DNA from: Bacteroides stercoris ATCC 43183
GTDB taxonomy: Bacteria > Bacteroidota > Bacteroidia > Bacteroidales > Bacteroidaceae
NCBI RefSeq assembly: GCF_025147325.1
Contig: NZ_CP102262.1
Coordinates: forward strand, 3,906,001-3,970,000
Direction: 5' to 3'
DNA length: 64,000 nucleotides
The translations under genes were made by a program, and so were the position numbers. The notes under the pieces are model-generated. The model was not told where the DNA came from. It saw nothing but the letters and a program-made list of their open reading frames with translations, and made no database searches. Within the stretch, counting starts at the first letter, position 1, and each line of letters opens with the position of its first letter. Positions 1 to 64,000 of this stretch are shown here, one piece after another.

Positions 1-200
1 TAGAAACCGACGAATGGACAGCATTCGAGTTACCTTTCGAACCTATGAACGGTAAAGAGATAAACAAGTCGAAACTGCAAAACGGAAAGTACAAATTAAG
101 CATCGTCCTCTCCTCCAGCGTGGAAGGTGCGTACTTCAAAGGGGCAGTCGGCAGCACATTATACGTAGACGAATTAGAACTTATAAGCGAAGAAATCTGA
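1..200 (+). CDS. C-terminal end of a PCMD-domain protein (5' truncated by window edge)
   Basis: The frame ending in TGA at 198-200 is open to the window edge and encodes about 65 residues ending ...TLYVDELELISEEI. The pattern (FELPFE..., KYKLSIVLSSS, GSTLYVDELEL) matches the C-terminus of the lipoprotein at 1486-3312 (FELPLEWK, KYRMTIACSSS, GSTLIVDDFEL), which belongs to the putative carbohydrate metabolism domain (PCMD) type, a jelly-roll-like fold of Bacteroidetes surface lipoproteins. The next gene starts 9 bases downstream, so the two are probably co-transcribed. The start, signal peptide and N-terminal domains lie outside the window. Function of the family is not established. Confidence 0.75.
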   Translation, partial: ETDEWTAFELPFEPMNGKEINKSKLQNGKYKLSIVLSSSVEGAYFKGAVGSTLYVDELELISEEI

Positions 201-209
201 TTATAGAAT

Positions 210-995
210 ATGAAAAAGCATCATTTTATTTGCACGATAGCCGTACTGCTGGCAATGGTAGCCAACGTACAGGCACAAGAAGAGAGAAACAAAAGTCTTA
301 TCAACTCCTATCTGCACGGTTGGGAATACAACATTAAAGCCGGATTCAATATCGGCGGTACATCTCCCATTCCCCTGCCCAAGGAGATACGCAAGATAGA
401 CAGCTACGCACCGGGAATCGCCATTGCCATCGAAGGTAATGCCACCAAGTGGTTCGACGAAAAGAAAAAGTGGGGACTTACCCTGGGACTGCGGTTGGAG
501 AACAAGAACATGACTACCGAAGCCACCGTAAAGAACTACGGTATGAAAATCATCAATACCAACGGCGGAGAGCTGGCAGGTCTTTGGACGGGTGGAGTCA
601 AAACCAAAGTGAAAAACTCCTATCTCACCATTCCCATCCTTGCCGACTACCGCATCAGCAAGCGCTGGATAGTATCGGCAGGTCCGTACTTCTCCTATCT
701 GCTGGAAGGCAACTTCTCCGGACACGTGTACGAGGGTCACTTGCGCACACCCGACCAGACCGGTTCCAAAGTGGAGTTTACCGGTGAAAGCATCGCAACT
801 TACGATTTCTCCAACGAGTTGCGTAAGTTCCAGTGGGGTATCCAATTTGGGGGCGAATGGAAAGCGTTCAAGCATCTCACCGTGCATGCCGATGTAACGT
901 GGGGATTAAACAATATCTTCCAGAAAGACTTCGATACGATAACGTTTAATATGTATCCTATCTATCTGAACTTAGGATTTGGGTATGCATTCTAA
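210..995 (+). CDS. outer-membrane beta-barrel protein (PorT-like)
   Basis: The 261-residue protein begins with a type I signal peptide (MKKHHFICTIAVLLAMVANVQAQ) and is then made of alternating amphipathic strands with aromatic girdles, for example WGLTLGLRLENK, YLTIPILADYRI and WIVSAGPYFSYLL. It ends in GFGYAF, the terminal aromatic expected for insertion by the BAM machinery. This is the OMP_b-brl / PorT pattern, an 8-10 strand barrel. It starts 9 bases after the PCMD gene, so both are probably in one operon, and a hairpin terminator follows at 1090-1119. No specific ligand can be assigned; a surface-associated partner of the PCMD lipoprotein is a guess from position only. Confidence 0.8.
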   Translation: MKKHHFICTIAVLLAMVANVQAQEERNKSLINSYLHGWEYNIKAGFNIGGTSPIPLPKEIRKIDSYAPGIAIAIEGNATKWFDEKKKWGLTLGLRLENKNMTTEATVKNYGMKIINTNGGELAGLWTGGVKTKVKNSYLTIPILADYRISKRWIVSAGPYFSYLLEGNFSGHVYEGHLRTPDQTGSKVEFTGESIATYDFSNELRKFQWGIQFGGEWKAFKHLTVHADVTWGLNNIFQKDFDTITFNMYPIYLNLGFGYAF

Positions 996-1089
996 ACAAG
1001 ATTTTTTCGTTTTTTGTCGTCACTCGTCACTTTTCGTCTTAATGCATTAAGGACGAAGGTGTTATCTGGTGACGACAAGCTTATATACA

Positions 1090-1119
1090 GTGACGACCGA
1101 TTTTTGGTCGTCACTTTTT
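1090..1119 (+). terminator. intrinsic terminator after the beta-barrel gene
   Basis: A perfect 9-bp stem GTGACGACC / GGTCGTCAC (1090-1098 with 1106-1114), 7-nt loop, is followed directly by TTTTT. Nearly the same hairpin recurs at 41965-41995. Confidence 0.75.
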
Positions 1120-1145
1120 CATTTTATACGAGGGTATTCCGTTAG

Positions 1146-1227
1146 TATCAACACTTGGTAGTTAAAATACCAATGCTTGGTACATGAGATACCGCTACGT
1201 GGTATTTGGAGTACCAATGTTTGGTAC
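1146..1227. repeat. tandem array of four 22-bp units, each carrying a 15-bp dyad
   Basis: Units start at 1146, 1168, 1190 and 1212, an exact 22-bp period. Each opens with an inverted repeat: TATCAACACTTGGTA, TACCAATGCTTGGTA, TACCGCTACGTGGTA, TACCAATGTTTGGTA; the remaining 7 bases vary. The outer TACC/GGTA arms are conserved while the centres drift. The array lies in the non-coding 996-1485 stretch, downstream of both flanking genes. There are no unique spacers, so it is not CRISPR. A binding array or a vestigial dispersed repeat are both possible. Confidence 0.8.
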
Positions 1228-1255
1228 TTATATTATACATAACATACTGTATCCT

Positions 1256-1318
1256 CTCAAGTAGAACTTTATGATGCTAAAGTTGACCTTTACAACTCTC
1301 AAGTAGCCCTTTACAACT
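1256..1318. repeat. tandem array of three 21-bp units
   Basis: Three consecutive 21-mers at 1256, 1277 and 1298 share the pattern CTnAAGTnGnnCTTTAnnAnn, the last two ending in CTTTACAACT. A fourth unit would begin at 1319 (CCCAAACAATCC) but is hardly recognisable. The array follows the 22-bp array by about 30 bases and differs from it in sequence. Function unknown. Confidence 0.65.
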
Positions 1319-1407
1319 CCCAAACAATCCAATAGCTTATGGAAATTAGATAGACAACCCTATATAGGATTTTAATAATAATCAATCAACTTCGCTTAGG
1401 ACGACAC

Positions 1408-1459
1408 ATATTAAATATAAAGGATACTTCTTCACAGAAGTATCCTTTATATTTAATAT
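1408..1459 (-). terminator. intrinsic terminator of the PCMD lipoprotein gene
   Basis: A perfect 23-bp inverted repeat (1408-1430 with 1437-1459, loop TTCACA) lies 26 bases past the stop codon of the minus-strand gene. Read on the minus strand, the core stem is GATACTTC/GAAGTATC followed by a T-rich tail, as expected for Rho-independent termination. Confidence 0.8.
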
Positions 1460-1485
1460 CAATTACTTTAACCGAAAGGATCTAA

Positions 1486-3312
1486 TTACTCTTTTATCAA
1501 TTCAAAATCATCAACAATCAATGTACTACCCGGAGCACCCCAAAACTTATCACCATCCTTACTTGAAGAACAAGCAATAGTCATACGATATTTTTTATTG
1601 GTATCATACTGCTTTTTCCATTCCAAAGGTAACTCAAACTTTTTCCAATCAGTTTGAGCACCACCAATCAATTGTCCAATAGCAGCAATACGGCTTGAAG
1701 TATAAATATTCTTTTCCTCTTCATCTGTACCGGTTAGACAATCAGACCAGCCTATTTCATCATAAGCAGTTGTTTCATATAAAACTACGCTAATCATAAA
1801 TTCATCAACTTTAGTTTCGTCTACTACAGCTTCATGGCAATGTTCTTTATATGGTTTGGTATTTACAATATAATATACATCACCAGGAGTATATTTATAC
1901 CATCCTCGCAAAGAAATAGGTTTTTCTTTGCAGGGGATACCAAATTTAGTGCTATTTAAGGTATTAAATATATCAGTCTTAAATTTTCCTAGAAATAAAG
2001 AACCTGTAGTCACTTTAGGAGCTTTTGCTATACCCAGATCTTGTCCTTTTGTATCAATAGACTGAATTTTTGCTGCAGCAGTTCCCGAATGAGAATCATC
2101 TGTTTGCATTATGACATAACTATCAGTAAGATTGAACCCTTTCAAGAAATGTGCTCCGGTATTACTACTTGCCCATCCCTCCGCTTCATAGAAAGTATTT
2201 TCAGGTTCTTGTCCTTCTACTCCAGGAAGCCACTTTTCAAAATCATACACATCTTCAGTACCTGAAATAAAAACTTGATACTCCTTTATAACCGTACCAT
2301 CTTCAGAAGTAACCGTATAAATCACCTTTTTATTATCAGAAAAATCCTGTGCCACACCAGACTCAGGAGCTATCGTTGCTTTATGAGAATAAGTAATTGT
2401 AGGCACTAAAGCCTTTAAATCATCAGCAGTAGCAGAGGCTTTCACCTTAAAAGTAATCGTATTGTCTTCATTGATTACTGGTTGTTCTGCAACAATAGGA
2501 TTATTCTCGAAAACAAAACTTGTAATCAAAGCATCCGAACTCTTTCGAGCAGAAACCTTATACTCCGTCACTGTTGTACCATCCTCAGAAGTAACCTTAT
2601 AAATCACTACCTTATTTCCGGAGAAGTCTTGCGTCACACCCGATTCCGGAGTAACCGTTGCATTTTCAGAAATTGTAATTATCGGCTTCAATGCTTTCAA
2701 ATCATCATCTGTTGCGGTTTCAGCCACTTTAAAAGTGATAGTTTTATCTTCATTGATTACAGGTTGCTCCGCAATAATATCGCTATCGAATTTGAACTCC
2801 TTAATCAAAGCTTCCGAACTTTCGTTCCCTGTCATTTTTTTACCTTTATATTCTACACGAACTTTCATTAGGTCATTATTCACATTCACTTTAATTATCA
2901 ATTCAATATCTTCACCATTGATAGCTCCTTCCACAGAGACCGCACATTTACCGACAACCAAATCTAAATCTGCGTTACCGGTAAATGAATATTTATCCCC
3001 CTCAACTTTCAAAGGACAATTATCAATAGCTAAATCCCCAATAGTAATCGGAGCACCGCCAACCGTTATTACAAAGTTCTTCAATTCCAAACCGATTGAA
3101 GTGTCGGAAGACTTCTTGATAGTTATCTTTTGCTGCATGCCTTTGGCTATTTCCACATTTGGTTCATAGTAAACATCCATCAAGCCCTTGTAGTCACCGA
3201 CAACCTCTCCAACTACTCCAGAATTGCCCGGCGCCTCATCGTCATCGCTACAAGCGGTAAATAAACTCATTGAACAAATCAATGCGAATAAATAAAACAA
3301 ATTTTTCTTCAT
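1486..3312 (-). CDS. surface lipoprotein: calycin-like, two Ig-like repeats, PCMD domain
   Basis: The 608-residue precursor has a lipoprotein signal with lipobox FTAC (Cys21), followed by an acidic SDDDE stretch typical of surface-exported Bacteroides lipoproteins. Residues about 35-160 resemble the calycin-like beta-barrel domain. Two tandem repeats of about 92 residues follow (about 165-256 and 257-350), each with IxEQPVINEDxTITFKV, the motif PESGVxQDFS and VTSEDGT at the end, like the DUF5018 repeats of Bacteroides lipoproteins. The C-terminal half (from about 355) is a PCMD domain ending GSTLIVDDFELIKE. It probably binds or processes a glycan at the cell surface, but no activity is known. 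Its DNA is more AT-rich than the neighbouring aroC. It is transcribed away from aroC. Confidence 0.75.
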   Translation of the reverse strand: MKKNLFYLFALICSMSLFTACSDDDEAPGNSGVVGEVVGDYKGLMDVYYEPNVEIAKGMQQKITIKKSSDTSIGLELKNFVITVGGAPITIGDLAIDNCPLKVEGDKYSFTGNADLDLVVGKCAVSVEGAINGEDIELIIKVNVNNDLMKVRVEYKGKKMTGNESSEALIKEFKFDSDIIAEQPVINEDKTITFKVAETATDDDLKALKPIITISENATVTPESGVTQDFSGNKVVIYKVTSEDGTTVTEYKVSARKSSDALITSFVFENNPIVAEQPVINEDNTITFKVKASATADDLKALVPTITYSHKATIAPESGVAQDFSDNKKVIYTVTSEDGTVIKEYQVFISGTEDVYDFEKWLPGVEGQEPENTFYEAEGWASSNTGAHFLKGFNLTDSYVIMQTDDSHSGTAAAKIQSIDTKGQDLGIAKAPKVTTGSLFLGKFKTDIFNTLNSTKFGIPCKEKPISLRGWYKYTPGDVYYIVNTKPYKEHCHEAVVDETKVDEFMISVVLYETTAYDEIGWSDCLTGTDEEEKNIYTSSRIAAIGQLIGGAQTDWKKFELPLEWKKQYDTNKKYRMTIACSSSKDGDKFWGAPGSTLIVDDFELIKE

Positions 3313-3681
3313 ACAAATACTTGTTTAGTTAATAAAATCCCTACATAGTTAAGGGTTAGTTAATATTCTCTTTTATATCGAGGGTGCAAAATAACAGTTT
3401 TTAAAGCCTTTAAACAAGGTCTTTAATAAAAAATAGATGTCCTTTTTTTCATATAGGAAGAATTATAAGCATTCTTTACATTATTAAATACTCTTACATA
3501 TTTCCGCAAAAAGATACGGTTTCAAACAGTATTTTTATTCTCTAAAAGTCGGGAAATAAAAGATTTATTGTCATTTTTGAAACGTTTTACAAAAAAAATT
3601 GTTACCTTTATAAAGTCAAAGCCTTTTATAACAAGGCAAACTGGCACATTAACCTCATTATAAACCCTTAAAGCAATTGAT
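3313..3681. other. divergent intergenic region between the PCMD gene and aroC
   Basis: This 369-base AT-rich stretch separates two divergent starts. TACCTTTA at 3603-3610 is one mismatch from the Bacteroides -7 element TAnnTTTG and could serve aroC, giving a leader of about 65 nt; TTTG at 3576-3579 is 23 bases upstream, longer than usual. I see no clear promoter for the minus-strand gene and no gene inside. Confidence 0.4.
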
Positions 3682-4758
3682 ATGTTCAACTCATTCGGCA
3701 ATATTCTCCGCCTTACCAGTTTCGGAGAATCACACGGTAAAGGCATAGGTGGCGTAATAGACGGATTCCCCGCAGGAATCACCATCGATATGGACTTCGT
3801 ACAATCGGAGCTCGACCGCCGGCGACCGGGGCAATCACGCATCACTACCTCACGCAAAGAATCCGACAAGGTGGAATTCCTTTCCGGCATCTTCGAGGGC
3901 AAGTCCACCGGATGCCCCATCGGATTCATCGTGTGGAACGAGAACCAACACTCCAACGACTATAACAACCTGAAAGAAGTATACCGCCCCTCGCACGCCG
4001 ACTATACATATAATGTAAAATACGGAATACGCGACCACCGTGGCGGCGGACGCTCATCGGCACGCGAAACCATTTCGCGCGTAGTGGCAGGCGCATTGGC
4101 AAAACTCGCCTTAAAACAGCTTGGCATCCGCATCACCGCATACACCTCGCAGGTAGGTCCCATCAAACTGGAAGAAAACTATACCGCCTACGACCTCGAC
4201 CTGATTGATACCAACCCGGTGCGTTGCCCCGACCCGGAGAAAGCCAAAGAAATGGAAGAGCTTATCTTCAAGATAAAGGGCGAAGGCGATACCATCGGCG
4301 GCGTGGTGACCTGCGTTATCAAAGGATGCCCCATCGGACTGGGACAACCCGTTTACGGCAAACTCCAATCCGCCCTTGCCGCCGGCATGCTCAGTATCAA
4401 CGCCGCAAAAGCGTTTGAATACGGCGAAGGCTTCAAAGGACTGAAGATGAAAGGCTCCGAACAGAACGACGTGTTCTATAACAACAACGGACGCATCGAA
4501 ACGCATACCAACCACTCCGGCGGCATTCAGGGCGGCATCAGCAACGGACAGGACATCTACTTCCGCGTAGCCTTCAAGCCCGTGGCAACCGTACTCATGG
4601 AGCAGCACACCGTAAACATGGACGGCGTGGACACCACCCTCAAAGCCCGCGGACGTCACGACCCCTGCGTACTGCCCCGCGCCGTGCCCATCGTGGAAGC
4701 CATGGCAGCCATGACCCTGCTCGATTTCTACTTGATTGACCGTACTACACAATTATAA
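3682..4758 (+). CDS. aroC: chorismate synthase
   Basis: This 358-residue cytoplasmic enzyme converts 5-enolpyruvylshikimate-3-phosphate to chorismate with reduced FMN, the last step of the shikimate pathway. The start [24 protein letters not shown] contains the family GESHG signature. [12 protein letters not shown] (about residues 113-125) is the FMN/phosphate-binding arginine segment, and [12 protein letters not shown] and [20 protein letters not shown] near the C-terminus are the other two family signatures. Length is normal for the family. The M20 dipeptidase gene follows after 52 bases on the same strand, so they may share a transcript. Confidence 0.97.
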
Positions 4759-4810
4759 CAAACGGGTGATAAAGTGATAGGATATCACCTCATCATTTCA
4801 CATTATTATT

Positions 4811-6163
4811 ATGGAAATAAAGAAATATATCGCAGAGAACGAATCCGGAATGCTGGAAGAGCTGTTCAGCCTTATCCGTATCCCCAGCATCAGTGCCAAA
4901 CCCGAACACCACGACGACATGCTGGCGTGTGCCGAACGCTGGGCGCAACTGCTGCTCGCCGCCGGTGCAGACGAAGCACTGGTAATGCCTTCGGCTGGCA
5001 ATCCCATCGTATTCGGACAGAAGATTGTAGACCCGAAAGCCAAAACCGTATTGATATACGCACACTACGACGTAATGCCCGCCGAACCGCTGGAACTCTG
5101 GAAAAGCAATCCCTTCGAGCCCGAAGTACGCGACGGCCACATCTGGGCGCGCGGTGCGGACGATGACAAAGGACAGTCCTTCATCCAGGTAAAGGCTTTT
5201 GAATATCTGGTAAAGAACAACCTGCTGACTCATAACGTCAAGTTCATCTTTGAAGGAGAGGAAGAGATTGGCTCGCCCAGCCTCGAAGGCTTCTGCCGGG
5301 AACACAAAGAACTGCTGAAAGCCGACGTAATCCTCGTGTCCGACACCAGCATGCTGGGTGCAGACCTTCCCTCGCTAACTACCGGCCTGCGCGGACTTGC
5401 CTATTGGGAGATAGAAGTAACCGGTCCGAACCGCGACCTGCACTCCGGACATTTCGGCGGTGCGGTGGCCAACCCCATCAATGTGCTTTGCGGAATGATA
5501 AGCAAGGTGACGGATGCCGACGGACGTATCACTGTTCCCGGCTTCTACGACGATGTGGAAGAAGTGCCGCAGGCGGAACGTGAAATGATAGCGCACATCC
5601 CGTTCGACGAGGAGAAATACAAAAAGGCTATCGGCGTAAACGCCCTTTTCGGTGAAAAAGGATACAGCACGCTGGAGCGCAACAGTTGCCGTCCGTCTTT
5701 CGATGTATGCGGCATCTGGGGCGGCTATACGGGCGAAGGTTCTAAAACCGTACTACCCTCCAAGGCATACGCCAAAGTATCCTGCCGACTGGTTCCGCAT
5801 CAGGATCATCACAAGATTTCGCAACTGTTTGCCGATTACATCATGGCTATCGCCCCCGATACCGTACAGGTAAAAGTCACCCCCATGCACGGCGGGCAGG
5901 GATACGTATGCCCCATCACGCTCCCGGCATACCAGGCTGCGGAGAAAGGCTTCGCCAAAGCTTTCGGCAAAAAGCCGTTGGCAGTACGTCGCGGTGGCAG
6001 TATTCCCATTATCTCCACATTCGAGCAGGTATTGGGCATCAAAACCATACTGATGGGATTCGGTCTAGAGTCCAACGCCATCCATTCTCCCAACGAGAAC
6101 ATTCCGTTGGATATACTGCGCAAAGGAATCGAGGCGGTTGTTGAATTCCATCTGAACTACTGA
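4811..6163 (+). CDS. M20 family metallodipeptidase
   Basis: The 450-residue protein is a cytoplasmic di-zinc peptidase of the M20 (carnosinase/PepV-like dipeptidase) type. Visible metal and catalytic elements are YAHYDVMP (His85, Asp87), the segment WARGADDDKGQ with the bridging Asp, and FEGEEEIGSPSL with the general-base Glu and a metal Glu. The dimerisation domain occupies roughly residues 195-360 (DLHSGHFGGAVANP...), and IHSPNENI supplies the C-terminal metal His. No signal peptide is present. It probably degrades dipeptides; exact substrate cannot be read from sequence. It converges on topB, whose end lies 63 bases away. Confidence 0.92.
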   Translation: MEIKKYIAENESGMLEELFSLIRIPSISAKPEHHDDMLACAERWAQLLLAAGADEALVMPSAGNPIVFGQKIVDPKAKTVLIYAHYDVMPAEPLELWKSNPFEPEVRDGHIWARGADDDKGQSFIQVKAFEYLVKNNLLTHNVKFIFEGEEEIGSPSLEGFCREHKELLKADVILVSDTSMLGADLPSLTTGLRGLAYWEIEVTGPNRDLHSGHFGGAVANPINVLCGMISKVTDADGRITVPGFYDDVEEVPQAEREMIAHIPFDEEKYKKAIGVNALFGEKGYSTLERNSCRPSFDVCGIWGGYTGEGSKTVLPSKAYAKVSCRLVPHQDHHKISQLFADYIMAIAPDTVQVKVTPMHGGQGYVCPITLPAYQAAEKGFAKAFGKKPLAVRRGGSIPIISTFEQVLGIKTILMGFGLESNAIHSPNENIPLDILRKGIEAVVEFHLNY

Positions 6164-6226
6164 CACCTGAAAAGATTTCAGAGCAGCAACCGGAAAATAC
6201 GGAAAGAATTATAACCGGATATAACT

Positions 6227-8380
6227 TTACTCGAACGGCTTGCGGAATGTACAACCGCTTTTCCATTCGGAACAACCGTAAGCCGTTTTTCCTTTAATAA
6301 CCGTTCCTTTTCCGCAAAGTGGGCAAGGTTGGCCTACCAGCGCATCGGCAGGCTGGTTCTCACCGGCTGCCTGCTCCGTTTTCTTCGTTGCAGACTTCCG
6401 CGGCGCTCTTTTCTTCGGTTCTTTCTTCGGTTTATCGGATGCGGCAGCGGCTTTTTCTCCCTTACCCTTTTCCGGCACGGGAGCCTGTATTGTGATATGA
6501 CGGTTGCTGTTATCGGAAAGTACACTCATCACAATCTCCGATACCATCTGCTTCAACTCCTCCAAAAACTGTCCGGCATTATAGGTACGCTTCTCTATTT
6601 CACGCAACTTCTTTTCCCATATACCCGTCAGTTCGGCAGATTTCAACAACTCTTCGTGGATAATCTGAATCAGTTCCACACCCGTAGGGGTAGCTATCAG
6701 GTTCTTTTTCTCCTTACGGATATAGTTGCGCTTGAAGAGCGTCTCGATAATGGCGGCACGCGTGGAAGGACGGCCGATACCGTTCTCTTTCAAGGCATCG
6801 CGCAGTTCGTCGTTGTCCACCAGCTTGCCGGCAGTTTCCATGGCGCGCAGCAAGGTGGCTTCGGTGTACGGACGCGGCGGTTGCGTCCACTTCTCGTACA
6901 GGTCGGGCAGGTGCGGGCCGCTCTCTCCCACCACAAAGGCGGGGAGCACATTCTCTTCTTCGCCGCCCTTCTCCTCTTTTTCCTCCTGCGACTGTGCCGA
7001 GGGCGTGCCGAATACCACACGCCAGCCGGGTTCCAGTATCTGCTTGCCCGAAACCTTAAACTCTATCTGCTCCACCTCGCCTATTACGGTGGTTGTAGCG
7101 AACAGACAGTCCGGATAGAACACGGCAATGAAACGGCGTGCAATCAGGTCGAATACGCGGCGCTCCATATCCGTCAGGTTCTGGGGCGGCTGGCCGGTAG
7201 GAATGATGGCATGGTGGTCCGTCACTTTCGAGTTGTCGAACACCTTCTTCGACTTCGGCAGAGTAGCCCCGTCCAACGGAGCAGTCAACGCCTGGTAATC
7301 GCGCAGCCCCTTCAGTATGCCGGGACATTTGGGATAGATGTCGTCACTCAGAAAAGTGGTATCTACACGCGGATAGGTCGTTACTTTCTTTTCGTAAAGC
7401 GACTGGATGGTTTTCAGCGTCTCATCGGCAGAGAAAGCGAATTTCCGGTTGCACTCCACCTGCAGGGACGTCAGGTCGAACAGACGGGGCGGAGCCTCTT
7501 TCCCGTTCTTGCGGGTAACGTTCGTTATGGTAAAAAGAGAATTCTTTATCTGTTCCAGCAAAGCCTCACCCCGTTCCCGGTCTGTGATAGGTTCTATTCC
7601 CCGGTTATCTTCGGGTTTGGCAGCTTTGGCGGTTGCCCCTTCTTTCTGTTTTTCCGCTTCCAGCACCAGTTCCTCATCGCTCTTGCGGAGAATGGCGGAG
7701 AAGGTGGTGTCGCGATACACCGTCTTCAGTTCCCAGTATTGCTTGGGAACGAAGTTCTGTATTTCGAGCTGTCGGTTTACGATGAGCGCGAGCGTAGGCG
7801 TCTGCACACGTCCGATGGAAAGTACCTGCCGGTTCTGCCCGTACTTCATGGTGTACAGGCGGGTGGCGTTCATGCCCAACAGCCAGTCGCCGATGGCACG
7901 CGAAAGCCCCGCCTCGTACAACGGCTGGAAATCGGACGCATCCCTCAGTTTGGCAAACCCTTCGCGGATGGCTTCTTCCGTCAGCGAGGAAATCCACAGA
8001 CGCTTCACCGGACAACGCGCACCGGCTTTCTGCATCACCCAACGCTGAATCAACTCTCCCTCCTGTCCGGCATCACCGCAGTTTATAATCATGTCGGCAT
8101 GCTGCATGAGGTTCTCGATTACGTGGAACTGGCGTTCGTAGGTAGGGTTGCTGATAAGCTTGATGCCGAAGCGGGGCGGAACCATAGGCAGGCTGCCCAA
8201 GCTCCACGACTTCCAGTTGGGTGTGTATTCGTGCGGTTCCTTAAGGGTACAGAGATGCCCGAACGTCCAGGTCACCTGGTATCCGTTTCCCTCGATGTAC
8301 CCGTCTTTCTTATCTTTCGCTCCGAGTACATCGGCTATGTCACGCGCCACGGAAGGCTTTTCGGCAATACAAACTATCAT
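6227..8380 (-). CDS. topB: DNA topoisomerase III
   Basis: The 717-residue type IA topoisomerase relaxes and decatenates single-strand-containing DNA. The Toprim domain opens the protein (MIVCIAEKPSVARDIADVLG) with acidic metal site NCGDAGQEGELI. The active-site tyrosine is in TYPRVDTTFLSDD (Tyr336). A lysine-rich linker precedes a C-terminal four-Cys zinc ribbon (CPLCGKG...GCSEWKSGC). I chose the start at 8380 rather than an in-frame ATG at 8509 because the protein family begins at MIVC and a perfect -7 element TATCTTTG lies on the minus strand at 8412-8405, inside the longer version. No strong terminator is seen between it and the converging dipeptidase gene. Confidence 0.93.
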   Translation of the reverse strand: MIVCIAEKPSVARDIADVLGAKDKKDGYIEGNGYQVTWTFGHLCTLKEPHEYTPNWKSWSLGSLPMVPPRFGIKLISNPTYERQFHVIENLMQHADMIINCGDAGQEGELIQRWVMQKAGARCPVKRLWISSLTEEAIREGFAKLRDASDFQPLYEAGLSRAIGDWLLGMNATRLYTMKYGQNRQVLSIGRVQTPTLALIVNRQLEIQNFVPKQYWELKTVYRDTTFSAILRKSDEELVLEAEKQKEGATAKAAKPEDNRGIEPITDRERGEALLEQIKNSLFTITNVTRKNGKEAPPRLFDLTSLQVECNRKFAFSADETLKTIQSLYEKKVTTYPRVDTTFLSDDIYPKCPGILKGLRDYQALTAPLDGATLPKSKKVFDNSKVTDHHAIIPTGQPPQNLTDMERRVFDLIARRFIAVFYPDCLFATTTVIGEVEQIEFKVSGKQILEPGWRVVFGTPSAQSQEEKEEKGGEEENVLPAFVVGESGPHLPDLYEKWTQPPRPYTEATLLRAMETAGKLVDNDELRDALKENGIGRPSTRAAIIETLFKRNYIRKEKKNLIATPTGVELIQIIHEELLKSAELTGIWEKKLREIEKRTYNAGQFLEELKQMVSEIVMSVLSDNSNRHITIQAPVPEKGKGEKAAAASDKPKKEPKKRAPRKSATKKTEQAAGENQPADALVGQPCPLCGKGTVIKGKTAYGCSEWKSGCTFRKPFE

Positions 8381-8761
8381 TCGCTTTTCTTTTTTTAGGC
8401 AATGCAAAGATAATGCAAAAATTCGATTAAGCGAGCCGGGGAAGGAAGTTGTTCTTGTTTCAGACACAGAGATGCAGAGACACAGAGTCTTAAAAACGGC
8501 TCTTTTCATGTAAGGCTGTTCCTCTCCCTGTCCCCTCTCCTGCTCTGTTTTTCCGCATCTCCGCGTTCACATCCCTCCCTGCGTTTCAGTGCCTCCGTAT
8601 CCCTCTTTTAGCACAAAATTAAAACAGAACTATACAAAATTAGCAATCAAATAAACATTCCGTACCATAAAAAAAACATTAGAGTCCGCAGATACATGGA
8701 AAAAGGCGTAATTTAGCAATCGAGGAACAGTCTCCGAAAAAACAATTATAAAACTAATAAT
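8381..8761. other. intergenic region with topB promoter and a degenerate inverted repeat
   Basis: This stretch separates topB (minus) and the sulfatase operon (plus). It contains the topB -7 element (CAAAGATA on the plus strand, 8405-8412), an imperfect 25-bp inverted repeat rich in CAGAGACACAGAG / CTCTG..GCATCTC (8463-8487 with 8543-8567; 19 of 25 positions pair, several more by G-T), and the 32-nt element at 8688-8719. No gene is seen. Confidence 0.5.
8688..8719 (+). promoter_or_regulatory. promoter/operator element shared with susC1
   Basis: The 32 bases align without gaps to 15274-15305: both start GCnAT, share ATGG-AAA in the centre and end in TAATTTAGCAA. TAATTTAG fits the -7 position (TAnnTTTG with one change). 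The start codon follows 43 bases after the element here and 39 after it in front of susC1. No TTTG -33 box is seen, which suits activator-dependent transcription. Confidence 0.6.
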
Positions 8762-10150
8762 ATGGTAAAACAAATCTCAGTGAAGCACATAGCCTGCCTA
8801 TCCCTGCTCAGTACATCAATGGCACACGCTGCCGAACGTCCCAACATCATCTACATCTTTACCGACCAGCATACGGCAAACGCCATGAGCTGCGCCGGAA
8901 ACCCGGACTTGCACACGCCCAATCTGGACAGACTGGCTGCCGCCGGTATCATGTTCCAGAATGCTTACTGTACCGCACCGCTCAGCGGCCCTTCACGCGG
9001 CGCCATGTTCACGGGATGCTACCCAGGCACAACAGGACTGTTGGTCAACGGTGCTCCGCTACAAGAATCACTCCAGACGCGAACCCTGGGCACACTGGTA
9101 AAAAATGCTGGATACGAATGCGCCTACGGCGGCAAATGGCATGTGCCCGAACTCGATATTCCGGATAAAGTGCGAGGATTCGACCAAATTTACAAACACA
9201 GCGATGACGGACTGGCAGAAGCATGTGTGGAATTCCTTTCGCGCAAACACAACAAGCCTTTCTTCCTGGTAGCTTCTTATGACAATCCGCATAATATCTG
9301 CGAATATGCACGCAGCCAGAATCTTCCCTACGGCAACCTGGACATACCCGAAATACGCAATTGTCCGGGACTTCCCCCTAACTTTGCCAAGAACCCATAC
9401 GATGCCGATGTCATCGAGAAAGAAAGGGAAAACAATTTCAACGTCTACCCCACCGCCACTTTCACCCCCGAAGACTGGCGTATGTACCGCTACACATACT
9501 ATCGCCTCGTAGAGAAAGTAGACCGTGAAATCGGCAAGATTGTAGATGCCATCGACAAGAATAACTTGTGGGAAAATACCGTCGTTATCTTCTCCAGCGA
9601 CCACGGAGACGGAATAGGCGCCCACCACTGGAACCAGAAATCGGCCCTGTACGAGGAAGTGGTAAACATCCCGTTCATCGTAACCCTGCCCGGCAAGAAA
9701 CATGCCGGCACGAAGCTGCCGCAGCTCATCAGTAACGGTGTAGACTTCTTCGCTACCGTTTGCGACTGGGCAGGCGCCAAACTGACGGAAGACGCTGACG
9801 GAAAGTCGTTCCGCAAAATAGCCGAAGAAGGCAATCCGCAAGCTCCCCACCAGGAGTATGTCATTACCGAAACACAATTCGACGGCAGCAAGACACGGGG
9901 CTGGATGGTACGCACCGCACGCTACAAATATGTATTGTACGACAAAGGAAGACACCGCGAACAACTGTTCGACATGCAGAACGACCGGGGCGAGACAAGA
10001 AACCTGATGATGGAGAACGCCTATACAAAAGTGGCGCAGGAACATCGTGATATTCTTGAGAAATTCATGAATAGCCATAAAATCAGACCGACGCGTCCCA
10101 AATTGCACGACGTGCCGGGAAAGGTGCTCACAAAAGCAACCAAACATTAA
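8762..10150 (+). CDS. secreted S1-family sulfatase, serine-type
   Basis: The 462-residue protein has a signal peptide ending near AHA-AE and the alkaline-phosphatase-superfamily sulfatase fold. The N-terminal metal site is IYIFTDQH (Asp35, Gln36). The formylglycine motif is S-G-P-S-R (Ser75 to Arg79), so it is a serine-type sulfatase that needs an anaerobic sulfatase-maturing enzyme (anSME), which is not in this window. GGKWHVP and FSSDHGDGIGAHHWNQKSALYEE carry the other active-site residues. It removes sulfate esters from a sugar, probably in the periplasm; position specificity cannot be read. First gene of an operon with a lyase (44 bases downstream) and a GH95-like enzyme, and the only sulfatase in this locus. 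Confidence 0.92.
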   Translation: MVKQISVKHIACLSLLSTSMAHAAERPNIIYIFTDQHTANAMSCAGNPDLHTPNLDRLAAAGIMFQNAYCTAPLSGPSRGAMFTGCYPGTTGLLVNGAPLQESLQTRTLGTLVKNAGYECAYGGKWHVPELDIPDKVRGFDQIYKHSDDGLAEACVEFLSRKHNKPFFLVASYDNPHNICEYARSQNLPYGNLDIPEIRNCPGLPPNFAKNPYDADVIEKERENNFNVYPTATFTPEDWRMYRYTYYRLVEKVDREIGKIVDAIDKNNLWENTVVIFSSDHGDGIGAHHWNQKSALYEEVVNIPFIVTLPGKKHAGTKLPQLISNGVDFFATVCDWAGAKLTEDADGKSFRKIAEEGNPQAPHQEYVITETQFDGSKTRGWMVRTARYKYVLYDKGRHREQLFDMQNDRGETRNLMMENAYTKVAQEHRDILEKFMNSHKIRPTRPKLHDVPGKVLTKATKH

Positions 10151-10194
10151 TCCGCCATCAGACCAGGAATCAATAAACTTATATAATGCTGTAT

Positions 10195-12825
10195 ATGAAC
10201 AAAATAGTATCCACCATCATTTTCTTCAGTCTTGCAGCCACTGCACAGGCGCAAACGGCCGGAGAAGCCACCATCAGGCTCACCGACACAACGCTGATGC
10301 ACGAAATGCGTGCAACTCCCTCGCCGCTGGACGGCGCTGAAATCAGCGACCGTGCCGTGTCCTTCCAATGGCCGCTGCCGGCAGGTCTCAACATCCTGCG
10401 AAGCGGACTGGACGGTGCGGAAGAGAACACCCCCAAAAAAGAAACAGACAAAAGCAAGCTACGCTACTTCCTGCGCTACTCGCAAACTCCGGCATTCAAG
10501 CCGAAAGCGACCGTACAAGCCGATACGCGCTGGCCGTTCTTCAACCCCAAACAGGATTTGGCTCCGGGCACATGGTACTGGCAATACGGCTATGTTACGG
10601 ACGGAAAGACCGAATGGAGCGATACGCTGCAATTTACGGTAAAGAACAATCCCCGGAAGTTCTGCCCGCCCGCACTGGATGCCGTACTTAAGAACCTGCC
10701 TGCCCACCACCCCCGCGTATGGCTCGACAGGGACGAATGGGACGGTTTCATAAAGCGCAGCGAGGGCAAAACCGAACGCAAGACTTACCTCAAACGTGCC
10801 GACAAAGTACTTGCCACCCCGATGAAGTCGGTAAACGACATTAACTCGGACCTGGCAAAAGGACTGACCAACGAGGTGCAGAAAAATGCCATGCTCACCC
10901 GCGAAAGCCGCCGCATCATCGACAGCGAAGAAGCGAATACCGACGTACTTATCCGCGCCTACCTGCTCACCAAAGACCGCCGCTATGCCGACGAAGCCGT
11001 GAAGCGCGTCAAGGAGATGGCCACCTGGGGAGACAACAAAAACGTAGTGGGCGACTTCAACGAAGCCACCCTGCTCTCGCTCTGCTCCATGGCATACGAC
11101 GCACTGTACGATGTTCTGGACAATGCCACGCGCAGATTCCTGCTGAACGAAATAAAGGAATTCGGCAACAGCATGTACATGCACGACATCAACCGCCTGG
11201 AAAACCACATCGCCGACAACCATGTGTGGCAGATGACTTTCCGCATCCTCACCATGGCAGCCTTTACCGTTTACGGTGAACTGCCCGAAGCCGATGCGTG
11301 GACGGACTATTGCTATAACCTGTGGCTCGCCCGCTTCCCCGGTCTGAACAAGGACGGAGCCTGGCACAACGGCGACTCCTACTTCCACGTCAACATCCGT
11401 ACACTTGTGGAAGTGCCCTATTTCTATACCCGCCTCACCGGCTTCAACTATTTCTCCGACCCCTGGTATCAGGGAAATGCCCTGTACGTCATCTACCAGC
11501 AGCCGCCATTCTCCAAATCGGGCGGCAACGGCAGCTCGCACCAGAAGATACTTACCCCGAGCGGTACGCGTGTTGGCTACGCCGATGCTCTGGCGCGTAT
11601 GACCGGCAATACATTTGCCGCAGATTACGTGCGCCACATCAGCGCCCGCCAGCCCGACATACTCGAACAGGGAAGCACCTCGAAAGCCGGCGGCCTTGCA
11701 TGGTTCCGCCTGCAATGCGACAAGCCCTTGCCGGACGGGCCGGGTTTGAAAGACCTTCCCATGGGACATGTATTCCCGCAGAGCGGACTGGCCTCGTTCT
11801 CCACCAACCTGGACGATACCCGCAAAAGCGCCATGCTCAGCTTCCGCAGCAGTCCTTACGGCAGTACCTCGCACGCCATAGCCAACCAGAATGCTTTCAA
11901 TACTTTCTGGAACGGCCAGTCGCTCTTTTACAGTAGCGGACACCATACCAGCTTTACCGACATACACGGCGTTTACTGCCACCGCGCCACCCGCGCCCAC
12001 AACACCATTCTGGTGAACGGCATGGGACAACGCATCGGAACGGAAGGTTACGGCTGGATTCCCCGTTACTATGTCAGCGACAATATCAGCTATGTGGCAG
12101 GCGATGCTTCCAATGCTTACGGAAAGGTTATCTCGCCGCTCTGGTTGCTGCGCGGCAAACAGAGCAACCTGGAATTTTCTCCTGAAAACGGTTGGGACGA
12201 TACCAGCCTGAAAATCTTCCGCCGCCACATCGTAACTTTAGGCAAAAGCGGTTATTCCTTTATATACGACGAGCTGGAAGCCGAAGAGCCCGTGACCTGG
12301 AGCTACCAGCTACATACGGTTACCAACCCTATGAATGTGAACAAGACCCGGGAATACGTACACATACGGGCCACCAGCAAGGACGGTGCGTCCGATGCCT
12401 ATCTCTTCTCCTCCGGAACGCTGGAGACGGATACGACCTCCCGGTTCTTCGTACCTGCCGTCAACTGGCTGCGTGCCGATGAAAAGGGGCACTTCGCACC
12501 CTATCCCAACCACTGGCACTTCACCGCAACATCGGACAAGCAGAAAGTGTACCGCTTCGCTACAATTGTGTACACACATGCCAAAGAAAATGATGCGGAA
12601 AACGCACAAGCCGCTCCCCGCAAACTGAAAGACGGTAGTATCCAAATCGGTGACTGGAATATCAAAGCAAACATATCCACTGCCGGAAAGCCTTCTTTCG
12701 AGGTACGCAACACGCGCAAAGACTGCGACGCAAGCATCAGTTACAAGGATTACGGTGCAACCGTGATACACGATAACGGCAAAAAGACCGAGTTGAAAGA
12801 CGAAGTTCCCGAACTGGAAATCTAA
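10195..12825 (+). CDS. heparinase II/III-type polysaccharide lyase A (DUF4962 type)
   Basis: The 876-residue secreted enzyme has signal peptide MNKIVSTIIFFSLAATAQA, a beta-sandwich N-terminal segment (to about 155), an alpha-toroid middle and a heparinase II/III C-terminal beta domain. Putative beta-elimination residues are Asn342-His343 in ENHIADNHVW, Tyr396 in WHNGDSYF, and His560 in TSHAIANQN, with RAHNTILVN at 600-608. By family it should cleave the uronic-acid linkage of a glycosaminoglycan-like chain, leaving a 4,5-unsaturated uronate. It is a close paralogue of lyase B (20397-23015). An in-frame ATG at 10186 would add three residues; the start at 10195 gives the cleaner signal peptide and matches lyase B. 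Substrate unknown. Confidence 0.85.
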   Translation: MNKIVSTIIFFSLAATAQAQTAGEATIRLTDTTLMHEMRATPSPLDGAEISDRAVSFQWPLPAGLNILRSGLDGAEENTPKKETDKSKLRYFLRYSQTPAFKPKATVQADTRWPFFNPKQDLAPGTWYWQYGYVTDGKTEWSDTLQFTVKNNPRKFCPPALDAVLKNLPAHHPRVWLDRDEWDGFIKRSEGKTERKTYLKRADKVLATPMKSVNDINSDLAKGLTNEVQKNAMLTRESRRIIDSEEANTDVLIRAYLLTKDRRYADEAVKRVKEMATWGDNKNVVGDFNEATLLSLCSMAYDALYDVLDNATRRFLLNEIKEFGNSMYMHDINRLENHIADNHVWQMTFRILTMAAFTVYGELPEADAWTDYCYNLWLARFPGLNKDGAWHNGDSYFHVNIRTLVEVPYFYTRLTGFNYFSDPWYQGNALYVIYQQPPFSKSGGNGSSHQKILTPSGTRVGYADALARMTGNTFAADYVRHISARQPDILEQGSTSKAGGLAWFRLQCDKPLPDGPGLKDLPMGHVFPQSGLASFSTNLDDTRKSAMLSFRSSPYGSTSHAIANQNAFNTFWNGQSLFYSSGHHTSFTDIHGVYCHRATRAHNTILVNGMGQRIGTEGYGWIPRYYVSDNISYVAGDASNAYGKVISPLWLLRGKQSNLEFSPENGWDDTSLKIFRRHIVTLGKSGYSFIYDELEAEEPVTWSYQLHTVTNPMNVNKTREYVHIRATSKDGASDAYLFSSGTLETDTTSRFFVPAVNWLRADEKGHFAPYPNHWHFTATSDKQKVYRFATIVYTHAKENDAENAQAAPRKLKDGSIQIGDWNIKANISTAGKPSFEVRNTRKDCDASISYKDYGATVIHDNGKKTELKDEVPELEI

Positions 12826-12849
12826 CAGCAAGAAAACATATACGGACAC

Positions 12850-15069
12850 ATGAAGAAACTGCTACTGCTCACAATCGCAATCTGGTACCTGACAGCCGGC
12901 TGTTACAGCCAGACAGACTGGAAAAGTTTCATGTCCCGGCAGGACATGACCTGGACCCGCCTGCCCCAAACCTGGTACGAAGCCCCCTTCATGGGAAACG
13001 GCAGCATGGGTTCCTATATCTGCAAAGAACCCGGAAAAAACGCCATACGGGTAGATGTAGGCAACAGTATGGTACACGACCACCGCACAGACGATGCGAG
13101 CATCTATGGAAGAGGCCGGCTGCTTATCGGTTATTTTCTCCTGCATCCCGTGGGAGAAATAAAATCCGGCGACCTGAGGCTGGACTTATGGAACGCTGAA
13201 ACCACCGGGTGTATCCGTACCACCCGGGGAGAGATAAAGCTAAGAGCCTGTGTCACTTCCGAGAGTCCCTATATTCTGGTCGAAGCCGAAGCTACGGCAG
13301 GCGAAAAGGAGTTCACCTGGAAATTCTATCCGGAAAACACGGATTCGCCGAGGCAGTTGAATGCAATCCGGAAGGGTAACAAGAACCACCTCAAAAAAGA
13401 CTATGTGTCCAATCCCGCCCCGCAACTGTCCGCACGCAATGGGCTGAACCTCTGCTGGCAGCCCCTGCTTGCCGGCGGCGGTACTGCCACAGCCTGGAAA
13501 GAGATAAGGAAAGAGAATACAAGCACGCTTATCGTAAGCAACGCACATTCCTTTCCCGGAACAGAGGCTTTGCAAAAGGCGGAAACGGCACTGGCAAGCC
13601 TGCAGGAAGCCGACCTGCCCGTGCTCCGGAAAGTACACCGGGAATGGTGGCATAACTACTATCCGCAAAGTTTCGTGAACCTTCCCGACAAGAAGATGGA
13701 GAATTTCTACTGGGCGCAGATGTACAAGCTGGCATCGGCCACCCGCACCGGCGGCGGACTGCTCGACAACAGCGGTCCCTGGCAAGTGCTGACTCCCTGG
13801 CCCAATGCCTGGTGGAACCTGAATGTGCAACTGAGCTACTGGTCCGTATACCCATCCAACCGGCTGGAACTGGGCATGCCGCTGGTGGATGCGATAGGAA
13901 ACAATCTGGATAACCTGATAAACAACGTTCCCGAACCCTACCGGAAAGATGCCGCCGCACTGCCCGTAGCCACCGACTTTACCCTGACGGGAGCAACGGT
14001 GAATGTTCCCGGAACCGAAAAGAAAGCCCAGGTAGGCAACCTGACGTGGATTTGCCATAACCTCTGGCTACAATACCGCTTCAGCATGGACGAATCGATA
14101 TTGAGGAATACCCTGTACCCTACACTGAGACGGGCCGTCAATTTCTATCTGCCTTTCCTGACAGAAGACAAATCGGGCAAGCTTCATTTGAAAAGAACCT
14201 ATTCTCCGGAGTACGGTACTGCCGAAGACTGCAACTACGACATCGCCCTGTTGCGCTGGGGATGCAATACATTGCTCGAGGCAAGCAGGATTCTATCTGT
14301 CGATGACGAGCTGATACCCCGCTGGAAACAAGTTGCAGAATACCTGACCGACTACCCGCAAGACGAAAACGGCATGATGATAGGCAAGGATGTACCTTTC
14401 AGCCGCTCGCACCGCCACTACTCGCACCTGCTGATGTTCTATCCGCTCTACCTGTTGAATGCCGAGCAGAACGGCAGCAAGGAACTTATGGAAAAATCCG
14501 TAGAGCACTGGCACAGCCTGCCGGGCAATATCCTTGGATATACTTATACGGGGGCTTCTTCGCTGTATGCGGCATTCGGCGAGGGAGACAAGGCGCTGGA
14601 GAAACTCAACGGCCTGTTTGCCCGCACCCTGCGCCCCAACACCATGTATATGGAAAGCGGACCGGTTATCGAGACCCCGTTGTCGGGCGCACAGTGCATA
14701 CACGATATGTTGCTGCAAAGCTGGGGCGGAAAGATACGTGTGTTCCCTGCCGTACCTTCCCAATGGAAAGATGTACAGTTCAAGGACCTGAGAACCGAAG
14801 GCGCTTTCCTCGTATCCGCTGTGCGGAAAGGCGGAAAGACAAGCTTCATCCGTATCAAAAGCCTTGCCGGAGAACCGTGTATCCTACGCACCGATATGGC
14901 AAATCCGGTTGTAAAGGCAGGCAATGCCACATTGACCCTGCAAAAAGAGGGTGAGTACCTATTGGATTTAAAGAAAGGAGAAAGCGTAATCCTGACTGCC
15001 GCAGGAGGGAATATTCCCGTCATAAGTCCTATCGACGGAGAAGGAGAAAATTATTTCGGACTGAAGTAG
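12850..15069 (+). CDS. GH95-like secreted glycosidase
   Basis: The 739-residue protein has a signal peptide (cut near AGCYS; a lipoprotein is possible since Cys is close) and GH95-like layout: an N-terminal beta domain beginning PLGNGSMG-like (APFMGNGSMGSYI), an (alpha/alpha)6 barrel and a C-terminal beta domain. Recognisable GH95 landmarks are NLNVQLSYW (Asn323, Asn325), SPEYGT (Glu454, position of the general acid), HRHYSHLLMFYPL, and VIETPLSGAQ...DMLLQSW. At the last site GH95 fucosidases carry Asp (IDGNFG); here Glu608 sits in that place. GH95 members act on alpha-L-fucose or alpha-L-galactose; given the altered site, specificity is open. Last gene of the sulfatase operon; a strong terminator follows at 15128. 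Confidence 0.72.
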   Translation: MKKLLLLTIAIWYLTAGCYSQTDWKSFMSRQDMTWTRLPQTWYEAPFMGNGSMGSYICKEPGKNAIRVDVGNSMVHDHRTDDASIYGRGRLLIGYFLLHPVGEIKSGDLRLDLWNAETTGCIRTTRGEIKLRACVTSESPYILVEAEATAGEKEFTWKFYPENTDSPRQLNAIRKGNKNHLKKDYVSNPAPQLSARNGLNLCWQPLLAGGGTATAWKEIRKENTSTLIVSNAHSFPGTEALQKAETALASLQEADLPVLRKVHREWWHNYYPQSFVNLPDKKMENFYWAQMYKLASATRTGGGLLDNSGPWQVLTPWPNAWWNLNVQLSYWSVYPSNRLELGMPLVDAIGNNLDNLINNVPEPYRKDAAALPVATDFTLTGATVNVPGTEKKAQVGNLTWICHNLWLQYRFSMDESILRNTLYPTLRRAVNFYLPFLTEDKSGKLHLKRTYSPEYGTAEDCNYDIALLRWGCNTLLEASRILSVDDELIPRWKQVAEYLTDYPQDENGMMIGKDVPFSRSHRHYSHLLMFYPLYLLNAEQNGSKELMEKSVEHWHSLPGNILGYTYTGASSLYAAFGEGDKALEKLNGLFARTLRPNTMYMESGPVIETPLSGAQCIHDMLLQSWGGKIRVFPAVPSQWKDVQFKDLRTEGAFLVSAVRKGGKTSFIRIKSLAGEPCILRTDMANPVVKAGNATLTLQKEGEYLLDLKKGESVILTAAGGNIPVISPIDGEGENYFGLK

Positions 15070-15127
15070 AAGGGCGACTTTGGCGGAATAAAAAACAATC
15101 GGTAAACAAGCCCCCGCAAATACCCGT

Positions 15128-15176
15128 AAAAACAGCCTGGGATTACGTTGAATACGTAAACCCAGGCTGTTTTTAT
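15128..15176 (+). terminator. intrinsic terminator of the sulfatase-lyase A-GH95 operon
   Basis: A perfect 14-bp stem, AAAAACAGCCTGGG (15128-15141) with CCCAGGCTGTTTTT (15161-15174), contains an inner ACGT dyad in the loop and runs into a T-rich tail. Confidence 0.85.
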
Positions 15177-15273
15177 ATACCTGTCCCATACTTTTTCTAC
15201 AAAAATATAAGAAAACTGGACAGAACTAAAAGCCAAATCAACGATACTGTAGAATTACAACACACACTAAAAA

Positions 15274-15305
15274 GCGATTAAATGGGAAAGAACCTAATTT
15301 AGCAA
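15274..15305 (+). promoter_or_regulatory. promoter/operator element of susC1, shared with the sulfatase operon
   Basis: Gap-free counterpart of 8688-8719, ending TAATTTAGCAA 39 bases before the susC1 start codon. TAATTTAG is placed as a weak -7 element and the conserved ATGGnAAA block falls near -20 to -25. The likely controlling factor is the hybrid two-component protein at 29421-33452, by inference. Confidence 0.6.
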
Positions 15306-15343
15306 ACGCAAAAACAAATTGTTATTACTATCATAGATTCCAT

Positions 15344-18300
15344 ATGAAAAACATCCGAAGAATCGTCCTTGTAATGGCCTGCTTACTCTGCATACCGGGT
15401 ATTCACGCTCAAGATTTCACCGTTACCGGAAAAGTCATAGACAATACCGGGCTGGAAGTTATCGGCGCCAACATTTCCATAAAAGGAAGTACGGGAGTTG
15501 GAACAATCACCAATATCGACGGGCAATACACCCTCAAAGTCAATAACCCTGCCAAAGATGTACTGGTAATTTCCTATATAGGAATGAGAACACAGGAAGT
15601 AGCGGTAAAAGGACAAAAACAAATCAATGTGACTTTGCAAGAAGACAGTAAGATTCTGGACGAAGTTGTTGTCATCGGTTACGGAACAAGCAAACGAAGC
15701 GATCTGACCGGTTCCGTAGTGTCTGTGAAAAATGAAGACCTGATGCAAACCCCTACTTCTGACGTAGCACAAGCACTGGCAGGACGCGTGGCAGGTGTAC
15801 AAGTCATGCAAAGCGAAGGCGAACCGGGAGCATCTGTATCGATCCGTGTACGTGGCGGCATCTCCATTACCCAAAGTAACGAACCGCTTTACGTTATTGA
15901 CGGATTCCCCAGCGAAGACGGCATGAACAGCCTGGATCCCGGTGAAATCGAAACCATAGACATCCTGAAAGACGCTTCTTCCACTGCTATTTACGGAGCA
16001 CGCGGAGCCAACGGCGTAGTAGTGATTACCACAAAGAAAGGCGCTAAGGACGCTTCTAAAATGAATGTCAGTTTTAACAGTTATATAGGTATACGGAAGG
16101 TAAGCAAAAAACTCGATGTATTGTCATCCAAGGAGTATGTATTGCTCGATTACGAACGCAATCTCGCCTTATATGGCGAAAGTGGCGTACGGCGTTTCCA
16201 GAATGCTTACGGCTCTTTCCGGGAGATAGACGAGAATTATGGAAACCGGGAAGGTGTAGACTGGCAGGAAGAAGCATTCGGACGAGTAACAACCTCCCAG
16301 AATTACCGCATAAATATTTCCGGCGGGAATAAAGAACTGAAATACAGCCTTTCCTATAACTACGTAAAAGATTTGGGCGCCATGATAAAAAGCGGTATGG
16401 ATCGCCATAACATATCCTTTAACATCTCACACAAAGCTTCCAGCCGCTTTCAGGCAAACGCACGCCTCAATTACGATGAATCGAAAACATACGGCATGGG
16501 AACTTCAGAAGGTAATAACCGCTTCAATAAAATGGAGCATATATTACAATACCGTCCTGTCAACTCATTGAGCGGTAATGACCGCGACTTGATAACGGGA
16601 GACGATGACCTGATTGACGATGAATCCAATCCCATGCAAAGTCCCATCCTCTCCGCACAAGAAGAGACTAAAATCCGAAAGATACGCAGTATGCAGGCAA
16701 ACGGTGGTTTTACTTTCAATTTCACCAAACGGTTCAGCTTCCGTAACAGTACCGGTATGCGTTATCAAATTTCACGTCAGGATATATTCTACGGAGAAAA
16801 GTCCGTTACCGGCAAACGCTCCAGTATCAACGGAAACATTGCCTACAACGAAAACGGCAGTTTCCAGACCTCCAATGTATTCACTTACGATTATAGAGGC
16901 AAGATTCATAAACTGAATGTAATGGCGGGTCAAGAGTGGATTTCACGCTGGGCCAAATACTTAGGAGCGTATGCTACCAATTTCCCGAATAATGACATCG
17001 GACTGAACGACATGAACTTGGGAACTCCGAGCGAAATACGCTCCAGCGTCAACGACGACGACCGTTTGCTCTCTTTCTTTGCACGTGCCAATTATAACTT
17101 CCGGGAAAAGTACCTGCTGACAGCCACAGTGCGTACCGACGGTTCTTCCAAATTTGCCGACCATAACAAGTGGGGCTTTTTCCCGTCTGTTTCCGTTGCA
17201 TGGCGCATGAGCGAAGAAGAATTCGTCAAAAAACTGAATCTTTTCTCCGATCTGAAACTCAGAATAGGTTACGGTTTGGCCGGCAATAACCGCGTAGCAA
17301 GCTATACATCGCTTGATTTACTAACCTCCACCCGCTATCCTATCGGTGAATCACTGTCACCGGGATACGCCACATCCGGAATTCCCAGCGCCGACCTTAA
17401 ATGGGAATCGAACAAAACATTGAATATCGGCATAGATATGGGATTTTTGGAACAACGGATAATTGTTTCTCCGGAGTTTTACCTCAACAAAAGCTCCAAC
17501 CTGCTACTGAATTCACGTGTACCGACCTCTTCCGGACACAAAACCATGATGCGGAATATCGGAAAGACCAGCAACATCGGTTTTGATCTCAGCGTTACTT
17601 CCGTCAATATACAGAAGAAAAACTTTACATGGACCACAAACTTCAACATATCTCACAACCGCAACAAGATTGAAGCTCTATCCGGAGAACGGTATTTCCT
17701 TGAAGAAGCCCGTTTCGGTTATGACCAGAAAACACATAAAATCGAGGTGGGCAAGCCCATCGGACAATTCTATGGTTACAAAACGTCAGGATTATATCAG
17801 ATAGAGGACTTTGATTATGATGCCAAAAACCAGACATATACCCTGAAAGAAGGTGTTCCTTACATGAGCGGCACGTTTAACCGCAACGACGTCCGCCCCG
17901 GTATGTGGAAATTTGAAGACCGGAATGGAGACAAAATCATCGACGACTCGGACATGACTGTCATCGGCAATGCCAATCCCGACTTCTACGGTGGTCTGAA
18001 CAACCAATTCAAATACAAAGAATGGGATTTTAGCCTCTTCTTCACTTTCAGCTATGGCGGTGAGGTGCTGAATGCAACCAAACTGACCAACACCAAAACA
18101 GCCACCACCAATTACAGCGTATTGGACATAGCCAATAGCAGCAACCGCTGGATGACTGTCAACAGTGAAGGACAACCGATAACCGACCCGGCAGAAATGG
18201 CAGCAATCAACGCCGGAAAAACAGTTGCATGTATATATGATATGGAAGCAGGCGACAAATACATACACTCATGGGCAGTAGAAGACGCCTCTTTCCTAAG

Positions 18301-18529
18301 ACTGAGCAATCTAAGCCTGGGATATACTTTCGACCGTAAAAAGCTACGTAAGTTTAACGTTCAAAGTCTCCGCCTTTACTTTACAGGCAGTAACCTCTTC
18401 GTATGGACACCCTATAGCGGCTTTGATCCCGAAGTATCCACCAAAGGCAACAACCTGACACCGGGTGTGGACTATGGCGCTTATCCCCGTAACCGCTCGT
18501 ATGTATTCGGACTTAACATCACTTTCTAA
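15344..18529 (+). CDS. SusC-type TonB-dependent glycan transporter 1
   Basis: The 1061-residue outer-membrane protein has a signal peptide (to about 22, GIHAQ), a carboxypeptidase-D-regulatory-like beta domain (about 26-100), the TonB box region DEVVVIGYGTSKRSDLTGSV, a plug domain (about 115-230; IRVRGGISITQ, YVIDGFP, SSTAIYGARGANGVVVITTKKG) and a 22-strand barrel ending RSYVFGLNITF. It imports oligosaccharides produced at the surface together with the SusD lipoprotein, whose gene starts 13 bases downstream. It is preceded by the 32-nt regulatory element shared with the sulfatase operon. The exact ligand is unknown but should be the product of the lyases encoded here. Confidence 0.95.
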   Translation: MKNIRRIVLVMACLLCIPGIHAQDFTVTGKVIDNTGLEVIGANISIKGSTGVGTITNIDGQYTLKVNNPAKDVLVISYIGMRTQEVAVKGQKQINVTLQEDSKILDEVVVIGYGTSKRSDLTGSVVSVKNEDLMQTPTSDVAQALAGRVAGVQVMQSEGEPGASVSIRVRGGISITQSNEPLYVIDGFPSEDGMNSLDPGEIETIDILKDASSTAIYGARGANGVVVITTKKGAKDASKMNVSFNSYIGIRKVSKKLDVLSSKEYVLLDYERNLALYGESGVRRFQNAYGSFREIDENYGNREGVDWQEEAFGRVTTSQNYRINISGGNKELKYSLSYNYVKDLGAMIKSGMDRHNISFNISHKASSRFQANARLNYDESKTYGMGTSEGNNRFNKMEHILQYRPVNSLSGNDRDLITGDDDLIDDESNPMQSPILSAQEETKIRKIRSMQANGGFTFNFTKRFSFRNSTGMRYQISRQDIFYGEKSVTGKRSSINGNIAYNENGSFQTSNVFTYDYRGKIHKLNVMAGQEWISRWAKYLGAYATNFPNNDIGLNDMNLGTPSEIRSSVNDDDRLLSFFARANYNFREKYLLTATVRTDGSSKFADHNKWGFFPSVSVAWRMSEEEFVKKLNLFSDLKLRIGYGLAGNNRVASYTSLDLLTSTRYPIGESLSPGYATSGIPSADLKWESNKTLNIGIDMGFLEQRIIVSPEFYLNKSSNLLLNSRVPTSSGHKTMMRNIGKTSNIGFDLSVTSVNIQKKNFTWTTNFNISHNRNKIEALSGERYFLEEARFGYDQKTHKIEVGKPIGQFYGYKTSGLYQIEDFDYDAKNQTYTLKEGVPYMSGTFNRNDVRPGMWKFEDRNGDKIIDDSDMTVIGNANPDFYGGLNNQFKYKEWDFSLFFTFSYGGEVLNATKLTNTKTATTNYSVLDIANSSNRWMTVNSEGQPITDPAEMAAINAGKTVACIYDMEAGDKYIHSWAVEDASFLRLSNLSLGYTFDRKKLRKFNVQSLRLYFTGSNLFVWTPYSGFDPEVSTKGNNLTPGVDYGAYPRNRSYVFGLNITF

Positions 18530-18542
18530 ACAACATACAACC

Positions 18543-20228
18543 ATGAAAAGAAATAATACGTTATATACTATCTGCTTCTTATTGGCAAGCATGTGCATCA
18601 ACACTGCCTGCGAAGATACCTTAAGCGAATCTCCCGATTCATCTTACGAACGTAAAGACTTCTTCATTACCGATAAACAGGCTGACATGGCGGTATTGGG
18701 AATCTACAGCGTACTGCCCACTATTTATGGAGATAAGGACGGCATGGCTTTTCCCTGCTCCGATGATACATACTATGCCAGCGGAACCAATAGCGACAAC
18801 ACCCGCCGTGATATCTGCCATTATACCATTCGTCCCGCCAACACATGGGTAGACGCGGTATGGGTAGGAAAATACCAGCAAATCAACCGTGCCAATTATA
18901 CCATTGCGGGTATCGAGAATATGGACGGATATAGTGAAAGCGAAGTATTGCAAGCGTTCGTAGCCGAAGCGAAATTCTTACGTGCACAAGCTGCGTTCGA
19001 TTTGGTGCGCTATTGGGGTGATGTACCTTTTAGTACAAACTATACAACGGATTATGAGGCTTCGTATAAACCGCGTACAGAACGCGAAGAAATATACGAA
19101 CAAATCATCAAAGATCTCGATTTCGCTAAAGAACACCTGAAATGGGCCAATGACAGTTCTTCCCCCGAACGTGCCACCCAAGGAAGCGCACGTGCTTTGC
19201 TGATGCGCGTGTTGCTGACCCGCGCCGGATACAGCCTGCAACTGGACGGCAAAACGACCCGCCCTGGCGAAACGCTGCGCACCCGATATTTTAATTCGGT
19301 TATCAGCGAGTGGGAAGCTTTTCAATCCGAAAAAGGACAGTATCACGGTTTTTATAACGGCGGATACGAAGAATTGTTCAAAAGTTTCTCTGCCGGCATT
19401 CTGAACAACCGGGAAAGCCTGTTTGAAGTATCTTTCTACTATCCCGGCACTAAAGGGTATTGGGGAACCTATATCGGTATATTTGCAGACGCACCGGCAA
19501 ATTCGGCAGACGCGAACAAAGTAATGGGACGTGCAGCGGTTTCCTACCGCGCCATACCCGAATGGTATGAGTTCTATGAGGCACAGGATACACGCCGGGA
19601 TGTCGCCATCGGAAGGCATAGCTGGACATGGAATAAAGAAACCGGCATGCACGAAAAGACAGACTTATCAAAGAAAAAAGGAAACTGGACTCCAGCAAAA
19701 TGGAGACGTGAATGGATGCCTGCCGGCTATAAAGACCCCAACTATACAGACGTCAACTATTGCATGTTGCGCTATGCGGATGTCGTACTGATGGCGGCTG
19801 AAGCTTATAATGAAACAGGCAATACAGCCAAAGCCTGGGAACTTCTGAACAGTGTACGCAAGCGTGCCGGTGCCACAGAAATTACTGCCCGCAACTATAA
19901 AAGTTTGTTCAAGACCCATGAACTTATGAAAAAGCTCGACTTCATCGATGATAACGACGATGCCGGCAAATTCCGTACCGCCCTTTATTGGGAGCGTGGT
20001 TTTGAACTGGCTTTCGAAGGACAGCGTAAGTTCGATCTTATCCGCTGGGGTATATTAAAGGAAGCACTGACTCTATTCGGAGAAAATACGGCAGTCAACA
20101 CTTCTACCAATACCGCCTACCCTGCCTATCAAAACTTCAAGAAAGGAAAGCACGAACTGTTTCCGATTCCTGAAGATGAACTACAGATTAATGGTAAACT
20201 GGAAGGAGTAAATAACCCTGGATATTAA
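18543..20228 (+). CDS. SusD-type glycan-binding lipoprotein 1
   Basis: The 561-residue precursor has lipobox NTAC (Cys23) and the SusD/RagB helical TPR-like fold: YNTIAGIEN-like region near residue 120 (NYTIAGIENMDGYSES), FLRAQAAFDLVRYWGDVPF, the RGSARALLMRVLLTRAGYS helix, and the C-terminal ALYWERGFELAFEGQRKFDLIRWG and ELFPIPEDELQING. It caps SusC1 and captures glycan on the cell surface. I start it at 18543 because the ATG at 18465 lies inside susC1 and lacks a signal peptide. No SusE/F-like gene follows; a lyase with its own promoter comes next. Confidence 0.95.
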   Translation: MKRNNTLYTICFLLASMCINTACEDTLSESPDSSYERKDFFITDKQADMAVLGIYSVLPTIYGDKDGMAFPCSDDTYYASGTNSDNTRRDICHYTIRPANTWVDAVWVGKYQQINRANYTIAGIENMDGYSESEVLQAFVAEAKFLRAQAAFDLVRYWGDVPFSTNYTTDYEASYKPRTEREEIYEQIIKDLDFAKEHLKWANDSSSPERATQGSARALLMRVLLTRAGYSLQLDGKTTRPGETLRTRYFNSVISEWEAFQSEKGQYHGFYNGGYEELFKSFSAGILNNRESLFEVSFYYPGTKGYWGTYIGIFADAPANSADANKVMGRAAVSYRAIPEWYEFYEAQDTRRDVAIGRHSWTWNKETGMHEKTDLSKKKGNWTPAKWRREWMPAGYKDPNYTDVNYCMLRYADVVLMAAEAYNETGNTAKAWELLNSVRKRAGATEITARNYKSLFKTHELMKKLDFIDDNDDAGKFRTALYWERGFELAFEGQRKFDLIRWGILKEALTLFGENTAVNTSTNTAYPAYQNFKKGKHELFPIPEDELQINGKLEGVNNPGY

Positions 20229-20333
20229 CGCTATAGGTGTTTATACAAGCGATTATTAAACAAAATTGTAAGAAACCCGAACGAAATTAAAAGGAAAATC
20301 ACCAATGTCAAACAATTGATAGACAAGGCAAAA

Positions 20334-20363
20334 ATTGCTACTGCAATAAATACTATAGCTTTG
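20334..20363 (+). promoter_or_regulatory. promoter of lyase B
   Basis: TTG at 20335-20337 and a perfect -7 element TAGCTTTG at 20356-20363, about 18-19 bases apart, fit the Bacteroides vegetative promoter. The predicted start of transcription near 20370 leaves a leader of about 27 bases before the ATG at 20397 and rules out the in-frame ATG at 20316. Confidence 0.5.
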
Positions 20364-20396
20364 CCGACAGAGAAAAATATTCAAAACAATATATTT

Positions 20397-23015
20397 ATGA
20401 GAACAACCTTATTTACAGTAATACTATTTCTAACAAACATAACGGTAGAAGCACAGGACCCTGCCCGTATCCGGCTGACCGATACCACATTGATGCACGA
20501 AATGCGAGCCACTCCATATCCGCAAGACAAAGCCGTAATAAGTGACCGGAGCATATCTTTCCAATGGCCGCTTCTTGTCGACCTTGATACACAAGACAAA
20601 ACATTGAAAGCTTTGATTGCGCAAGCCGCACGTACCAAAACCGACAAAAACAAATTACGTTATGCGTTGCGCTGGTCACAAGATCCCGGTTTTAAAAAAG
20701 GAAATACGCAAGTAGAAACACGCTGGCCGTTTTTCAATCCGGAAAAAGACCTTGCTCCCGGTGTATGGCATTGGCAGTTCGGCTACATTGTAAATGGTAA
20801 AACATATTGGGCAAGCACACAACAAGTCACAATCGGAAAAAATGCCCGAAAGTTTTGTCCGCCGGCACTGAAAACCGTACTTGCCGGATTACCCAAAGCA
20901 CATCCGCGCGTCTATATGGATAAAAACGATTGGGACAACCTCATCAGGCGCAGTGCCGGAAGCGCAGACCGCAAAAGCTTTATCACGCGTGCGGATAAAG
21001 CACTCGCCACTCCTATGAAAACCACCAAAGATATCAACAGCAAACTGGCGGAGAAACTCACCAATCCTTCGCAACGCCAATCTATGTTGACGCGCGAAAG
21101 CCGCCGCATCATCGACAATGAAGAAATCAATGTAGATGTACTGATACGCGCCTATCTGCTGACTAAAGACCGTCGCTATTCCGATGAAGCCATGAAACGT
21201 ATCAAGGAAATGCTGAGTTGGAGCGGCGACAAGAATATTGTAGGCGATTTCAACGCCGCCACATTCGTATCTCTTTGTGCCACCGCTTACGATACTTTAT
21301 ACGATTTGCTTGATGCCGACACCCGCAAAATGCTGCTGGATGCCATAAAAGTAAACGGCAGCAAAATGTTCGCTAATTTCAATAACCGATTGGAGAACCA
21401 TATTGCCGACAACCATGTATGGCAAATGACTTTCCGCATCTTTACAATGGCTGCTTTTACCGTATATGGCGAACTGCCAGAAGCCGACACATGGGTGGAT
21501 TATTGCTACAACCTCTGGGTAGCCCGTTTCCCCGGACTGAATAAAGATGGAGGCTGGCACAACGGAGACTCCTATTTCATCGTCAATGTCCGTACGCTGA
21601 TAGAGGTTCCCTACTTCTACAGCCGTATTTCCGGTTTCGACTTTTTCAGCGACCCATGGTATCAGGGAAATGCCATGTATGTTATTTACCAGCAGCCGCC
21701 TTTCTCCAAATCAGCCGGAAACGGAAGCGCTCATCTCAACGTTACACGCCCCAGAGGCTCCAGAGTGGGTTATGCAGATGCTTTGGCACGTATGACGGGC
21801 AATACGTATGCCGCCAGCTATGTCCGCACCATTCAGGCAGGCCGTGCCGATATATTAACCGAGGACAACGTAAGCAAAGAAGCCGGTCTGGGCTGGTTCC
21901 GTCTGCAATGCAACAAGCCGTTGCCCGAAGGTCCCGGACTCAAGGATATGCCATTCGGATATGTTTTCCCCGAAACCGGGCTTGCTTCATTCTCCACCAG
22001 TCTGGAACGCTTGGGACGCAGCTCCATGATCAGTTTCCGGAGCAGTCCTTACGGAAGCACCTCGCATGCACTTGCCAATCAGAATGCGTTTAACACTTTC
22101 TGGTCGGGACAGCCGCTTTTCTACAGCAGCGGCCATCACATCAGTTTTATCGACAGCCACAGTATGTTCAGCCACCGTGCTACGCGTGCACATAACACAA
22201 TTCTTGTGAATGGCATCGGACAACGCATCGGAACCGAAGGTTACGGTTGGATTCCACGTTACTACGTAGGTGAAAAGATAGGTTATATATTGGGAGATGC
22301 TTCCAACGCCTACGGGAAAGTCATTTCCCAAAACTGGCTGGCAAGAGCCCGAAAAGAAGAGCTTACTTTCAGTCCGGAAGCCGGCTGGGATGACGTGAAG
22401 CTGAAAACATTCCGCCGTCATATCGTAGAATTGGGCAAGACCGGATTTACCTTTATTTACGACGAACTCGAAGCGGAAGAACCCGTTACTTGGAGCTACC
22501 TGCTGCACACGGTAACCAACCCGATGAATGTAGGTAGGGAAAAAGATTTCGTACACGTACAGGCCACCAGCAAGAACGGTGTTTCCGACGCCTACCTTCT
22601 GGGAAGCGACGAACTGAAAACCGATACCACCAGCCAATTCTTCACGCCTGCTGTAAACTGGCTACGTGCAGATGATAAAGGTAACTTCAAGAAGTATCCC
22701 AACCATTGGCATTTTACCGCTACTTCAGGCAAACATAAAGTGTACCGCTTTGTCACCATTATCAATACACATGTCAACAAGACTACGCCGGACAAACCGT
22801 TTGCCGTGCCGCAGCGTCTGAAAGACGGCAGTATCAAAATGGGAAGCTGGATAATCAAGGCCAATGTATCTTCCGAAGGCAAGCCTTCATTCGACGTACG
22901 TTTTCCAAGACCCCAATACGATGCGGCAGTAACCTACGACGGTGAAGTAACCATAGTGCGCGAAGACGGTTATGAAACGACATTACGAGACAAATTACCT
23001 GAACTGGAAATCTAA
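20397..23015 (+). CDS. heparinase II/III-type polysaccharide lyase B (DUF4962 type)
   Basis: The 872-residue secreted lyase (signal peptide MRTTLFTVILFLTNITVEAQ) is collinear with lyase A from IRLTDTTLMHEMRATP to the final PELEI, so the two are products of a duplication. Putative catalytic residues are Asn339-His340 (ENHIADNHVW), the Tyr of WHNGDSYF and the His of TSHALANQN; RAHNTILVNGIGQ is conserved. Predicted reaction is beta-elimination at a uronic acid. It is followed after 13 bases by the DUF3575/fimbrillin cassette and may be co-transcribed with it. Despite the similarity, its DNA has drifted to a higher AT content than lyase A, so this is not a recent copy. Confidence 0.85.
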   Translation: MRTTLFTVILFLTNITVEAQDPARIRLTDTTLMHEMRATPYPQDKAVISDRSISFQWPLLVDLDTQDKTLKALIAQAARTKTDKNKLRYALRWSQDPGFKKGNTQVETRWPFFNPEKDLAPGVWHWQFGYIVNGKTYWASTQQVTIGKNARKFCPPALKTVLAGLPKAHPRVYMDKNDWDNLIRRSAGSADRKSFITRADKALATPMKTTKDINSKLAEKLTNPSQRQSMLTRESRRIIDNEEINVDVLIRAYLLTKDRRYSDEAMKRIKEMLSWSGDKNIVGDFNAATFVSLCATAYDTLYDLLDADTRKMLLDAIKVNGSKMFANFNNRLENHIADNHVWQMTFRIFTMAAFTVYGELPEADTWVDYCYNLWVARFPGLNKDGGWHNGDSYFIVNVRTLIEVPYFYSRISGFDFFSDPWYQGNAMYVIYQQPPFSKSAGNGSAHLNVTRPRGSRVGYADALARMTGNTYAASYVRTIQAGRADILTEDNVSKEAGLGWFRLQCNKPLPEGPGLKDMPFGYVFPETGLASFSTSLERLGRSSMISFRSSPYGSTSHALANQNAFNTFWSGQPLFYSSGHHISFIDSHSMFSHRATRAHNTILVNGIGQRIGTEGYGWIPRYYVGEKIGYILGDASNAYGKVISQNWLARARKEELTFSPEAGWDDVKLKTFRRHIVELGKTGFTFIYDELEAEEPVTWSYLLHTVTNPMNVGREKDFVHVQATSKNGVSDAYLLGSDELKTDTTSQFFTPAVNWLRADDKGNFKKYPNHWHFTATSGKHKVYRFVTIINTHVNKTTPDKPFAVPQRLKDGSIKMGSWIIKANVSSEGKPSFDVRFPRPQYDAAVTYDGEVTIVREDGYETTLRDKLPELEI

Positions 23016-23028
23016 TAAACAAAAAAAT

Positions 23029-23808
23029 ATGAAACCTGATACATATATGCAACGAGGAATTGTCTTCATAGTATGCCTGACGGCTTCCTTGTCCATCTGG
23101 GCACAAACTCCCCGAAAGCCCCGTATGCAAACTTCCGCTTCACCGGCAGAAACCGTATACAAGTCTTGGGAAGAGATGCAAACCGAACTGAAAGGCAAAA
23201 ATGCAGTTTCAAAAAAAACGGCACAGACCTCTCTTGACAATATGTCCAAAAGTAGAACTGGGCAACAGGCATCATCAAAAAATAAAATAAAATCAAAGAA
23301 CTCAACCCGGTCTGAAGGTTCAGGAAGCTATATTGTCCTGAAAACCAATCTTCCTTTCCTTGCCGTAGCCGTACAAAACCTGGCTGTGGAAGTTAAAGTA
23401 CACAGCCACATCTCCATTGACTTTCCGGTTATGTGGAGTATCGGTGACATCGAACGCGAGCACGGGTTACGCACCATCGCTTTCCAGCCTGAAGGACGCT
23501 GGTGGTTAAAATCGGCGGGAAAAGGTCATTTTTTCGGTTTGCATGTTCATGCAGCCTGGTTTAATCTGAAATGGGAAGATACACGTTACCAGACAGAGAA
23601 ATGGCCTTTACTTGGCACCGGTATCAGCTACGGCTATAAGCTGCCTTTCTCCAGACATTGGGGAGCCGAATTCACACTTGGTGCAGGCTATGCCAACATG
23701 AAATACAATACTTATTACAACATAGAAAACGGTGCCAAACTGGATACCCGTAAACGTAATTACTGGGGGATTACCCGCGCAGGCGCATCATTGGTTTACC
23801 GCTTCTAA
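23029..23808 (+). CDS. DUF3575 outer-membrane beta-barrel protein
   Basis: The 259-residue protein has a signal peptide (MQRGIVFIVCLTASLSIWAQ region), a basic Ser/Lys-rich linker (about 25-90) and a C-terminal barrel beginning YIVLKTNLPFLAVAVQNLAVEV and ending GASLVYRF. IAFQPEGRWWLK and FFGLHVHAAWFN are typical DUF3575 strands. In Bacteroidetes DUF3575 genes usually sit before fimbrillin-type lipoproteins, exactly as here, suggesting a role in exporting or anchoring surface fibres; this is inference. An upstream in-frame ATG (22972) lies inside lyase B and was rejected for lack of a signal peptide. Confidence 0.8.
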   Translation: MKPDTYMQRGIVFIVCLTASLSIWAQTPRKPRMQTSASPAETVYKSWEEMQTELKGKNAVSKKTAQTSLDNMSKSRTGQQASSKNKIKSKNSTRSEGSGSYIVLKTNLPFLAVAVQNLAVEVKVHSHISIDFPVMWSIGDIEREHGLRTIAFQPEGRWWLKSAGKGHFFGLHVHAAWFNLKWEDTRYQTEKWPLLGTGISYGYKLPFSRHWGAEFTLGAGYANMKYNTYYNIENGAKLDTRKRNYWGITRAGASLVYRF

Positions 23809-23822
23809 TATCCGAAAAAGTC

Positions 23823-24833
23823 ATGAAAAAGAACATATATTTACCGTTTGTCAAAAGCATTTGTCTTCTTTTATTGCTGCCGGCATTAATAACGGCATGC
23901 AGTCTCTACGAACATCCCGAACTGACAGAAGACGGCGAACCGGGCATCGACCCCACCGAAGTGAACATAAACATCGATTTATCACTGCAATTGAAGCCGG
24001 AAGCAGAGAATGGTGCAGAAAACAAACTCCTCACCCGTGCCGATGCCGGACATCGCCACCGTATCATCGTGGATGCTTACCAGAACCGTATCCTCTCCAA
24101 ACGACAGATTATCTACAAAGATATAACCGATGCACCACAACTGAACGCGGAAATCAGCATGAAACTCCACGCACGCGACTATCAGTTGGTAATATGGGCA
24201 GACTACGTAGGCATTGACAGCGATGAGGATCTTTATTACAATACCACTACACTGGCACCGGTAATCTCTCCCGAGACCTATCGTGGAAACACCGAGTATA
24301 AAGATGTGCTCTATTCTTGCCAGGACTTGAACCTAAGCAAATACCGCAACCAGTGGAATGCCTCGATTACTTTAAATCCAGAAATGAAACGTCCTACAGC
24401 CCGTTACGAATTAATCGCCAATGACGTTGAAAAATTTATGACAGACGGTGCAAAAGCCGGTGACAAATACAATCTGCGCGTCCGCTATTTAGGTTTTTAC
24501 AATACCGGCTTCCACACATTGGACGGTGTCAGCAAGCACGGTCTGCAATACATCACGTTCAACCGTACACTTACCGTACCTGCCGCAGGAACAAAAGAAA
24601 TAAGTGCTGCATTCGACTATGTATTCGTACCGGAAAACGGTGAGATACCTATTGCCGTAGAGTTGCTGGACAGCAAAGAAAAACTATTGGCACGCACTTA
24701 CCTTACAATTGCCTGCAAAGAAGGCGACCGTATTGTGAAGCATTCTAACTTCCTGACCGCCGACCCTTCCGGCGGCATCGGTATCGACCCCGGTTTTGAC
24801 GGAACAATCGATGAAGACTTGATTGTAGAATAA
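23823..24833 (+). CDS. fimbrillin-like lipoprotein (DUF6562 / Mfa2-anchor type)
   Basis: The 336-residue precursor has lipobox ITAC (Cys26). The mature part opens with a beta strand (EVNINIDLSLQLKP) and has an LLTRAD site at about 65-71, resembling the Arg cleavage/donor-strand region of type V fimbrillins, followed by DYQLVIWADYVG, YKDVLYSC and two beta-sandwich domains. This order matches the DUF6562 / FimB-Mfa2 group of fimbrial anchors and minor subunits. It lies 14 bases after the DUF3575 gene and 42 before the larger fimbrillin-like gene. It probably forms the base or a minor part of a surface appendage; binding to the glycan is possible given its place in the locus. Confidence 0.7.
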   Translation: MKKNIYLPFVKSICLLLLLPALITACSLYEHPELTEDGEPGIDPTEVNINIDLSLQLKPEAENGAENKLLTRADAGHRHRIIVDAYQNRILSKRQIIYKDITDAPQLNAEISMKLHARDYQLVIWADYVGIDSDEDLYYNTTTLAPVISPETYRGNTEYKDVLYSCQDLNLSKYRNQWNASITLNPEMKRPTARYELIANDVEKFMTDGAKAGDKYNLRVRYLGFYNTGFHTLDGVSKHGLQYITFNRTLTVPAAGTKEISAAFDYVFVPENGEIPIAVELLDSKEKLLARTYLTIACKEGDRIVKHSNFLTADPSGGIGIDPGFDGTIDEDLIVE

Positions 24834-24875
24834 GAAACAACAATAATTATATAACACTTTAATTTTTCTAAGATT

Positions 24876-26594
24876 ATGAAAAGAAGATTATTAAACATCG
24901 TAATGGCTGCATTCATCGGTTGTTTTGCAGCTTGCAGTGAAGAGGAGATTATCTCCACTCAAAACGGAACCCCAAAAGAAGTGACTGTTACGGCACAAAT
25001 ACCTGCCGGAGCAGCAACACGTAACGTAGGTGTAGACAACGTAATTAATGACAATCAGTTACGCTGTATCCTTTCTGTTGTGAACAATCAGGACAAATCT
25101 GAAATTACCCGTATAGAAAAGCCGGTAGGTGCGGATGATACCAAAATTTCATTCACATTTTCGGTAGAGAGCGGCATAGACTACAGTTGTCTGTTTTGGG
25201 CTGATTATATAGACTTAAATGCCAATGAAGCAGAAGGCAAATATGCCGATAAATACTACAACACCGCCAATCTGCAAGCCATCAGCGTTAAGGTAGACGA
25301 AACCGACGCAGCCAACAATGTCAAACTCTTCAACAATGCCGCTGCCGATGCGTTCTGCGGTGTATTGTCCAAAGATATGATTGCAGATTCGGAAGCGCCG
25401 AGCATAGCATTGAAACGCCCCTTCGCCCAACTGAATCTGAAGCCTACTGCTGACGACAAATGGAAAGACCAGATTACGACAATGGACATTGAATTCAACA
25501 TGCCGGGAGAATTCAACATGCTGACAGGCAAAGCTGCCGGAACCAAGACTACCGTAAAAGCAACCGGAGTTACAAGAGAAGCGGATGATGCTCTTTATTT
25601 CTCAACATATTTGTTCATTGAAGATCCTACAATGCCAGAACCAAAGTTTAATAGCGACATCCAAATAAAGTTCAATGTTGCAGAAAGTCAGACTCCTGTG
25701 GAAAGAACTATCAAAGCCGGATTTACAGTTAAACCGAATACTGAAATTAACGGTGAAGCTAACCTTTCCAAAGAAGAAGACATCAATGTAGATGTAACCA
25801 TTGACGGAGAAAAGGAAGACCCGAATGCACCGAAAGTAGGACAATACCTCTATGCTGATGGAACTTGGGGAGATACTTACAATGCTGAAGGAGAACAAAA
25901 AAGTATAGGCATTATCTTCGCTGATGCAAAAGATAAAACAGATAATTCTGAATATGGTAAAGATGGCATGAAAATCTATGGGTATGCTATGGCACTGACA
26001 AACATCAGTACAGCACGTACTAATATAACAGAAGGAGAACTTAATCTGTCAAATACTATAAACGTAAATAATGCTTGGTTTAAAGATTATAATGGTTTTA
26101 CTTATACCAAATCTCTGATTGAAAATGTCGGAGATGGCTTTAATGATTGGACGCAGTGGAATACTTCCAATCCCATTAATGCTAATAATCTAAGCCAATG
26201 GTATATTCCCTCCGCTTGCCAATTATTGGAGATGACTGAAATCACCATAGGTCGAAATGAAGCAATTACTTACTTTAATAATGCAGAAATAAATTTCCCA
26301 GCTATTACAAAAAATGAGAAATTAGCACAAGCCTATCTCACTGCCTACCAAAATCAATCAAACATTTGGAGCGGTTTATTCAGCACCGGAGCAAATGGCT
26401 CAGGATTAGCCAATATTATCTCAAGTACAGCCTGCGATGCAAAAAACTTATACGGCATACAACTTCAACGTACAACAGCAGCTCCTGAAAACAAAGAACA
26501 AATACCGGCAGAAACTTATAATCAAATATATCGTTATGCACCTTCCAATGTAAATATCCGTCCTATAATCACCATATTTAAAGCTATAAATTAA
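24876..26594 (+). CDS. two-part fimbrillin-like surface lipoprotein (tip-adhesin candidate)
   Basis: The 572-residue precursor has lipobox FAAC (Cys20). Residues about 35-315 are a fimbrillin-like/DUF6562 region with the AGAATRNVGVDN donor-strand-type start, LFWADYIDL, and FAQLNLKPT. From about residue 320 a different domain begins, VGQYLYADGTW...SIGIIFADAKD, and includes WYIPSACQLLEM, a pattern of the C-terminal globular modules found in Bacteroides fimbrial tip proteins. The DNA turns clearly more AT-rich at this boundary (about 25830), suggesting the module was exchanged separately. Last gene of the cassette; terminator at 26624. It may act as the locus's substrate adhesin in place of SusE/F proteins. 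Confidence 0.65.
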   Translation: MKRRLLNIVMAAFIGCFAACSEEEIISTQNGTPKEVTVTAQIPAGAATRNVGVDNVINDNQLRCILSVVNNQDKSEITRIEKPVGADDTKISFTFSVESGIDYSCLFWADYIDLNANEAEGKYADKYYNTANLQAISVKVDETDAANNVKLFNNAAADAFCGVLSKDMIADSEAPSIALKRPFAQLNLKPTADDKWKDQITTMDIEFNMPGEFNMLTGKAAGTKTTVKATGVTREADDALYFSTYLFIEDPTMPEPKFNSDIQIKFNVAESQTPVERTIKAGFTVKPNTEINGEANLSKEEDINVDVTIDGEKEDPNAPKVGQYLYADGTWGDTYNAEGEQKSIGIIFADAKDKTDNSEYGKDGMKIYGYAMALTNISTARTNITEGELNLSNTINVNNAWFKDYNGFTYTKSLIENVGDGFNDWTQWNTSNPINANNLSQWYIPSACQLLEMTEITIGRNEAITYFNNAEINFPAITKNEKLAQAYLTAYQNQSNIWSGLFSTGANGSGLANIISSTACDAKNLYGIQLQRTTAAPENKEQIPAETYNQIYRYAPSNVNIRPIITIFKAIN

Positions 26595-26623
26595 ATCCGA
26601 CCTTAATAGCAGTCATAAAAAAA

Positions 26624-26657
26624 GAAAGGCAAGGCCCCTTTATACCTTGCCTTTCTT
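26624..26657 (+). terminator. intrinsic terminator after the fimbrillin cassette
   Basis: GAAAGGCAAGG (26624-26634) pairs perfectly with CCTTGCCTTTC (26645-26655), 10-nt loop, flanked by an A-rich run upstream and TTC downstream. Confidence 0.75.
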
Positions 26658-26720
26658 CATTCTTTCCAGCATACAAGCCACTATTCCCAAAGTATCTGCA
26701 ACAACTTAGAATCTACCATT

Positions 26721-29279
26721 ATGAAAACAAGTTCCTGTCTGCAACTATTAGTCAGTCTTTCTACCGCCCTACTGATATTCAGTGCCTGCCATGACGACGC
26801 AATGCCCAAACTGCCTGCCACCGACGGTACCGACAGTTCCGAAATGCCCGATGCCTACCATGACAAGATTCGGGAGCAGCCTTACCCAAAAGCAGACAAC
26901 GAACTTTATCTGAACCCCGCTCCCCTCATTGTGCCGCAGGCCATGAAAACCGGTGTAAAACTGCAATTCTCCCTTTCACGCAGCCAGAACTTCGATACCC
27001 CCGAAACACTCATTTCCGAACCTGTAGAATGGTGTATGTTCAACCCCCATAAACAGTTGGCAAACGGAACATGGTACTGGCGTTTCCGCAACATCACTGC
27101 CGACGGCACTGAAGAGACATGGAGCGAAAGCTACACATTTGAAGTGAAAGAAACCACTCCCGTTTTTGTCACTCCCCCTTTCGATACATTTCAAAAAAAC
27201 GCCCCTCACACCTACCCCCGCCTCTATTGTTTTCTGGACGACCGTATCCAGACAGCCCGGCAAGAAGTAACCTCACATAGCGAATACCAACGGCTGACAG
27301 GTAATGCCGACAATGCCGTCGATGCCGACCTGACAACTATCGTCAACCCTTACGACCAAATCGGAGACCTAAAGAAATACATCCAAGACCTTTACCAGGC
27401 ATACTACCTGACACAACAGGAAAAATATGCCCAACGACTGCATGAACTGCTGCAACTGTTAACCGATACTCCGGCAAGCGACGCCACCCTGTTTGCCGAC
27501 AATTTCAGGAGTACCGACATCGCTTTCTGTTTTCTCAAACCTTATGACCTGCTCTATAACCGGCTGTCTGCCGAAGAACGCCAGAATACAGAAAAGTTAT
27601 TGATGCGTGTACTGCATCACTACTATCCGCAACAGTGCGGCATTCAGGAAAATCATATCTTCGACAACCACTTTTGGCAACAAAATCTCCGTATACTCTT
27701 TCAGGCTGCTTTTCTGCTATACGACAATGACAACTACAAAAGCGAAGTGCTGCCAATCATGGAGTACTACTACGAATTATGGACCGCCCGCGCTCCGGCT
27801 TCAGGATTCAACCGGGACGGAGTATGGCACAACGGAACGGGATATTTCAACAACAACGCACGTACCCTGTTCTACATGCCGATGCTCCTTTCGTACATCA
27901 CACACAAAGACTTTCTATTGCATCCCTGGTATCGGAATGCCGGACAGTCGCTCGCCTTTACCTGCCCGCCCGAAAGCAAAAACATCGGTTTCGGCGACGG
28001 TAGTGAAAAATACACTGCGGCAACCTACCAATATGCCGCCTTTGCCGACTTCCTTGCACGCGAGGCAGGCGACGGATATGCGGGCTGGTATGCACAACAA
28101 GCGGCAAAAACACTGGTCCGCGATTCCGATATGCGGCTCTACCGCATGGCAAGCAGCCACATCGGCTATAGCACACAATTGCCGGAAGACACGCCGAAAC
28201 TCGTCTGGTACAAAGATGCAGGTGAAGTAGCCATACACAGCAATCTCACCGATACGGAAAACGATCTGGCTCTGGCATTCCGTTCCAGCACATTCGGTTC
28301 GGGAAGCCACACCGTGTCCAACCAGAATGCTTTCAATCTGCTGTACCGTGGCACGGATGTCTACCGTAGCAGCGGTTATTACACAAGCTTCTCGGATGCC
28401 CACAACCTGATGTCTTACCGTCATACCCGCGCCCATAACACGATACTGGTCAACGGCATCGGGCAGCCTTTCTCCACCGAAGGATACGGCTGCATTGTAC
28501 GTGCCATGGGTGGCGAACACATTTCCTATTGTCTGGGAGATGCTTCGAAAGCCTATTCCGGAATCAGCAAGGATCCCATGTGGGTATCTGCCTTCGAAGC
28601 CGCCGGCATCACGCAAACGCCCGAAAATGGTTTCGGACCCACACCACTCACCCGATACCGTCGGCACGTACTGATGCTGCATCCCGACATCGTAGTACTC
28701 TACGACGAACTGGAAGCCAAAGAAACCGCACGGTGGGATTGGTTGTTGCACAGCCCCACCAAGTTCAGTATCGACAACAACCTGCAAACAGTAACCACTT
28801 GTAACACAGAGAAAGTTTTCACCGCCACCACCAGCCTGTTCAGCAATGAACAGATAACCCTGTCGCAGACCGACCGTTTTACTGTACCACCCGCCAGTTC
28901 GTCCGATACCACCTATCCTAACCAGTGGCATCTGACGGCTTGTATTGATGGAAAAGAAAAAGTACGTATCCTTGCTATCATCCAGATAAAAACCGACAAT
29001 GACACTCCTACCCCAATACACCAAATGGGGAATATCCTGACTTGCGGTCATTGGACCATAGAAGCAGAATTAGACGCATCCTCGCCTGCCATGCTAAACG
29101 TGACGCACAGCATGAAGAAATCCTCTTTCCACTACGGAGATACATCTCCTGTCCTGAACGGACAACCCTACATGCCTGCCTGTCCGGACGCTTCCATACT
29201 CTACGACAAGGTAAACGGGGACTACACCGTTACGGAACAAGCAGACTACCAGCCTGCATCCACCCGTATAACCCGCTGA
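26721..29279 (+). CDS. heparinase II/III-type lyase C (DUF4962 type, lipoprotein)
   Basis: The 852-residue precursor has a lipoprotein signal with FSAC (Cys22) and acidic CHDD, unlike the signal-peptidase-I type of A, B, D and E, so this copy is likely membrane-anchored, perhaps at the surface. The N-terminal region REQPYPKADNELYLNPAPL groups it with D and E rather than A and B. Putative active residues: Asn316-His317 (ENHIFDNHFW), Tyr of WHNGTGYF, His of GSHTVSNQN, RAHNTILVN. It follows a terminator and ends in another one at 29330, so it looks like a single-gene unit directly ahead of the regulator gene. It should start depolymerisation of the uronate polymer outside the cell. Confidence 0.85.
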   Translation: MKTSSCLQLLVSLSTALLIFSACHDDAMPKLPATDGTDSSEMPDAYHDKIREQPYPKADNELYLNPAPLIVPQAMKTGVKLQFSLSRSQNFDTPETLISEPVEWCMFNPHKQLANGTWYWRFRNITADGTEETWSESYTFEVKETTPVFVTPPFDTFQKNAPHTYPRLYCFLDDRIQTARQEVTSHSEYQRLTGNADNAVDADLTTIVNPYDQIGDLKKYIQDLYQAYYLTQQEKYAQRLHELLQLLTDTPASDATLFADNFRSTDIAFCFLKPYDLLYNRLSAEERQNTEKLLMRVLHHYYPQQCGIQENHIFDNHFWQQNLRILFQAAFLLYDNDNYKSEVLPIMEYYYELWTARAPASGFNRDGVWHNGTGYFNNNARTLFYMPMLLSYITHKDFLLHPWYRNAGQSLAFTCPPESKNIGFGDGSEKYTAATYQYAAFADFLAREAGDGYAGWYAQQAAKTLVRDSDMRLYRMASSHIGYSTQLPEDTPKLVWYKDAGEVAIHSNLTDTENDLALAFRSSTFGSGSHTVSNQNAFNLLYRGTDVYRSSGYYTSFSDAHNLMSYRHTRAHNTILVNGIGQPFSTEGYGCIVRAMGGEHISYCLGDASKAYSGISKDPMWVSAFEAAGITQTPENGFGPTPLTRYRRHVLMLHPDIVVLYDELEAKETARWDWLLHSPTKFSIDNNLQTVTTCNTEKVFTATTSLFSNEQITLSQTDRFTVPPASSSDTTYPNQWHLTACIDGKEKVRILAIIQIKTDNDTPTPIHQMGNILTCGHWTIEAELDASSPAMLNVTHSMKKSSFHYGDTSPVLNGQPYMPACPDASILYDKVNGDYTVTEQADYQPASTRITR

Positions 29280-29329
29280 CAGCAACAGACGAAACAATCG
29301 CATACTGATGATACTGCATTCCGCTTGAT

Positions 29330-29377
29330 AATAAATCTTCATTTTTACAAAATCTCCGGTAAAAATGAAGATTTATT
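29330..29377 (+). terminator. intrinsic terminator of lyase C
   Basis: A perfect 19-bp inverted repeat (29330-29348 with 29359-29377) around a 10-nt loop, the right arm ending GAAGATTTATT. It abuts the -7 element of the regulator gene. Confidence 0.8.
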
Positions 29378-29379
29378 CG

Positions 29380-29387
29380 TATCTTTG
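29380..29387 (+). promoter_or_regulatory. -7 element of the hybrid two-component gene
   Basis: TATCTTTG matches the TAnnTTTG consensus exactly and lies 33 bases before the ATG at 29421. The -33 position falls inside the terminator stem and has no TTTG. Confidence 0.5.
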
Positions 29388-29420
29388 TTGTATAAGAACA
29401 ACCTTACGCGTTAATAAACC

Positions 29421-32400
29421 ATGATGAAACCCGTTCTATTACTCGCATTGCTTTGGACATTCATATCTCCACTTCATGCTCAAATTGCCAACCGCATAAA
29501 TTTTATTCACCTCGGAGTAAACGAAGGACTGTCGCAAAATACAGTTTTCGACATCACTCAGGATAAGCAGGGCAATATGTGGTTTGCCACTTACGACGGA
29601 CTGAACAGATACGACGGTTACGATTTTACCGTATACCAAAATGACGAACAGAATCCATACAGCATCGGCAGCAATATAATCAGGGTATGCACAACCGATT
29701 CGCAAGGACGGCTATGGGCAGGCACACAAGAAGGGTTGTCACTCTATGATGCAGAACAGGATAAATTCTATAATTATACCTATCAGAAAAATAAAAAGAA
29801 CACACCAATTACCAATATCGTGGAAGTCGATGAACACCGGTTATTTCTGTTCACCGACGGTAATGACAAGCAACTTCTGCTTTTTGATACCGAAACCCGC
29901 CGGTTCTCAAACGCTCCCCTGCATCCTTCGCTCTCATCCGTGTCTCCCACAACCATCTCCAGACAAGGAGACAATATATACATAGGAAGTTATCAAGGAA
30001 TATTCATCTACTCGATTCCACACAACACCCTTGAACATATAATGCCTGATGAACTGCAAGGCAAACAGATTCTCGCCATTCTGCAACAATCCCCAATCTG
30101 CCTGTGGATAGGAACAGAGGGAAACGGACTGTACAAAATCAACCCGCAAAGCAAAGAAATAACCAACTACGTCCATATTCCCGGAAAAAAAGGAAGCATC
30201 AGTTCCAACTACATCCGCTCACTGACACTCGATTCCCAAAACGTCCTATGGATAGGCAGCATCAATTCTTTGAACATCTACAATGAAGCAACCGATTCTT
30301 TCGACAACTATACCAGCAATTCGGAAATCAACGGCAGCCTTTCACAAACATCCGTCCGTGACATCTTTATGGACTCTCAAAAAGGAATGTGGTTAGGCAC
30401 ATACTACGGTGGGTTAAACTATTATCACCCGTTGAAGAACCGTTTTCATAGCATCCTGCCTGTAACAAAAGGGAGTTTGCTGAGCCACAATACCATTGAA
30501 TGTATTAAAGAGGACTCCCAAAAAGGACTTTGGATAGGTACCAACAACGGCGGCATAAACTACTACAACCCGCAAACACATCAAATTACAAATTACACGC
30601 AGAAAGAAGGACTGGCTTCCAATGACATAAAAGCCATATATATAGATGATACCCAGAATCTGGTCTATATCGGTACTCATACCGGCGGACTCAGTATCCT
30701 GCACCGCAATTCCGGCCGTATCGAAACGTTCAATAGCAGGGAAACGAGAAATCTGTACGATATAGAACCGGCTGTCAACGGTGATTTATGGCTGACCGGC
30801 ATGTCGGATCTTCTACGTTTCAATCCCCGGCAAAAGACATTCACTCCCGTTACCTCCCTGAGCAACGGACAGCCTTTAGGTCTGGACGAATTCAAATATA
30901 TCCTGCGCGACAGCAAACAACGTCTTTGGCTGAGCGGAGAAAAGGGACTGGACATATATACGGAACATGAAAACGGACTATCGGTATGCCCCCTATTGCC
31001 AAAGGCATGCCCCATAAAACATAAAGCTATCAATGTCATTTACGAAGCGTATAACGGAATTTTCTGGATAGGAACACGAAGCGGACTTTTCCGTTTTGAC
31101 GAAGCCCGGAAAGAATATAAGCAATATACCGTTGCCGACGGACTTCCCAATAACGTCATCCATGGAATATTGGAAGACGAGTACGGCAAACTGTGGCTGA
31201 GCACCAACAAAGGACTGAGTTGTTTTCATCCCGAAACCGAAAAATTCCGCAACTACACCAACAATGACGGACTGCAAAGCAACCAGTTTACCAACAATGC
31301 CTATTACCGGACCGCAGAAGGACAAATGTACTTCGGCGGCATCAACGGCATTACCACATTCCACCCGGAACAAATAGTAGACAATCCCTATACTCCTCCG
31401 GTCCTTATCACAAAATTGCATCTGTTCAATCAGACGGTTTTCCCCAACGACGGCACCGGAATACTACAGAACAGCATCAGCAATACGAAGAGCATCACAT
31501 TATCGAGCAAGCAATCCATGTTTTCGCTTGATTTTGTCGTGTCAAACTATATATCGGGCAATCAGAACACATTTGCCTATATGCTGAAAGGCTATGACCG
31601 GGATTGGTACTATTCCAATGTCCTACGTACCGTATCTTATTCCAACCTGCCGGCAGGAACTTATCATTTCCTTGTAAAAGCCGCCAACAGCGACGGCAAA
31701 TGGAATGAGACACCTACCGAACTGGAAATCGTGGTACTACCCGTCTGGTACAAGACATGGTGGGCCTCCCTGCTATTCGCCACCGCTTTTGTTTCCGTCA
31801 CAGTCTTTATATTCCGCTACTTCTGGATGCGCAAAAGCATGGAAGCGCAGCTGAAAATGGAACGTATGGATAAAGAGCGTCAGAAAGAGGTGAATGAAAT
31901 GAAACTGCGCTTTTTCATCAACATTTCCCATGAATTGCGTACTCCGCTTACCCTTATTCTGGCTCCGGTACAGGAAATGCTGGATAAAGTAAGCGACCGC
32001 TGGCTACACAAACAGTTGGAATATGTACAAAAAAACACCAACCGCCTGCTGCATCTGGTTAATCAGCTAATGGACTACCGCCGTGCCGAACTGGGCGTAT
32101 TCAATCTGAAAGTCAGGCCCAATCCCATACATAACGTAATCGAAAAAGATTTCTCGTTCTACGAACGTCTGGCACAACGCAAGCAGATAGCCTACAACCT
32201 CCACTCCAACGCGGAAGGGCGTGAGATTCTATGCGACCCGGATTACATGGAGCTTATCGTAAACAACCTGCTGTCCAATGCCTTTAAATATACCGGTGAA
32301 GGCAAAAGCATCACCGTTACATTGAAAGAAGAGAACCATGAATTGCTTCTCCAGGTCAAAGATACGGGAGACGGCATTCCTTTCGACAAACAAGGCAAAA

Positions 32401-33452
32401 TATTCGAACGCTTCTACCAGATAGACAACGAGCATTTAGGCAGTGGTATCGGATTGTCATTGGTGCAACGGCTTGTCGACCTGCACCACGGACGCATCGA
32501 ACTGGAAAGCGAAGAAGGTGCCGGAAGCACTTTCTCCGTCTATCTCCCGACAGAAGAGTCGGCATATCTTCCGGAAGAGAGACAGACAGCACCCGACTCC
32601 ACAGAAGAGCAGCGAGTCTACACCACCAACGACCGGAATATGTATGTTATCGACACGGAAGAGGAAGAAATCACGGAAGAGACAACAGTCAAAGAGGAAC
32701 AACGCCAAGAAACCATTCTGATTGCAGAGGACAATACCGATATCCGCCAATACCTCTGTGAAGAATTGGGCAAAAGTTATCATATATTGCAGGCAAGCAA
32801 CGGTGAGGAAGCATTGGCCATCCTAAAGGAACAGGATACAGACCTTATACTGACCGATGTCATGATGCCTGTCATGGACGGGTTGCAGTTATGCAAACAG
32901 ATAAAACAGAGTCTCCGTACCTGTCATATACCGGTCATCATACTCTCTGCCAAAACCGATTTGAAAGAGCAGTTGGAAGGATTACAGGTGGGTGCGGACG
33001 ACTATATCCCCAAACCTTTCTCAATGGCAATGGTTGCTGCGAAAATCAAGAACCTGTTCCGTACGCGCCACCGGGCTATTGAGCATTATTCGCACTCTTT
33101 GGAAATAGAGCCCGAAAAAGTAGCGCTCAATCCGTTGGATGAAGAACTATTGAAAAAGGCAATGGCCATTGTAGAGAAAAACCTGGACAATGTGGAATTC
33201 TCTACCAACGACTTCGCACGTGAAATGTGCATGAGCCGTTCCAACCTGCACATCAAGATGAAAGCACTGACTGGAGAATCAACCAACGATTTTATCCGTA
33301 AAATGCGCTTTAACCAGGCATGCAAACTATTACAGGAAGGCCGGCATACCGTATCCGAAATCAGTGGAATAGTCGGTTTCAACACCCCGTCCTATTTCGC
33401 AACCAGCTTTAAGAAATACTTCGGCTGCCTGCCGTCGGAATACGGGAAATAG
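29421..33452 (+). CDS. hybrid two-component system regulator (HTCS)
   Basis: The 1343-residue inner-membrane protein joins sensor kinase and response regulator in one chain. After a signal peptide (to about 21) come many two-component propeller repeats (about 25-690; e.g. DKQGNMWFATYDGLNRYDG, DSQGRLWAGTQEGLS), a Y_Y_Y domain, one transmembrane helix (about 780-802), HisKA with ISHELRTP (His837), HATPase (NNLLSNAFKYT, DTGDGIPF, GSGIGLSLV), a receiver domain with LTDVMMP (Asp1146) and an AraC-type helix-turn-helix ending FGCLPSEYGK. The periplasmic propeller senses an oligosaccharide released by the lyases and the HTH activates the locus. It is the only regulator in the locus, so it probably serves all its transcription units. 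Confidence 0.96.
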   Translation: MMKPVLLLALLWTFISPLHAQIANRINFIHLGVNEGLSQNTVFDITQDKQGNMWFATYDGLNRYDGYDFTVYQNDEQNPYSIGSNIIRVCTTDSQGRLWAGTQEGLSLYDAEQDKFYNYTYQKNKKNTPITNIVEVDEHRLFLFTDGNDKQLLLFDTETRRFSNAPLHPSLSSVSPTTISRQGDNIYIGSYQGIFIYSIPHNTLEHIMPDELQGKQILAILQQSPICLWIGTEGNGLYKINPQSKEITNYVHIPGKKGSISSNYIRSLTLDSQNVLWIGSINSLNIYNEATDSFDNYTSNSEINGSLSQTSVRDIFMDSQKGMWLGTYYGGLNYYHPLKNRFHSILPVTKGSLLSHNTIECIKEDSQKGLWIGTNNGGINYYNPQTHQITNYTQKEGLASNDIKAIYIDDTQNLVYIGTHTGGLSILHRNSGRIETFNSRETRNLYDIEPAVNGDLWLTGMSDLLRFNPRQKTFTPVTSLSNGQPLGLDEFKYILRDSKQRLWLSGEKGLDIYTEHENGLSVCPLLPKACPIKHKAINVIYEAYNGIFWIGTRSGLFRFDEARKEYKQYTVADGLPNNVIHGILEDEYGKLWLSTNKGLSCFHPETEKFRNYTNNDGLQSNQFTNNAYYRTAEGQMYFGGINGITTFHPEQIVDNPYTPPVLITKLHLFNQTVFPNDGTGILQNSISNTKSITLSSKQSMFSLDFVVSNYISGNQNTFAYMLKGYDRDWYYSNVLRTVSYSNLPAGTYHFLVKAANSDGKWNETPTELEIVVLPVWYKTWWASLLFATAFVSVTVFIFRYFWMRKSMEAQLKMERMDKERQKEVNEMKLRFFINISHELRTPLTLILAPVQEMLDKVSDRWLHKQLEYVQKNTNRLLHLVNQLMDYRRAELGVFNLKVRPNPIHNVIEKDFSFYERLAQRKQIAYNLHSNAEGREILCDPDYMELIVNNLLSNAFKYTGEGKSITVTLKEENHELLLQVKDTGDGIPFDKQGKIFERFYQIDNEHLGSGIGLSLVQRLVDLHHGRIELESEEGAGSTFSVYLPTEESAYLPEERQTAPDSTEEQRVYTTNDRNMYVIDTEEEEITEETTVKEEQRQETILIAEDNTDIRQYLCEELGKSYHILQASNGEEALAILKEQDTDLILTDVMMPVMDGLQLCKQIKQSLRTCHIPVIILSAKTDLKEQLEGLQVGADDYIPKPFSMAMVAAKIKNLFRTRHRAIEHYSHSLEIEPEKVALNPLDEELLKKAMAIVEKNLDNVEFSTNDFAREMCMSRSNLHIKMKALTGESTNDFIRKMRFNQACKLLQEGRHTVSEISGIVGFNTPSYFATSFKKYFGCLPSEYGK

Positions 33453-33490
33453 TTATCCGGACATACTTAACATACGAATCTTAAAAGGGG

Positions 33491-33641
33491 ATGTGTCAAA
33501 ATACACTTGACGATTTCTTTTAGGCACGGATTACACGGATTTCACAGAAAAAGAATAAAGAAAATCTGTGAATCCGTGTTTTCCGTGTAATCCGTGCCTA
33601 AAAAAAACAAATAGTAAGCAGATTTTAGTTTTGACACACAT
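33491..33641. repeat. nested inverted-repeat element between HTCS and lyase D
   Basis: Inner arms of 18 bp (TAGGCACGGATTACACGG, 33521-33538, with its exact complement at 33583-33600) are extended by TTTCACAG / CTGTGAA, and outer arms TGTCAAAA (33494-33501) and TTTTGACA (33629-33636) enclose them. The total is about 150 bp, MITE- or BIME-like. Read on the plus strand the inner stem ends in AAAAA, so it is not a typical plus-strand terminator. It fills most of the 348-base gap before lyase D. Confidence 0.7.
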
Positions 33642-33753
33642 TCTTTTATTTACTTATACAAATTTGAAAGTGTTTTGTACAGAAATGCAAGCACTTTATA
33701 CGCAAGCAACAATTTGCTCTACGCCATTATAAGCTGTTTTCATTCCAACCCGA

Positions 33754-33761
33754 TACCTTTG
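33754..33761 (+). promoter_or_regulatory. -7 element of lyase D
   Basis: TACCTTTG is an exact TAnnTTTG match 40 bases before the ATG at 33801. It lies inside the 5' extension of the open frame, which supports the 33801 start. A CAACAAT box at 33707 resembles the one in front of the GH88 gene but sits 12 bases further from the -7 element. Confidence 0.5.
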
Positions 33762-33800
33762 CATCGGTTAGCTTCGAATCATTTTAAGACCAATATAATT

Positions 33801-36305
33801 ATGAAAAGACAGCTTTTTATTCTCATGGCATTCTGCCTGACACTGATTACTGCACAGGCTGGAAATGTCAGTCGCATACACGAAAATGTACGGGAAACCC
33901 CGTATCCGCAGCACGGACACACTTTATATATAAATCCCACACCGCTATTGGTTCCCCAAAGCACCAGGCAATCAGACTATCTGCAATTCAACCTTTCCAG
34001 AAGCAAAGACTTTTCGGATGCAAGCACTGTTTTATCTCAACCCAAACCCTGGTGCATGTTCAATCCGCATAAGATACTGGAAAACGGTACATGGTATTGG
34101 CGCGTGCGCTCTGTAAGCAAAGAAGGCAAAGAATTTCCCTGGAGCAGAACCTACAGTTTTACCGTAACGGACGGTGTTCCTCAATTTGTCACTCCCGAAG
34201 CCGATGTCTTTCTAAGTAATGTCCCCAAAACGTATCCCCGCATCTATTGTTTTCTGAACGATAATCTGGAGAAAGCACGCAAGAACGTACGCTCCCATCC
34301 CGAATTCGAGAACATGATTGACGACTCACGCAATGCACTCAGTTCAAACTATACCAATGATACCAAACCATACAGGCAAATCACCCGTATGGCTGCCGAA
34401 TGCGACAATCTGAATACAGCCTACCAAATGCTGCAACTGGACGTATACGCAGAAAAGATGGTACAGAACGTACGTTGCCTGCTGGCCGTAGAACCCGACC
34501 CGAAAGTCATCAACAACGATTTCAACGCAGGAGAATTGATTTATACACTGGCATGCACTTATGAAAATTGTCATGACCGATTCACACCGCAAGAGCGCAA
34601 ACAGATAGAAGGCATCATCATGGACATCCTTTCGCTCTATTACAAGAAACACATGATAGGAAACGAAGAAACCCACATCTTCGACAATCACTTCTGGCAG
34701 TTCGCATTTCGCCATTTCATGCAAGCGGCATTAGTGATGTACGATAAATATCCGCTTGCCAAAGAATACCTGGAATACAGCTACGAATTGTGGACGGCGC
34801 GTGCTCCGGCATCCGGTTTCAACCGCGACGGCTCATGGCACAACGGCACAAGCTATTTCAGCGCCAACGCCGTTACCCTGGCTTATGTCCCCACTTTGTT
34901 CGGTTATCTTACGAAGACAGACTTTATGCAACATCCCTGGTATAAAAATGCCGGTCTTGGCATGCTATACAGTTGGCAGCCCCGTTCGTTGAGCGCCGGT
35001 TTCGGCGACGGACATGAGAAGAACAACGGCAAGCCCCTGCGCATTCGCAGCGCTTTTGCCGACTTCATGGCACGTACTACCGGAGACCCCTATGCAGCCT
35101 GGTATTCGTCCATCAACAACCGTTACAAAACGGAATCCGAAACACGTCTGTTCCGCATGGCATGCAGCCTGCAACGCCCCCGAAAGGCTGAATTACCCTC
35201 AAATGCCCCCAAAGCCGTATGGTTTAAGGATACCGGTGAGATGATAGCCAACAGCAATCTGAAAGACTATAAACACAATATCAGCCTCAGCTTCCGTTCC
35301 AGCCCGTTCGGTTCCGGCAGCCACACACATTCCAATCAAAACGCCTTCAACCTGCACTACGGCGGCAAAGCCATCTATCATGCAGTAGGCCATTATATGA
35401 ACTTTTCCGATCCGCACAATCTGTTGTCCTACCGCCATACACGCGCCCACAACACCCTGCTGGTTGACGGTATCGGCCAGCCATTCACCACGCGTGCATA
35501 CGGAAACATAGTACGCATGTTCAACGGAGAGCATATATCATATGCCCTGGGAGATGCATCCAACGCCTATTGCGGCATCAGCGAATACCCCATGTGGCAG
35601 AAAAACTTCGCCAATCATAAACTTGAACAGTCGCGGGAAAACGGCTTTGGAGAAACTCCCCTGAAGAAATACCGCCGTCATATATTCCTGCTGCATCCCA
35701 ATATTGTGGTTATCTATGACGAGCTTGAAGCCGACAAGGCGGTCAGCTGGGATTGGCTGCTGCACAGCCCGGTAAAATTCGAAATAGACGAGGCGACATC
35801 GACCCTGACCACCCGTAACAAAAAGAGTAAATATACCTCTGTCGCCCGCCTGTTCAGCGAACAGAAATGTACTATCGGCCAAACGGATAAATTTGCAGCC
35901 GAACCCAACAAGAAAATAGGCGTACGCGGTGAAGATTTCACAGCTCCCTGGTCGCTGACGGCCAGCTATGAACCTTGTAAGGCCAATCGTATCCTCACCA
36001 TCATCCAGGTGGAGGCAGACGGTAACCGGATAATAGAGATAGAACGCGGCAACAACAACAGTTTCCAATGCGGCGACTGGAAGATTGAAGCGGAACTGAA
36101 TGCCCGACGTCCGGCAAGCCTCTACATCCGGAATAATGAAACAGAAACCACCTTCAGTTACGGAAAGGAAAAACCGGTAATCAACGGAAAGGTATATGAA
36201 CGCAAAGAGAAACAGTCTTCCGTATTATACGACAGTTTTAACGGAGTATGGGAAGTGCGGGAAATGCAAGACTGTCCCGCACAAATTACCGGTAAAATAA
36301 AATAG
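33801..36305 (+). CDS. heparinase II/III-type lyase D (DUF4962 type)
   Basis: The 834-residue secreted lyase has signal peptide MKRQLFILMAFCLTLITAQA and is most similar to lyase E throughout (RETPYPQHGHTLYINPTPLLVP; SWHNGTSYFSANAVTLAYVPTLFGYLT). Putative catalytic residues are Asn296-His297 (ETHIFDNHFW), the Tyr of WHNGTSYF, and the His of GSHTHSNQN. The usual Asn of ENH is Thr here (ETH). The in-frame ATG at 33675 was rejected: the -7 element at 33754 lies downstream of it and only the later start gives a signal peptide. The second SusC gene follows after 117 bases without a clear terminator, so D-susC2-susD2-lipoprotein may be one operon. Confidence 0.85.
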   Translation: MKRQLFILMAFCLTLITAQAGNVSRIHENVRETPYPQHGHTLYINPTPLLVPQSTRQSDYLQFNLSRSKDFSDASTVLSQPKPWCMFNPHKILENGTWYWRVRSVSKEGKEFPWSRTYSFTVTDGVPQFVTPEADVFLSNVPKTYPRIYCFLNDNLEKARKNVRSHPEFENMIDDSRNALSSNYTNDTKPYRQITRMAAECDNLNTAYQMLQLDVYAEKMVQNVRCLLAVEPDPKVINNDFNAGELIYTLACTYENCHDRFTPQERKQIEGIIMDILSLYYKKHMIGNEETHIFDNHFWQFAFRHFMQAALVMYDKYPLAKEYLEYSYELWTARAPASGFNRDGSWHNGTSYFSANAVTLAYVPTLFGYLTKTDFMQHPWYKNAGLGMLYSWQPRSLSAGFGDGHEKNNGKPLRIRSAFADFMARTTGDPYAAWYSSINNRYKTESETRLFRMACSLQRPRKAELPSNAPKAVWFKDTGEMIANSNLKDYKHNISLSFRSSPFGSGSHTHSNQNAFNLHYGGKAIYHAVGHYMNFSDPHNLLSYRHTRAHNTLLVDGIGQPFTTRAYGNIVRMFNGEHISYALGDASNAYCGISEYPMWQKNFANHKLEQSRENGFGETPLKKYRRHIFLLHPNIVVIYDELEADKAVSWDWLLHSPVKFEIDEATSTLTTRNKKSKYTSVARLFSEQKCTIGQTDKFAAEPNKKIGVRGEDFTAPWSLTASYEPCKANRILTIIQVEADGNRIIEIERGNNNSFQCGDWKIEAELNARRPASLYIRNNETETTFSYGKEKPVINGKVYERKEKQSSVLYDSFNGVWEVREMQDCPAQITGKIK

Positions 36306-36422
36306 CAAGCTTTTACTAATTAAAGCGTACTCTATAGACGAAACCCTTTTTTGGGGTCACTTATTGAATATGTATTTTTTAAACTGTATAACATGAAAGA
36401 AGCATTTTTTAATTAAAGTATT

Positions 36423-39400
36423 ATGAAAAACAAAAAAAATCACATGAAACGAATGCTAATGCTTTCGTTATTGACTAGTGCTTGTTGCATTCACAGTTAT
36501 GCAACAACAAATAAGTCTACCTTAGTGAGAGAAACGGAATCCGTTGAGAGCATCTTGCAGAACAGAAGAATCTCAGGCGTGGTAAATGACAATTTCGGTC
36601 CTGTTGTCGGTGCTAATGTATCCATAAAAGGAACTACCATTGGTAGCATTACCGATATGGACGGAAAATTTAGTTTTGACGCTCCTGAAAATGGAATACT
36701 TGTCGTATCTTTTATCGGATATACAACTCAAGAAATTCCAGTAAAAGGTAAAAACGAGTTTATTATTACATTGAAAGAAGATACTGAGCTGTTAGACGAA
36801 GTTGTAGTTGTGGGATATGGAACCCAGAAAAAGGTTAACTTGTCAGGTTCTGTATCAGCAATTGAAGGAGAGCAGATTGCAAGTAAGCCTTCTACCGATG
36901 TCCTTTCTGCATTACAAGGAGAAATGCCCGGTGTTACCATTACACGCGGTGGCGGACAACCGGGTGCGGAAGGAACCGGAGTTCAAATTCGAGGTTACTC
37001 TTCTGTCAACGATACTAAAGCTTTGGTATTAATTGATGGAGTAGAGGGTGATATGTCCATGTTAAATGCTGATGACATCGAATCTATTTCCGTATTGAAG
37101 GATGCAGCATCCTGCGCTATTTATGGAGCACGGGCAGCAGCAGGTGTAATTTTGGTTACAACCAAAAACGGTACGGAAGGAAAGCCCAAAATCTCATACA
37201 ATGGTTATGTATCATTCAATATTCCTGGTAATATGCCGGAACGTGTTCCTGCATGGGAAGAACAAGATTTCATTAATAGGACGAGAATTCCAAGGGGTGG
37301 CCCGGAGTGGAATGCCGAGAAATCATCATGGATTGGCAATCCCAACTTCAATTATCGTCCATTAGGCAATGGACGTTGGGACTTGTTCGACAGCGTAGAC
37401 TGGTTAGGCGAAGGTCTTAAAAACAGTACTCTGCAGCACAATCATTCCGTATCGGTCAGTGGCGGAACAGATAAAATAAATTACATGTTATCTGCCAACT
37501 ATTACTATAAAAACGGTTTATTGAAATATGGTCCGGACGACTATGAACGATACAATTTATTAGCCAAATTAAATGCTAAACTCAATAAATATGTTGACTT
37601 AGGAGTTAATGTACAATATAATGCCGATGACATGTCCGAAAACTCTTTCGGTGCAGGAGAAATCTTCAGACTGTTATATGAAAACCGTGGCCGGCAACCC
37701 ATTTACCAACCGGAAGCAGAGAATTATCCCAGCCCTTATAATGGCGACTTACAAGATAATCCTATTGATATTATGAAAAACGGTGGGGAAAAATCAACTG
37801 AATACGAGTCATATACAGGTAAAGCACAATTGACTATCAAGGATTTTATCAAGAATCTACGCATCAATTTAAGCGCTTCGCGCCGTGCCGGATACTATCA
37901 TCAGGAGAGTTATAAGAGAACATTGACTTATTATAATTATGTAGGTGATGTACGTAGAACAACCAATTCTCCTAACTCACTATACAAATCTCAATATAAA
38001 GAATACCACGACTTGCTGGAAGCTACCATAAATTATAGTTTCAACCTAAAGGAGAAGCACAACTTTAATATATTGGCAGGTAGTTCATACGAAAATTATC
38101 GGATGAATCAAATCAAAGGAACAGCCAACAACATGATATCCAATGATTTTTTCTCTTTCAACTATTATGATACCTCCAAAGCTACCAATAGCATTTTAGC
38201 CGATCAGATTGACACTTGGGCCATGATGTCTTACTTCGGTCGTATAAACTACAACTTCAAGGAAAGATATTTGCTGGAAGCCAATGTACGTTATGACGGC
38301 AGTTCACGTCTTGCCCCCTCACACCGTTGGAAAGCTTTTCCTTCTGTTTCTGCAGCATGGCGTGTTAACGAAGAAAAGTGGTTTAACCTTGATTGGGTCA
38401 GCAATTTAAAACTCAGAATGTCTTGGGGACAGCTTGGTAATGGAGCCGTTTTGGGATTATACGACTATATTCCCTTGATAACCTATTCACAGAAAGATAT
38501 ACCGGCAAGCTATCAAGGTGAAAAATGGCTTTACCAAAGCAGCATGGCATCTGAAGACAAAACATGGGAAACCGTAGAAACTACTAATATCGGACTTGAT
38601 TTCGGACTTCTCAATAACCGCCTAACCGGTAGTTTCGAATATTACTGGAAGTTTAATAACGATATGTTATCCGCACTTCAATTGCCTCATCAGATCGGAA
38701 TTAATGTTCCAAATATGAATGTAGGTAAACTCAAAACATGGGGTTGGGACTTTAATATCAACTGGAGAGACCAAATTAAAGACTTCAGCTATCAAATCGG
38801 TTTCAATATCTCAGATAGCAAAAATGAACTGTTAAAATATGATGGAGCCAGCGTAGTAAACGCCGGTGTTGTAAAATTGTTGGAAGGCTATCCTATCAAT
38901 ACTATCTGGGGATATCAAACCGATGGTTTCTGGTCCAGCCGTGAAGAATATTTGCAATATAAAGCCGATCATCCAGGATATGAATCATTCCAAGATGGTA
39001 TTATCAGCGGTGGAGACGTAAAATATGTTGCCCAAGGAAAACCTGATCATAAGATTGGAGTAGGAAACGGCAGCCCCGAAGATTCCGGTGATTTGGTTAT
39101 GTTAGGAAACACAACACCCCGTTTCCTCTATGGTATAAACTTAGCGGCACAATGGAAAGGTTTTGACTTGTCACTCATATTCCAGGGAGTAGGAAAACGC
39201 GACCTGGTATTGAATGGAAGAATGTTTCCGATAGCCAATGACGCTGAAATGCCCTGGACTATTCACCGTGATTATTGGACAGAAGAAAATCCTAATGCCT
39301 ATTGGCCGCGTCTTTATCAATATAAAGGAGATGACTTCAATTCTAAACCAGCTGACAGATGGATACAGGATGCATCTTATTTCCGTTTGAAAAATGTAAC

Positions 39401-39587
39401 ATTAGGATATACAATTCCTATTTCTAAGAAGTATATGGAAAAATTAAGGGTTTATGTAACCGGACAAGATTTATTCGAAATTTCCGATATACTGGAAGTG
39501 ATGGATCCGGAAGTCGAAAGCAACGCCAACAGAGGTATGTATCCTTTCTTCCGCAGTTGGACTTTAGGTTTAAATGTTACATTCTAA
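36423..39587 (+). CDS. SusC-type TonB-dependent glycan transporter 2
   Basis: The 1054-residue outer-membrane transporter has a signal peptide (HSYA end, about 28; an in-frame ATG at 36444 is an alternative start), a carboxypeptidase-D-like domain (about 50-125), the TonB-box segment DEVVVVGYGTQKKVNLSGSV, a plug (IRGYSSVNDTKALVLIDGVEG; AASCAIYGARAAAGVILVTTKNG) and a barrel ending RSWTLGLNVTF. It differs substantially from SusC1 and probably imports a different product size or form. Its DNA, with susD2 and the following lipoprotein gene, is visibly more AT-rich than the lyase genes on both sides. susD2 begins 12 bases downstream. Confidence 0.95.
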   Translation: MKNKKNHMKRMLMLSLLTSACCIHSYATTNKSTLVRETESVESILQNRRISGVVNDNFGPVVGANVSIKGTTIGSITDMDGKFSFDAPENGILVVSFIGYTTQEIPVKGKNEFIITLKEDTELLDEVVVVGYGTQKKVNLSGSVSAIEGEQIASKPSTDVLSALQGEMPGVTITRGGGQPGAEGTGVQIRGYSSVNDTKALVLIDGVEGDMSMLNADDIESISVLKDAASCAIYGARAAAGVILVTTKNGTEGKPKISYNGYVSFNIPGNMPERVPAWEEQDFINRTRIPRGGPEWNAEKSSWIGNPNFNYRPLGNGRWDLFDSVDWLGEGLKNSTLQHNHSVSVSGGTDKINYMLSANYYYKNGLLKYGPDDYERYNLLAKLNAKLNKYVDLGVNVQYNADDMSENSFGAGEIFRLLYENRGRQPIYQPEAENYPSPYNGDLQDNPIDIMKNGGEKSTEYESYTGKAQLTIKDFIKNLRINLSASRRAGYYHQESYKRTLTYYNYVGDVRRTTNSPNSLYKSQYKEYHDLLEATINYSFNLKEKHNFNILAGSSYENYRMNQIKGTANNMISNDFFSFNYYDTSKATNSILADQIDTWAMMSYFGRINYNFKERYLLEANVRYDGSSRLAPSHRWKAFPSVSAAWRVNEEKWFNLDWVSNLKLRMSWGQLGNGAVLGLYDYIPLITYSQKDIPASYQGEKWLYQSSMASEDKTWETVETTNIGLDFGLLNNRLTGSFEYYWKFNNDMLSALQLPHQIGINVPNMNVGKLKTWGWDFNINWRDQIKDFSYQIGFNISDSKNELLKYDGASVVNAGVVKLLEGYPINTIWGYQTDGFWSSREEYLQYKADHPGYESFQDGIISGGDVKYVAQGKPDHKIGVGNGSPEDSGDLVMLGNTTPRFLYGINLAAQWKGFDLSLIFQGVGKRDLVLNGRMFPIANDAEMPWTIHRDYWTEENPNAYWPRLYQYKGDDFNSKPADRWIQDASYFRLKNVTLGYTIPISKKYMEKLRVYVTGQDLFEISDILEVMDPEVESNANRGMYPFFRSWTLGLNVTF

Positions 39588-39599
39588 AAATACACTACG

Positions 39600-41279
39600 A
39601 TGAAAAATATATTTTTACTGCTTATCGGTGCTCTATTAGTCAGCAGTTGTTCATTAGACAGAGAACCGGAAACGACATTAAGCGATGTCAAATTTTGGAG
39701 AAGTGAGGCCGACTTGAGAGGTGCTTGTAATCGTTTATATATTGATCTGCCGGGCTTCTTAACGGGTAGAGGACATGATTTGCGTTCGGAAGAATTAATA
39801 GGAAATACTCCCGATGAGATTTCTTCCGGAAATCGCAGTATCCCGGAAACTGATAAAGAGTGGACTGATCCTTATAACAAGATAGGCGTCTGCAACAACA
39901 TCATTGTCAAGGGAGAGAATATAGATATCAACGAAACGACAAAAAACCGCTGGTTAGCAGAAGCACATTTTTTTCGTGCCTTCTATTATTTTGACTTGGT
40001 AAAGAAATATGGCGACGTGCCACTTATTCTGAAAGTCTTCAACAATACCAGTGACCCAGAAATAAAGAAAGGCAGGGATTCACGCGAAGCTGTCATACAA
40101 CAATGTTATAAAGATTTGGATTTTGCAGCACAATGGCTTCCCGATATTGATAAACTGGCAGATAATGCAAACTGGGGACGTGTATCCCGCTCTGCTGCAC
40201 TGGCAATGATTGTACGTATCGGACTCTATGAGGGCACTTATATCAAGTATCACAATTTAACGGAAGGAGACAGCCAAAGTCACTTGAAAAAGTCTATCGA
40301 TGCAGCTGAGACTATGTTTAAGGAAAATAAACACGACCTTTATCCTGACTTCCAGAAATTGTTTTATTTTGATGGCGAAGGACGCCAAAATAAAGAAAAC
40401 ATCTTTGTAAAAGTGTATGGACCAAATGGAGTTAACAATGCAATTACATGGCACAACCAATGTAGCTCAAAAGCCGGACAAGCAACCATAACACGCCAAA
40501 TGATTGATAACTTTTTATACATCGACGGATTACCCAGAAAAGTTTCGGTTCATTATCAAGAAGAAACCAATTTTGATGACATATTCAGTAATCGTGATCC
40601 CCGTTTGGAAATGACCGTATTTTCCTACAAAGAAATATCTTTCAAGAATGCGGAATACTTACCCTTTGATAACGTAAACCACAGCGGCTATGGGTATCCC
40701 ATCAAGAAAGGGTATATGCAGGAAGAGTATGATACTAATTCTAAAGAAACCGTTGATAAAATGCATATTCGTTATGCCGAAATCTTGATTTCATATGCTG
40801 AAGCACTTTATGAATATAATGGAAAAATCAGTGATGACCAATTGGAAGCTACTGTCAACTATATTAGAAAACGTTCCGGATTTAATACGAAACTAACTAA
40901 TGGATTCGTATCTGATCATCAATTGAACATGTTAGACGAAATTCGAAGAGAGCGTATTGTCGAATTCATTGATGAAAACATACACTATGATGACATAATT
41001 CGTTGGAAAACAGCAGAAAAAGTACTTCCCCAAACAATGTTGGGTATTCTGTTCAATCCCGATGAAAGTGCCAAAACTGCCAAAGAGCTGGGTTATAAAT
41101 TTACAGATGCAAATGGTGCTTACAACGAAGTGAAAGTGTACGATCAAGCTAATATTTATGTAATAGAGGAAGCTGACAGTCGTAAATTCGATCCTCAGCG
41201 TGACTATTTATATCCTATTCCAAGTTACGAGATTGCTACATCTAATGGAAATATTAAACAAAATCCATATTGGAAATAA
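39600..41279 (+). CDS. SusD-type glycan-binding lipoprotein 2
   Basis: The 559-residue precursor has lipobox SSC (Cys17; SCSLDREP). SusD/RagB landmarks are ACNRLYIDLPGF, WLAEAHFFRAFYYFDLVKKYGDVPL, SRSAALAMIVRIGLYEGTY, MHIRYAEILISYAEALYEYNG and DEIRRERIVEFIDENIHYDDIIRW, with the final YLYPIPSYEI...NPYWK. It forms the surface lid of SusC2. The lipoprotein gene in the SusE position starts 21 bases downstream, suggesting a classic susC-susD-binding-protein arrangement. Confidence 0.95.
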   Translation: MKNIFLLLIGALLVSSCSLDREPETTLSDVKFWRSEADLRGACNRLYIDLPGFLTGRGHDLRSEELIGNTPDEISSGNRSIPETDKEWTDPYNKIGVCNNIIVKGENIDINETTKNRWLAEAHFFRAFYYFDLVKKYGDVPLILKVFNNTSDPEIKKGRDSREAVIQQCYKDLDFAAQWLPDIDKLADNANWGRVSRSAALAMIVRIGLYEGTYIKYHNLTEGDSQSHLKKSIDAAETMFKENKHDLYPDFQKLFYFDGEGRQNKENIFVKVYGPNGVNNAITWHNQCSSKAGQATITRQMIDNFLYIDGLPRKVSVHYQEETNFDDIFSNRDPRLEMTVFSYKEISFKNAEYLPFDNVNHSGYGYPIKKGYMQEEYDTNSKETVDKMHIRYAEILISYAEALYEYNGKISDDQLEATVNYIRKRSGFNTKLTNGFVSDHQLNMLDEIRRERIVEFIDENIHYDDIIRWKTAEKVLPQTMLGILFNPDESAKTAKELGYKFTDANGAYNEVKVYDQANIYVIEEADSRKFDPQRDYLYPIPSYEIATSNGNIKQNPYWK

Positions 41280-41300
41280 TAAATTAAAAGAATAAATGAT

Positions 41301-41876
41301 ATGAAAACATTAAAAAATAAAATATCCTTTTTGCTACTGTTTACAATGTGTTGCCTCTTAGGCAGTTGTGATAAATCGCATGAAGAATGGGAAGATGGAG
41401 ACCCAGCATTGGCTCATGTTTACTATTATTGTTTTGAAAAATGGGGAACTATCCCGGTAGGGAATGATGTTACTTACACAGTAAAGCAAGGAGAGACACT
41501 TGCCATACCTACACAATTCTACAGCAAGTTTGTCCGTTCATATAGTCCCGAAGTATATTATTATACTTCTGCGATTTCCGACAAAACACCCCTGATATGC
41601 GGAACAGACTATATTGTCACTGATAAAGACGGTAATGAATTAACCCCGGATGCATCAGGAGCCTATAAGATGATTTGGCCAAATGCAAAAGGAGGAGTAC
41701 AAAACATATATATAAAAGCTTTGAACGGTAAAAAAGGGTCTTTCCATGTACTGACTTTTGATCCTAACAAAAAAATGGATGTAACTGATGTCACAACCAC
41801 TTCCATTATTAAAACGGATGAATATGAAGTACGGGCAATGTCTGAAAATTATCGTGTTACAGTAATCATAGAATAA
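41301..41876 (+). CDS. small lipoprotein in SusE position (putative glycan-binding)
   Basis: The 191-residue precursor has lipobox LGSC (Cys23) followed by DKSHEEWEDGDP, an acidic surface-export-type tail. The mature part looks all-beta, with many Tyr (VYYYCFEKWG, SPEVYYYTS) and an ending typical of an immunoglobulin-like module. I do not recognise the family. Its place directly after susD2 is where surface glycan-binding proteins are encoded, so that role is inferred from position. It is much shorter than usual SusE/F proteins and could hold only one or two domains. Terminator at 41965. Confidence 0.6.
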   Translation: MKTLKNKISFLLLFTMCCLLGSCDKSHEEWEDGDPALAHVYYYCFEKWGTIPVGNDVTYTVKQGETLAIPTQFYSKFVRSYSPEVYYYTSAISDKTPLICGTDYIVTDKDGNELTPDASGAYKMIWPNAKGGVQNIYIKALNGKKGSFHVLTFDPNKKMDVTDVTTTSIIKTDEYEVRAMSENYRVTVIIE

Positions 41877-41964
41877 TCTATTAATGATTATTCTCTCATC
41901 ACACGTTTTTTTATAGCTAACCGCCTATAATCAAGATTATTAATTGGTTATAAGAAGCGTTATG

Positions 41965-42002
41965 ACAGTGATGACCGAATACCGGTCGTCACTGTTTTTT
42001 TT
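41965..42002 (+). terminator. intrinsic terminator, GTGATGACC type
   Basis: ACAGTGATGACCG (41965-41977) pairs with CGGTCGTCACTGT (41983-41995) with one G-T pair, then TTTTTTTT. It lies between the convergent susC2 operon and HU-like gene and closely resembles the hairpin at 1089-1115. Confidence 0.8.
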
Positions 42003-42030
42003 AAATTTTTATCCTCAATATTACTTTAAC

Positions 42031-42639
42031 TCATTGATTTATAGCCATTACATACACTTTATGCGACCCTTGCCCCAATGTTGTTAAAATACCTTTCTCC
42101 ACCAGTAAATTGAGGTCATTCAACGCCTTGTTCTTCAAAAGTCCCGTAATTCCGCTGTAATCCTTGCGCGTAATGAATGGATTTGCATCCAAAAACGCGC
42201 ACAGTCTGCGGTAACGTTCCGCACCGCTGATGTCCTCACTGTGCCGGAAGCCATACCCTGCCCTTACACGTTCCACAAATCCTGCACACTGTTTCCGGAA
42301 GCCGGGCGATACGCGGAAATGCACCTTGCCGAAAAATATCGTCTGCGCATGGATTTCCTTCTTGTCCATGACGGGACGTGCTGTCAGTCCCGCCGAAAAA
42401 TACCCCATATTGCCCAACTGTACATGATGCCCTTCGGAAAGGTAATAGGAAATGCGGCTTTCCAATGCCGCAAGCACTCCCTCTACGTCTCCGGGAGTAA
42501 AACTGGTTGCCTGTGAAATATCGCTGACCAGACGTTTGCCGGTGATAGTCCCCTTGTTCACGATGCGGGGATACATGGGTTGTAATTCGCCGTCTCCTTT
42601 CGGGTTGGGCTTTCTCTGGAAATCATACTCTGCTGCCAT
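42031..42639 (-). CDS. HU-like DNA-binding protein with C-terminal winged-helix-like domain
   Basis: The 202-residue protein begins with the HU-HIG-type HU domain of Bacteroidetes: strands and helices around VNKGTITGKRLVSDIS, FTPGDVEGVLAALESRISYYLSEGHHVQLGNMGYFSAGL, and a beta arm. After about residue 130 there is a second domain with FLDANPFITRKDYSGITGLLKNKALNDLNLLVEKGIL, which reads as a winged helix. It should bind DNA non-enzymatically. It is transcribed divergently from the VirE-type gene; the 499-base gap holds a large palindrome. This divergent HU/VirE pairing recurs in Bacteroides genomes and has no settled function. Confidence 0.8.
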   Translation of the reverse strand: MAAEYDFQRKPNPKGDGELQPMYPRIVNKGTITGKRLVSDISQATSFTPGDVEGVLAALESRISYYLSEGHHVQLGNMGYFSAGLTARPVMDKKEIHAQTIFFGKVHFRVSPGFRKQCAGFVERVRAGYGFRHSEDISGAERYRRLCAFLDANPFITRKDYSGITGLLKNKALNDLNLLVEKGILTTLGQGSHKVYVMAINQ

Positions 42640-43138
42640 TGTCGTTCTGTTTTTTTAGTTATGTAATAATTGAAAATCCTGTTGTATCGGTAGCTTACGC
42701 CATTCGGCCGCATAAATTCGGATATTCTCCGCGGTCCGTTCGGGAAAAGCTGGAAGATAAACAACGTTTTGCTTCGTTGTTTTTATTTGTCCGGACCATG
42801 CAAAATGCCGTTATGCTTACAGTAAAACCCCGTTTTGCAGTTGCAGGCCCGGCGGTTGCCGGCTGCGGGCTGTGGGGCCCGCATATGAAGGCTCTTCGGC
42901 CCGCAATTGCAAAACGGGGTTTTACACCTTGTAAAGATACAAAATCCATCAGGAAAAGTCAAGTTTTCAACGGTTTGTTTTCCGATTATTTCCATTTATT
43001 TCCGGAGATAAATACTGGCAAAAATCTTAAAACAAAAGGGCGGATTTGCTTGCTTCCAGCCCGTTTTATGCGTATCTTGCAGAGTCTAAGAGAAACGCTC
43101 TTATCTCCACTAAATTTTTCCAAACAACCAACACCGGA
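42640..43138. other. divergent spacer of the HU/VirE pair
   Basis: This 499-base stretch lies between two divergent starts. It contains the GC-rich palindrome at 42822-42925 and, upstream of the VirE-type gene, a weak promoter (CTTG at 43049-43052, TATCTTGC at 43073-43080). Small open frames across the palindrome exist on both strands but have no signal of coding. Confidence 0.45.
42822..42925. repeat. large palindrome in the HU/VirE divergent spacer
   Basis: Arms of 28 nt (42822-42849 and 42898-42925) match at 26 positions; the outer part GTAAAACCCCGTTTTGCA is perfect. The 48-base centre is very GC-rich and contains shorter dyads (GCCCG/CGGGC) in an AT-rich neighbourhood. It could extrude as a cruciform, or fold as RNA from either strand. 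Confidence 0.8.
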
Positions 43139-45238
43139 ATGAGAATAACCTTTATCAAGGAAAACCGTGACGCGGGCACGGAAAGTATCAGCACCTGCGA
43201 TACAGCCGCATTTATTACCAAAATCAAGTCGGAAACCAAGCCCGGACATGTCAGTGCATTACGCACCATGCTCGAATATACAAGCCATGGCAGCGGCGGA
43301 ACCTACGGACATATCGACAAGCTTCCCCGCATATGCCCCGCTATGGAGTACGGACGCAGCCGCGAGGGCGAACGGCGGATGAAACGCTACAACGGTATTG
43401 TACTGCTGGAGGTAGGCGGACTGTCCGGCATGTCCGAAGCGGAACTGGTGAAAGAACAGGCGGCACTCCTTCCCCAAACCTATGCAGCTTTCGCAGGAAG
43501 CAGCGGACGGAGCGTGAAGATATGGGCGCTGTTTGCCTTGCCGAACGGCAAACTTCCGCAACGGGAAGAAGAAATCAGCCTGTTCCATGCACATGCTTAC
43601 CGCATGGCGGTACAATGTTACCAACCCCTGCTTCCGTTTCCCGTAACGTTGAAAGAGCCCTCGCCTGCCGATACTTTCCGCATGACGCTGGACGAAACGC
43701 CTTACTTTGCTCCCGATGCCGTGCCTTTCTGTCTCGAACAACCCGTGACGATGCCCGGCGAGCGGACATTCAACCAACGAAAATTGGCAGAAAACAACCC
43801 TTTAAAGCGGTTGCAGCCGGGATTCGACTCCTCGCAAACTTTCACTCTGCTGTTTGAAACAGTCCTGGGTCGTGCGCTGGACGAAGTGGAGAACTGGCAG
43901 CGCGACCGGGATGATTTTCACCCGCTACTCATCTCCATAGGCGAGCAATGCTTCAAAAGCGGTATCCCCGAAGAGGAAGCCGTCCGGCAGGTAATGATGC
44001 ACTACCGACGGCAGGCAGACGAACAGACGGTGCGCACCGCACTGCACAATCTCTACCGCGAGTGCCGGGGATTCGGCAGAAAATCCGTACTGACTCCCGA
44101 ACAGGACACGATGCTGAAACTGAACGAGTTCATGGAACGCCGTTACGAATTCCGGTACAACCAGCTAATGGGTGATTTGGAATATCGCCAACGCGACTCC
44201 ATCCACTTCTATTTTCATGTAATGGACCAGCGAGCGCGCAACAGCGTGGCTATGGATGCCCTGCAAGAGGGATTGCGTGTGTGGGACAGAGACGTGAACC
44301 GCTACCTGACCTCTAACCGCGTGCCGCTGTACAATCCGGTGGAAGAATACCTGTGCGGCGTAGGCCGTTGGGACGGCAAAGACCGCATCCGTGCGCTTGC
44401 CGGACTTGTTCCCTGCAACAATCCGTATTGGCGTGAGCTGTTCTACCGTTGGTTTCTGAACATGGTGGCGCATTGGCGCGGACTGGGCAACAGGATGCAC
44501 GCCAACAGCACATCACCGCTACTGATAGGTGCACAGGGTTACCGCAAGTCCACTTTCTGCCGCATCATCCTTCCTCCCGAACTCCGCTTCGGCTATACCG
44601 ACAGTCTGGATTTTGGCAGCAAACGCGATGCGGAAATGTACCTGGGGCGCTTTCTGCTGGTGAATATCGACGAGTTCGACCAGGTGAGCATCCATCAGCA
44701 AGGCTTTCTGAAACACCTTCTGCAAAAGCCCGTTGCCAACCTGCGCAAGCCCTACGGAAGCAGTATCCAGGAGATAAGGCGGTATGCCTCGTTCATCGGG
44801 ACGAGCAACCACAAAGACCTGCTGACGGACAGCAGCGGCAGCCGCCGTTTTGTATGTGTGGAAGTGACTGCCCCCATTGATACGAACGTGACGATAAACT
44901 ACCGCCAGTTGTATGCACAAGCCATGCAAGCGATACGCAGCGGTGAAAGATACTGGTTTAATGACAAGGATGAAGCCGTTTTGAAAGAAAATAACCGGGA
45001 ATTCGAGCAAATCAGTCCGATTGAACAGTTGTTCCATTGTCATTTCCGTTTACCACAAGAAGGGGAAGAGGGAGAATGGATGTCGCCGATACAGATTTTG
45101 GAAATTCTGCATGCAAAAAACGGTACAACGAAGCTGACAGAAGGGTATGCAAAATACTTCGGAAGGATACTGAAAAAGAACGATATAGAAGGTAAACATA
45201 CCAATAAGGGAGTTGTGTATCGAATTGTCAAGTTATAA
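43139..45238 (+). CDS. VirE-type primase-helicase-like protein (BT4734-like N-domain, VirE P-loop, DUF3874)
   Basis: The 699-residue protein starts at MRITFIKEN (43139); an in-frame ATG at 43046 lies upstream of the likely promoter and would add an unconserved leader. Residues about 1-200 resemble the BT4734-like N-terminal domain (GHVSALRTMLEYTSH, KIWALFALPNG). A central linker is followed by a VirE/D5-like ATPase with P-loop GAQGYRKSTF (Gly464-Lys470), Walker B LVNIDEFDQ and sensor FIGTSNHKDLLTDSSGSRRF. The C-terminal 90 residues fit DUF3874. Such proteins look like replication helicases of satellite phages or integrative elements, but no integrase, recombinase or relaxase gene is present nearby. 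Direct role unknown. Confidence 0.8.
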   Translation: MRITFIKENRDAGTESISTCDTAAFITKIKSETKPGHVSALRTMLEYTSHGSGGTYGHIDKLPRICPAMEYGRSREGERRMKRYNGIVLLEVGGLSGMSEAELVKEQAALLPQTYAAFAGSSGRSVKIWALFALPNGKLPQREEEISLFHAHAYRMAVQCYQPLLPFPVTLKEPSPADTFRMTLDETPYFAPDAVPFCLEQPVTMPGERTFNQRKLAENNPLKRLQPGFDSSQTFTLLFETVLGRALDEVENWQRDRDDFHPLLISIGEQCFKSGIPEEEAVRQVMMHYRRQADEQTVRTALHNLYRECRGFGRKSVLTPEQDTMLKLNEFMERRYEFRYNQLMGDLEYRQRDSIHFYFHVMDQRARNSVAMDALQEGLRVWDRDVNRYLTSNRVPLYNPVEEYLCGVGRWDGKDRIRALAGLVPCNNPYWRELFYRWFLNMVAHWRGLGNRMHANSTSPLLIGAQGYRKSTFCRIILPPELRFGYTDSLDFGSKRDAEMYLGRFLLVNIDEFDQVSIHQQGFLKHLLQKPVANLRKPYGSSIQEIRRYASFIGTSNHKDLLTDSSGSRRFVCVEVTAPIDTNVTINYRQLYAQAMQAIRSGERYWFNDKDEAVLKENNREFEQISPIEQLFHCHFRLPQEGEEGEWMSPIQILEILHAKNGTTKLTEGYAKYFGRILKKNDIEGKHTNKGVVYRIVKL

Positions 45239-45252
45239 TATTTCATATTTAT

Positions 45253-45283
45253 GGAGTGATGACTAACTTTCAGTCATCACTCC
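45253..45283. repeat. GTGATGA-type hairpin after the VirE gene
   Basis: GGAGTGATGACT (45253-45264) is perfectly complementary to 45272-45283 across a 7-nt loop, 15 bases past the stop codon. There is no T run, so termination is uncertain. The AGTGATGAC core also occurs at the far end of the HU gene (41965-41995). Confidence 0.65.
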
Positions 45284-45789
45284 TCATCACGTTATTATCA
45301 CTCTATAACAATCTTATTTTTAATGGATTATATTAAAAGTGACGAGTGATGAGCAAATTTCACTTCACTCCATTAGTAACTCTCATCTCCTGCCTTATGA
45401 CTCGGAATTCAACAAAAAGGCACACCTGAAGCAACCGCTCACATGATTCATCTATATATTTCCTCAAACTAACAACCTCTGACAACAGATATATCCGACC
45501 CAACATGAATAAAAGCGAGATATATCCTGCAAACTAAACAAAATCAAAAGTACTTTAAACGAAAGTATAAGTATTATAAACCACAATATTAAAATCTTAA
45601 ACAGTACCGACAAGGCTTTCTACTATTATCACGTAACTTTGTTAACATACAAAGATTTAAAATTGCATATCATGAAAACAAAAATTCTTTGAAAGTGGAA
45701 GTAACACTGGATGGAGTAAAGAAAATATTGGACTATAAGTTATAAAAATCAAAAGTCAGTAGACCATTAAAAAATAAAATTTCAAGATT
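45284..45789. other. non-coding stretch before lyase E, with promoter and leader
   Basis: Further GTGACGA/GTGATGA words occur at 45335-45352 (AAAAGTGACGAGTGATGA). A perfect -7 element TAACTTTG is at 45634-45641, predicting transcription from about 45648 and a leader of about 140 nt. That leader holds a six-codon frame (ATG at 45672, MKTKIL) whose first ten bases repeat those of the lyase E start, and a short frame VEVTLDGVKKILDYKL at 45695-45745. No real gene is evident. Confidence 0.45.
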
Positions 45790-48270
45790 ATGAAAACAAG
45801 ACTCGCAGTAATCGGGATATTATGCGTGTTGTTAATACCTGCATATGCCAATAATCCGTTACGAAAAGCTCCCTATCCGCAACAAGACAATATTATCTAT
45901 TTGAACCCAGCACCATTATTGGTACCGCCAAGTATGAAACAGTCGGATTATCTACAATTCAACCTCTCGCAGGACAAGAACTTTAAAGGGGACAATGACA
46001 TATTATCCAAGCCAGTGCCCTGGTGCATGTTCAATCCGCATAAAATATTGGACACAGGACTCTGGTACTGGCGTTTCCGTTCGGTCAGCAAGACCGGTGA
46101 AGAGATGCCTTGGAGCAAGACATACAGTTTTACTGTAGAAGAAAGCACTCCACGGTTTGCAACTCCTCCGTTCGAAGTATTCCTGAACAACATTCCTAAA
46201 AACAGTCCGCGTATCTATTGCTTTCTGAATGACCGGTTGGAGGATGCACGGAAAAATGTACGTTCCAATCCGGAATTTGAAGTGATGATTGACGATGCCC
46301 GCAGTGCGCTTGCCATGGACTTCAGCACCGATACGCAACCGTACAAGCATGTTTTTGCCATGTCTGAAAACTTTGATAAACTGAACACTGCCTATCAGAT
46401 GTTACAGTACAATCTTTATGTAGAGAAAATGCTGGCCAACGTACGTTGTCTGCTGAAACAGAATCCGACAAAGAATTTTATGGGCAACGACTTCAAGGCT
46501 GGCGAACTGGTCTACTTATTGGCGGCTACTTATGAGAATTTTTATGACCGCTTTACGGCTCAGGAACGCCAGAGGATAGAAGAAATTGTGATGAAGGTAC
46601 TGGACTTCTATTATAAGGACCGCCTTTTGGGACGTACTGAGAATATGTTTTTCGATGAACACATCTGGCAATTCGAAATACGCCGTTTCTTACAAGCCTC
46701 GTTAGTGATGTATGACAAATATCCTGCTGCAAAAGAATACCTGGAATACTATTATGAACTTTGGAATACACGCGGACCGGGTACAGGTTTCAATCGCGAC
46801 GGGGCATGGCACAATGGCGCCAACTATTTCAGCGCCAACGCTGTCAGTCTGTGTTATCTTCCCACACTATTCAGTTATCTCACCGGATTTGATTTTCTGC
46901 AACATCCCTGGTATAAAAATGCAGGAATCGGTACTGCGTATACCTGGCTTCCGGGTTCCTTAAGTGCCGGATTCGGCGACGGGCACGAAAAAAGGAACGG
47001 CAAGCCTTTGCGTATCCGAAGTGCCTTTGCCGATTTTCTGGCCCGCACCACCAATGACCCGTATGCCGCCTGGTATTCAGCCGCTAACAACCGATACAAT
47101 ACCGAATCTGAAACCCGCCTTTACCGTCTTGCCTCCGGCAAGCAACGTCCTGCCGATTGCGAACTGCCGGCAGATGCGCCAAAGGCTGTCTGGTTCAGAG
47201 ATTGCGGTGAAATGGTAGCCAACAGCAATTTGAGAGATTTAAAAAAGAATGTCAGCCTAAGTTTCCGTTCCAGCCCTTTCGGTTCGGGCAACCACACGCA
47301 CTCCAATCAGAATGCGTTCAATCTGCATTATGGCGGGGAAGCGGTTTACCATGCCGTAGGCCATTATATGAATTTTTCCGATCCACATAATCTGCTGTCT
47401 TATCGCAATACCCGCGCCCATAACACCCTACTAATAAACGGTATCGGCCAACCTTTTACGCCCGATGCCTACGGATACATTGTGCGCATGTTCAACGGCG
47501 ACAATATCTCTTATGCCTTGGGGGACGCCTCGGCGGCATACTGTGGCATCAGTGACATCCGCCTGTGGAAAAACAGTTTCAAGAAGTATCACCTGACACA
47601 AACTCCAGAAAACGGTTTCGGTGAAACGCCATTGAAGAAATACCGCCGTCATATTTTTCTGTTGCATCCCAACAAGGTGGTTATCTACGACGAACTGGAA
47701 GCCAGTGAAAAGGTACATTGGGACTGGTTGCTGCATAGTCCTGTAAAATTCGATATAAATCCAGTCACAGCCACGCTCACAACCGTAAACAAAGAAAAAG
47801 GATTCACTTCTGTTGCCCAACTGTTTAGTGGGCAAAAAGCGACTATTACCCAGACGGATAAATTTGCAGCGCCTCCGAATGACGCAGACGCCCAGCGTGG
47901 TGAGGACTTCACTGCTCCCTGGTCGCTTACTGCAAGCTTCGGACCGAGCAAGAGCAACCGCATACTTACCATTATTCAGGTTGAAGCCGATGGTATGCAG
48001 GCAGTACAAATCATGAAAGAAGGCAATGCTTTCCGATGCGGTGAATGGACTATCGAAGCCGAACTGGATGCAAAGCGTCCGGGGCGTCTGTACATCCGTA
48101 ATAACCGGAACAATGCAGTATTCAGTTATGGAAACAAAAAACCGGAAATAAATGGAGAGACTTATTCGTGTAAAGAGAAAGACGCTTCTGTCCTGTTTGA
48201 TAGTATTAATGGAAAATGGGAAACTCAGGAAATGAGTGACCAGAGAATACAGACAATGGGAAAATGGTAA
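45790..48270 (+). CDS. heparinase II/III-type lyase E (DUF4962 type, altered active-site Asn)
   Basis: The 826-residue secreted lyase (signal peptide to about PAYA) is the closest relative of lyase D, with the same order of N-terminal beta domain, helical toroid and C-terminal beta domain. WHNGANYF keeps the putative catalytic Tyr and GNHTHSNQN keeps the His of the third motif. The second motif reads ENMFFDEHIW where the other four have E(N/T)HIxDNHxW: Glu290 replaces the presumed charge-neutralising Asn and Met replaces the first His, while His291 remains. It may act on a different uronate epimer or have lost activity. It is separated from lyase D by the SusCD2 genes and the HU/VirE unit. 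Confidence 0.85.
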   Translation: MKTRLAVIGILCVLLIPAYANNPLRKAPYPQQDNIIYLNPAPLLVPPSMKQSDYLQFNLSQDKNFKGDNDILSKPVPWCMFNPHKILDTGLWYWRFRSVSKTGEEMPWSKTYSFTVEESTPRFATPPFEVFLNNIPKNSPRIYCFLNDRLEDARKNVRSNPEFEVMIDDARSALAMDFSTDTQPYKHVFAMSENFDKLNTAYQMLQYNLYVEKMLANVRCLLKQNPTKNFMGNDFKAGELVYLLAATYENFYDRFTAQERQRIEEIVMKVLDFYYKDRLLGRTENMFFDEHIWQFEIRRFLQASLVMYDKYPAAKEYLEYYYELWNTRGPGTGFNRDGAWHNGANYFSANAVSLCYLPTLFSYLTGFDFLQHPWYKNAGIGTAYTWLPGSLSAGFGDGHEKRNGKPLRIRSAFADFLARTTNDPYAAWYSAANNRYNTESETRLYRLASGKQRPADCELPADAPKAVWFRDCGEMVANSNLRDLKKNVSLSFRSSPFGSGNHTHSNQNAFNLHYGGEAVYHAVGHYMNFSDPHNLLSYRNTRAHNTLLINGIGQPFTPDAYGYIVRMFNGDNISYALGDASAAYCGISDIRLWKNSFKKYHLTQTPENGFGETPLKKYRRHIFLLHPNKVVIYDELEASEKVHWDWLLHSPVKFDINPVTATLTTVNKEKGFTSVAQLFSGQKATITQTDKFAAPPNDADAQRGEDFTAPWSLTASFGPSKSNRILTIIQVEADGMQAVQIMKEGNAFRCGEWTIEAELDAKRPGRLYIRNNRNNAVFSYGNKKPEINGETYSCKEKDASVLFDSINGKWETQEMSDQRIQTMGKW

Positions 48271-48421
48271 GAATACACATAATGATAACTATACCAATGT
48301 GATTTCAAAACATATCCCATCTATATTTAAAACTCAGTCATGAAAATAATAATAATCGATATTAGACGTTTTTGAAATATAATCAAACAAATTCAAAACA
48401 GAACAAGGCAATAATGCAAGT

Positions 48422-48469
48422 CCTTTCAACACTAGCGCACTTCGTTCTACAAAGTTCCCGTTACTTTTG
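48422..48469 (+). promoter_or_regulatory. promoter of the fucosidase gene with shared upstream box
   Basis: A perfect -7 element TACTTTTG lies at 48462-48469, 47 bases before the ATG. CCTTTCAACA begins at 48422, exactly 40 bases upstream of it; the same ten bases occur 40 bases upstream of the GH88 -7 element (50891). Both boxes continue to a GCAC. No TTTG -33 box is seen. Confidence 0.5.
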
Positions 48470-48515
48470 CACATAAATTATTATTAATCTATATCAAAAA
48501 AAACACTTATCTACG

Positions 48516-49925
48516 ATGAAGAAAAGATTTTTATCCTTAATTGCAGGAACCTGTCTGTCTGTTACACTCTTTGCACAAAACAACTTTATCACCAAAGAAC
48601 ATGGATTCGTACACGGAATTTCAAAAGAATATGAATGGCCCACCGATCCTGAAGTGCTGAAAAAATTAGAACAATGGCAAGACCTTAAATTCGGTATCAT
48701 GTTCCATTGGGGAATATACTCGGTGCCCGGTATCTCAGAGTCATGGGCTTTATGCTCAGAAGATAGATTTACCGACCGCCGAAAAAAGATACTCCCGGGA
48801 GCCACTTATGGTGACTTCAAAAAATGGTATTGGGGATTAGCAGAATCTTTTAATCCTACCAAATTCGAACCGACGGAATGGGCAGCCATCATGAAAGATG
48901 CCGGATTCAAATATTTAATATTTACGACCAAACATCATGACGGTTTCTGTATGTTCGACTCTAAATATACAGATTATAACATTGCACAAGGTCCTTATAA
49001 AAACGGGAAATACAAAAATGTAGCCTATCATCTGTTCAATGCTTTCCGTCAACAAGGTTTTATGATTGGTGCTTACTTTTCCAAACCGGACTGGCACTGT
49101 GAATATTATTGGGATCCTGCGCTTTCCACTCCAACCCGTAATCCAAACTATGACATCCAAAAATATCCTGAAAAATGGACTAAATATCAACAATACACCG
49201 CCAATCAAATTGACGAGCTCATGTCAAACTATGGCAGAATAGATATTCTTTGGTTAGACGGCGGTTGGGTCAGAAAGGACAAAGGACAAGACATCAAATT
49301 GGATGAAATCGTAGATAATGCACGCAAAAAACAACCGGGACTGATTGCCGTAGACAGAACGATTCCCGGAAGAAATGAAAATTATCAGACACCGGAACTA
49401 AATGTACCCAAAACACAACAGACACACCCATGGGAAAGCTGCATCACACTGGCAAATTCATGGGGTTGGAACCCAACTCCTAAATACAAATCCGTCAACC
49501 GGATTATCAATACATTAGCAGAAATTACTGCTAAAGGCGGCTGCCTAGCCTTGAACGTAGGTCCTACCGGTGAAGGCGTCATTGAAGAAGAAGCAATCAT
49601 AAGATTGAAACAGATAGGAGAATGGCTAAGGAAAAACGGAAAAGCTATTTATGCAACCCGTATCACTCCCAACTACAATTATGGCAATGTATGGTTCACC
49701 GCCAATAAGGATAGAAAAACACTATATGCCATTTATGCGCTTCCCGAAGGAGAAAAACTTCCGGCAAGCATTGAATGGGAAGGTAATGAACCAAGTGGCA
49801 AAATGACATTACTGCAAAACGGGAAACAGGTAAAATACACTTGTGAAAACGGAAAAGTAACAGTTATATTGCCACAAGGATTAAAAAATGAAGCATTAGC
49901 TTTCAGCTTTAGAGTGAAAAAATAG
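48516..49925 (+). CDS. GH29 alpha-L-fucosidase
   Basis: The 469-residue secreted enzyme (signal peptide ending LFAQ) is a retaining alpha-L-fucosidase with a TIM-barrel and a C-terminal beta domain. Diagnostic segments are KFGIMFHWGIYSVPG, FTTKHHDGFCMFDSKYTDYN, and GRIDILWLDGG with the nucleophile Asp248. GGCLALNVGPTGEGVI is the conserved end of the barrel. It removes terminal fucose from an oligosaccharide, probably in the periplasm. Its presence points to a fucosylated substrate for this locus, unusual for animal glycosaminoglycans. The gene is more AT-rich than the adjacent lyase and has its own promoter. Confidence 0.93.
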   Translation: MKKRFLSLIAGTCLSVTLFAQNNFITKEHGFVHGISKEYEWPTDPEVLKKLEQWQDLKFGIMFHWGIYSVPGISESWALCSEDRFTDRRKKILPGATYGDFKKWYWGLAESFNPTKFEPTEWAAIMKDAGFKYLIFTTKHHDGFCMFDSKYTDYNIAQGPYKNGKYKNVAYHLFNAFRQQGFMIGAYFSKPDWHCEYYWDPALSTPTRNPNYDIQKYPEKWTKYQQYTANQIDELMSNYGRIDILWLDGGWVRKDKGQDIKLDEIVDNARKKQPGLIAVDRTIPGRNENYQTPELNVPKTQQTHPWESCITLANSWGWNPTPKYKSVNRIINTLAEITAKGGCLALNVGPTGEGVIEEEAIIRLKQIGEWLRKNGKAIYATRITPNYNYGNVWFTANKDRKTLYAIYALPEGEKLPASIEWEGNEPSGKMTLLQNGKQVKYTCENGKVTVILPQGLKNEALAFSFRVKK

Positions 49926-49991
49926 GCAATATATCCACGTCCTAACACAGCTTCAGGAATTAAAGTAATATATCATTTATAAATATTTGGT

Positions 49992-49999
49992 TATCTTTG
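49992..49999 (+). promoter_or_regulatory. -7 element of the DUF6250-like gene
   Basis: TATCTTTG matches the consensus exactly, 121 bases before the ATG at 50120. No -33 TTTG is found at the right distance, and the implied leader is long. Confidence 0.4.
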
Positions 50000-50119
50000 T
50001 CAAAAGAAAAGATACAGATTATAAAGAAGATGACAATCACTACCCAACATGAAGCATTTCATCTTATGTGTTACTTGTAACTACTATCTGAATATCAACT
50101 GTAAACTAAAGTAATATTT

Positions 50120-50809
50120 ATGACAAAAAGCTCTTTTCACAAATTACTATTGGGAAGTGTACTGATGTTACTTCCTTTCACGGTTCAGGCACAGGTCGTT
50201 TTAAAGAACTGGACCATCGAAGACCACTCCGGAAAAGTAAAAATCCTTGTATCAAGCGATACGCTGGAAATTACCGCACCCGACGGTCTTACACTTTGGT
50301 ACAACCAACGCCTTACCGGTGATTATGAAATCGGCTATCGTGTGAAGATGCTGATGCAAGGCGGAAAATACGACCGCCTCAGCGACCTGAACTGCTTTTG
50401 GGGCGCCAATGACCCAGAATACCCCGACAATCTCTTCGCACGCAGCGAATGGCGAAACGGAATTTTCCAACATTATAAAACACTAAGCCTGTTTTATGTG
50501 GGATATGGCGGAAACCACAACTCCACTACCCGTTTCCGCCAGTACTTTGCCAAAGCGGCGGATACCAGTGATGCCATAGCCCGCCCCGTAATCAAAGAAT
50601 ATACGGACAAGGCGCACTTGCTGATTCCCAATAAATGGTACGACATCAAAATCCGTGTGGAAAAAGGAATCACAACTTACAGTGTCAACGGCGAGGAGCT
50701 GTTCCGACTGCCGGTTAAAAAGAATGAGGGAGACGGATATTTCGGACTCCGCCTATTGGAAAACCACACACTATTTACAGGCTTTCAGGTAAAAAGCCTG
50801 AAGAGGTAA
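50120..50809 (+). CDS. secreted DUF6250-like protein (concanavalin-like fold)
   Basis: The 229-residue precursor has signal peptide ending TVQAQ and an all-beta body: VVLKNWTIEDHSGKVKIL, DGLTLWYNQRLTGDYEIGYRV, LNCFWGANDPEYPD, WYDIKIRVEKGITTYSVNGEELFR and a last strand YFGLRLLENHTLFTGFQVKSL. This is the shape of a laminin-G/concanavalin-like jelly roll and matches the family I know as DUF6250, which I recall from Bacteroidetes polysaccharide loci. It may be a carbohydrate-binding module or an uncharacterised lyase or hydrolase; no catalytic pair can be named. It lies between the fucosidase and GH88 genes. Confidence 0.65.
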   Translation: MTKSSFHKLLLGSVLMLLPFTVQAQVVLKNWTIEDHSGKVKILVSSDTLEITAPDGLTLWYNQRLTGDYEIGYRVKMLMQGGKYDRLSDLNCFWGANDPEYPDNLFARSEWRNGIFQHYKTLSLFYVGYGGNHNSTTRFRQYFAKAADTSDAIARPVIKEYTDKAHLLIPNKWYDIKIRVEKGITTYSVNGEELFRLPVKKNEGDGYFGLRLLENHTLFTGFQVKSLKR

Positions 50810-50890
50810 ATGCAATGCTTTCACCCAAGAAAATACAGAATTAAAACAGTATTCGACAAAAGTAACATACCTTTAAACTACACCCAAACA

Positions 50891-50938
50891 CCTTTCAACA
50901 ATCCTGCACAGGATATTTCACGAATATCCATATTTTTG
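50891..50938 (+). promoter_or_regulatory. promoter of the GH88-lyase F operon with dyad and shared box
   Basis: The -7 element TATTTTTG is at 50931-50938. CCTTTCAACA at 50891-50900 lies 40 bases upstream, as in front of the fucosidase gene. A 7-bp dyad GGATATT-TCACG-AATATCC (50911-50929) occupies the -33 position, a plausible regulator site. Confidence 0.5.
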
Positions 50939-50971
50939 CCGGTGAACAAAAATCACTAAATACTTACTGAT

Positions 50972-52240
50972 ATGAAAAGAAACTCTCTGTTGCTTGCAAC
51001 CGCTCTGCTCATAGGCATGACAGGCTGCAAAAACACTCCGGTCCAGAAAGAAGCCTGGATAAGCAACGCACTCGATGCCGCTTCCTATCAGTTGAAATCA
51101 ACCGCCGAGGAACTCTCCGGAACAAACAAGTTCCCACGTTCCATATATTCCGGCTATGATGTAAACTTTCTTGATACTCAGTTGCAGCGCGAGAACAAAG
51201 CATACATCGACTCTTTACACCCCAATCCCGAAGCCCTGCAATTAGGACAAAAACGTCTTTGCGGCATTGCCGACTGGACCAGCGGGTTCTTCCCCGGAAG
51301 CCTTTGGTATGCCTATGAACTGACCGGTGATGAAGAGTTGAAAAAACGTGCCATCGAATATACCAACATCCTGAACCCGATACGTGAGCTGAAAGGTACC
51401 CATGACGTGGGCTTTATGATGAATTGCAGCTATGGCAATGCCCTCCGCCTCGCCCCTAACGACACCATTAAAGCCGTACTCGTAGAAACAGCGGATAATC
51501 TGTGCGCCCGTTTCAACCCGGAAATCGGTTGTATACGCTCGTGGGACTTCGGTGCGTGGAACTTCCCCGTAATCATTGACAATATGATGAACCTGGACCT
51601 GCTGTTCAACGTATATAAGCTGACAGGAGATGAGAAGTATAAGAATGTGGCTGTAAAGCATGCACAAACCACTATGAAAAACCACTTCCGTCCGGACTAC
51701 ACCTCCTATCACGTGGTCAGCTATAACAATGACGGAAGCGTGGAAATCAAACAGACACACCAGGGTAAAAATGCAGAATCGGCCTGGTCGCGCGGCCAAG
51801 CGTGGGGAGTATACGGCTACACTTCCTGCTATCGCGAAACCCGGGACACGGCTTTCCTGCAGGAAGCCGTTCACATTGCAGACATGATTATGGAACGTGT
51901 AAAGACGGACGACCTGATTCCTTACTGGGACTATGATGCCCCGGCAGGTGAAAAGACTCCGCGTGATGCGTCTGCCGCGGCTGTCACGGCATCTGCCTTC
52001 CTGGAGCTCAGCACATTTGTGCCCGACGGCAAAAAATATTCCGACTATGCCGAAACAATCCTGAAAAACTTGTCCGGTCCGAAATATCTGGCAGCCAAAG
52101 GCAGCAATCAAGGTTACGTGCTGATGCATTCCACCGGCTCACTGCCGCATGGCTCTGAAATAGACGTACCGCTGAACTACGCGGATTACTACTATATGGA
52201 AGCATTAAAAAGATACATCGATTTGAAAAATAAAGGGTAA
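50972..52240 (+). CDS. GH88 unsaturated glucuronyl hydrolase
   Basis: The 422-residue precursor has a lipoprotein-type signal (MTGC, Cys19). GH88 enzymes hydrolyse the 4,5-unsaturated uronate left at the non-reducing end by polysaccharide lyases, using water addition to the double bond. Landmarks are ADWTSGFFPGSLWYAYELTG, THDVGFMMNCSYGNALRL (Asp145), VIIDNMMNLDLLFN (Asp203), WSRGQAWGVYGY and HGSEIDVPLNYADYYYMEAL. It therefore completes the work of the lyases in this locus. It is a paralogue of the GH88 gene cut at the right edge of the window. Lyase F starts 16 bases downstream, so the two form an operon. Confidence 0.93.
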   Translation: MKRNSLLLATALLIGMTGCKNTPVQKEAWISNALDAASYQLKSTAEELSGTNKFPRSIYSGYDVNFLDTQLQRENKAYIDSLHPNPEALQLGQKRLCGIADWTSGFFPGSLWYAYELTGDEELKKRAIEYTNILNPIRELKGTHDVGFMMNCSYGNALRLAPNDTIKAVLVETADNLCARFNPEIGCIRSWDFGAWNFPVIIDNMMNLDLLFNVYKLTGDEKYKNVAVKHAQTTMKNHFRPDYTSYHVVSYNNDGSVEIKQTHQGKNAESAWSRGQAWGVYGYTSCYRETRDTAFLQEAVHIADMIMERVKTDDLIPYWDYDAPAGEKTPRDASAAAVTASAFLELSTFVPDGKKYSDYAETILKNLSGPKYLAAKGSNQGYVLMHSTGSLPHGSEIDVPLNYADYYYMEALKRYIDLKNKG

Positions 52241-52256
52241 AGAATACATTCCGCAA

Positions 52257-54221
52257 ATGTCAAAAATAAAAAGCCTGTTACTGGCAAGTTCATTATGTAT
52301 CGCAACTGTCTGTATCAATTTTCCCGCCCACGCAACCGAAAGGCATCTTCTTGAACAGACCGTTTCCTATGAGGAATTGGGCAATGTACTCCGCTACCGG
52401 CAAAGCTGGGTGGACTATCCCGCCTATACCGACCGTAAATCCTGGAAAGAGAAAACAGCCCCCGAAATGAGGGAGCTTATCATCAGGAACGGCGAACGCG
52501 CCCTGAAACACGAATGGAAACCGGACCTTGCCTCCGACTACCTTGCCTTTAAGCGCACCGGCGAAATCCGCACCGGACGCGCCAACCACAAAGCCCTGCA
52601 AGCCTTGACCCTCGCAGAACTGGTAGAGGGACAAGGCAGATTTATGGATGCTATCATAGACGGTGTATGGTTTCTGTGCGAGACGTCCTGGATACACTCG
52701 GCACACCTCGGCTTTCAGAAAGACCGCTCCGGACTGCCCGACAGGCATGAACCGACCATCGAACTGGTAGTGGCCGACATCGGCGCGCAAATGGCATGGA
52801 CTTACTATTTCCTGAAAGACGAATTCGACAAGGTGAGCCCGCTGATTAACGAACGGATTATCGAGGAAGTCAACAGAAACCTGATAAACCCCTACTTCGC
52901 ACGGGATGATTACTGGTGGATGGGATTCGGCGGCCAGCAGGTAAATAACTGGAATCCGTGGATTAACTACAACGTGCTGCAAGCCCTGATGCTGATAGAG
53001 AAAGACCCGGAACGTGTGCGGCAAGGAGTCTGGAAGCTGATGAAATCCACTGATTTCTTTTTCAGCATGTATCACGAGGACGGAGCCTGCGACGAGGGTC
53101 CCACCTATTGGAGCGGGGCTTCCGGCTATGCCCTGAAGTTTCTGGATTTGCTGGCTAAAGTAACCGGAAACAAGGTGAACATATTCAACGCTCCCCTCCT
53201 GCGCAATATGGCGCAATACATTTACCGGGTACACATCGGCGACAACTATTTTGTAAACTTCGCCGACTCCGCACCCAAAGTAAGTCCAAGCCCGGGTATC
53301 CTCTACCGGTACGGCGAACTGACCGGAGACCCCGCCATGATGAAATTCGCCTCATTCATGGCACAGCAAAACCAAAGTTTCAAGGACGGGGTAAACGGAT
53401 ATTTCGCTTCTGCCCTGGACGAGCTTTTTATGTACAAAGACATCATCGACCATCCGCAAGGCGAACCGCTTACCGGCACTTATTGGTTTAAAGACACCCA
53501 AATCTGCGTGGCACGCGACACCGAAGGCAAAAGCGACGGCTTCTTCTTCGCAGCGAAAGGCGGAAACAATCAGGAAAGCCATAACCACAACGATGTGGGG
53601 TCGTGCATCCTTTACTACAATGCCCTGCCGGTGCTTATCGATGCAGGCGTAGGTACTTATACCCGACAGACTTTCGGACCGGAGCGGTACACGATATGGA
53701 CCATGCAGTCCGATTATCACAACCTACCCCTCATCAACGGAACCCCGCAGAAGAACGGCCGGGAGTTTGCCGCACACAACCAGCAATACAAAGCCACCGC
53801 CAAAACCGTATCCTACCAGGTGGACATTGCCCGTGCCTATCCGCAGGAAGCAAATGTAAAAAGCTGGATTCGCAACTATACGCTGCACAGGAAAAAGGAT
53901 TTCACAATCACCGACAAATGGAAACTTTCGGCATGCAACGAACCGAGTGTATTAAACCTGATGACCTGCTGCGAAGTCGAAATCGACCGCAACAAAAACA
54001 TTACTCTGACAGGAGAGGCAGGTAGGTTCAAAGTGGAATACGATAAAAAACTCTTATCGCCCGCAACGGATACCGTCGAACTGACCGATCCGAAATTAAT
54101 CCACTCCTGGAACCGGAAAAAGCTGACGCGCATCCGTTTCACAATTGTGTCGCAACAAATTTCCGGTGAAAGCAAACTGGTGATAAGGAAGGCTCAGTAT
54201 CATAAGACCTTGAACGATTGA
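52257..54221 (+). CDS. heparinase II/III-superfamily lyase F (distinct family)
   Basis: The 654-residue secreted protein has signal peptide ending AHA-TE, an (alpha/alpha) toroid (about 40-390) with WWMGFGGQQVNNWNPWINYNVLQAL and DEGPTYWSGASGYALKF, and a C-terminal heparinase II/III beta domain with NNQESHNHNDVGSCILYYN (His442, His444, Asp446) and DAGVGTYTRQTFG. It does not share the N-terminal domain of lyases A-E. In this superfamily (PL12, PL15, PL17, PL21 and the newer PL33-PL37 group) Asn, Tyr and His residues drive beta-elimination; the NNWNPW and SHNHND motifs supply them here. Exolytic action paired with the co-transcribed GH88 is likely. I cannot fix the PL number without a database comparison. 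Confidence 0.8.
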   Translation: MSKIKSLLLASSLCIATVCINFPAHATERHLLEQTVSYEELGNVLRYRQSWVDYPAYTDRKSWKEKTAPEMRELIIRNGERALKHEWKPDLASDYLAFKRTGEIRTGRANHKALQALTLAELVEGQGRFMDAIIDGVWFLCETSWIHSAHLGFQKDRSGLPDRHEPTIELVVADIGAQMAWTYYFLKDEFDKVSPLINERIIEEVNRNLINPYFARDDYWWMGFGGQQVNNWNPWINYNVLQALMLIEKDPERVRQGVWKLMKSTDFFFSMYHEDGACDEGPTYWSGASGYALKFLDLLAKVTGNKVNIFNAPLLRNMAQYIYRVHIGDNYFVNFADSAPKVSPSPGILYRYGELTGDPAMMKFASFMAQQNQSFKDGVNGYFASALDELFMYKDIIDHPQGEPLTGTYWFKDTQICVARDTEGKSDGFFFAAKGGNNQESHNHNDVGSCILYYNALPVLIDAGVGTYTRQTFGPERYTIWTMQSDYHNLPLINGTPQKNGREFAAHNQQYKATAKTVSYQVDIARAYPQEANVKSWIRNYTLHRKKDFTITDKWKLSACNEPSVLNLMTCCEVEIDRNKNITLTGEAGRFKVEYDKKLLSPATDTVELTDPKLIHSWNRKKLTRIRFTIVSQQISGESKLVIRKAQYHKTLND

Positions 54222-54273
54222 TAATCATTGATTTCATAATCTCTCCCCTAAGTTCATCCTGACGTACGGGCAT

Positions 54274-54335
54274 AAAAAAAGGAGTACCGCTGTACTCCAA
54301 CCTTTGTTAACCTTAAATCTAATACTATGAAAAAC
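54274..54335 (-). ncRNA. short RNA gene (~62 nt) with consensus promoter and terminator
   Basis: On the minus strand a textbook promoter, TTTG (54372-54369), 19 bases, TATCTTTG (54349-54342), predicts a start near 54335. The transcript runs through AAGGTTAACAAAGGTT and ends in the stem GGAGTAC-AGCG-GTACTCC (54298-54281) plus seven T. No start codon with a usable frame is present. The layout resembles a multicopy small-RNA type I recall from Bacteroides intergenic regions. It lies downstream of mutB on the same strand, beyond mutB's own terminator, and is antisense to the 3' trailer of lyase F. Confidence 0.65.
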
Positions 54336-54412
54336 ACATTGCAAAGATACGGACATTTGCTAAATCTGCAAATTATCCAAGAAAAAAAGTATGTTTTATA
54401 ACACAGATTAAG

Positions 54413-54452
54413 AAAAAAGGACGGATATGCAAACGCACACCGTCCTTTTTTT
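54413..54452. terminator. bidirectional terminator after mutB
   Basis: AAAAAAGGACGG (54413-54424) pairs with CCGTCCTTTTTT (54440-54451). Symmetric A and T runs let it act on both strands; mutB ends 19 bases away on the minus strand. Confidence 0.75.
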
Positions 54453-54470
54453 AACATTTATCGTTGCGGA

Positions 54471-56618
54471 TTATTCCTCATCCAACAGGATTTCAAGAAT
54501 CTGGCAAGCAGCCTTTGCCACCGGAGTACCCGGACCAAAGATGGCAGCTACGCCGGCCTTATAAAGGAAATCATAGTCCTGTGCGGGAATCACACCGCCT
54601 GCAATCACTACAATATCCTCACGGCCCAACTTCTTGAGTTCTTCAATAATCTGCGGAACCAATGTCTTGTGTCCGGCAGCCAATGAAGAAACACCCACTA
54701 CGTGAACGTCGTTTTCCACCGCTTCGCGGGCAGCTTCGGCAGGAGTCTGGAACAGCGGTCCCATATCTACGTCGAAACCGCAGTCGGCATAACCCGTTGC
54801 CACTACTTTGGCACCGCGGTCGTGACCGTCCTGACCCATTTTAGCTACCATGATACGGGGCTGACGTCCCTCTTTCTTCGCAAATTTCTCAGCCAACTCA
54901 CAAGCTCTGTGGAAGTCGCTGTCGTTCTTACTTTCTGATGAATACACGCCTGAAATAGTTCTGATTACTGCTTTATAACGTCCTACAACTTTTTCGCAAG
55001 CATACGAAATCTCGCCCAATGTGGCACGGACACGTGCTGCTTCCACTGCCAGTTCCAGCAGATTGCCTTCCTTCGTCTCCACACATTTGGTGATGGCATC
55101 GAGTGCTTTCTGCACAGCAGCCTCATCACGGCCTTCCTTCAATATCTTCAGGTTCTGGATCTGTTCCTGGCGGACAGCCGTATTGTCAATCTCAAGAATA
55201 TCAATAGGAGCTTCTTTCTCCAAACGATATTTGTTTACACCCACAATGGTCTGCGAACCGCTGTCGATACGTGCCTGCGTGCGTGCGGCAGCCTCTTCGA
55301 TACGCATCTTGGGGATACCGGTTTCGATGGCCTTCGCCATACCGCCCAGCTTCTCGATTTCCTGAATCAGCTCCCAAGCCTTGTGCGCAAGCTCATTGGT
55401 CAGAGACTCTACATAGTAAGAACCGCCCCACGGGTCGACATTCTTGCAGATGTAAGTTTCTTCCTGGATATAAATCTGCGTATTACGTGCAATACGTGCA
55501 GAGAAATCGGTAGGCAATGCGATAGCCTCGTCCAAAGCGTTGGTGTGCAAGGATTGGGTATGTCCCAAAGCGGCAGCCATAGCCTCGATACAGGTACGGC
55601 CCACGTTGTTGAACGGGTCCTGCTCGGTCAGCGACCAGCCGGAAGTCTGGGAGTGCGTACGCAATGCGAGTGATTTCGGGTTTTTCGGGTTGAACTGTTT
55701 CACAATCTTCGCCCACAACATACGTGCGGCACGCATCTTGGCTATCTCCATGAAGTGGTTGGTGCCGATAGCCCAGAAGAATGACAGACGCGGTGCGAAT
55801 GCATCGATGTCGATACCTGCGGCAACACCTGCACGAAGATATTCCAGACCGTCGGCCAGGGTGTAAGCCAACTCGATATCCGCCGTAGCGCCGGCTTCCT
55901 GCATATGGTAACCGGAGATAGAGATAGAGTTGAACTTAGGCATCTTCTGAGATGTGTATTCAAAGATATCGGAGATAATCTTCATGGAGAATGCAGGCGG
56001 ATAGATATAGGTGTTACGCACCATGAATTCCTTCAGAATATCGTTCTGGATAGTACCCGCCATTTCTTCCAACTTGGCGCCTTGCTCCAGACCGGCATTG
56101 ATGTAGAATGCCATGATAGGAAGCACCGCACCGTTCATGGTCATGGACACGGACATCTTGTTCAAGGGAATGCCATCGAAGAGCACCTTCATGTTTTCCA
56201 GTGAACAGATGGACACACCTGCCTTACCGACGTCGCCTACCACACGTTCGTGGTCGGGGTCGTAGCCGCGGTGAGTAGCCAGGTCGAATGCCACGGACAG
56301 ACCTTTCTGTCCGGAAGCCAGGTTACGGCGATAGAAAGCATTGGACTCCTCGGCAGTAGAGAACCCAGCATACTGGCGGATAGTCCACGGACGCAAGGTG
56401 TACATTACAGAGTACGGACCGCGCAGATAAGGCGGGATACCTGCCGCATAGTCGAGGTGTTCCATACCTTCGAGGTCTTCTTTGGTGTAAACAGGCTTCA
56501 CTTCAATGTGTTCCGGAGTCTTCCAGTCGGCTTTGATGCCGTTAGCCTTTTGCCACTCAGCACCATTGGCGGGCTGGAAAGCGGCATATATATCTAAGTT
56601 TTTAAAATCTTTTCTCAT
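54471..56618 (-). CDS. mutB: methylmalonyl-CoA mutase, large (catalytic) subunit
   Basis: The 715-residue subunit isomerises succinyl-CoA and methylmalonyl-CoA with adenosylcobalamin, a step of the propionate pathway of Bacteroides. The N-terminal TIM-barrel contains [22 protein letters not shown] and [21 protein letters not shown]; the substrate region includes [19 protein letters not shown]. The C-terminal B12-binding domain carries [21 protein letters not shown], the base-off DxHxxG motif with the cobalt-ligand His. It begins one base after the mutA stop, so translation is probably coupled. The gene ends at a bidirectional terminator. Confidence 0.97.
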
Positions 56619-56619
56619 C

Positions 56620-58518
56620 TTACTTCAAAAGTTTAGCGTTGAATTCCTTTAATGTTTCCAGAACGTTGACACGAACATGGATAAAGTTCTCGATACCTGC
56701 CGCTTTCAGCTCGTCCATGCAAGCGGGAGCGCCGGCTACGATGAACATGGCGCGGCCGTTCAAGGCCTTGAAAGCGGGAATTGCATATTCCGCATATTCA
56801 TCATCGCTCGAACAGAGAACCACAATATCGGCTTTAGCCGCCATTGCAGCTTCCACACCTTCCTCTACGGTCGGGAAACCGAGGTTGTCAACAACTTCAT
56901 ATCCGGCACAGGCCAGGAAGTTACAAGAGTATTGGGCACGTGCCTGACGCATAGCCAGGTTGCCGATAGTCAGCATAAATGCTTTGGGACGCTTGCCGGA
57001 CGCTTCCGTTTCCAGACGCAACGCTTCAAATTCGCTGGCTGCACGGTCGAAGTTCAGTGACGGAACATCCTTTTCGCAAGTGCTGTGTCCGCCGCAGCAG
57101 CAAGAAGCTTCCAACGGTTTCTTGTCGCCCGCCTTCTCGTTGAAGTTCGGGAACTGGTTAGTACCCAACAGCACTTCCTTACGCTTGGCAACGGCTGCAT
57201 GGCGGGCCGTATTGCTCTCGTTCACGGCAGCCTGTATCTTGCCGGATTTTACGGATGCGTAGAAACCGCCGTCTTCTTCCACTGCAAGGAACAGCTCCCA
57301 AGCCTGCTTGGCAATAGCCACGGTCAGGTTCTCGATGTAGTAAGAACCGGCAGCCGGGTCGATAACCTTGTCGAAATGCGATTCCTCTTTCAGGAGCAGC
57401 TGCTGGTTGCGTGCCAGACGTTCGGAGAATTCATCGGGAACGGCATACGTCTTGTCGAACGGAACGACCGTCATGGAGTCAACGCCTGCAAGAGCGGCAC
57501 TCATAGCCTCGGTCTGCGTACGCAACAGGTTTACGTGCGCATCGAACAAAGTGAGGTTGAAAGTGGACGTTTCCGCATGTATTCTCATCTTGGCAGCACA
57601 GCGGCATTCGTTATGTTCGCCCTTGTTTTCGCAGTCGCGCAGGCATTCCGGGTTATAGGAAGCCACGATATTGGCCCACAACATACGGGCAGCGCGGAAT
57701 TTTGCTATTTCAAGGAAATAATTGGAACTGATACCGAAGTTGAACTTAATCTTCTTGGCTACCAAAGCTGCCGGCAGTCCGGCATCGGTCAGCTGGTTCA
57801 TGTATTCATTACCCCAAGCCAGCGCATAGCCCAATTCCTGATAGATATATGCACCGGCATTGTTCAACGTCAGCGCATTCACATTCAGGACGCGGTATTT
57901 CGGAAGCATGGCGGTAGCTTCAATCAGAGCCTTGGCAGTAGCCACCATATCGCCCTTTTCCTTGCCTTTGGCAAGCATCTTGTTGAAATAATCGTAGTTA
58001 ATGGAGCCTTGCAACTTCGTGAGGTCATAATCTTTCTTCTGGAAATAACCGACCAGAAGTTGTGCCAATTCCACCACGTGTCCCTGACAGGTGGAGAAAT
58101 TCAACTCTATGCACTCCGCACAGATGTCTTTCAGCAAAGTTTCGATATACTCCGCACTCAGTTCTTTGGCTTTCACGTGGAAAGAGAGTGAATCGACACC
58201 CTTGTTCAAAATGTCCAACGCCTTGGCATTGGCTGCTTCGGGAGATTCCACCTTTATTTCCTGACGGACGAACCACTCATTATTGTTTTTCTTTGTACCT
58301 CTAAGATAAGGGAACTCACCGGGAAGAGCATCCGTGGTCTTTAAACCTTCAAGGTCTTCCATACGATAGAAAGGTTTTACCTTGAATCCCTCATTCGTCC
58401 TCCAAACGAGCTTTTTCTCAAAGTCCGCACCCTTTAAGTCTGCGGTTACTTTCTCCATCCACTGTTCCGTAGAAACCGGAGAAAAGTCCGAGAAGAGTTT
58501 TTCTTTACTGTCTGCCAT
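56620..58518 (-). CDS. mutA: methylmalonyl-CoA mutase, small subunit
   Basis: The 632-residue partner of MutB has the same two-domain plan but lacks the cobalamin His motif: its C-terminal domain reads [30 protein letters not shown] where MutB has DGHDRG, so it is structural. Two cysteine-rich inserts stand out, [16 protein letters not shown] in the barrel and [10 protein letters not shown] before the C-terminal domain; both could hold a metal. A perfect -7 element TATATTTG lies on the minus strand at 58582-58575, giving a leader of about 50 nt; it is the promoter for mutA-mutB. Confidence 0.95.
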
Positions 58519-58719
58519 AGTTTATTTAAAATTAAAATAGATGAATAGTATTCATTTTGTCATCAAGAGACTTGCAAATATAAGGAAATACTTCAAACAA
58601 AAAGGCTTTTTAGGGAAAATTGCACTTACGGATAACACTATGTCCATCCTTATTCCCGGCATCCCTCCATAGATACCTTGCTTTTGCAAAGCTGGTATTA
58701 CAAAAAGAAAAGAAAACCC

Positions 58720-58750
58720 TTTGCCAGCTCCCCTTTATTAAGTAATTTTG
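58720..58750 (+). promoter_or_regulatory. promoter of the AspT/YbjL-type transporter gene
   Basis: TTTG (58720-58723), 19 bases, TAATTTTG (58743-58750) match both consensus elements with ideal spacing; the ATG is 34 bases downstream. Confidence 0.75.
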
Positions 58751-58783
58751 CGCAAAATTTTAAAAAGCAATAAATAAGGTACT

Positions 58784-60445
58784 ATGAATTGGTTAGAAAG
58801 TCTTCTTTGGGACCCGACATCCGTCGCACATATCGTTTGCCTGTACGCATTCGTTATATCCGTGGGGGTGCTGCTGGGCAAGATTAAAGTTTTCGGAGTA
58901 TCGCTGGGAGTGACGTTTGTCCTCTTTACCGGTATTCTGATGGGACATTTCGGATTTACAGGTGAAATACACATCTTACATTTCATCCGCGAATTTGGTT
59001 TGATTTTATTTGTATTCTGCATCGGTCTGCAGGTAGGGCCGTCGTTCTTCTCCTCTTTCAAGAAAGGGGGTATGACGCTGAACATGCTTGCCGTGGGCAT
59101 TGTGGCACTGAACATAGTGGTCGCACTGGGCATTTATTTCATCGATGGAAATATAGACCTGCCGATGATAGTAGGTATCCTGTACGGTGCCGTAACCAAC
59201 ACTCCCGGTCTGGGTGCGGCTCAGGAAGCGTTGAACCAGCTGAATTATACGGGAGACCCCATCGCATTGGGATATGCCTGCGCCTATCCGCTCGGTGTGG
59301 TCGGCATCATCGGCTCTATTATCGCCGTGCGTTATATCTGCCGCATCAACCTGAAAAAAGAAGAGGAGGAACTTAATACGCAAGAAACGGACATGAAGCA
59401 CATGCCGCATATGCTGCATCTGGAAGTGCGCAATGAGGCTATCGACGGCAAAAAGCTGATTCAGGTGAAAGATTTTCTGGGACGTTCTTTCGTATGCTCG
59501 CGCATCCGTCACGAAGGTCACGTCAGCATTCCGAACCAGGATACGGAATTCCACATCGGCGACCAGTTGTTCATCGTATGTTCCGAGGAAGACGCCGAAG
59601 CGGTTACCGCCTTTATCGGAAGGGAGATTCAAGTGGACTGGGAGAAGCAGGACACTCCGATGGTCTCACGCCGTATTCTGGTGACCAAATCGGAAATCAA
59701 CGGAAAGAAACTTGGAAGCATGCACTTCCGCAGTATGTACGGAGTTAACGTGACACGTATCAACCGTTCGGGTATGGACCTGTTTGCCGATCCCAACCTG
59801 GTGCTCCAGGTGGGTGACCGTGTAATGGTTGTAGGCCAGCAGGATGCGGTGGAACGTGTGGCCGGTGTACTGGGCAACCAATTGAAACGTCTGGATACGC
59901 CGAACATCGTTACCATCTTCGTCGGTATCTTCCTCGGTATCCTGTTAGGCAGCCTTCCCATCGCATTTCCGGGCATGCCGACACCGGTGAAATTAGGTCT
60001 GGCGGGCGGTCCGCTGGTGGTAGCTATCCTTATCGGACGTTTCGGACATAAGATGCATCTTGTAACGTATACCACCATGAGTGCCAACCTGATGCTGCGC
60101 GAAATAGGTATCGTACTTTTCCTTGCCAGCGTAGGCATAGAGGCAGGTGAGCATTTTGTACAGACGGTCGTGGAAGGAAGCGGTCTGGCGTATGTAGGCT
60201 ACGGTTTCCTGATTACCACCATCCCGTTGCTGATAATCGGTATGATTGCCCGGTTCTATTGCAAGGTCAATTATTTCACGCTGATGGGACTGATTGCCGG
60301 CAGTAACACCGACCCACCCGCATTGGCATATTCCAACCAGGCATCGGGCAATGACGCTCCGTCGGTAGGTTACTCTACGGTTTATCCGCTGACGATGTTC
60401 CTGCGCATCCTCGCCGGACAGATGATATTGCTGGCAATGATGTAA
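58784..60445 (+). CDS. AspT/YidE/YbjL-type membrane transporter
   Basis: The 553-residue inner-membrane protein has two homologous blocks of about five to six helices, each with the family duplication motif ([16 protein letters not shown] at about 143-160 and [17 protein letters not shown] at about 505-520), separated by two cytoplasmic RCK_C/TrkA_C domains (about 205-370; [44 protein letters not shown]). This is the aspartate:alanine-antiporter-like family. The transported solute is unknown; anion or amino-acid exchange is likely by family. It has its own promoter and converges on the cytidylate-kinase-like gene. Confidence 0.9.
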
Positions 60446-60480
60446 AATCAGTTCAAGGAACTTTCAGGCTCTTATCAATA

Positions 60481-60540
60481 AAATCGGGAAGAATTTTACT
60501 ATAATCTCCGTTAGGATGGCAGTAAAATTCTTCCCGATTT
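60481..60540. terminator. bidirectional terminator between convergent genes
   Basis: A perfect 20-bp inverted repeat (60481-60500 with 60521-60540) around a 20-nt loop, A-rich at one end and T-rich at the other, lies between the transporter and kinase-like genes. Confidence 0.8.
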
Positions 60541-60561
60541 CATTTGCAATGGTCATAGCGT

Positions 60562-61197
60562 TTATTCGTACAGTTTCAGTTTCTTCCTTACGAACTCTTC
60601 TATATAGCCGACCGTTTCGTCAATGCCCAATACGGACGAATCGACGCAAAGATGATAGGTAGCAGCCGCTCCCCATGTCTTATAGCTGTAATAGTTGTAA
60701 TATTCGGCACGCCGCTTGTCCGCTTTGTTCATCTTCTCTTCCGCCGCACTTTCCGAAATAGAGTGCAGACGGCATAAACGGGCTATACGATCCTCGCGCG
60801 AAGCAGAGATGAAGATGTTGACGCAACGCGGATTATCCCGCAAAATGTAGTCGGCGCAACGCCCTACGAACAAACAGGATTTCTCGGAAGCCAGTTTCCG
60901 TATCACATCGCTTTGCACCTTAAACAACGCATCGTTGCTCAAACAGTTGGCAGCCGGCATAGCCCCGTCACTGATAAACGGGAAACGCATCCCGAACAGA
61001 CCGCCTATAATTCCCTGCGAAGCCTTTTCATCGGCTTTTTCAAAGAATTCACGGCATAATCCGCTTTCTTCGGAAGCAAGGTTAATCAATTCCTTGTCGT
61101 AGAAGTCAATACCCAGCCGGGCAGACAGCTTCTCTCCGATTTCCCGTCCGCCACTGCCTAACTGGCGACCTATATTTACTATAAATTTATTGTCCAT
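60562..61197 (-). CDS. cytidylate-kinase-like protein
   Basis: The 211-residue cytoplasmic protein begins VNIGRQLGSGGREIGEKLSARL, the variant P-loop (GSGGREIG) of the cytidylate_kin2 group, followed by a CMP-kinase-like core with CLFVGRCADYILRD and VNIFISASREDRIARL and a C-terminal ESAAEEKMNKADKRRAEYYNYY lid. It is a nucleotide-kinase-fold protein widespread in gut anaerobes, and it is not the housekeeping Cmk. The phosphate acceptor is not known. Upstream on the minus strand TTTG (61260-61257) and TATATTTG (61236-61229) with 20-base spacing form a good promoter. Confidence 0.85.
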   Translation of the reverse strand: MDNKFIVNIGRQLGSGGREIGEKLSARLGIDFYDKELINLASEESGLCREFFEKADEKASQGIIGGLFGMRFPFISDGAMPAANCLSNDALFKVQSDVIRKLASEKSCLFVGRCADYILRDNPRCVNIFISASREDRIARLCRLHSISESAAEEKMNKADKRRAEYYNYYSYKTWGAAATYHLCVDSSVLGIDETVGYIEEFVRKKLKLYE

Positions 61198-61228
61198 ACT
61201 TTATTTAATCTATCTGTTTTGCAGATAG

Positions 61229-61260
61229 CAAATATAGGTATTCTTCCATTAAATATCAAA
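61229..61260 (-). promoter_or_regulatory. promoter of the cytidylate-kinase-like gene
   Basis: On the minus strand TTTG (61260-61257), 20 bases, TATATTTG (61236-61229); the start codon is 32 bases further on. Confidence 0.65.
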
Positions 61261-61351
61261 ATAATGAAAATAAATCCATTTCCTGTATATCAGGACGGTT
61301 ACTGTTCACAAAGCAACTGTCTGCCTTAAAACATTCTGCCGCATTCATGAT

Positions 61352-63352
61352 TCAGTTCAGCCGCGATGCCAACCGACGTACCGTACCGTTGACGGAAACT
61401 TCGACCTCAACCCCTTTCTCATCATAACCTTTGTTCAGGAATTTTGCTTCAAGTGCCGGGTAAGCGGCAACATCCTTCACCGGATAGATAACCGTTATGT
61501 AGCGCACGGCCTCCGCATCATCCTTATTGGTATCGAAAGCTACCGAAGTACGGGCTACGCGCTGACGGTAGGCAGTGGAACGCCAGCCCTCTTCCGCTCT
61601 TAAAGACGCGCTTTTTTCCGGAAAACATTGCAACTTCACATTACTCGGACCCTCATAAGCCGTAGTCACCATATTCTTCTCCGCATCAACGTTTACCGCA
61701 CCTTCACGGAAATGATAATTCAAATTCACGGTTCCTCTGGCATTACCTGTGGCTTCGTCCACTATTACAAAATAGGCCTGGTCCACAAAAAAAACGGTAC
61801 GACGATGTTTCAACCCCTTATAACCGGGATTTTCCGTTACCAGTATCTGCTCCTTACCTTCCGGCTGCCACAATCCGGTTACGGACTGCGTGGTTTCAAG
61901 GTTGCATCCGTCCAAGGTCAGGGTGTTATGTACACGTGTCTGGCGGAACCAGTTGCGCAGTTTCATCACTTCGGCACTTCCGGCATAGACGTATGCACCG
62001 GTATCGGGAAACAGATTCCTGCCGTTGAACCAGAGTTCGAAAGTACCGTTATCCGGCTGGCAATGCCACTCTCCTTTAGGTCCGGCTTTAACTACCATGA
62101 CCGTTGCATCTTGCTTCCAACCGTTTCTGAAAGTAAAGAAACCGGATGTCAATGCCCCGTGGGAAAGATAAGGGAAAGGAGCGCCTTCACGCCCTTCTGT
62201 CGCATAATAACGTATCCAATCGCAGTCGGGGAACAATGCAAGCCAATCGCGGTAGTTGGCAAGTTCTGCCTGATAATCGCCCAACTTGGCATCACTGAAA
62301 CAAGGATTGGTATAGTCGGGGAAACAAATGTTGGCATAGAAAGCGATCATATTCTTGACCGTATCCAGATATTCCGACGGAAACTCATTGCGGAAACCGT
62401 TACAATCTGCCATGCGCAAGGCCTTGCAGAATATGTTGATTGCCGCAAGGTGATAATGGGGATCCAGCTCGTACTGTCCGCCGTCATTGTATACTTGCTT
62501 CTTGATTTCACGATTCAGGATATTGATTCCGCTTTCTCTCCAAATGGCGGCATCTTTCAGTTCCGGAAAGAAAACACCGGCATAAACCATACGTTGGGCT
62601 TCAAACAGCAGGTGGTTACCTTCTGCAGAATAATTTTTCAGGAGATGTACGCCATGGCGGTGATAATTGACGATAAACTCGGTCAGGAACTCCGGAGTAA
62701 ACGCCGATGCGGAACAAAACAAAAGGAACTGGCAGGTCTGGTCCTGCAAACGGTTGCTGACTTCCAGTTGCCGCCATGCAAAATATACATTGTCGGCATC
62801 TTCCTTTACCTCACCGGCACTGACAAGTTCGAACTCATCCTGCTTCATGTTCACCAGCGGGTTTTTCTGAACCCAATCTATATATTGATGTACCCACTCC
62901 TTTGCATATTTCTCATCTCCGGAGATACGGTATGCCTTGCCCATAGGCGTAAACCACTTATGACGATGAAGCTGCCAACGCAACTCATTGTCTTTTACCG
63001 GCCAGTACTCCCAGTTAATATCTTTGCCGTAGTTGTAGGAAGGCTGATAGCCTTTATGTACAAAGAAGGTATGCTCCAAAGCATCATCCGCCCATTTCTG
63101 TTCTTCCCTGGATATAGTGAGTTTTTTCAAGTCTATATCCGGATGTGTAATACCGGTACGGCTACGGTAATAATTCAACAGTTCCTGTGCCGCCACCTCC
63201 CACTTCTGCCGGGAGCATGCCGCTTTTACTTTCTCCAAACCCGGATAATCCAAATTTATCAGTTCAAAAGCCTCCTGTCTTAGTTGCTGTGCGTCTGCAA
63301 CAACAGCAAGCATAAGCAAGAAAATGCTAAAAATGTATCTTATTGTCTTCAT
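61352..63352 (-). CDS. hepC: PL12 heparinase III (heparan sulfate lyase)
   Basis: The 666-residue periplasmic enzyme (signal peptide ending VADAQ) cleaves heparan sulfate by beta-elimination. It shows the heparinase III layout: N-terminal helical toroid with WPVKDNELRWQLHRHKWF and SAEGNHLLFEAQRMV (the Asn-His pair), and a C-terminal beta domain with GEWHCQPDNGTFELWFNGRN (His430) and RVHNTLTLDG. I recall close similarity in sequence and length to the heparinase III of the Bacteroides thetaiotaomicron heparan sulfate locus. It follows a GH88 gene with an 18-base gap in the same direction, as in that locus. It is probably not part of the large central locus, from which it is separated by mutAB and two other core genes. 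Confidence 0.9.
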   Translation of the reverse strand: MKTIRYIFSIFLLMLAVVADAQQLRQEAFELINLDYPGLEKVKAACSRQKWEVAAQELLNYYRSRTGITHPDIDLKKLTISREEQKWADDALEHTFFVHKGYQPSYNYGKDINWEYWPVKDNELRWQLHRHKWFTPMGKAYRISGDEKYAKEWVHQYIDWVQKNPLVNMKQDEFELVSAGEVKEDADNVYFAWRQLEVSNRLQDQTCQFLLFCSASAFTPEFLTEFIVNYHRHGVHLLKNYSAEGNHLLFEAQRMVYAGVFFPELKDAAIWRESGINILNREIKKQVYNDGGQYELDPHYHLAAINIFCKALRMADCNGFRNEFPSEYLDTVKNMIAFYANICFPDYTNPCFSDAKLGDYQAELANYRDWLALFPDCDWIRYYATEGREGAPFPYLSHGALTSGFFTFRNGWKQDATVMVVKAGPKGEWHCQPDNGTFELWFNGRNLFPDTGAYVYAGSAEVMKLRNWFRQTRVHNTLTLDGCNLETTQSVTGLWQPEGKEQILVTENPGYKGLKHRRTVFFVDQAYFVIVDEATGNARGTVNLNYHFREGAVNVDAEKNMVTTAYEGPSNVKLQCFPEKSASLRAEEGWRSTAYRQRVARTSVAFDTNKDDAEAVRYITVIYPVKDVAAYPALEAKFLNKGYDEKGVEVEVSVNGTVRRLASRLN

Positions 63353-63370
63353 GATATGGTAATAATGAAT

Positions 63371-64000
63371 TTAAATATGCTTATAATCAATCTCTTTTAC
63401 CTGCATATAACGGAGCAATGCCTCCAGATAATAATAATCGGCATAGTTGAGCGGCGTATCTATTTCGGAGCCGTTCGGCAATGAGCCCGTTGAATGCATC
63501 AGTATAAAGCCCCGGTTGGTTCCCGGTTTTGCCAAATACCCGTCGGACGAAAGGCTTTTGAGCAACTTCCCGGCATACTCCATATAGGCTTGTCCGTCTT
63601 CAACAAGCGTGCTCAGTTCTATCAGGGCGGAAGCGGTAATAGCGGCAGCAGATGCGTCACGAGGCGTCTGAGGCGTGTCGGGCGCATCATAATCCCACAA
63701 GGGAACTGCATCTTCCGTCTTTACGCGCCGCATGATTAACGAGGCTATATTTTCGGCCTGCCGCAAAAATTGCACATCCTTAGACTCGCGATAACAGGAT
63801 GTGTAGCCATATAATCCCCATGCTTGTCCGCGCGCCCATGACGATGCGTCACTCTTTCCCTGATGCGTGCACTTTTTTTCCACCGTTCCATCGTTATTGT
63901 AACTGACTACATGGTAGGATGAATAATCATCTCTAAAATGATTTTTCATCGTAGTCCGTGCGTGTGTCAAGGCAAGCTCCTTATATTTATCATCACCGGT
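63371..64000 (-). CDS. GH88 unsaturated glucuronyl hydrolase (5' end outside window)
   Basis: The frame is open from the stop at 63371 to the window edge, so only the last 209-210 residues are seen. They match the GH88 protein at 50972-52240 throughout: TGDDKYKELALTHARTTMKNHFR, YSSYHVVSYNNDGT, WARGQAWGLYGYTSCYRES, DYDAPDTPQTPRDASAAA and NGSEIDTPLNYADYYYLEALLRY. It hydrolyses unsaturated uronate ends made by a lyase, here surely heparan oligosaccharides from the adjacent PL12 enzyme. The internal ATG at 63970 is not the start because the alignment continues upstream of it. Confidence 0.92.
   Translation of the reverse strand, partial: TGDDKYKELALTHARTTMKNHFRDDYSSYHVVSYNNDGTVEKKCTHQGKSDASSWARGQAWGLYGYTSCYRESKDVQFLRQAENIASLIMRRVKTEDAVPLWDYDAPDTPQTPRDASAAAITASALIELSTLVEDGQAYMEYAGKLLKSLSSDGYLAKPGTNRGFILMHSTGSLPNGSEIDTPLNYADYYYLEALLRYMQVKEIDYKHI

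Follow-up and report, generated by a model that had tools for sequence, protein, structure and literature searches.

A two-module locus with five PL15-type lyases in Bacteroides stercoris, a candidate system for heparosan- or heparan-type chains

Closest described systems and layout of the locus

The nearest described relatives of the lyases considered here are the exolytic heparinases of subfamily PL15_2, including BT4652 and the crystallised BIexoHep (6LJA/6LJL), which according to the accessible text of its description releases disaccharides from reducing ends (PMC7904915). The PL33_1 heparosanases of B. stercoris and B. clarus provide a second point of reference; in the available part of the report, their activity was detected on heparosan only (PMC11848413). 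A third is the heparin/heparan sulfate (HS) PUL of Bacteroides thetaiotaomicron (BT4652-BT4675). The locus described here lies in a stretch of 64,000 nucleotides (hereafter the window) in the 4.0 Mb, single-contig genome of Bacteroides stercoris ATCC 43183, and comprises the following features:

8762..10150, + strand: S1, sulfatase (Sulfatase and SGSH_C domains; Pfam)
10186..12825, + strand: lyase A, PL15-type, A/B clade (PF16332, 8e-204; 49% identity to BIexoHep)
12850..15069, + strand: GH95-like protein (Pfam GH95 catalytic domain, 5e-35; GH95 structures at 2e-23 or weaker)
15344..20228, + strand: SusC1 (15344-18529) and SusD1 (18465-20228) (Pfam)
20316..23015, + strand: lyase B, PL15-type, A/B clade (PF16332, 2e-193; 47% identity to BIexoHep)
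22972..26594, + strand: DUF3575-DUF6562a-DUF6562b cassette, fimbrillin-like at least in DUF6562a (Pfam; gene order in relatives; weak DUF6562a model)
26721..29279, + strand: lyase C, with a lipobox-like signal (PF16332, 6e-71; lipobox pattern)
29421..33452, + strand: HTCS hybrid two-component regulator (Pfam)
33675..36305, + strand: lyase D (PF16332, 1e-80)
36423..41279, + strand: SusC2 (36423-39587) and SusD2 (39600-41279) (Pfam)
41301..41876, + strand: 191-aa protein with a lipobox-like signal, found after SusD2 in relatives too (no Pfam match)
45790..48270, + strand: lyase E (PF16332, 2e-80), with Glu290 and Asn501 at the positions of BIexoHep N336 and S554 (residues; model)
48516..49925, + strand: GH29 alpha-L-fucosidase-like protein (Pfam, 7e-92)
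50120..50809, + strand: DUF6250 protein (Pfam)
50972..52240, + strand: GH88 unsaturated glucuronyl hydrolase-like protein (3WIW at 3e-117, next structures at 4e-45)
52257..54221, + strand: lyase F, PL33-type (8r73, 4e-154; B. clarus orthologue, 86%)

The start of lyase A at 10195 in the initial annotation is its second in-frame ATG; the reading frames of lyases B and D open with TTG, and the true starts are likely a later ATG in B and the methionine at residue 43 in D. A SusC/SusD pair, a sensor-regulator, uronate lyases and GH88 stand together in a single locus, the combination that marks a PUL for heparin/HS or heparosan. The B. thetaiotaomicron PUL shares SusC/D, HTCS, GH88, a sulfatase and a PL15-type lyase with it; in contrast to that PUL, the window locus contains a PL33 enzyme, the C/D/E lyases, fucosidases, the fimbrillin-like cassette and a second SusC/D pair, and no PL12 or PL13 gene was found within 8762-54221 of the window.

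The locus is flanked by a DNA topoisomerase gene (6227-8509) and by methylmalonyl-CoA mutase genes (54471-58518), as it is in genome G155 and in B. cutis; the topoisomerase/mutase site is recurrent for such loci, and in other relatives one of the two genes borders the locus. The segment 42031-45238 is an insert consisting of a 202-aa ORF on the - strand and a BT4734-like/VapE/DUF3874 gene, and the regions of B. gallinarum and B. propionicigenes contain copies that are 85-92% identical; the identification of the insert as plasmid DNA was rejected, since a search of a plasmid collection in 'near' mode gave no match. Upstream, 1486-3312 encodes a protein with Calycin_like, DUF5018 and PCMD domains; PCMD (PF13201) has seven matches in the genome and no bearing on the locus.

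Lyase families, gene order and distribution

Lyases A to E are long + strand ORFs, each with a DUF4962 (PF16332) and a Hepar_II_III_C domain by Pfam; the PF16332 E-values, from 8e-204 to 6e-71, exclude chance matches. The two subgroups proposed in the initial annotation, with D and E as the closest pair, are borne out by BLASTP identities of 66% for A/B, 67% for D/E, 47% for C/D and C/E, and 30-32% between the groups. A phmmer search matched A-D to 6LJA with E-values from 6e-108 to 3e-272 (C and D match BIexoHep at about 1e-107), which places these four in PL15 by homology; E joins the family through its BLASTP matches to A-D and its structural model (pLDDT 86.5), whose nearest fold is 6LJL (TM 0.85), followed by Atu3025 (TM 0.71). 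A and B align with BIexoHep over almost their full length, and the identity of C, D and E to it is about 30%; a protein of B. clarus shares 87% identity with lyase D. Alginate was rejected as the target, since the matches of A-D to the alginate lyase Atu3025 are far weaker than those to the exoheparinase, the same holds for the model of E, and the neighbouring genes are of heparinoid type. Searching the whole genome for DUF4962 recovered the A-E loci and two weak matches, a pair of HepB-type heparinase II proteins.

Duplicates and contained fragments were removed before the PL15-type sequences were compared; the resulting set of 109 (108 from the window and the fetched loci, plus BIexoHep) splits into a BIexoHep clade of 11, an A/B clade of 24, a C/D/E clade of 73 and the outlier L087. 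A first tree, of 91 sequences, supported A/B at 1.0 and C/D/E at 0.82. The equivalents of the BIexoHep residues H337, Y390 and H555 are present in all of A-E; Y390 and H555 occur in 109/109 sequences and H337 in 108/109, the remaining one being a fragment with a gap. C/D/E is a distinct clade that has kept its catalytic residues, and no characterised member of it turned up in the searchable literature; the Vibrio alginate lyases, proposed as PL15_3 in the accessible part of the source, are separate from it (PMC11921355).

Lyase F, the sixth superfamily member that the initial annotation had also recognised, shows only Hepar_II_III_C in Pfam and no DUF4962 match; it belongs to PL33 by homology to PL33-type structures named BtPL33 (8r73, E-value 4e-154 over 619 residues) and is the sole PL33 match of its genome. 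Three other proteins in 158 genomes of the genus are at least 77% identical to F, and the single PL33 match of the B. clarus genome (G127; 86%) lies inside that species' version of the locus. F is probably an orthologue of the published PL33_1 heparosanases, and cleavage of heparosan by F is predicted; no difference from these enzymes was seen in a comparison made through the B. clarus protein. Chondroitin sulfate (CS) was rejected as the target, since PL33_1 of B. stercoris and B. clarus, as far as the available text of the report goes, acted only on heparosan (PMC11848413); one review, in its accessible part, connects Bacteroides PL33 with CS degradation.

Gene order was compared across 22 regions of relatives, from 21 genomes. 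The succession of A/B-type lyase, DUF3575, DUF6562a, DUF6562b and C-type lyase recurs in 14 of these regions; the cassette stands between lyase genes in 17, and five regions lack this arrangement. Three of the 17 (B. clarus, B. propionicigenes and B. gallinarum) have a D-type gene (51-52%) in first place, and in B. gallinarum a sulfatase gene intervenes in the lyase-cassette-lyase order. The cassette is possibly a glycan-binding fimbria or adhesin; the top matches of the weak DUF6562a model (pLDDT 59) are Mfa2, Mfa3, Mfa4 and other Bacteroidales adhesins at TM 0.29-0.39, beside unrelated pilins. Genome G155 shows the order HTCS-GH88-S1-A-cassette-C-PL12-SusC/D between the mutase and topoisomerase genes, with flanking genes as in the window. 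A second module, consisting of D and/or E, SusC2, SusD2, the 191-aa protein, PL12 and GH88, is found in B. oleiciplenus, whose listed genes include neither an A/B nor a C gene, and occurs whole or in part in L015, L018, L021 and G136. The window carries both modules end to end, the second without PL12 and with PL33 after GH88; in B. gallinarum the order GH29-GH95-PL12-DUF6250-GH88-PL33 is found, and the B. clarus locus has additional GH95 and GH29 genes. The cluster apparently represents two sugar-degrading operons merged end to end; a single machine with five tuned enzymes was rejected, since both modules also occur separately in relatives. The expansion, regarded as unusual in the initial annotation, is real and high but not unique: genome G130 contains five PL15-type genes within about 47 kb as well as an E orthologue, and G013 contains four within about 11 kb. 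This E orthologue (L097:8073, 87% identical) lies far from the main locus of G130, in a 20-kb slice where the other searched locus genes were not recognised.

Occurrence was tabulated in 37 rows representing 36 genomes (L016 and G226 share a contig, judged by its length, and overlapping slices inflate the counts for G699 and G158); the slices are short, and absences from them are weak evidence. A/B lyases occur in 22 rows, C in 21 of those 22, GH88 in 22 and S1 in 16; PL12 is found in 11 of the 37, not always inside the locus (the window's own PL12 belongs to a neighbouring locus), and PL33 in three; GH29 or GH95 reaches at least 50% identity in eight. Scoring up to five candidates in each of 158 genomes of the genus gave matches to D in 54. 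For E, 25 of the 158 had a match at 1e-150 or better, and nine of 61 genomes of the genus of G013 had one at 1e-60; in an order-wide sample with two candidates scored per genome, eight of 393 genomes matched at 1e-60, and only G000 and G013 exceeded 1,000 bits. The C/D/E clade looks centred on Bacteroides and its near relatives, plus a few Bacteroidales MAGs. A lipobox is found in C, in 13/26 C-clade proteins and in 7/7 of C's outer group, compared to 5/37 for D/E, 3/24 for A/B and 3/10 for BIexoHep-type proteins; these calls come from a simple pattern, not a trained predictor, and some are surely wrong.

Substrate contacts and the predicted polymer

All five lyases share their domain layout, catalytic residues and nearest fold with the PL15_2 exolytic heparinases, and differ from them in residues that contact the substrate in BIexoHep. 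R332, R579 and K755, conserved in 11/11 members of the BIexoHep clade, are replaced by His, His and Leu in 24/24 A/B sequences; A/B lyases keep R230, R233, N336, Q340 and R648 (the three arginines in 24/24), with R332, R579, K755 and R757 altered in every member. Most of the basic contacts are gone in C/D/E, which by the contacts listed for BIexoHep would fall outside PL15_2: R579 is Tyr in 73/73, R648 is Arg in 0/73 (Lys in three), R332 is Arg in 2/73, and a gap replaces the R230/R233 segment in 73/73, a loss that is less sure since phmmer aligns the same segment of D differently. The median net charge, computed without the first 25 residues, is -3 in the BIexoHep clade, +2 in A/B and -18 in C/D/E. 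Since most basic contacts are lost and the C/D/E proteins are acidic, a substrate of low sulfation is predicted, and C/D/E may have shifted away from highly sulfated chains; the differing alignment of the R230/R233 segment and the persistence of Lys at K755 in 24/73 C/D/E sequences count against it. The earlier suggestion that each lyase recognises a different context would fit the clade-specific active sites.

With a probability of roughly 0.55, the locus is a PUL whose target is a chain of heparosan or heparan type, built from 1,4-linked uronate and GlcNAc; sulfation of this chain is probably low, and in this lineage it may carry fucose. The initial annotation considered the natural substrate not obvious; its class can be deduced from the similarity of A and B to a characterised exoheparinase, the orthology of F to heparosanases, the affinity of GH88 to 3WIW (presumably the heparin-disaccharide enzyme of Pedobacter heparinus), the 81% identity of S1 to the gene that, in L083 and L089, adjoins a 98% BIexoHep homologue, and the PL12 genes in the operons of several relatives. 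The low-sulfation component follows from the contact losses and the charge of C/D/E. Against the heparosan/heparan reading stand the inconstancy of PL12 and PL33 among related loci, the sulfatase and fucosidases that plain heparosan would make superfluous, and the enzyme BXexoHep, inactive on the polysaccharides tested in the accessible part of its description (PMC7904915). BXexoHep is perhaps A/B-like if, on the present reading, the value of 47.79% similarity to BIexoHep belongs to it; the accessible text lists five values for seven proteins (PMC7904915). No report of fucosylated heparosan was found in the searchable literature. If the reading is true, gut Bacteroides would possess a glycosaminoglycan (GAG)-type locus adapted to heparosan-like chains with little or no sulfate, and the C/D/E clade would offer candidate tools for low-sulfate heparinoids. 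Heparosan-like chains occur in bacterial capsules and in host tissue.

It is improbable that this is an ordinary second heparin/HS locus, in which A-E would be exoheparinases that overlap in part and prefer different degrees of sulfation, with the fucosidases directed at another glycan. Such a role would agree with the S1 sulfatase, with the BIexoHep-clade and BT4652-type genes that operate in HS loci, and with the arginines R230, R233 and R648 kept throughout A/B; furthermore, the DUF4962 search of the whole genome found no BIexoHep-type gene other than A and B, and therefore A or B may fill the role of BT4652. At the organism level, growth of B. clarus on heparin (PMC9141863) and assimilation of heparin/HS by B. 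stercoris HJ-15 (PMC9067506) are recorded in the available parts of two reports. Yet the genome has heparin-type enzymes elsewhere: PL12-type genes with a BT4661-like protein form an HS-type locus at 1.48-1.50 Mb, away from the lyase cluster, a further PL12-type gene lies directly downstream of the locus, and one PF14099 protein (presumably of the heparinase I family) accompanies the two HepB. The changed contacts of A/B, the still more extensive losses in C/D/E, and the heparosanase activity of F's orthologues, as given in the accessible text (PMC11848413), also argue against a second HS locus. As a separate observation, 61352-64000 (and L036) belongs to an opposite-strand locus with a PL12 heparinase III-like protein, a GH88-like protein, SusC/SusD, HTCS and an aldose epimerase.

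A fucosylated uronate polymer other than a GAG, such as a capsule from bacteria or a glycan from plants or algae, is a quite improbable target. The GH29 and GH95 genes of the window, their counterparts in eight of the 37 rows and the additional copies in B. clarus would suit it, but fucosidases are missing from most of the related loci examined, GH88 (22/37) and heparinase-type PL12 (11/37) are more frequent, and F, A and B point to heparinoids. For the GH95-like protein, the search for catalytic residues in an alignment to GH95 structures yielded nothing firm.

Homology, catalytic residues, gene order and the two-module structure are observed features of the heparosan/heparan-type locus; for the pathway built on them, all activities, locations and the order of steps are predicted. 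The HTCS would sense a degradation product; the putative lipoprotein lyase C and the fimbrillin-like proteins would capture the chain at the surface and shorten it, and the two SusC/SusD pairs would import the pieces. F would cut unsulfated stretches endo-processively, A and B would take disaccharides from reducing ends, and D and E would cut further contexts. The S1 sulfatase would remove sulfate and GH29/GH95 fucose, and GH88 would split the unsaturated disaccharide. The locus had been put forward as an undescribed degradation system; no publication on it or on the C/D/E clade was found in searches that reached few subscription papers, which is weak evidence of novelty, but the locus is more aptly seen as a heparan/heparosan locus in an uncharacterised variant form.

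A coupled residue pair in E-type lyases

Lyase E and ten relatives combine N336E with S554N (BIexoHep numbering), which sets them further apart from PL15_2. The residues at positions 336/554 are E/N in 11 of the 109 sequences, N/S in 96, N/G in one and gap/S in one; the two substitutions never occur apart, and all 11 E/N sequences retain H337, Q340, Y390 and H555. Among the 109 sequences the E/N members sit in three places: a group of eight that includes the window's E (support 0.999), the single sequence L075_8437, and the pair L105_7934 and L017_1928. At least three changes are needed on a tree of 75 rows, built with a quick LG+G4 model and with both motif regions left out, and a single origin was rejected, since placing all members in one clade gave an AU p of 2e-7 on the same quick tree; the three changes could be one gain and two losses.

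From its motif, N336 may be the counterpart of N238 in PL33, an invariant Asn that contacts the carboxylate and is the proposed enolate stabiliser; in the accessible text, N238A was without quantifiable activity (PMC11848413). With Glu at the presumed same place, E-type proteins could have lost the enolate-stabilising Asn and become binding proteins instead of lyases, a possibility that is on balance unlikely: the catalytic residues are intact in all 11, drift would not yield two changes that never separate, and the equivalence of N336 and N238 is itself deduced from the motif. Speculatively, and with a probability that is rather low, C/D/E would form a new subfamily of lyases directed at an undescribed heparosan-like polymer that is low in sulfate and possibly carries fucose. 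Within this subfamily the coupled N336E/S554N, whether it arose several times or was gained and later lost, would remodel the site that binds the carboxylate, and E-type enzymes would thereby either attack a uronate of different chemistry (one neutralised at C6, for instance) or catalyse another reaction at C5. The recurrence of the pair makes the role of the superfamily's conserved Asn testable with natural paralogues.
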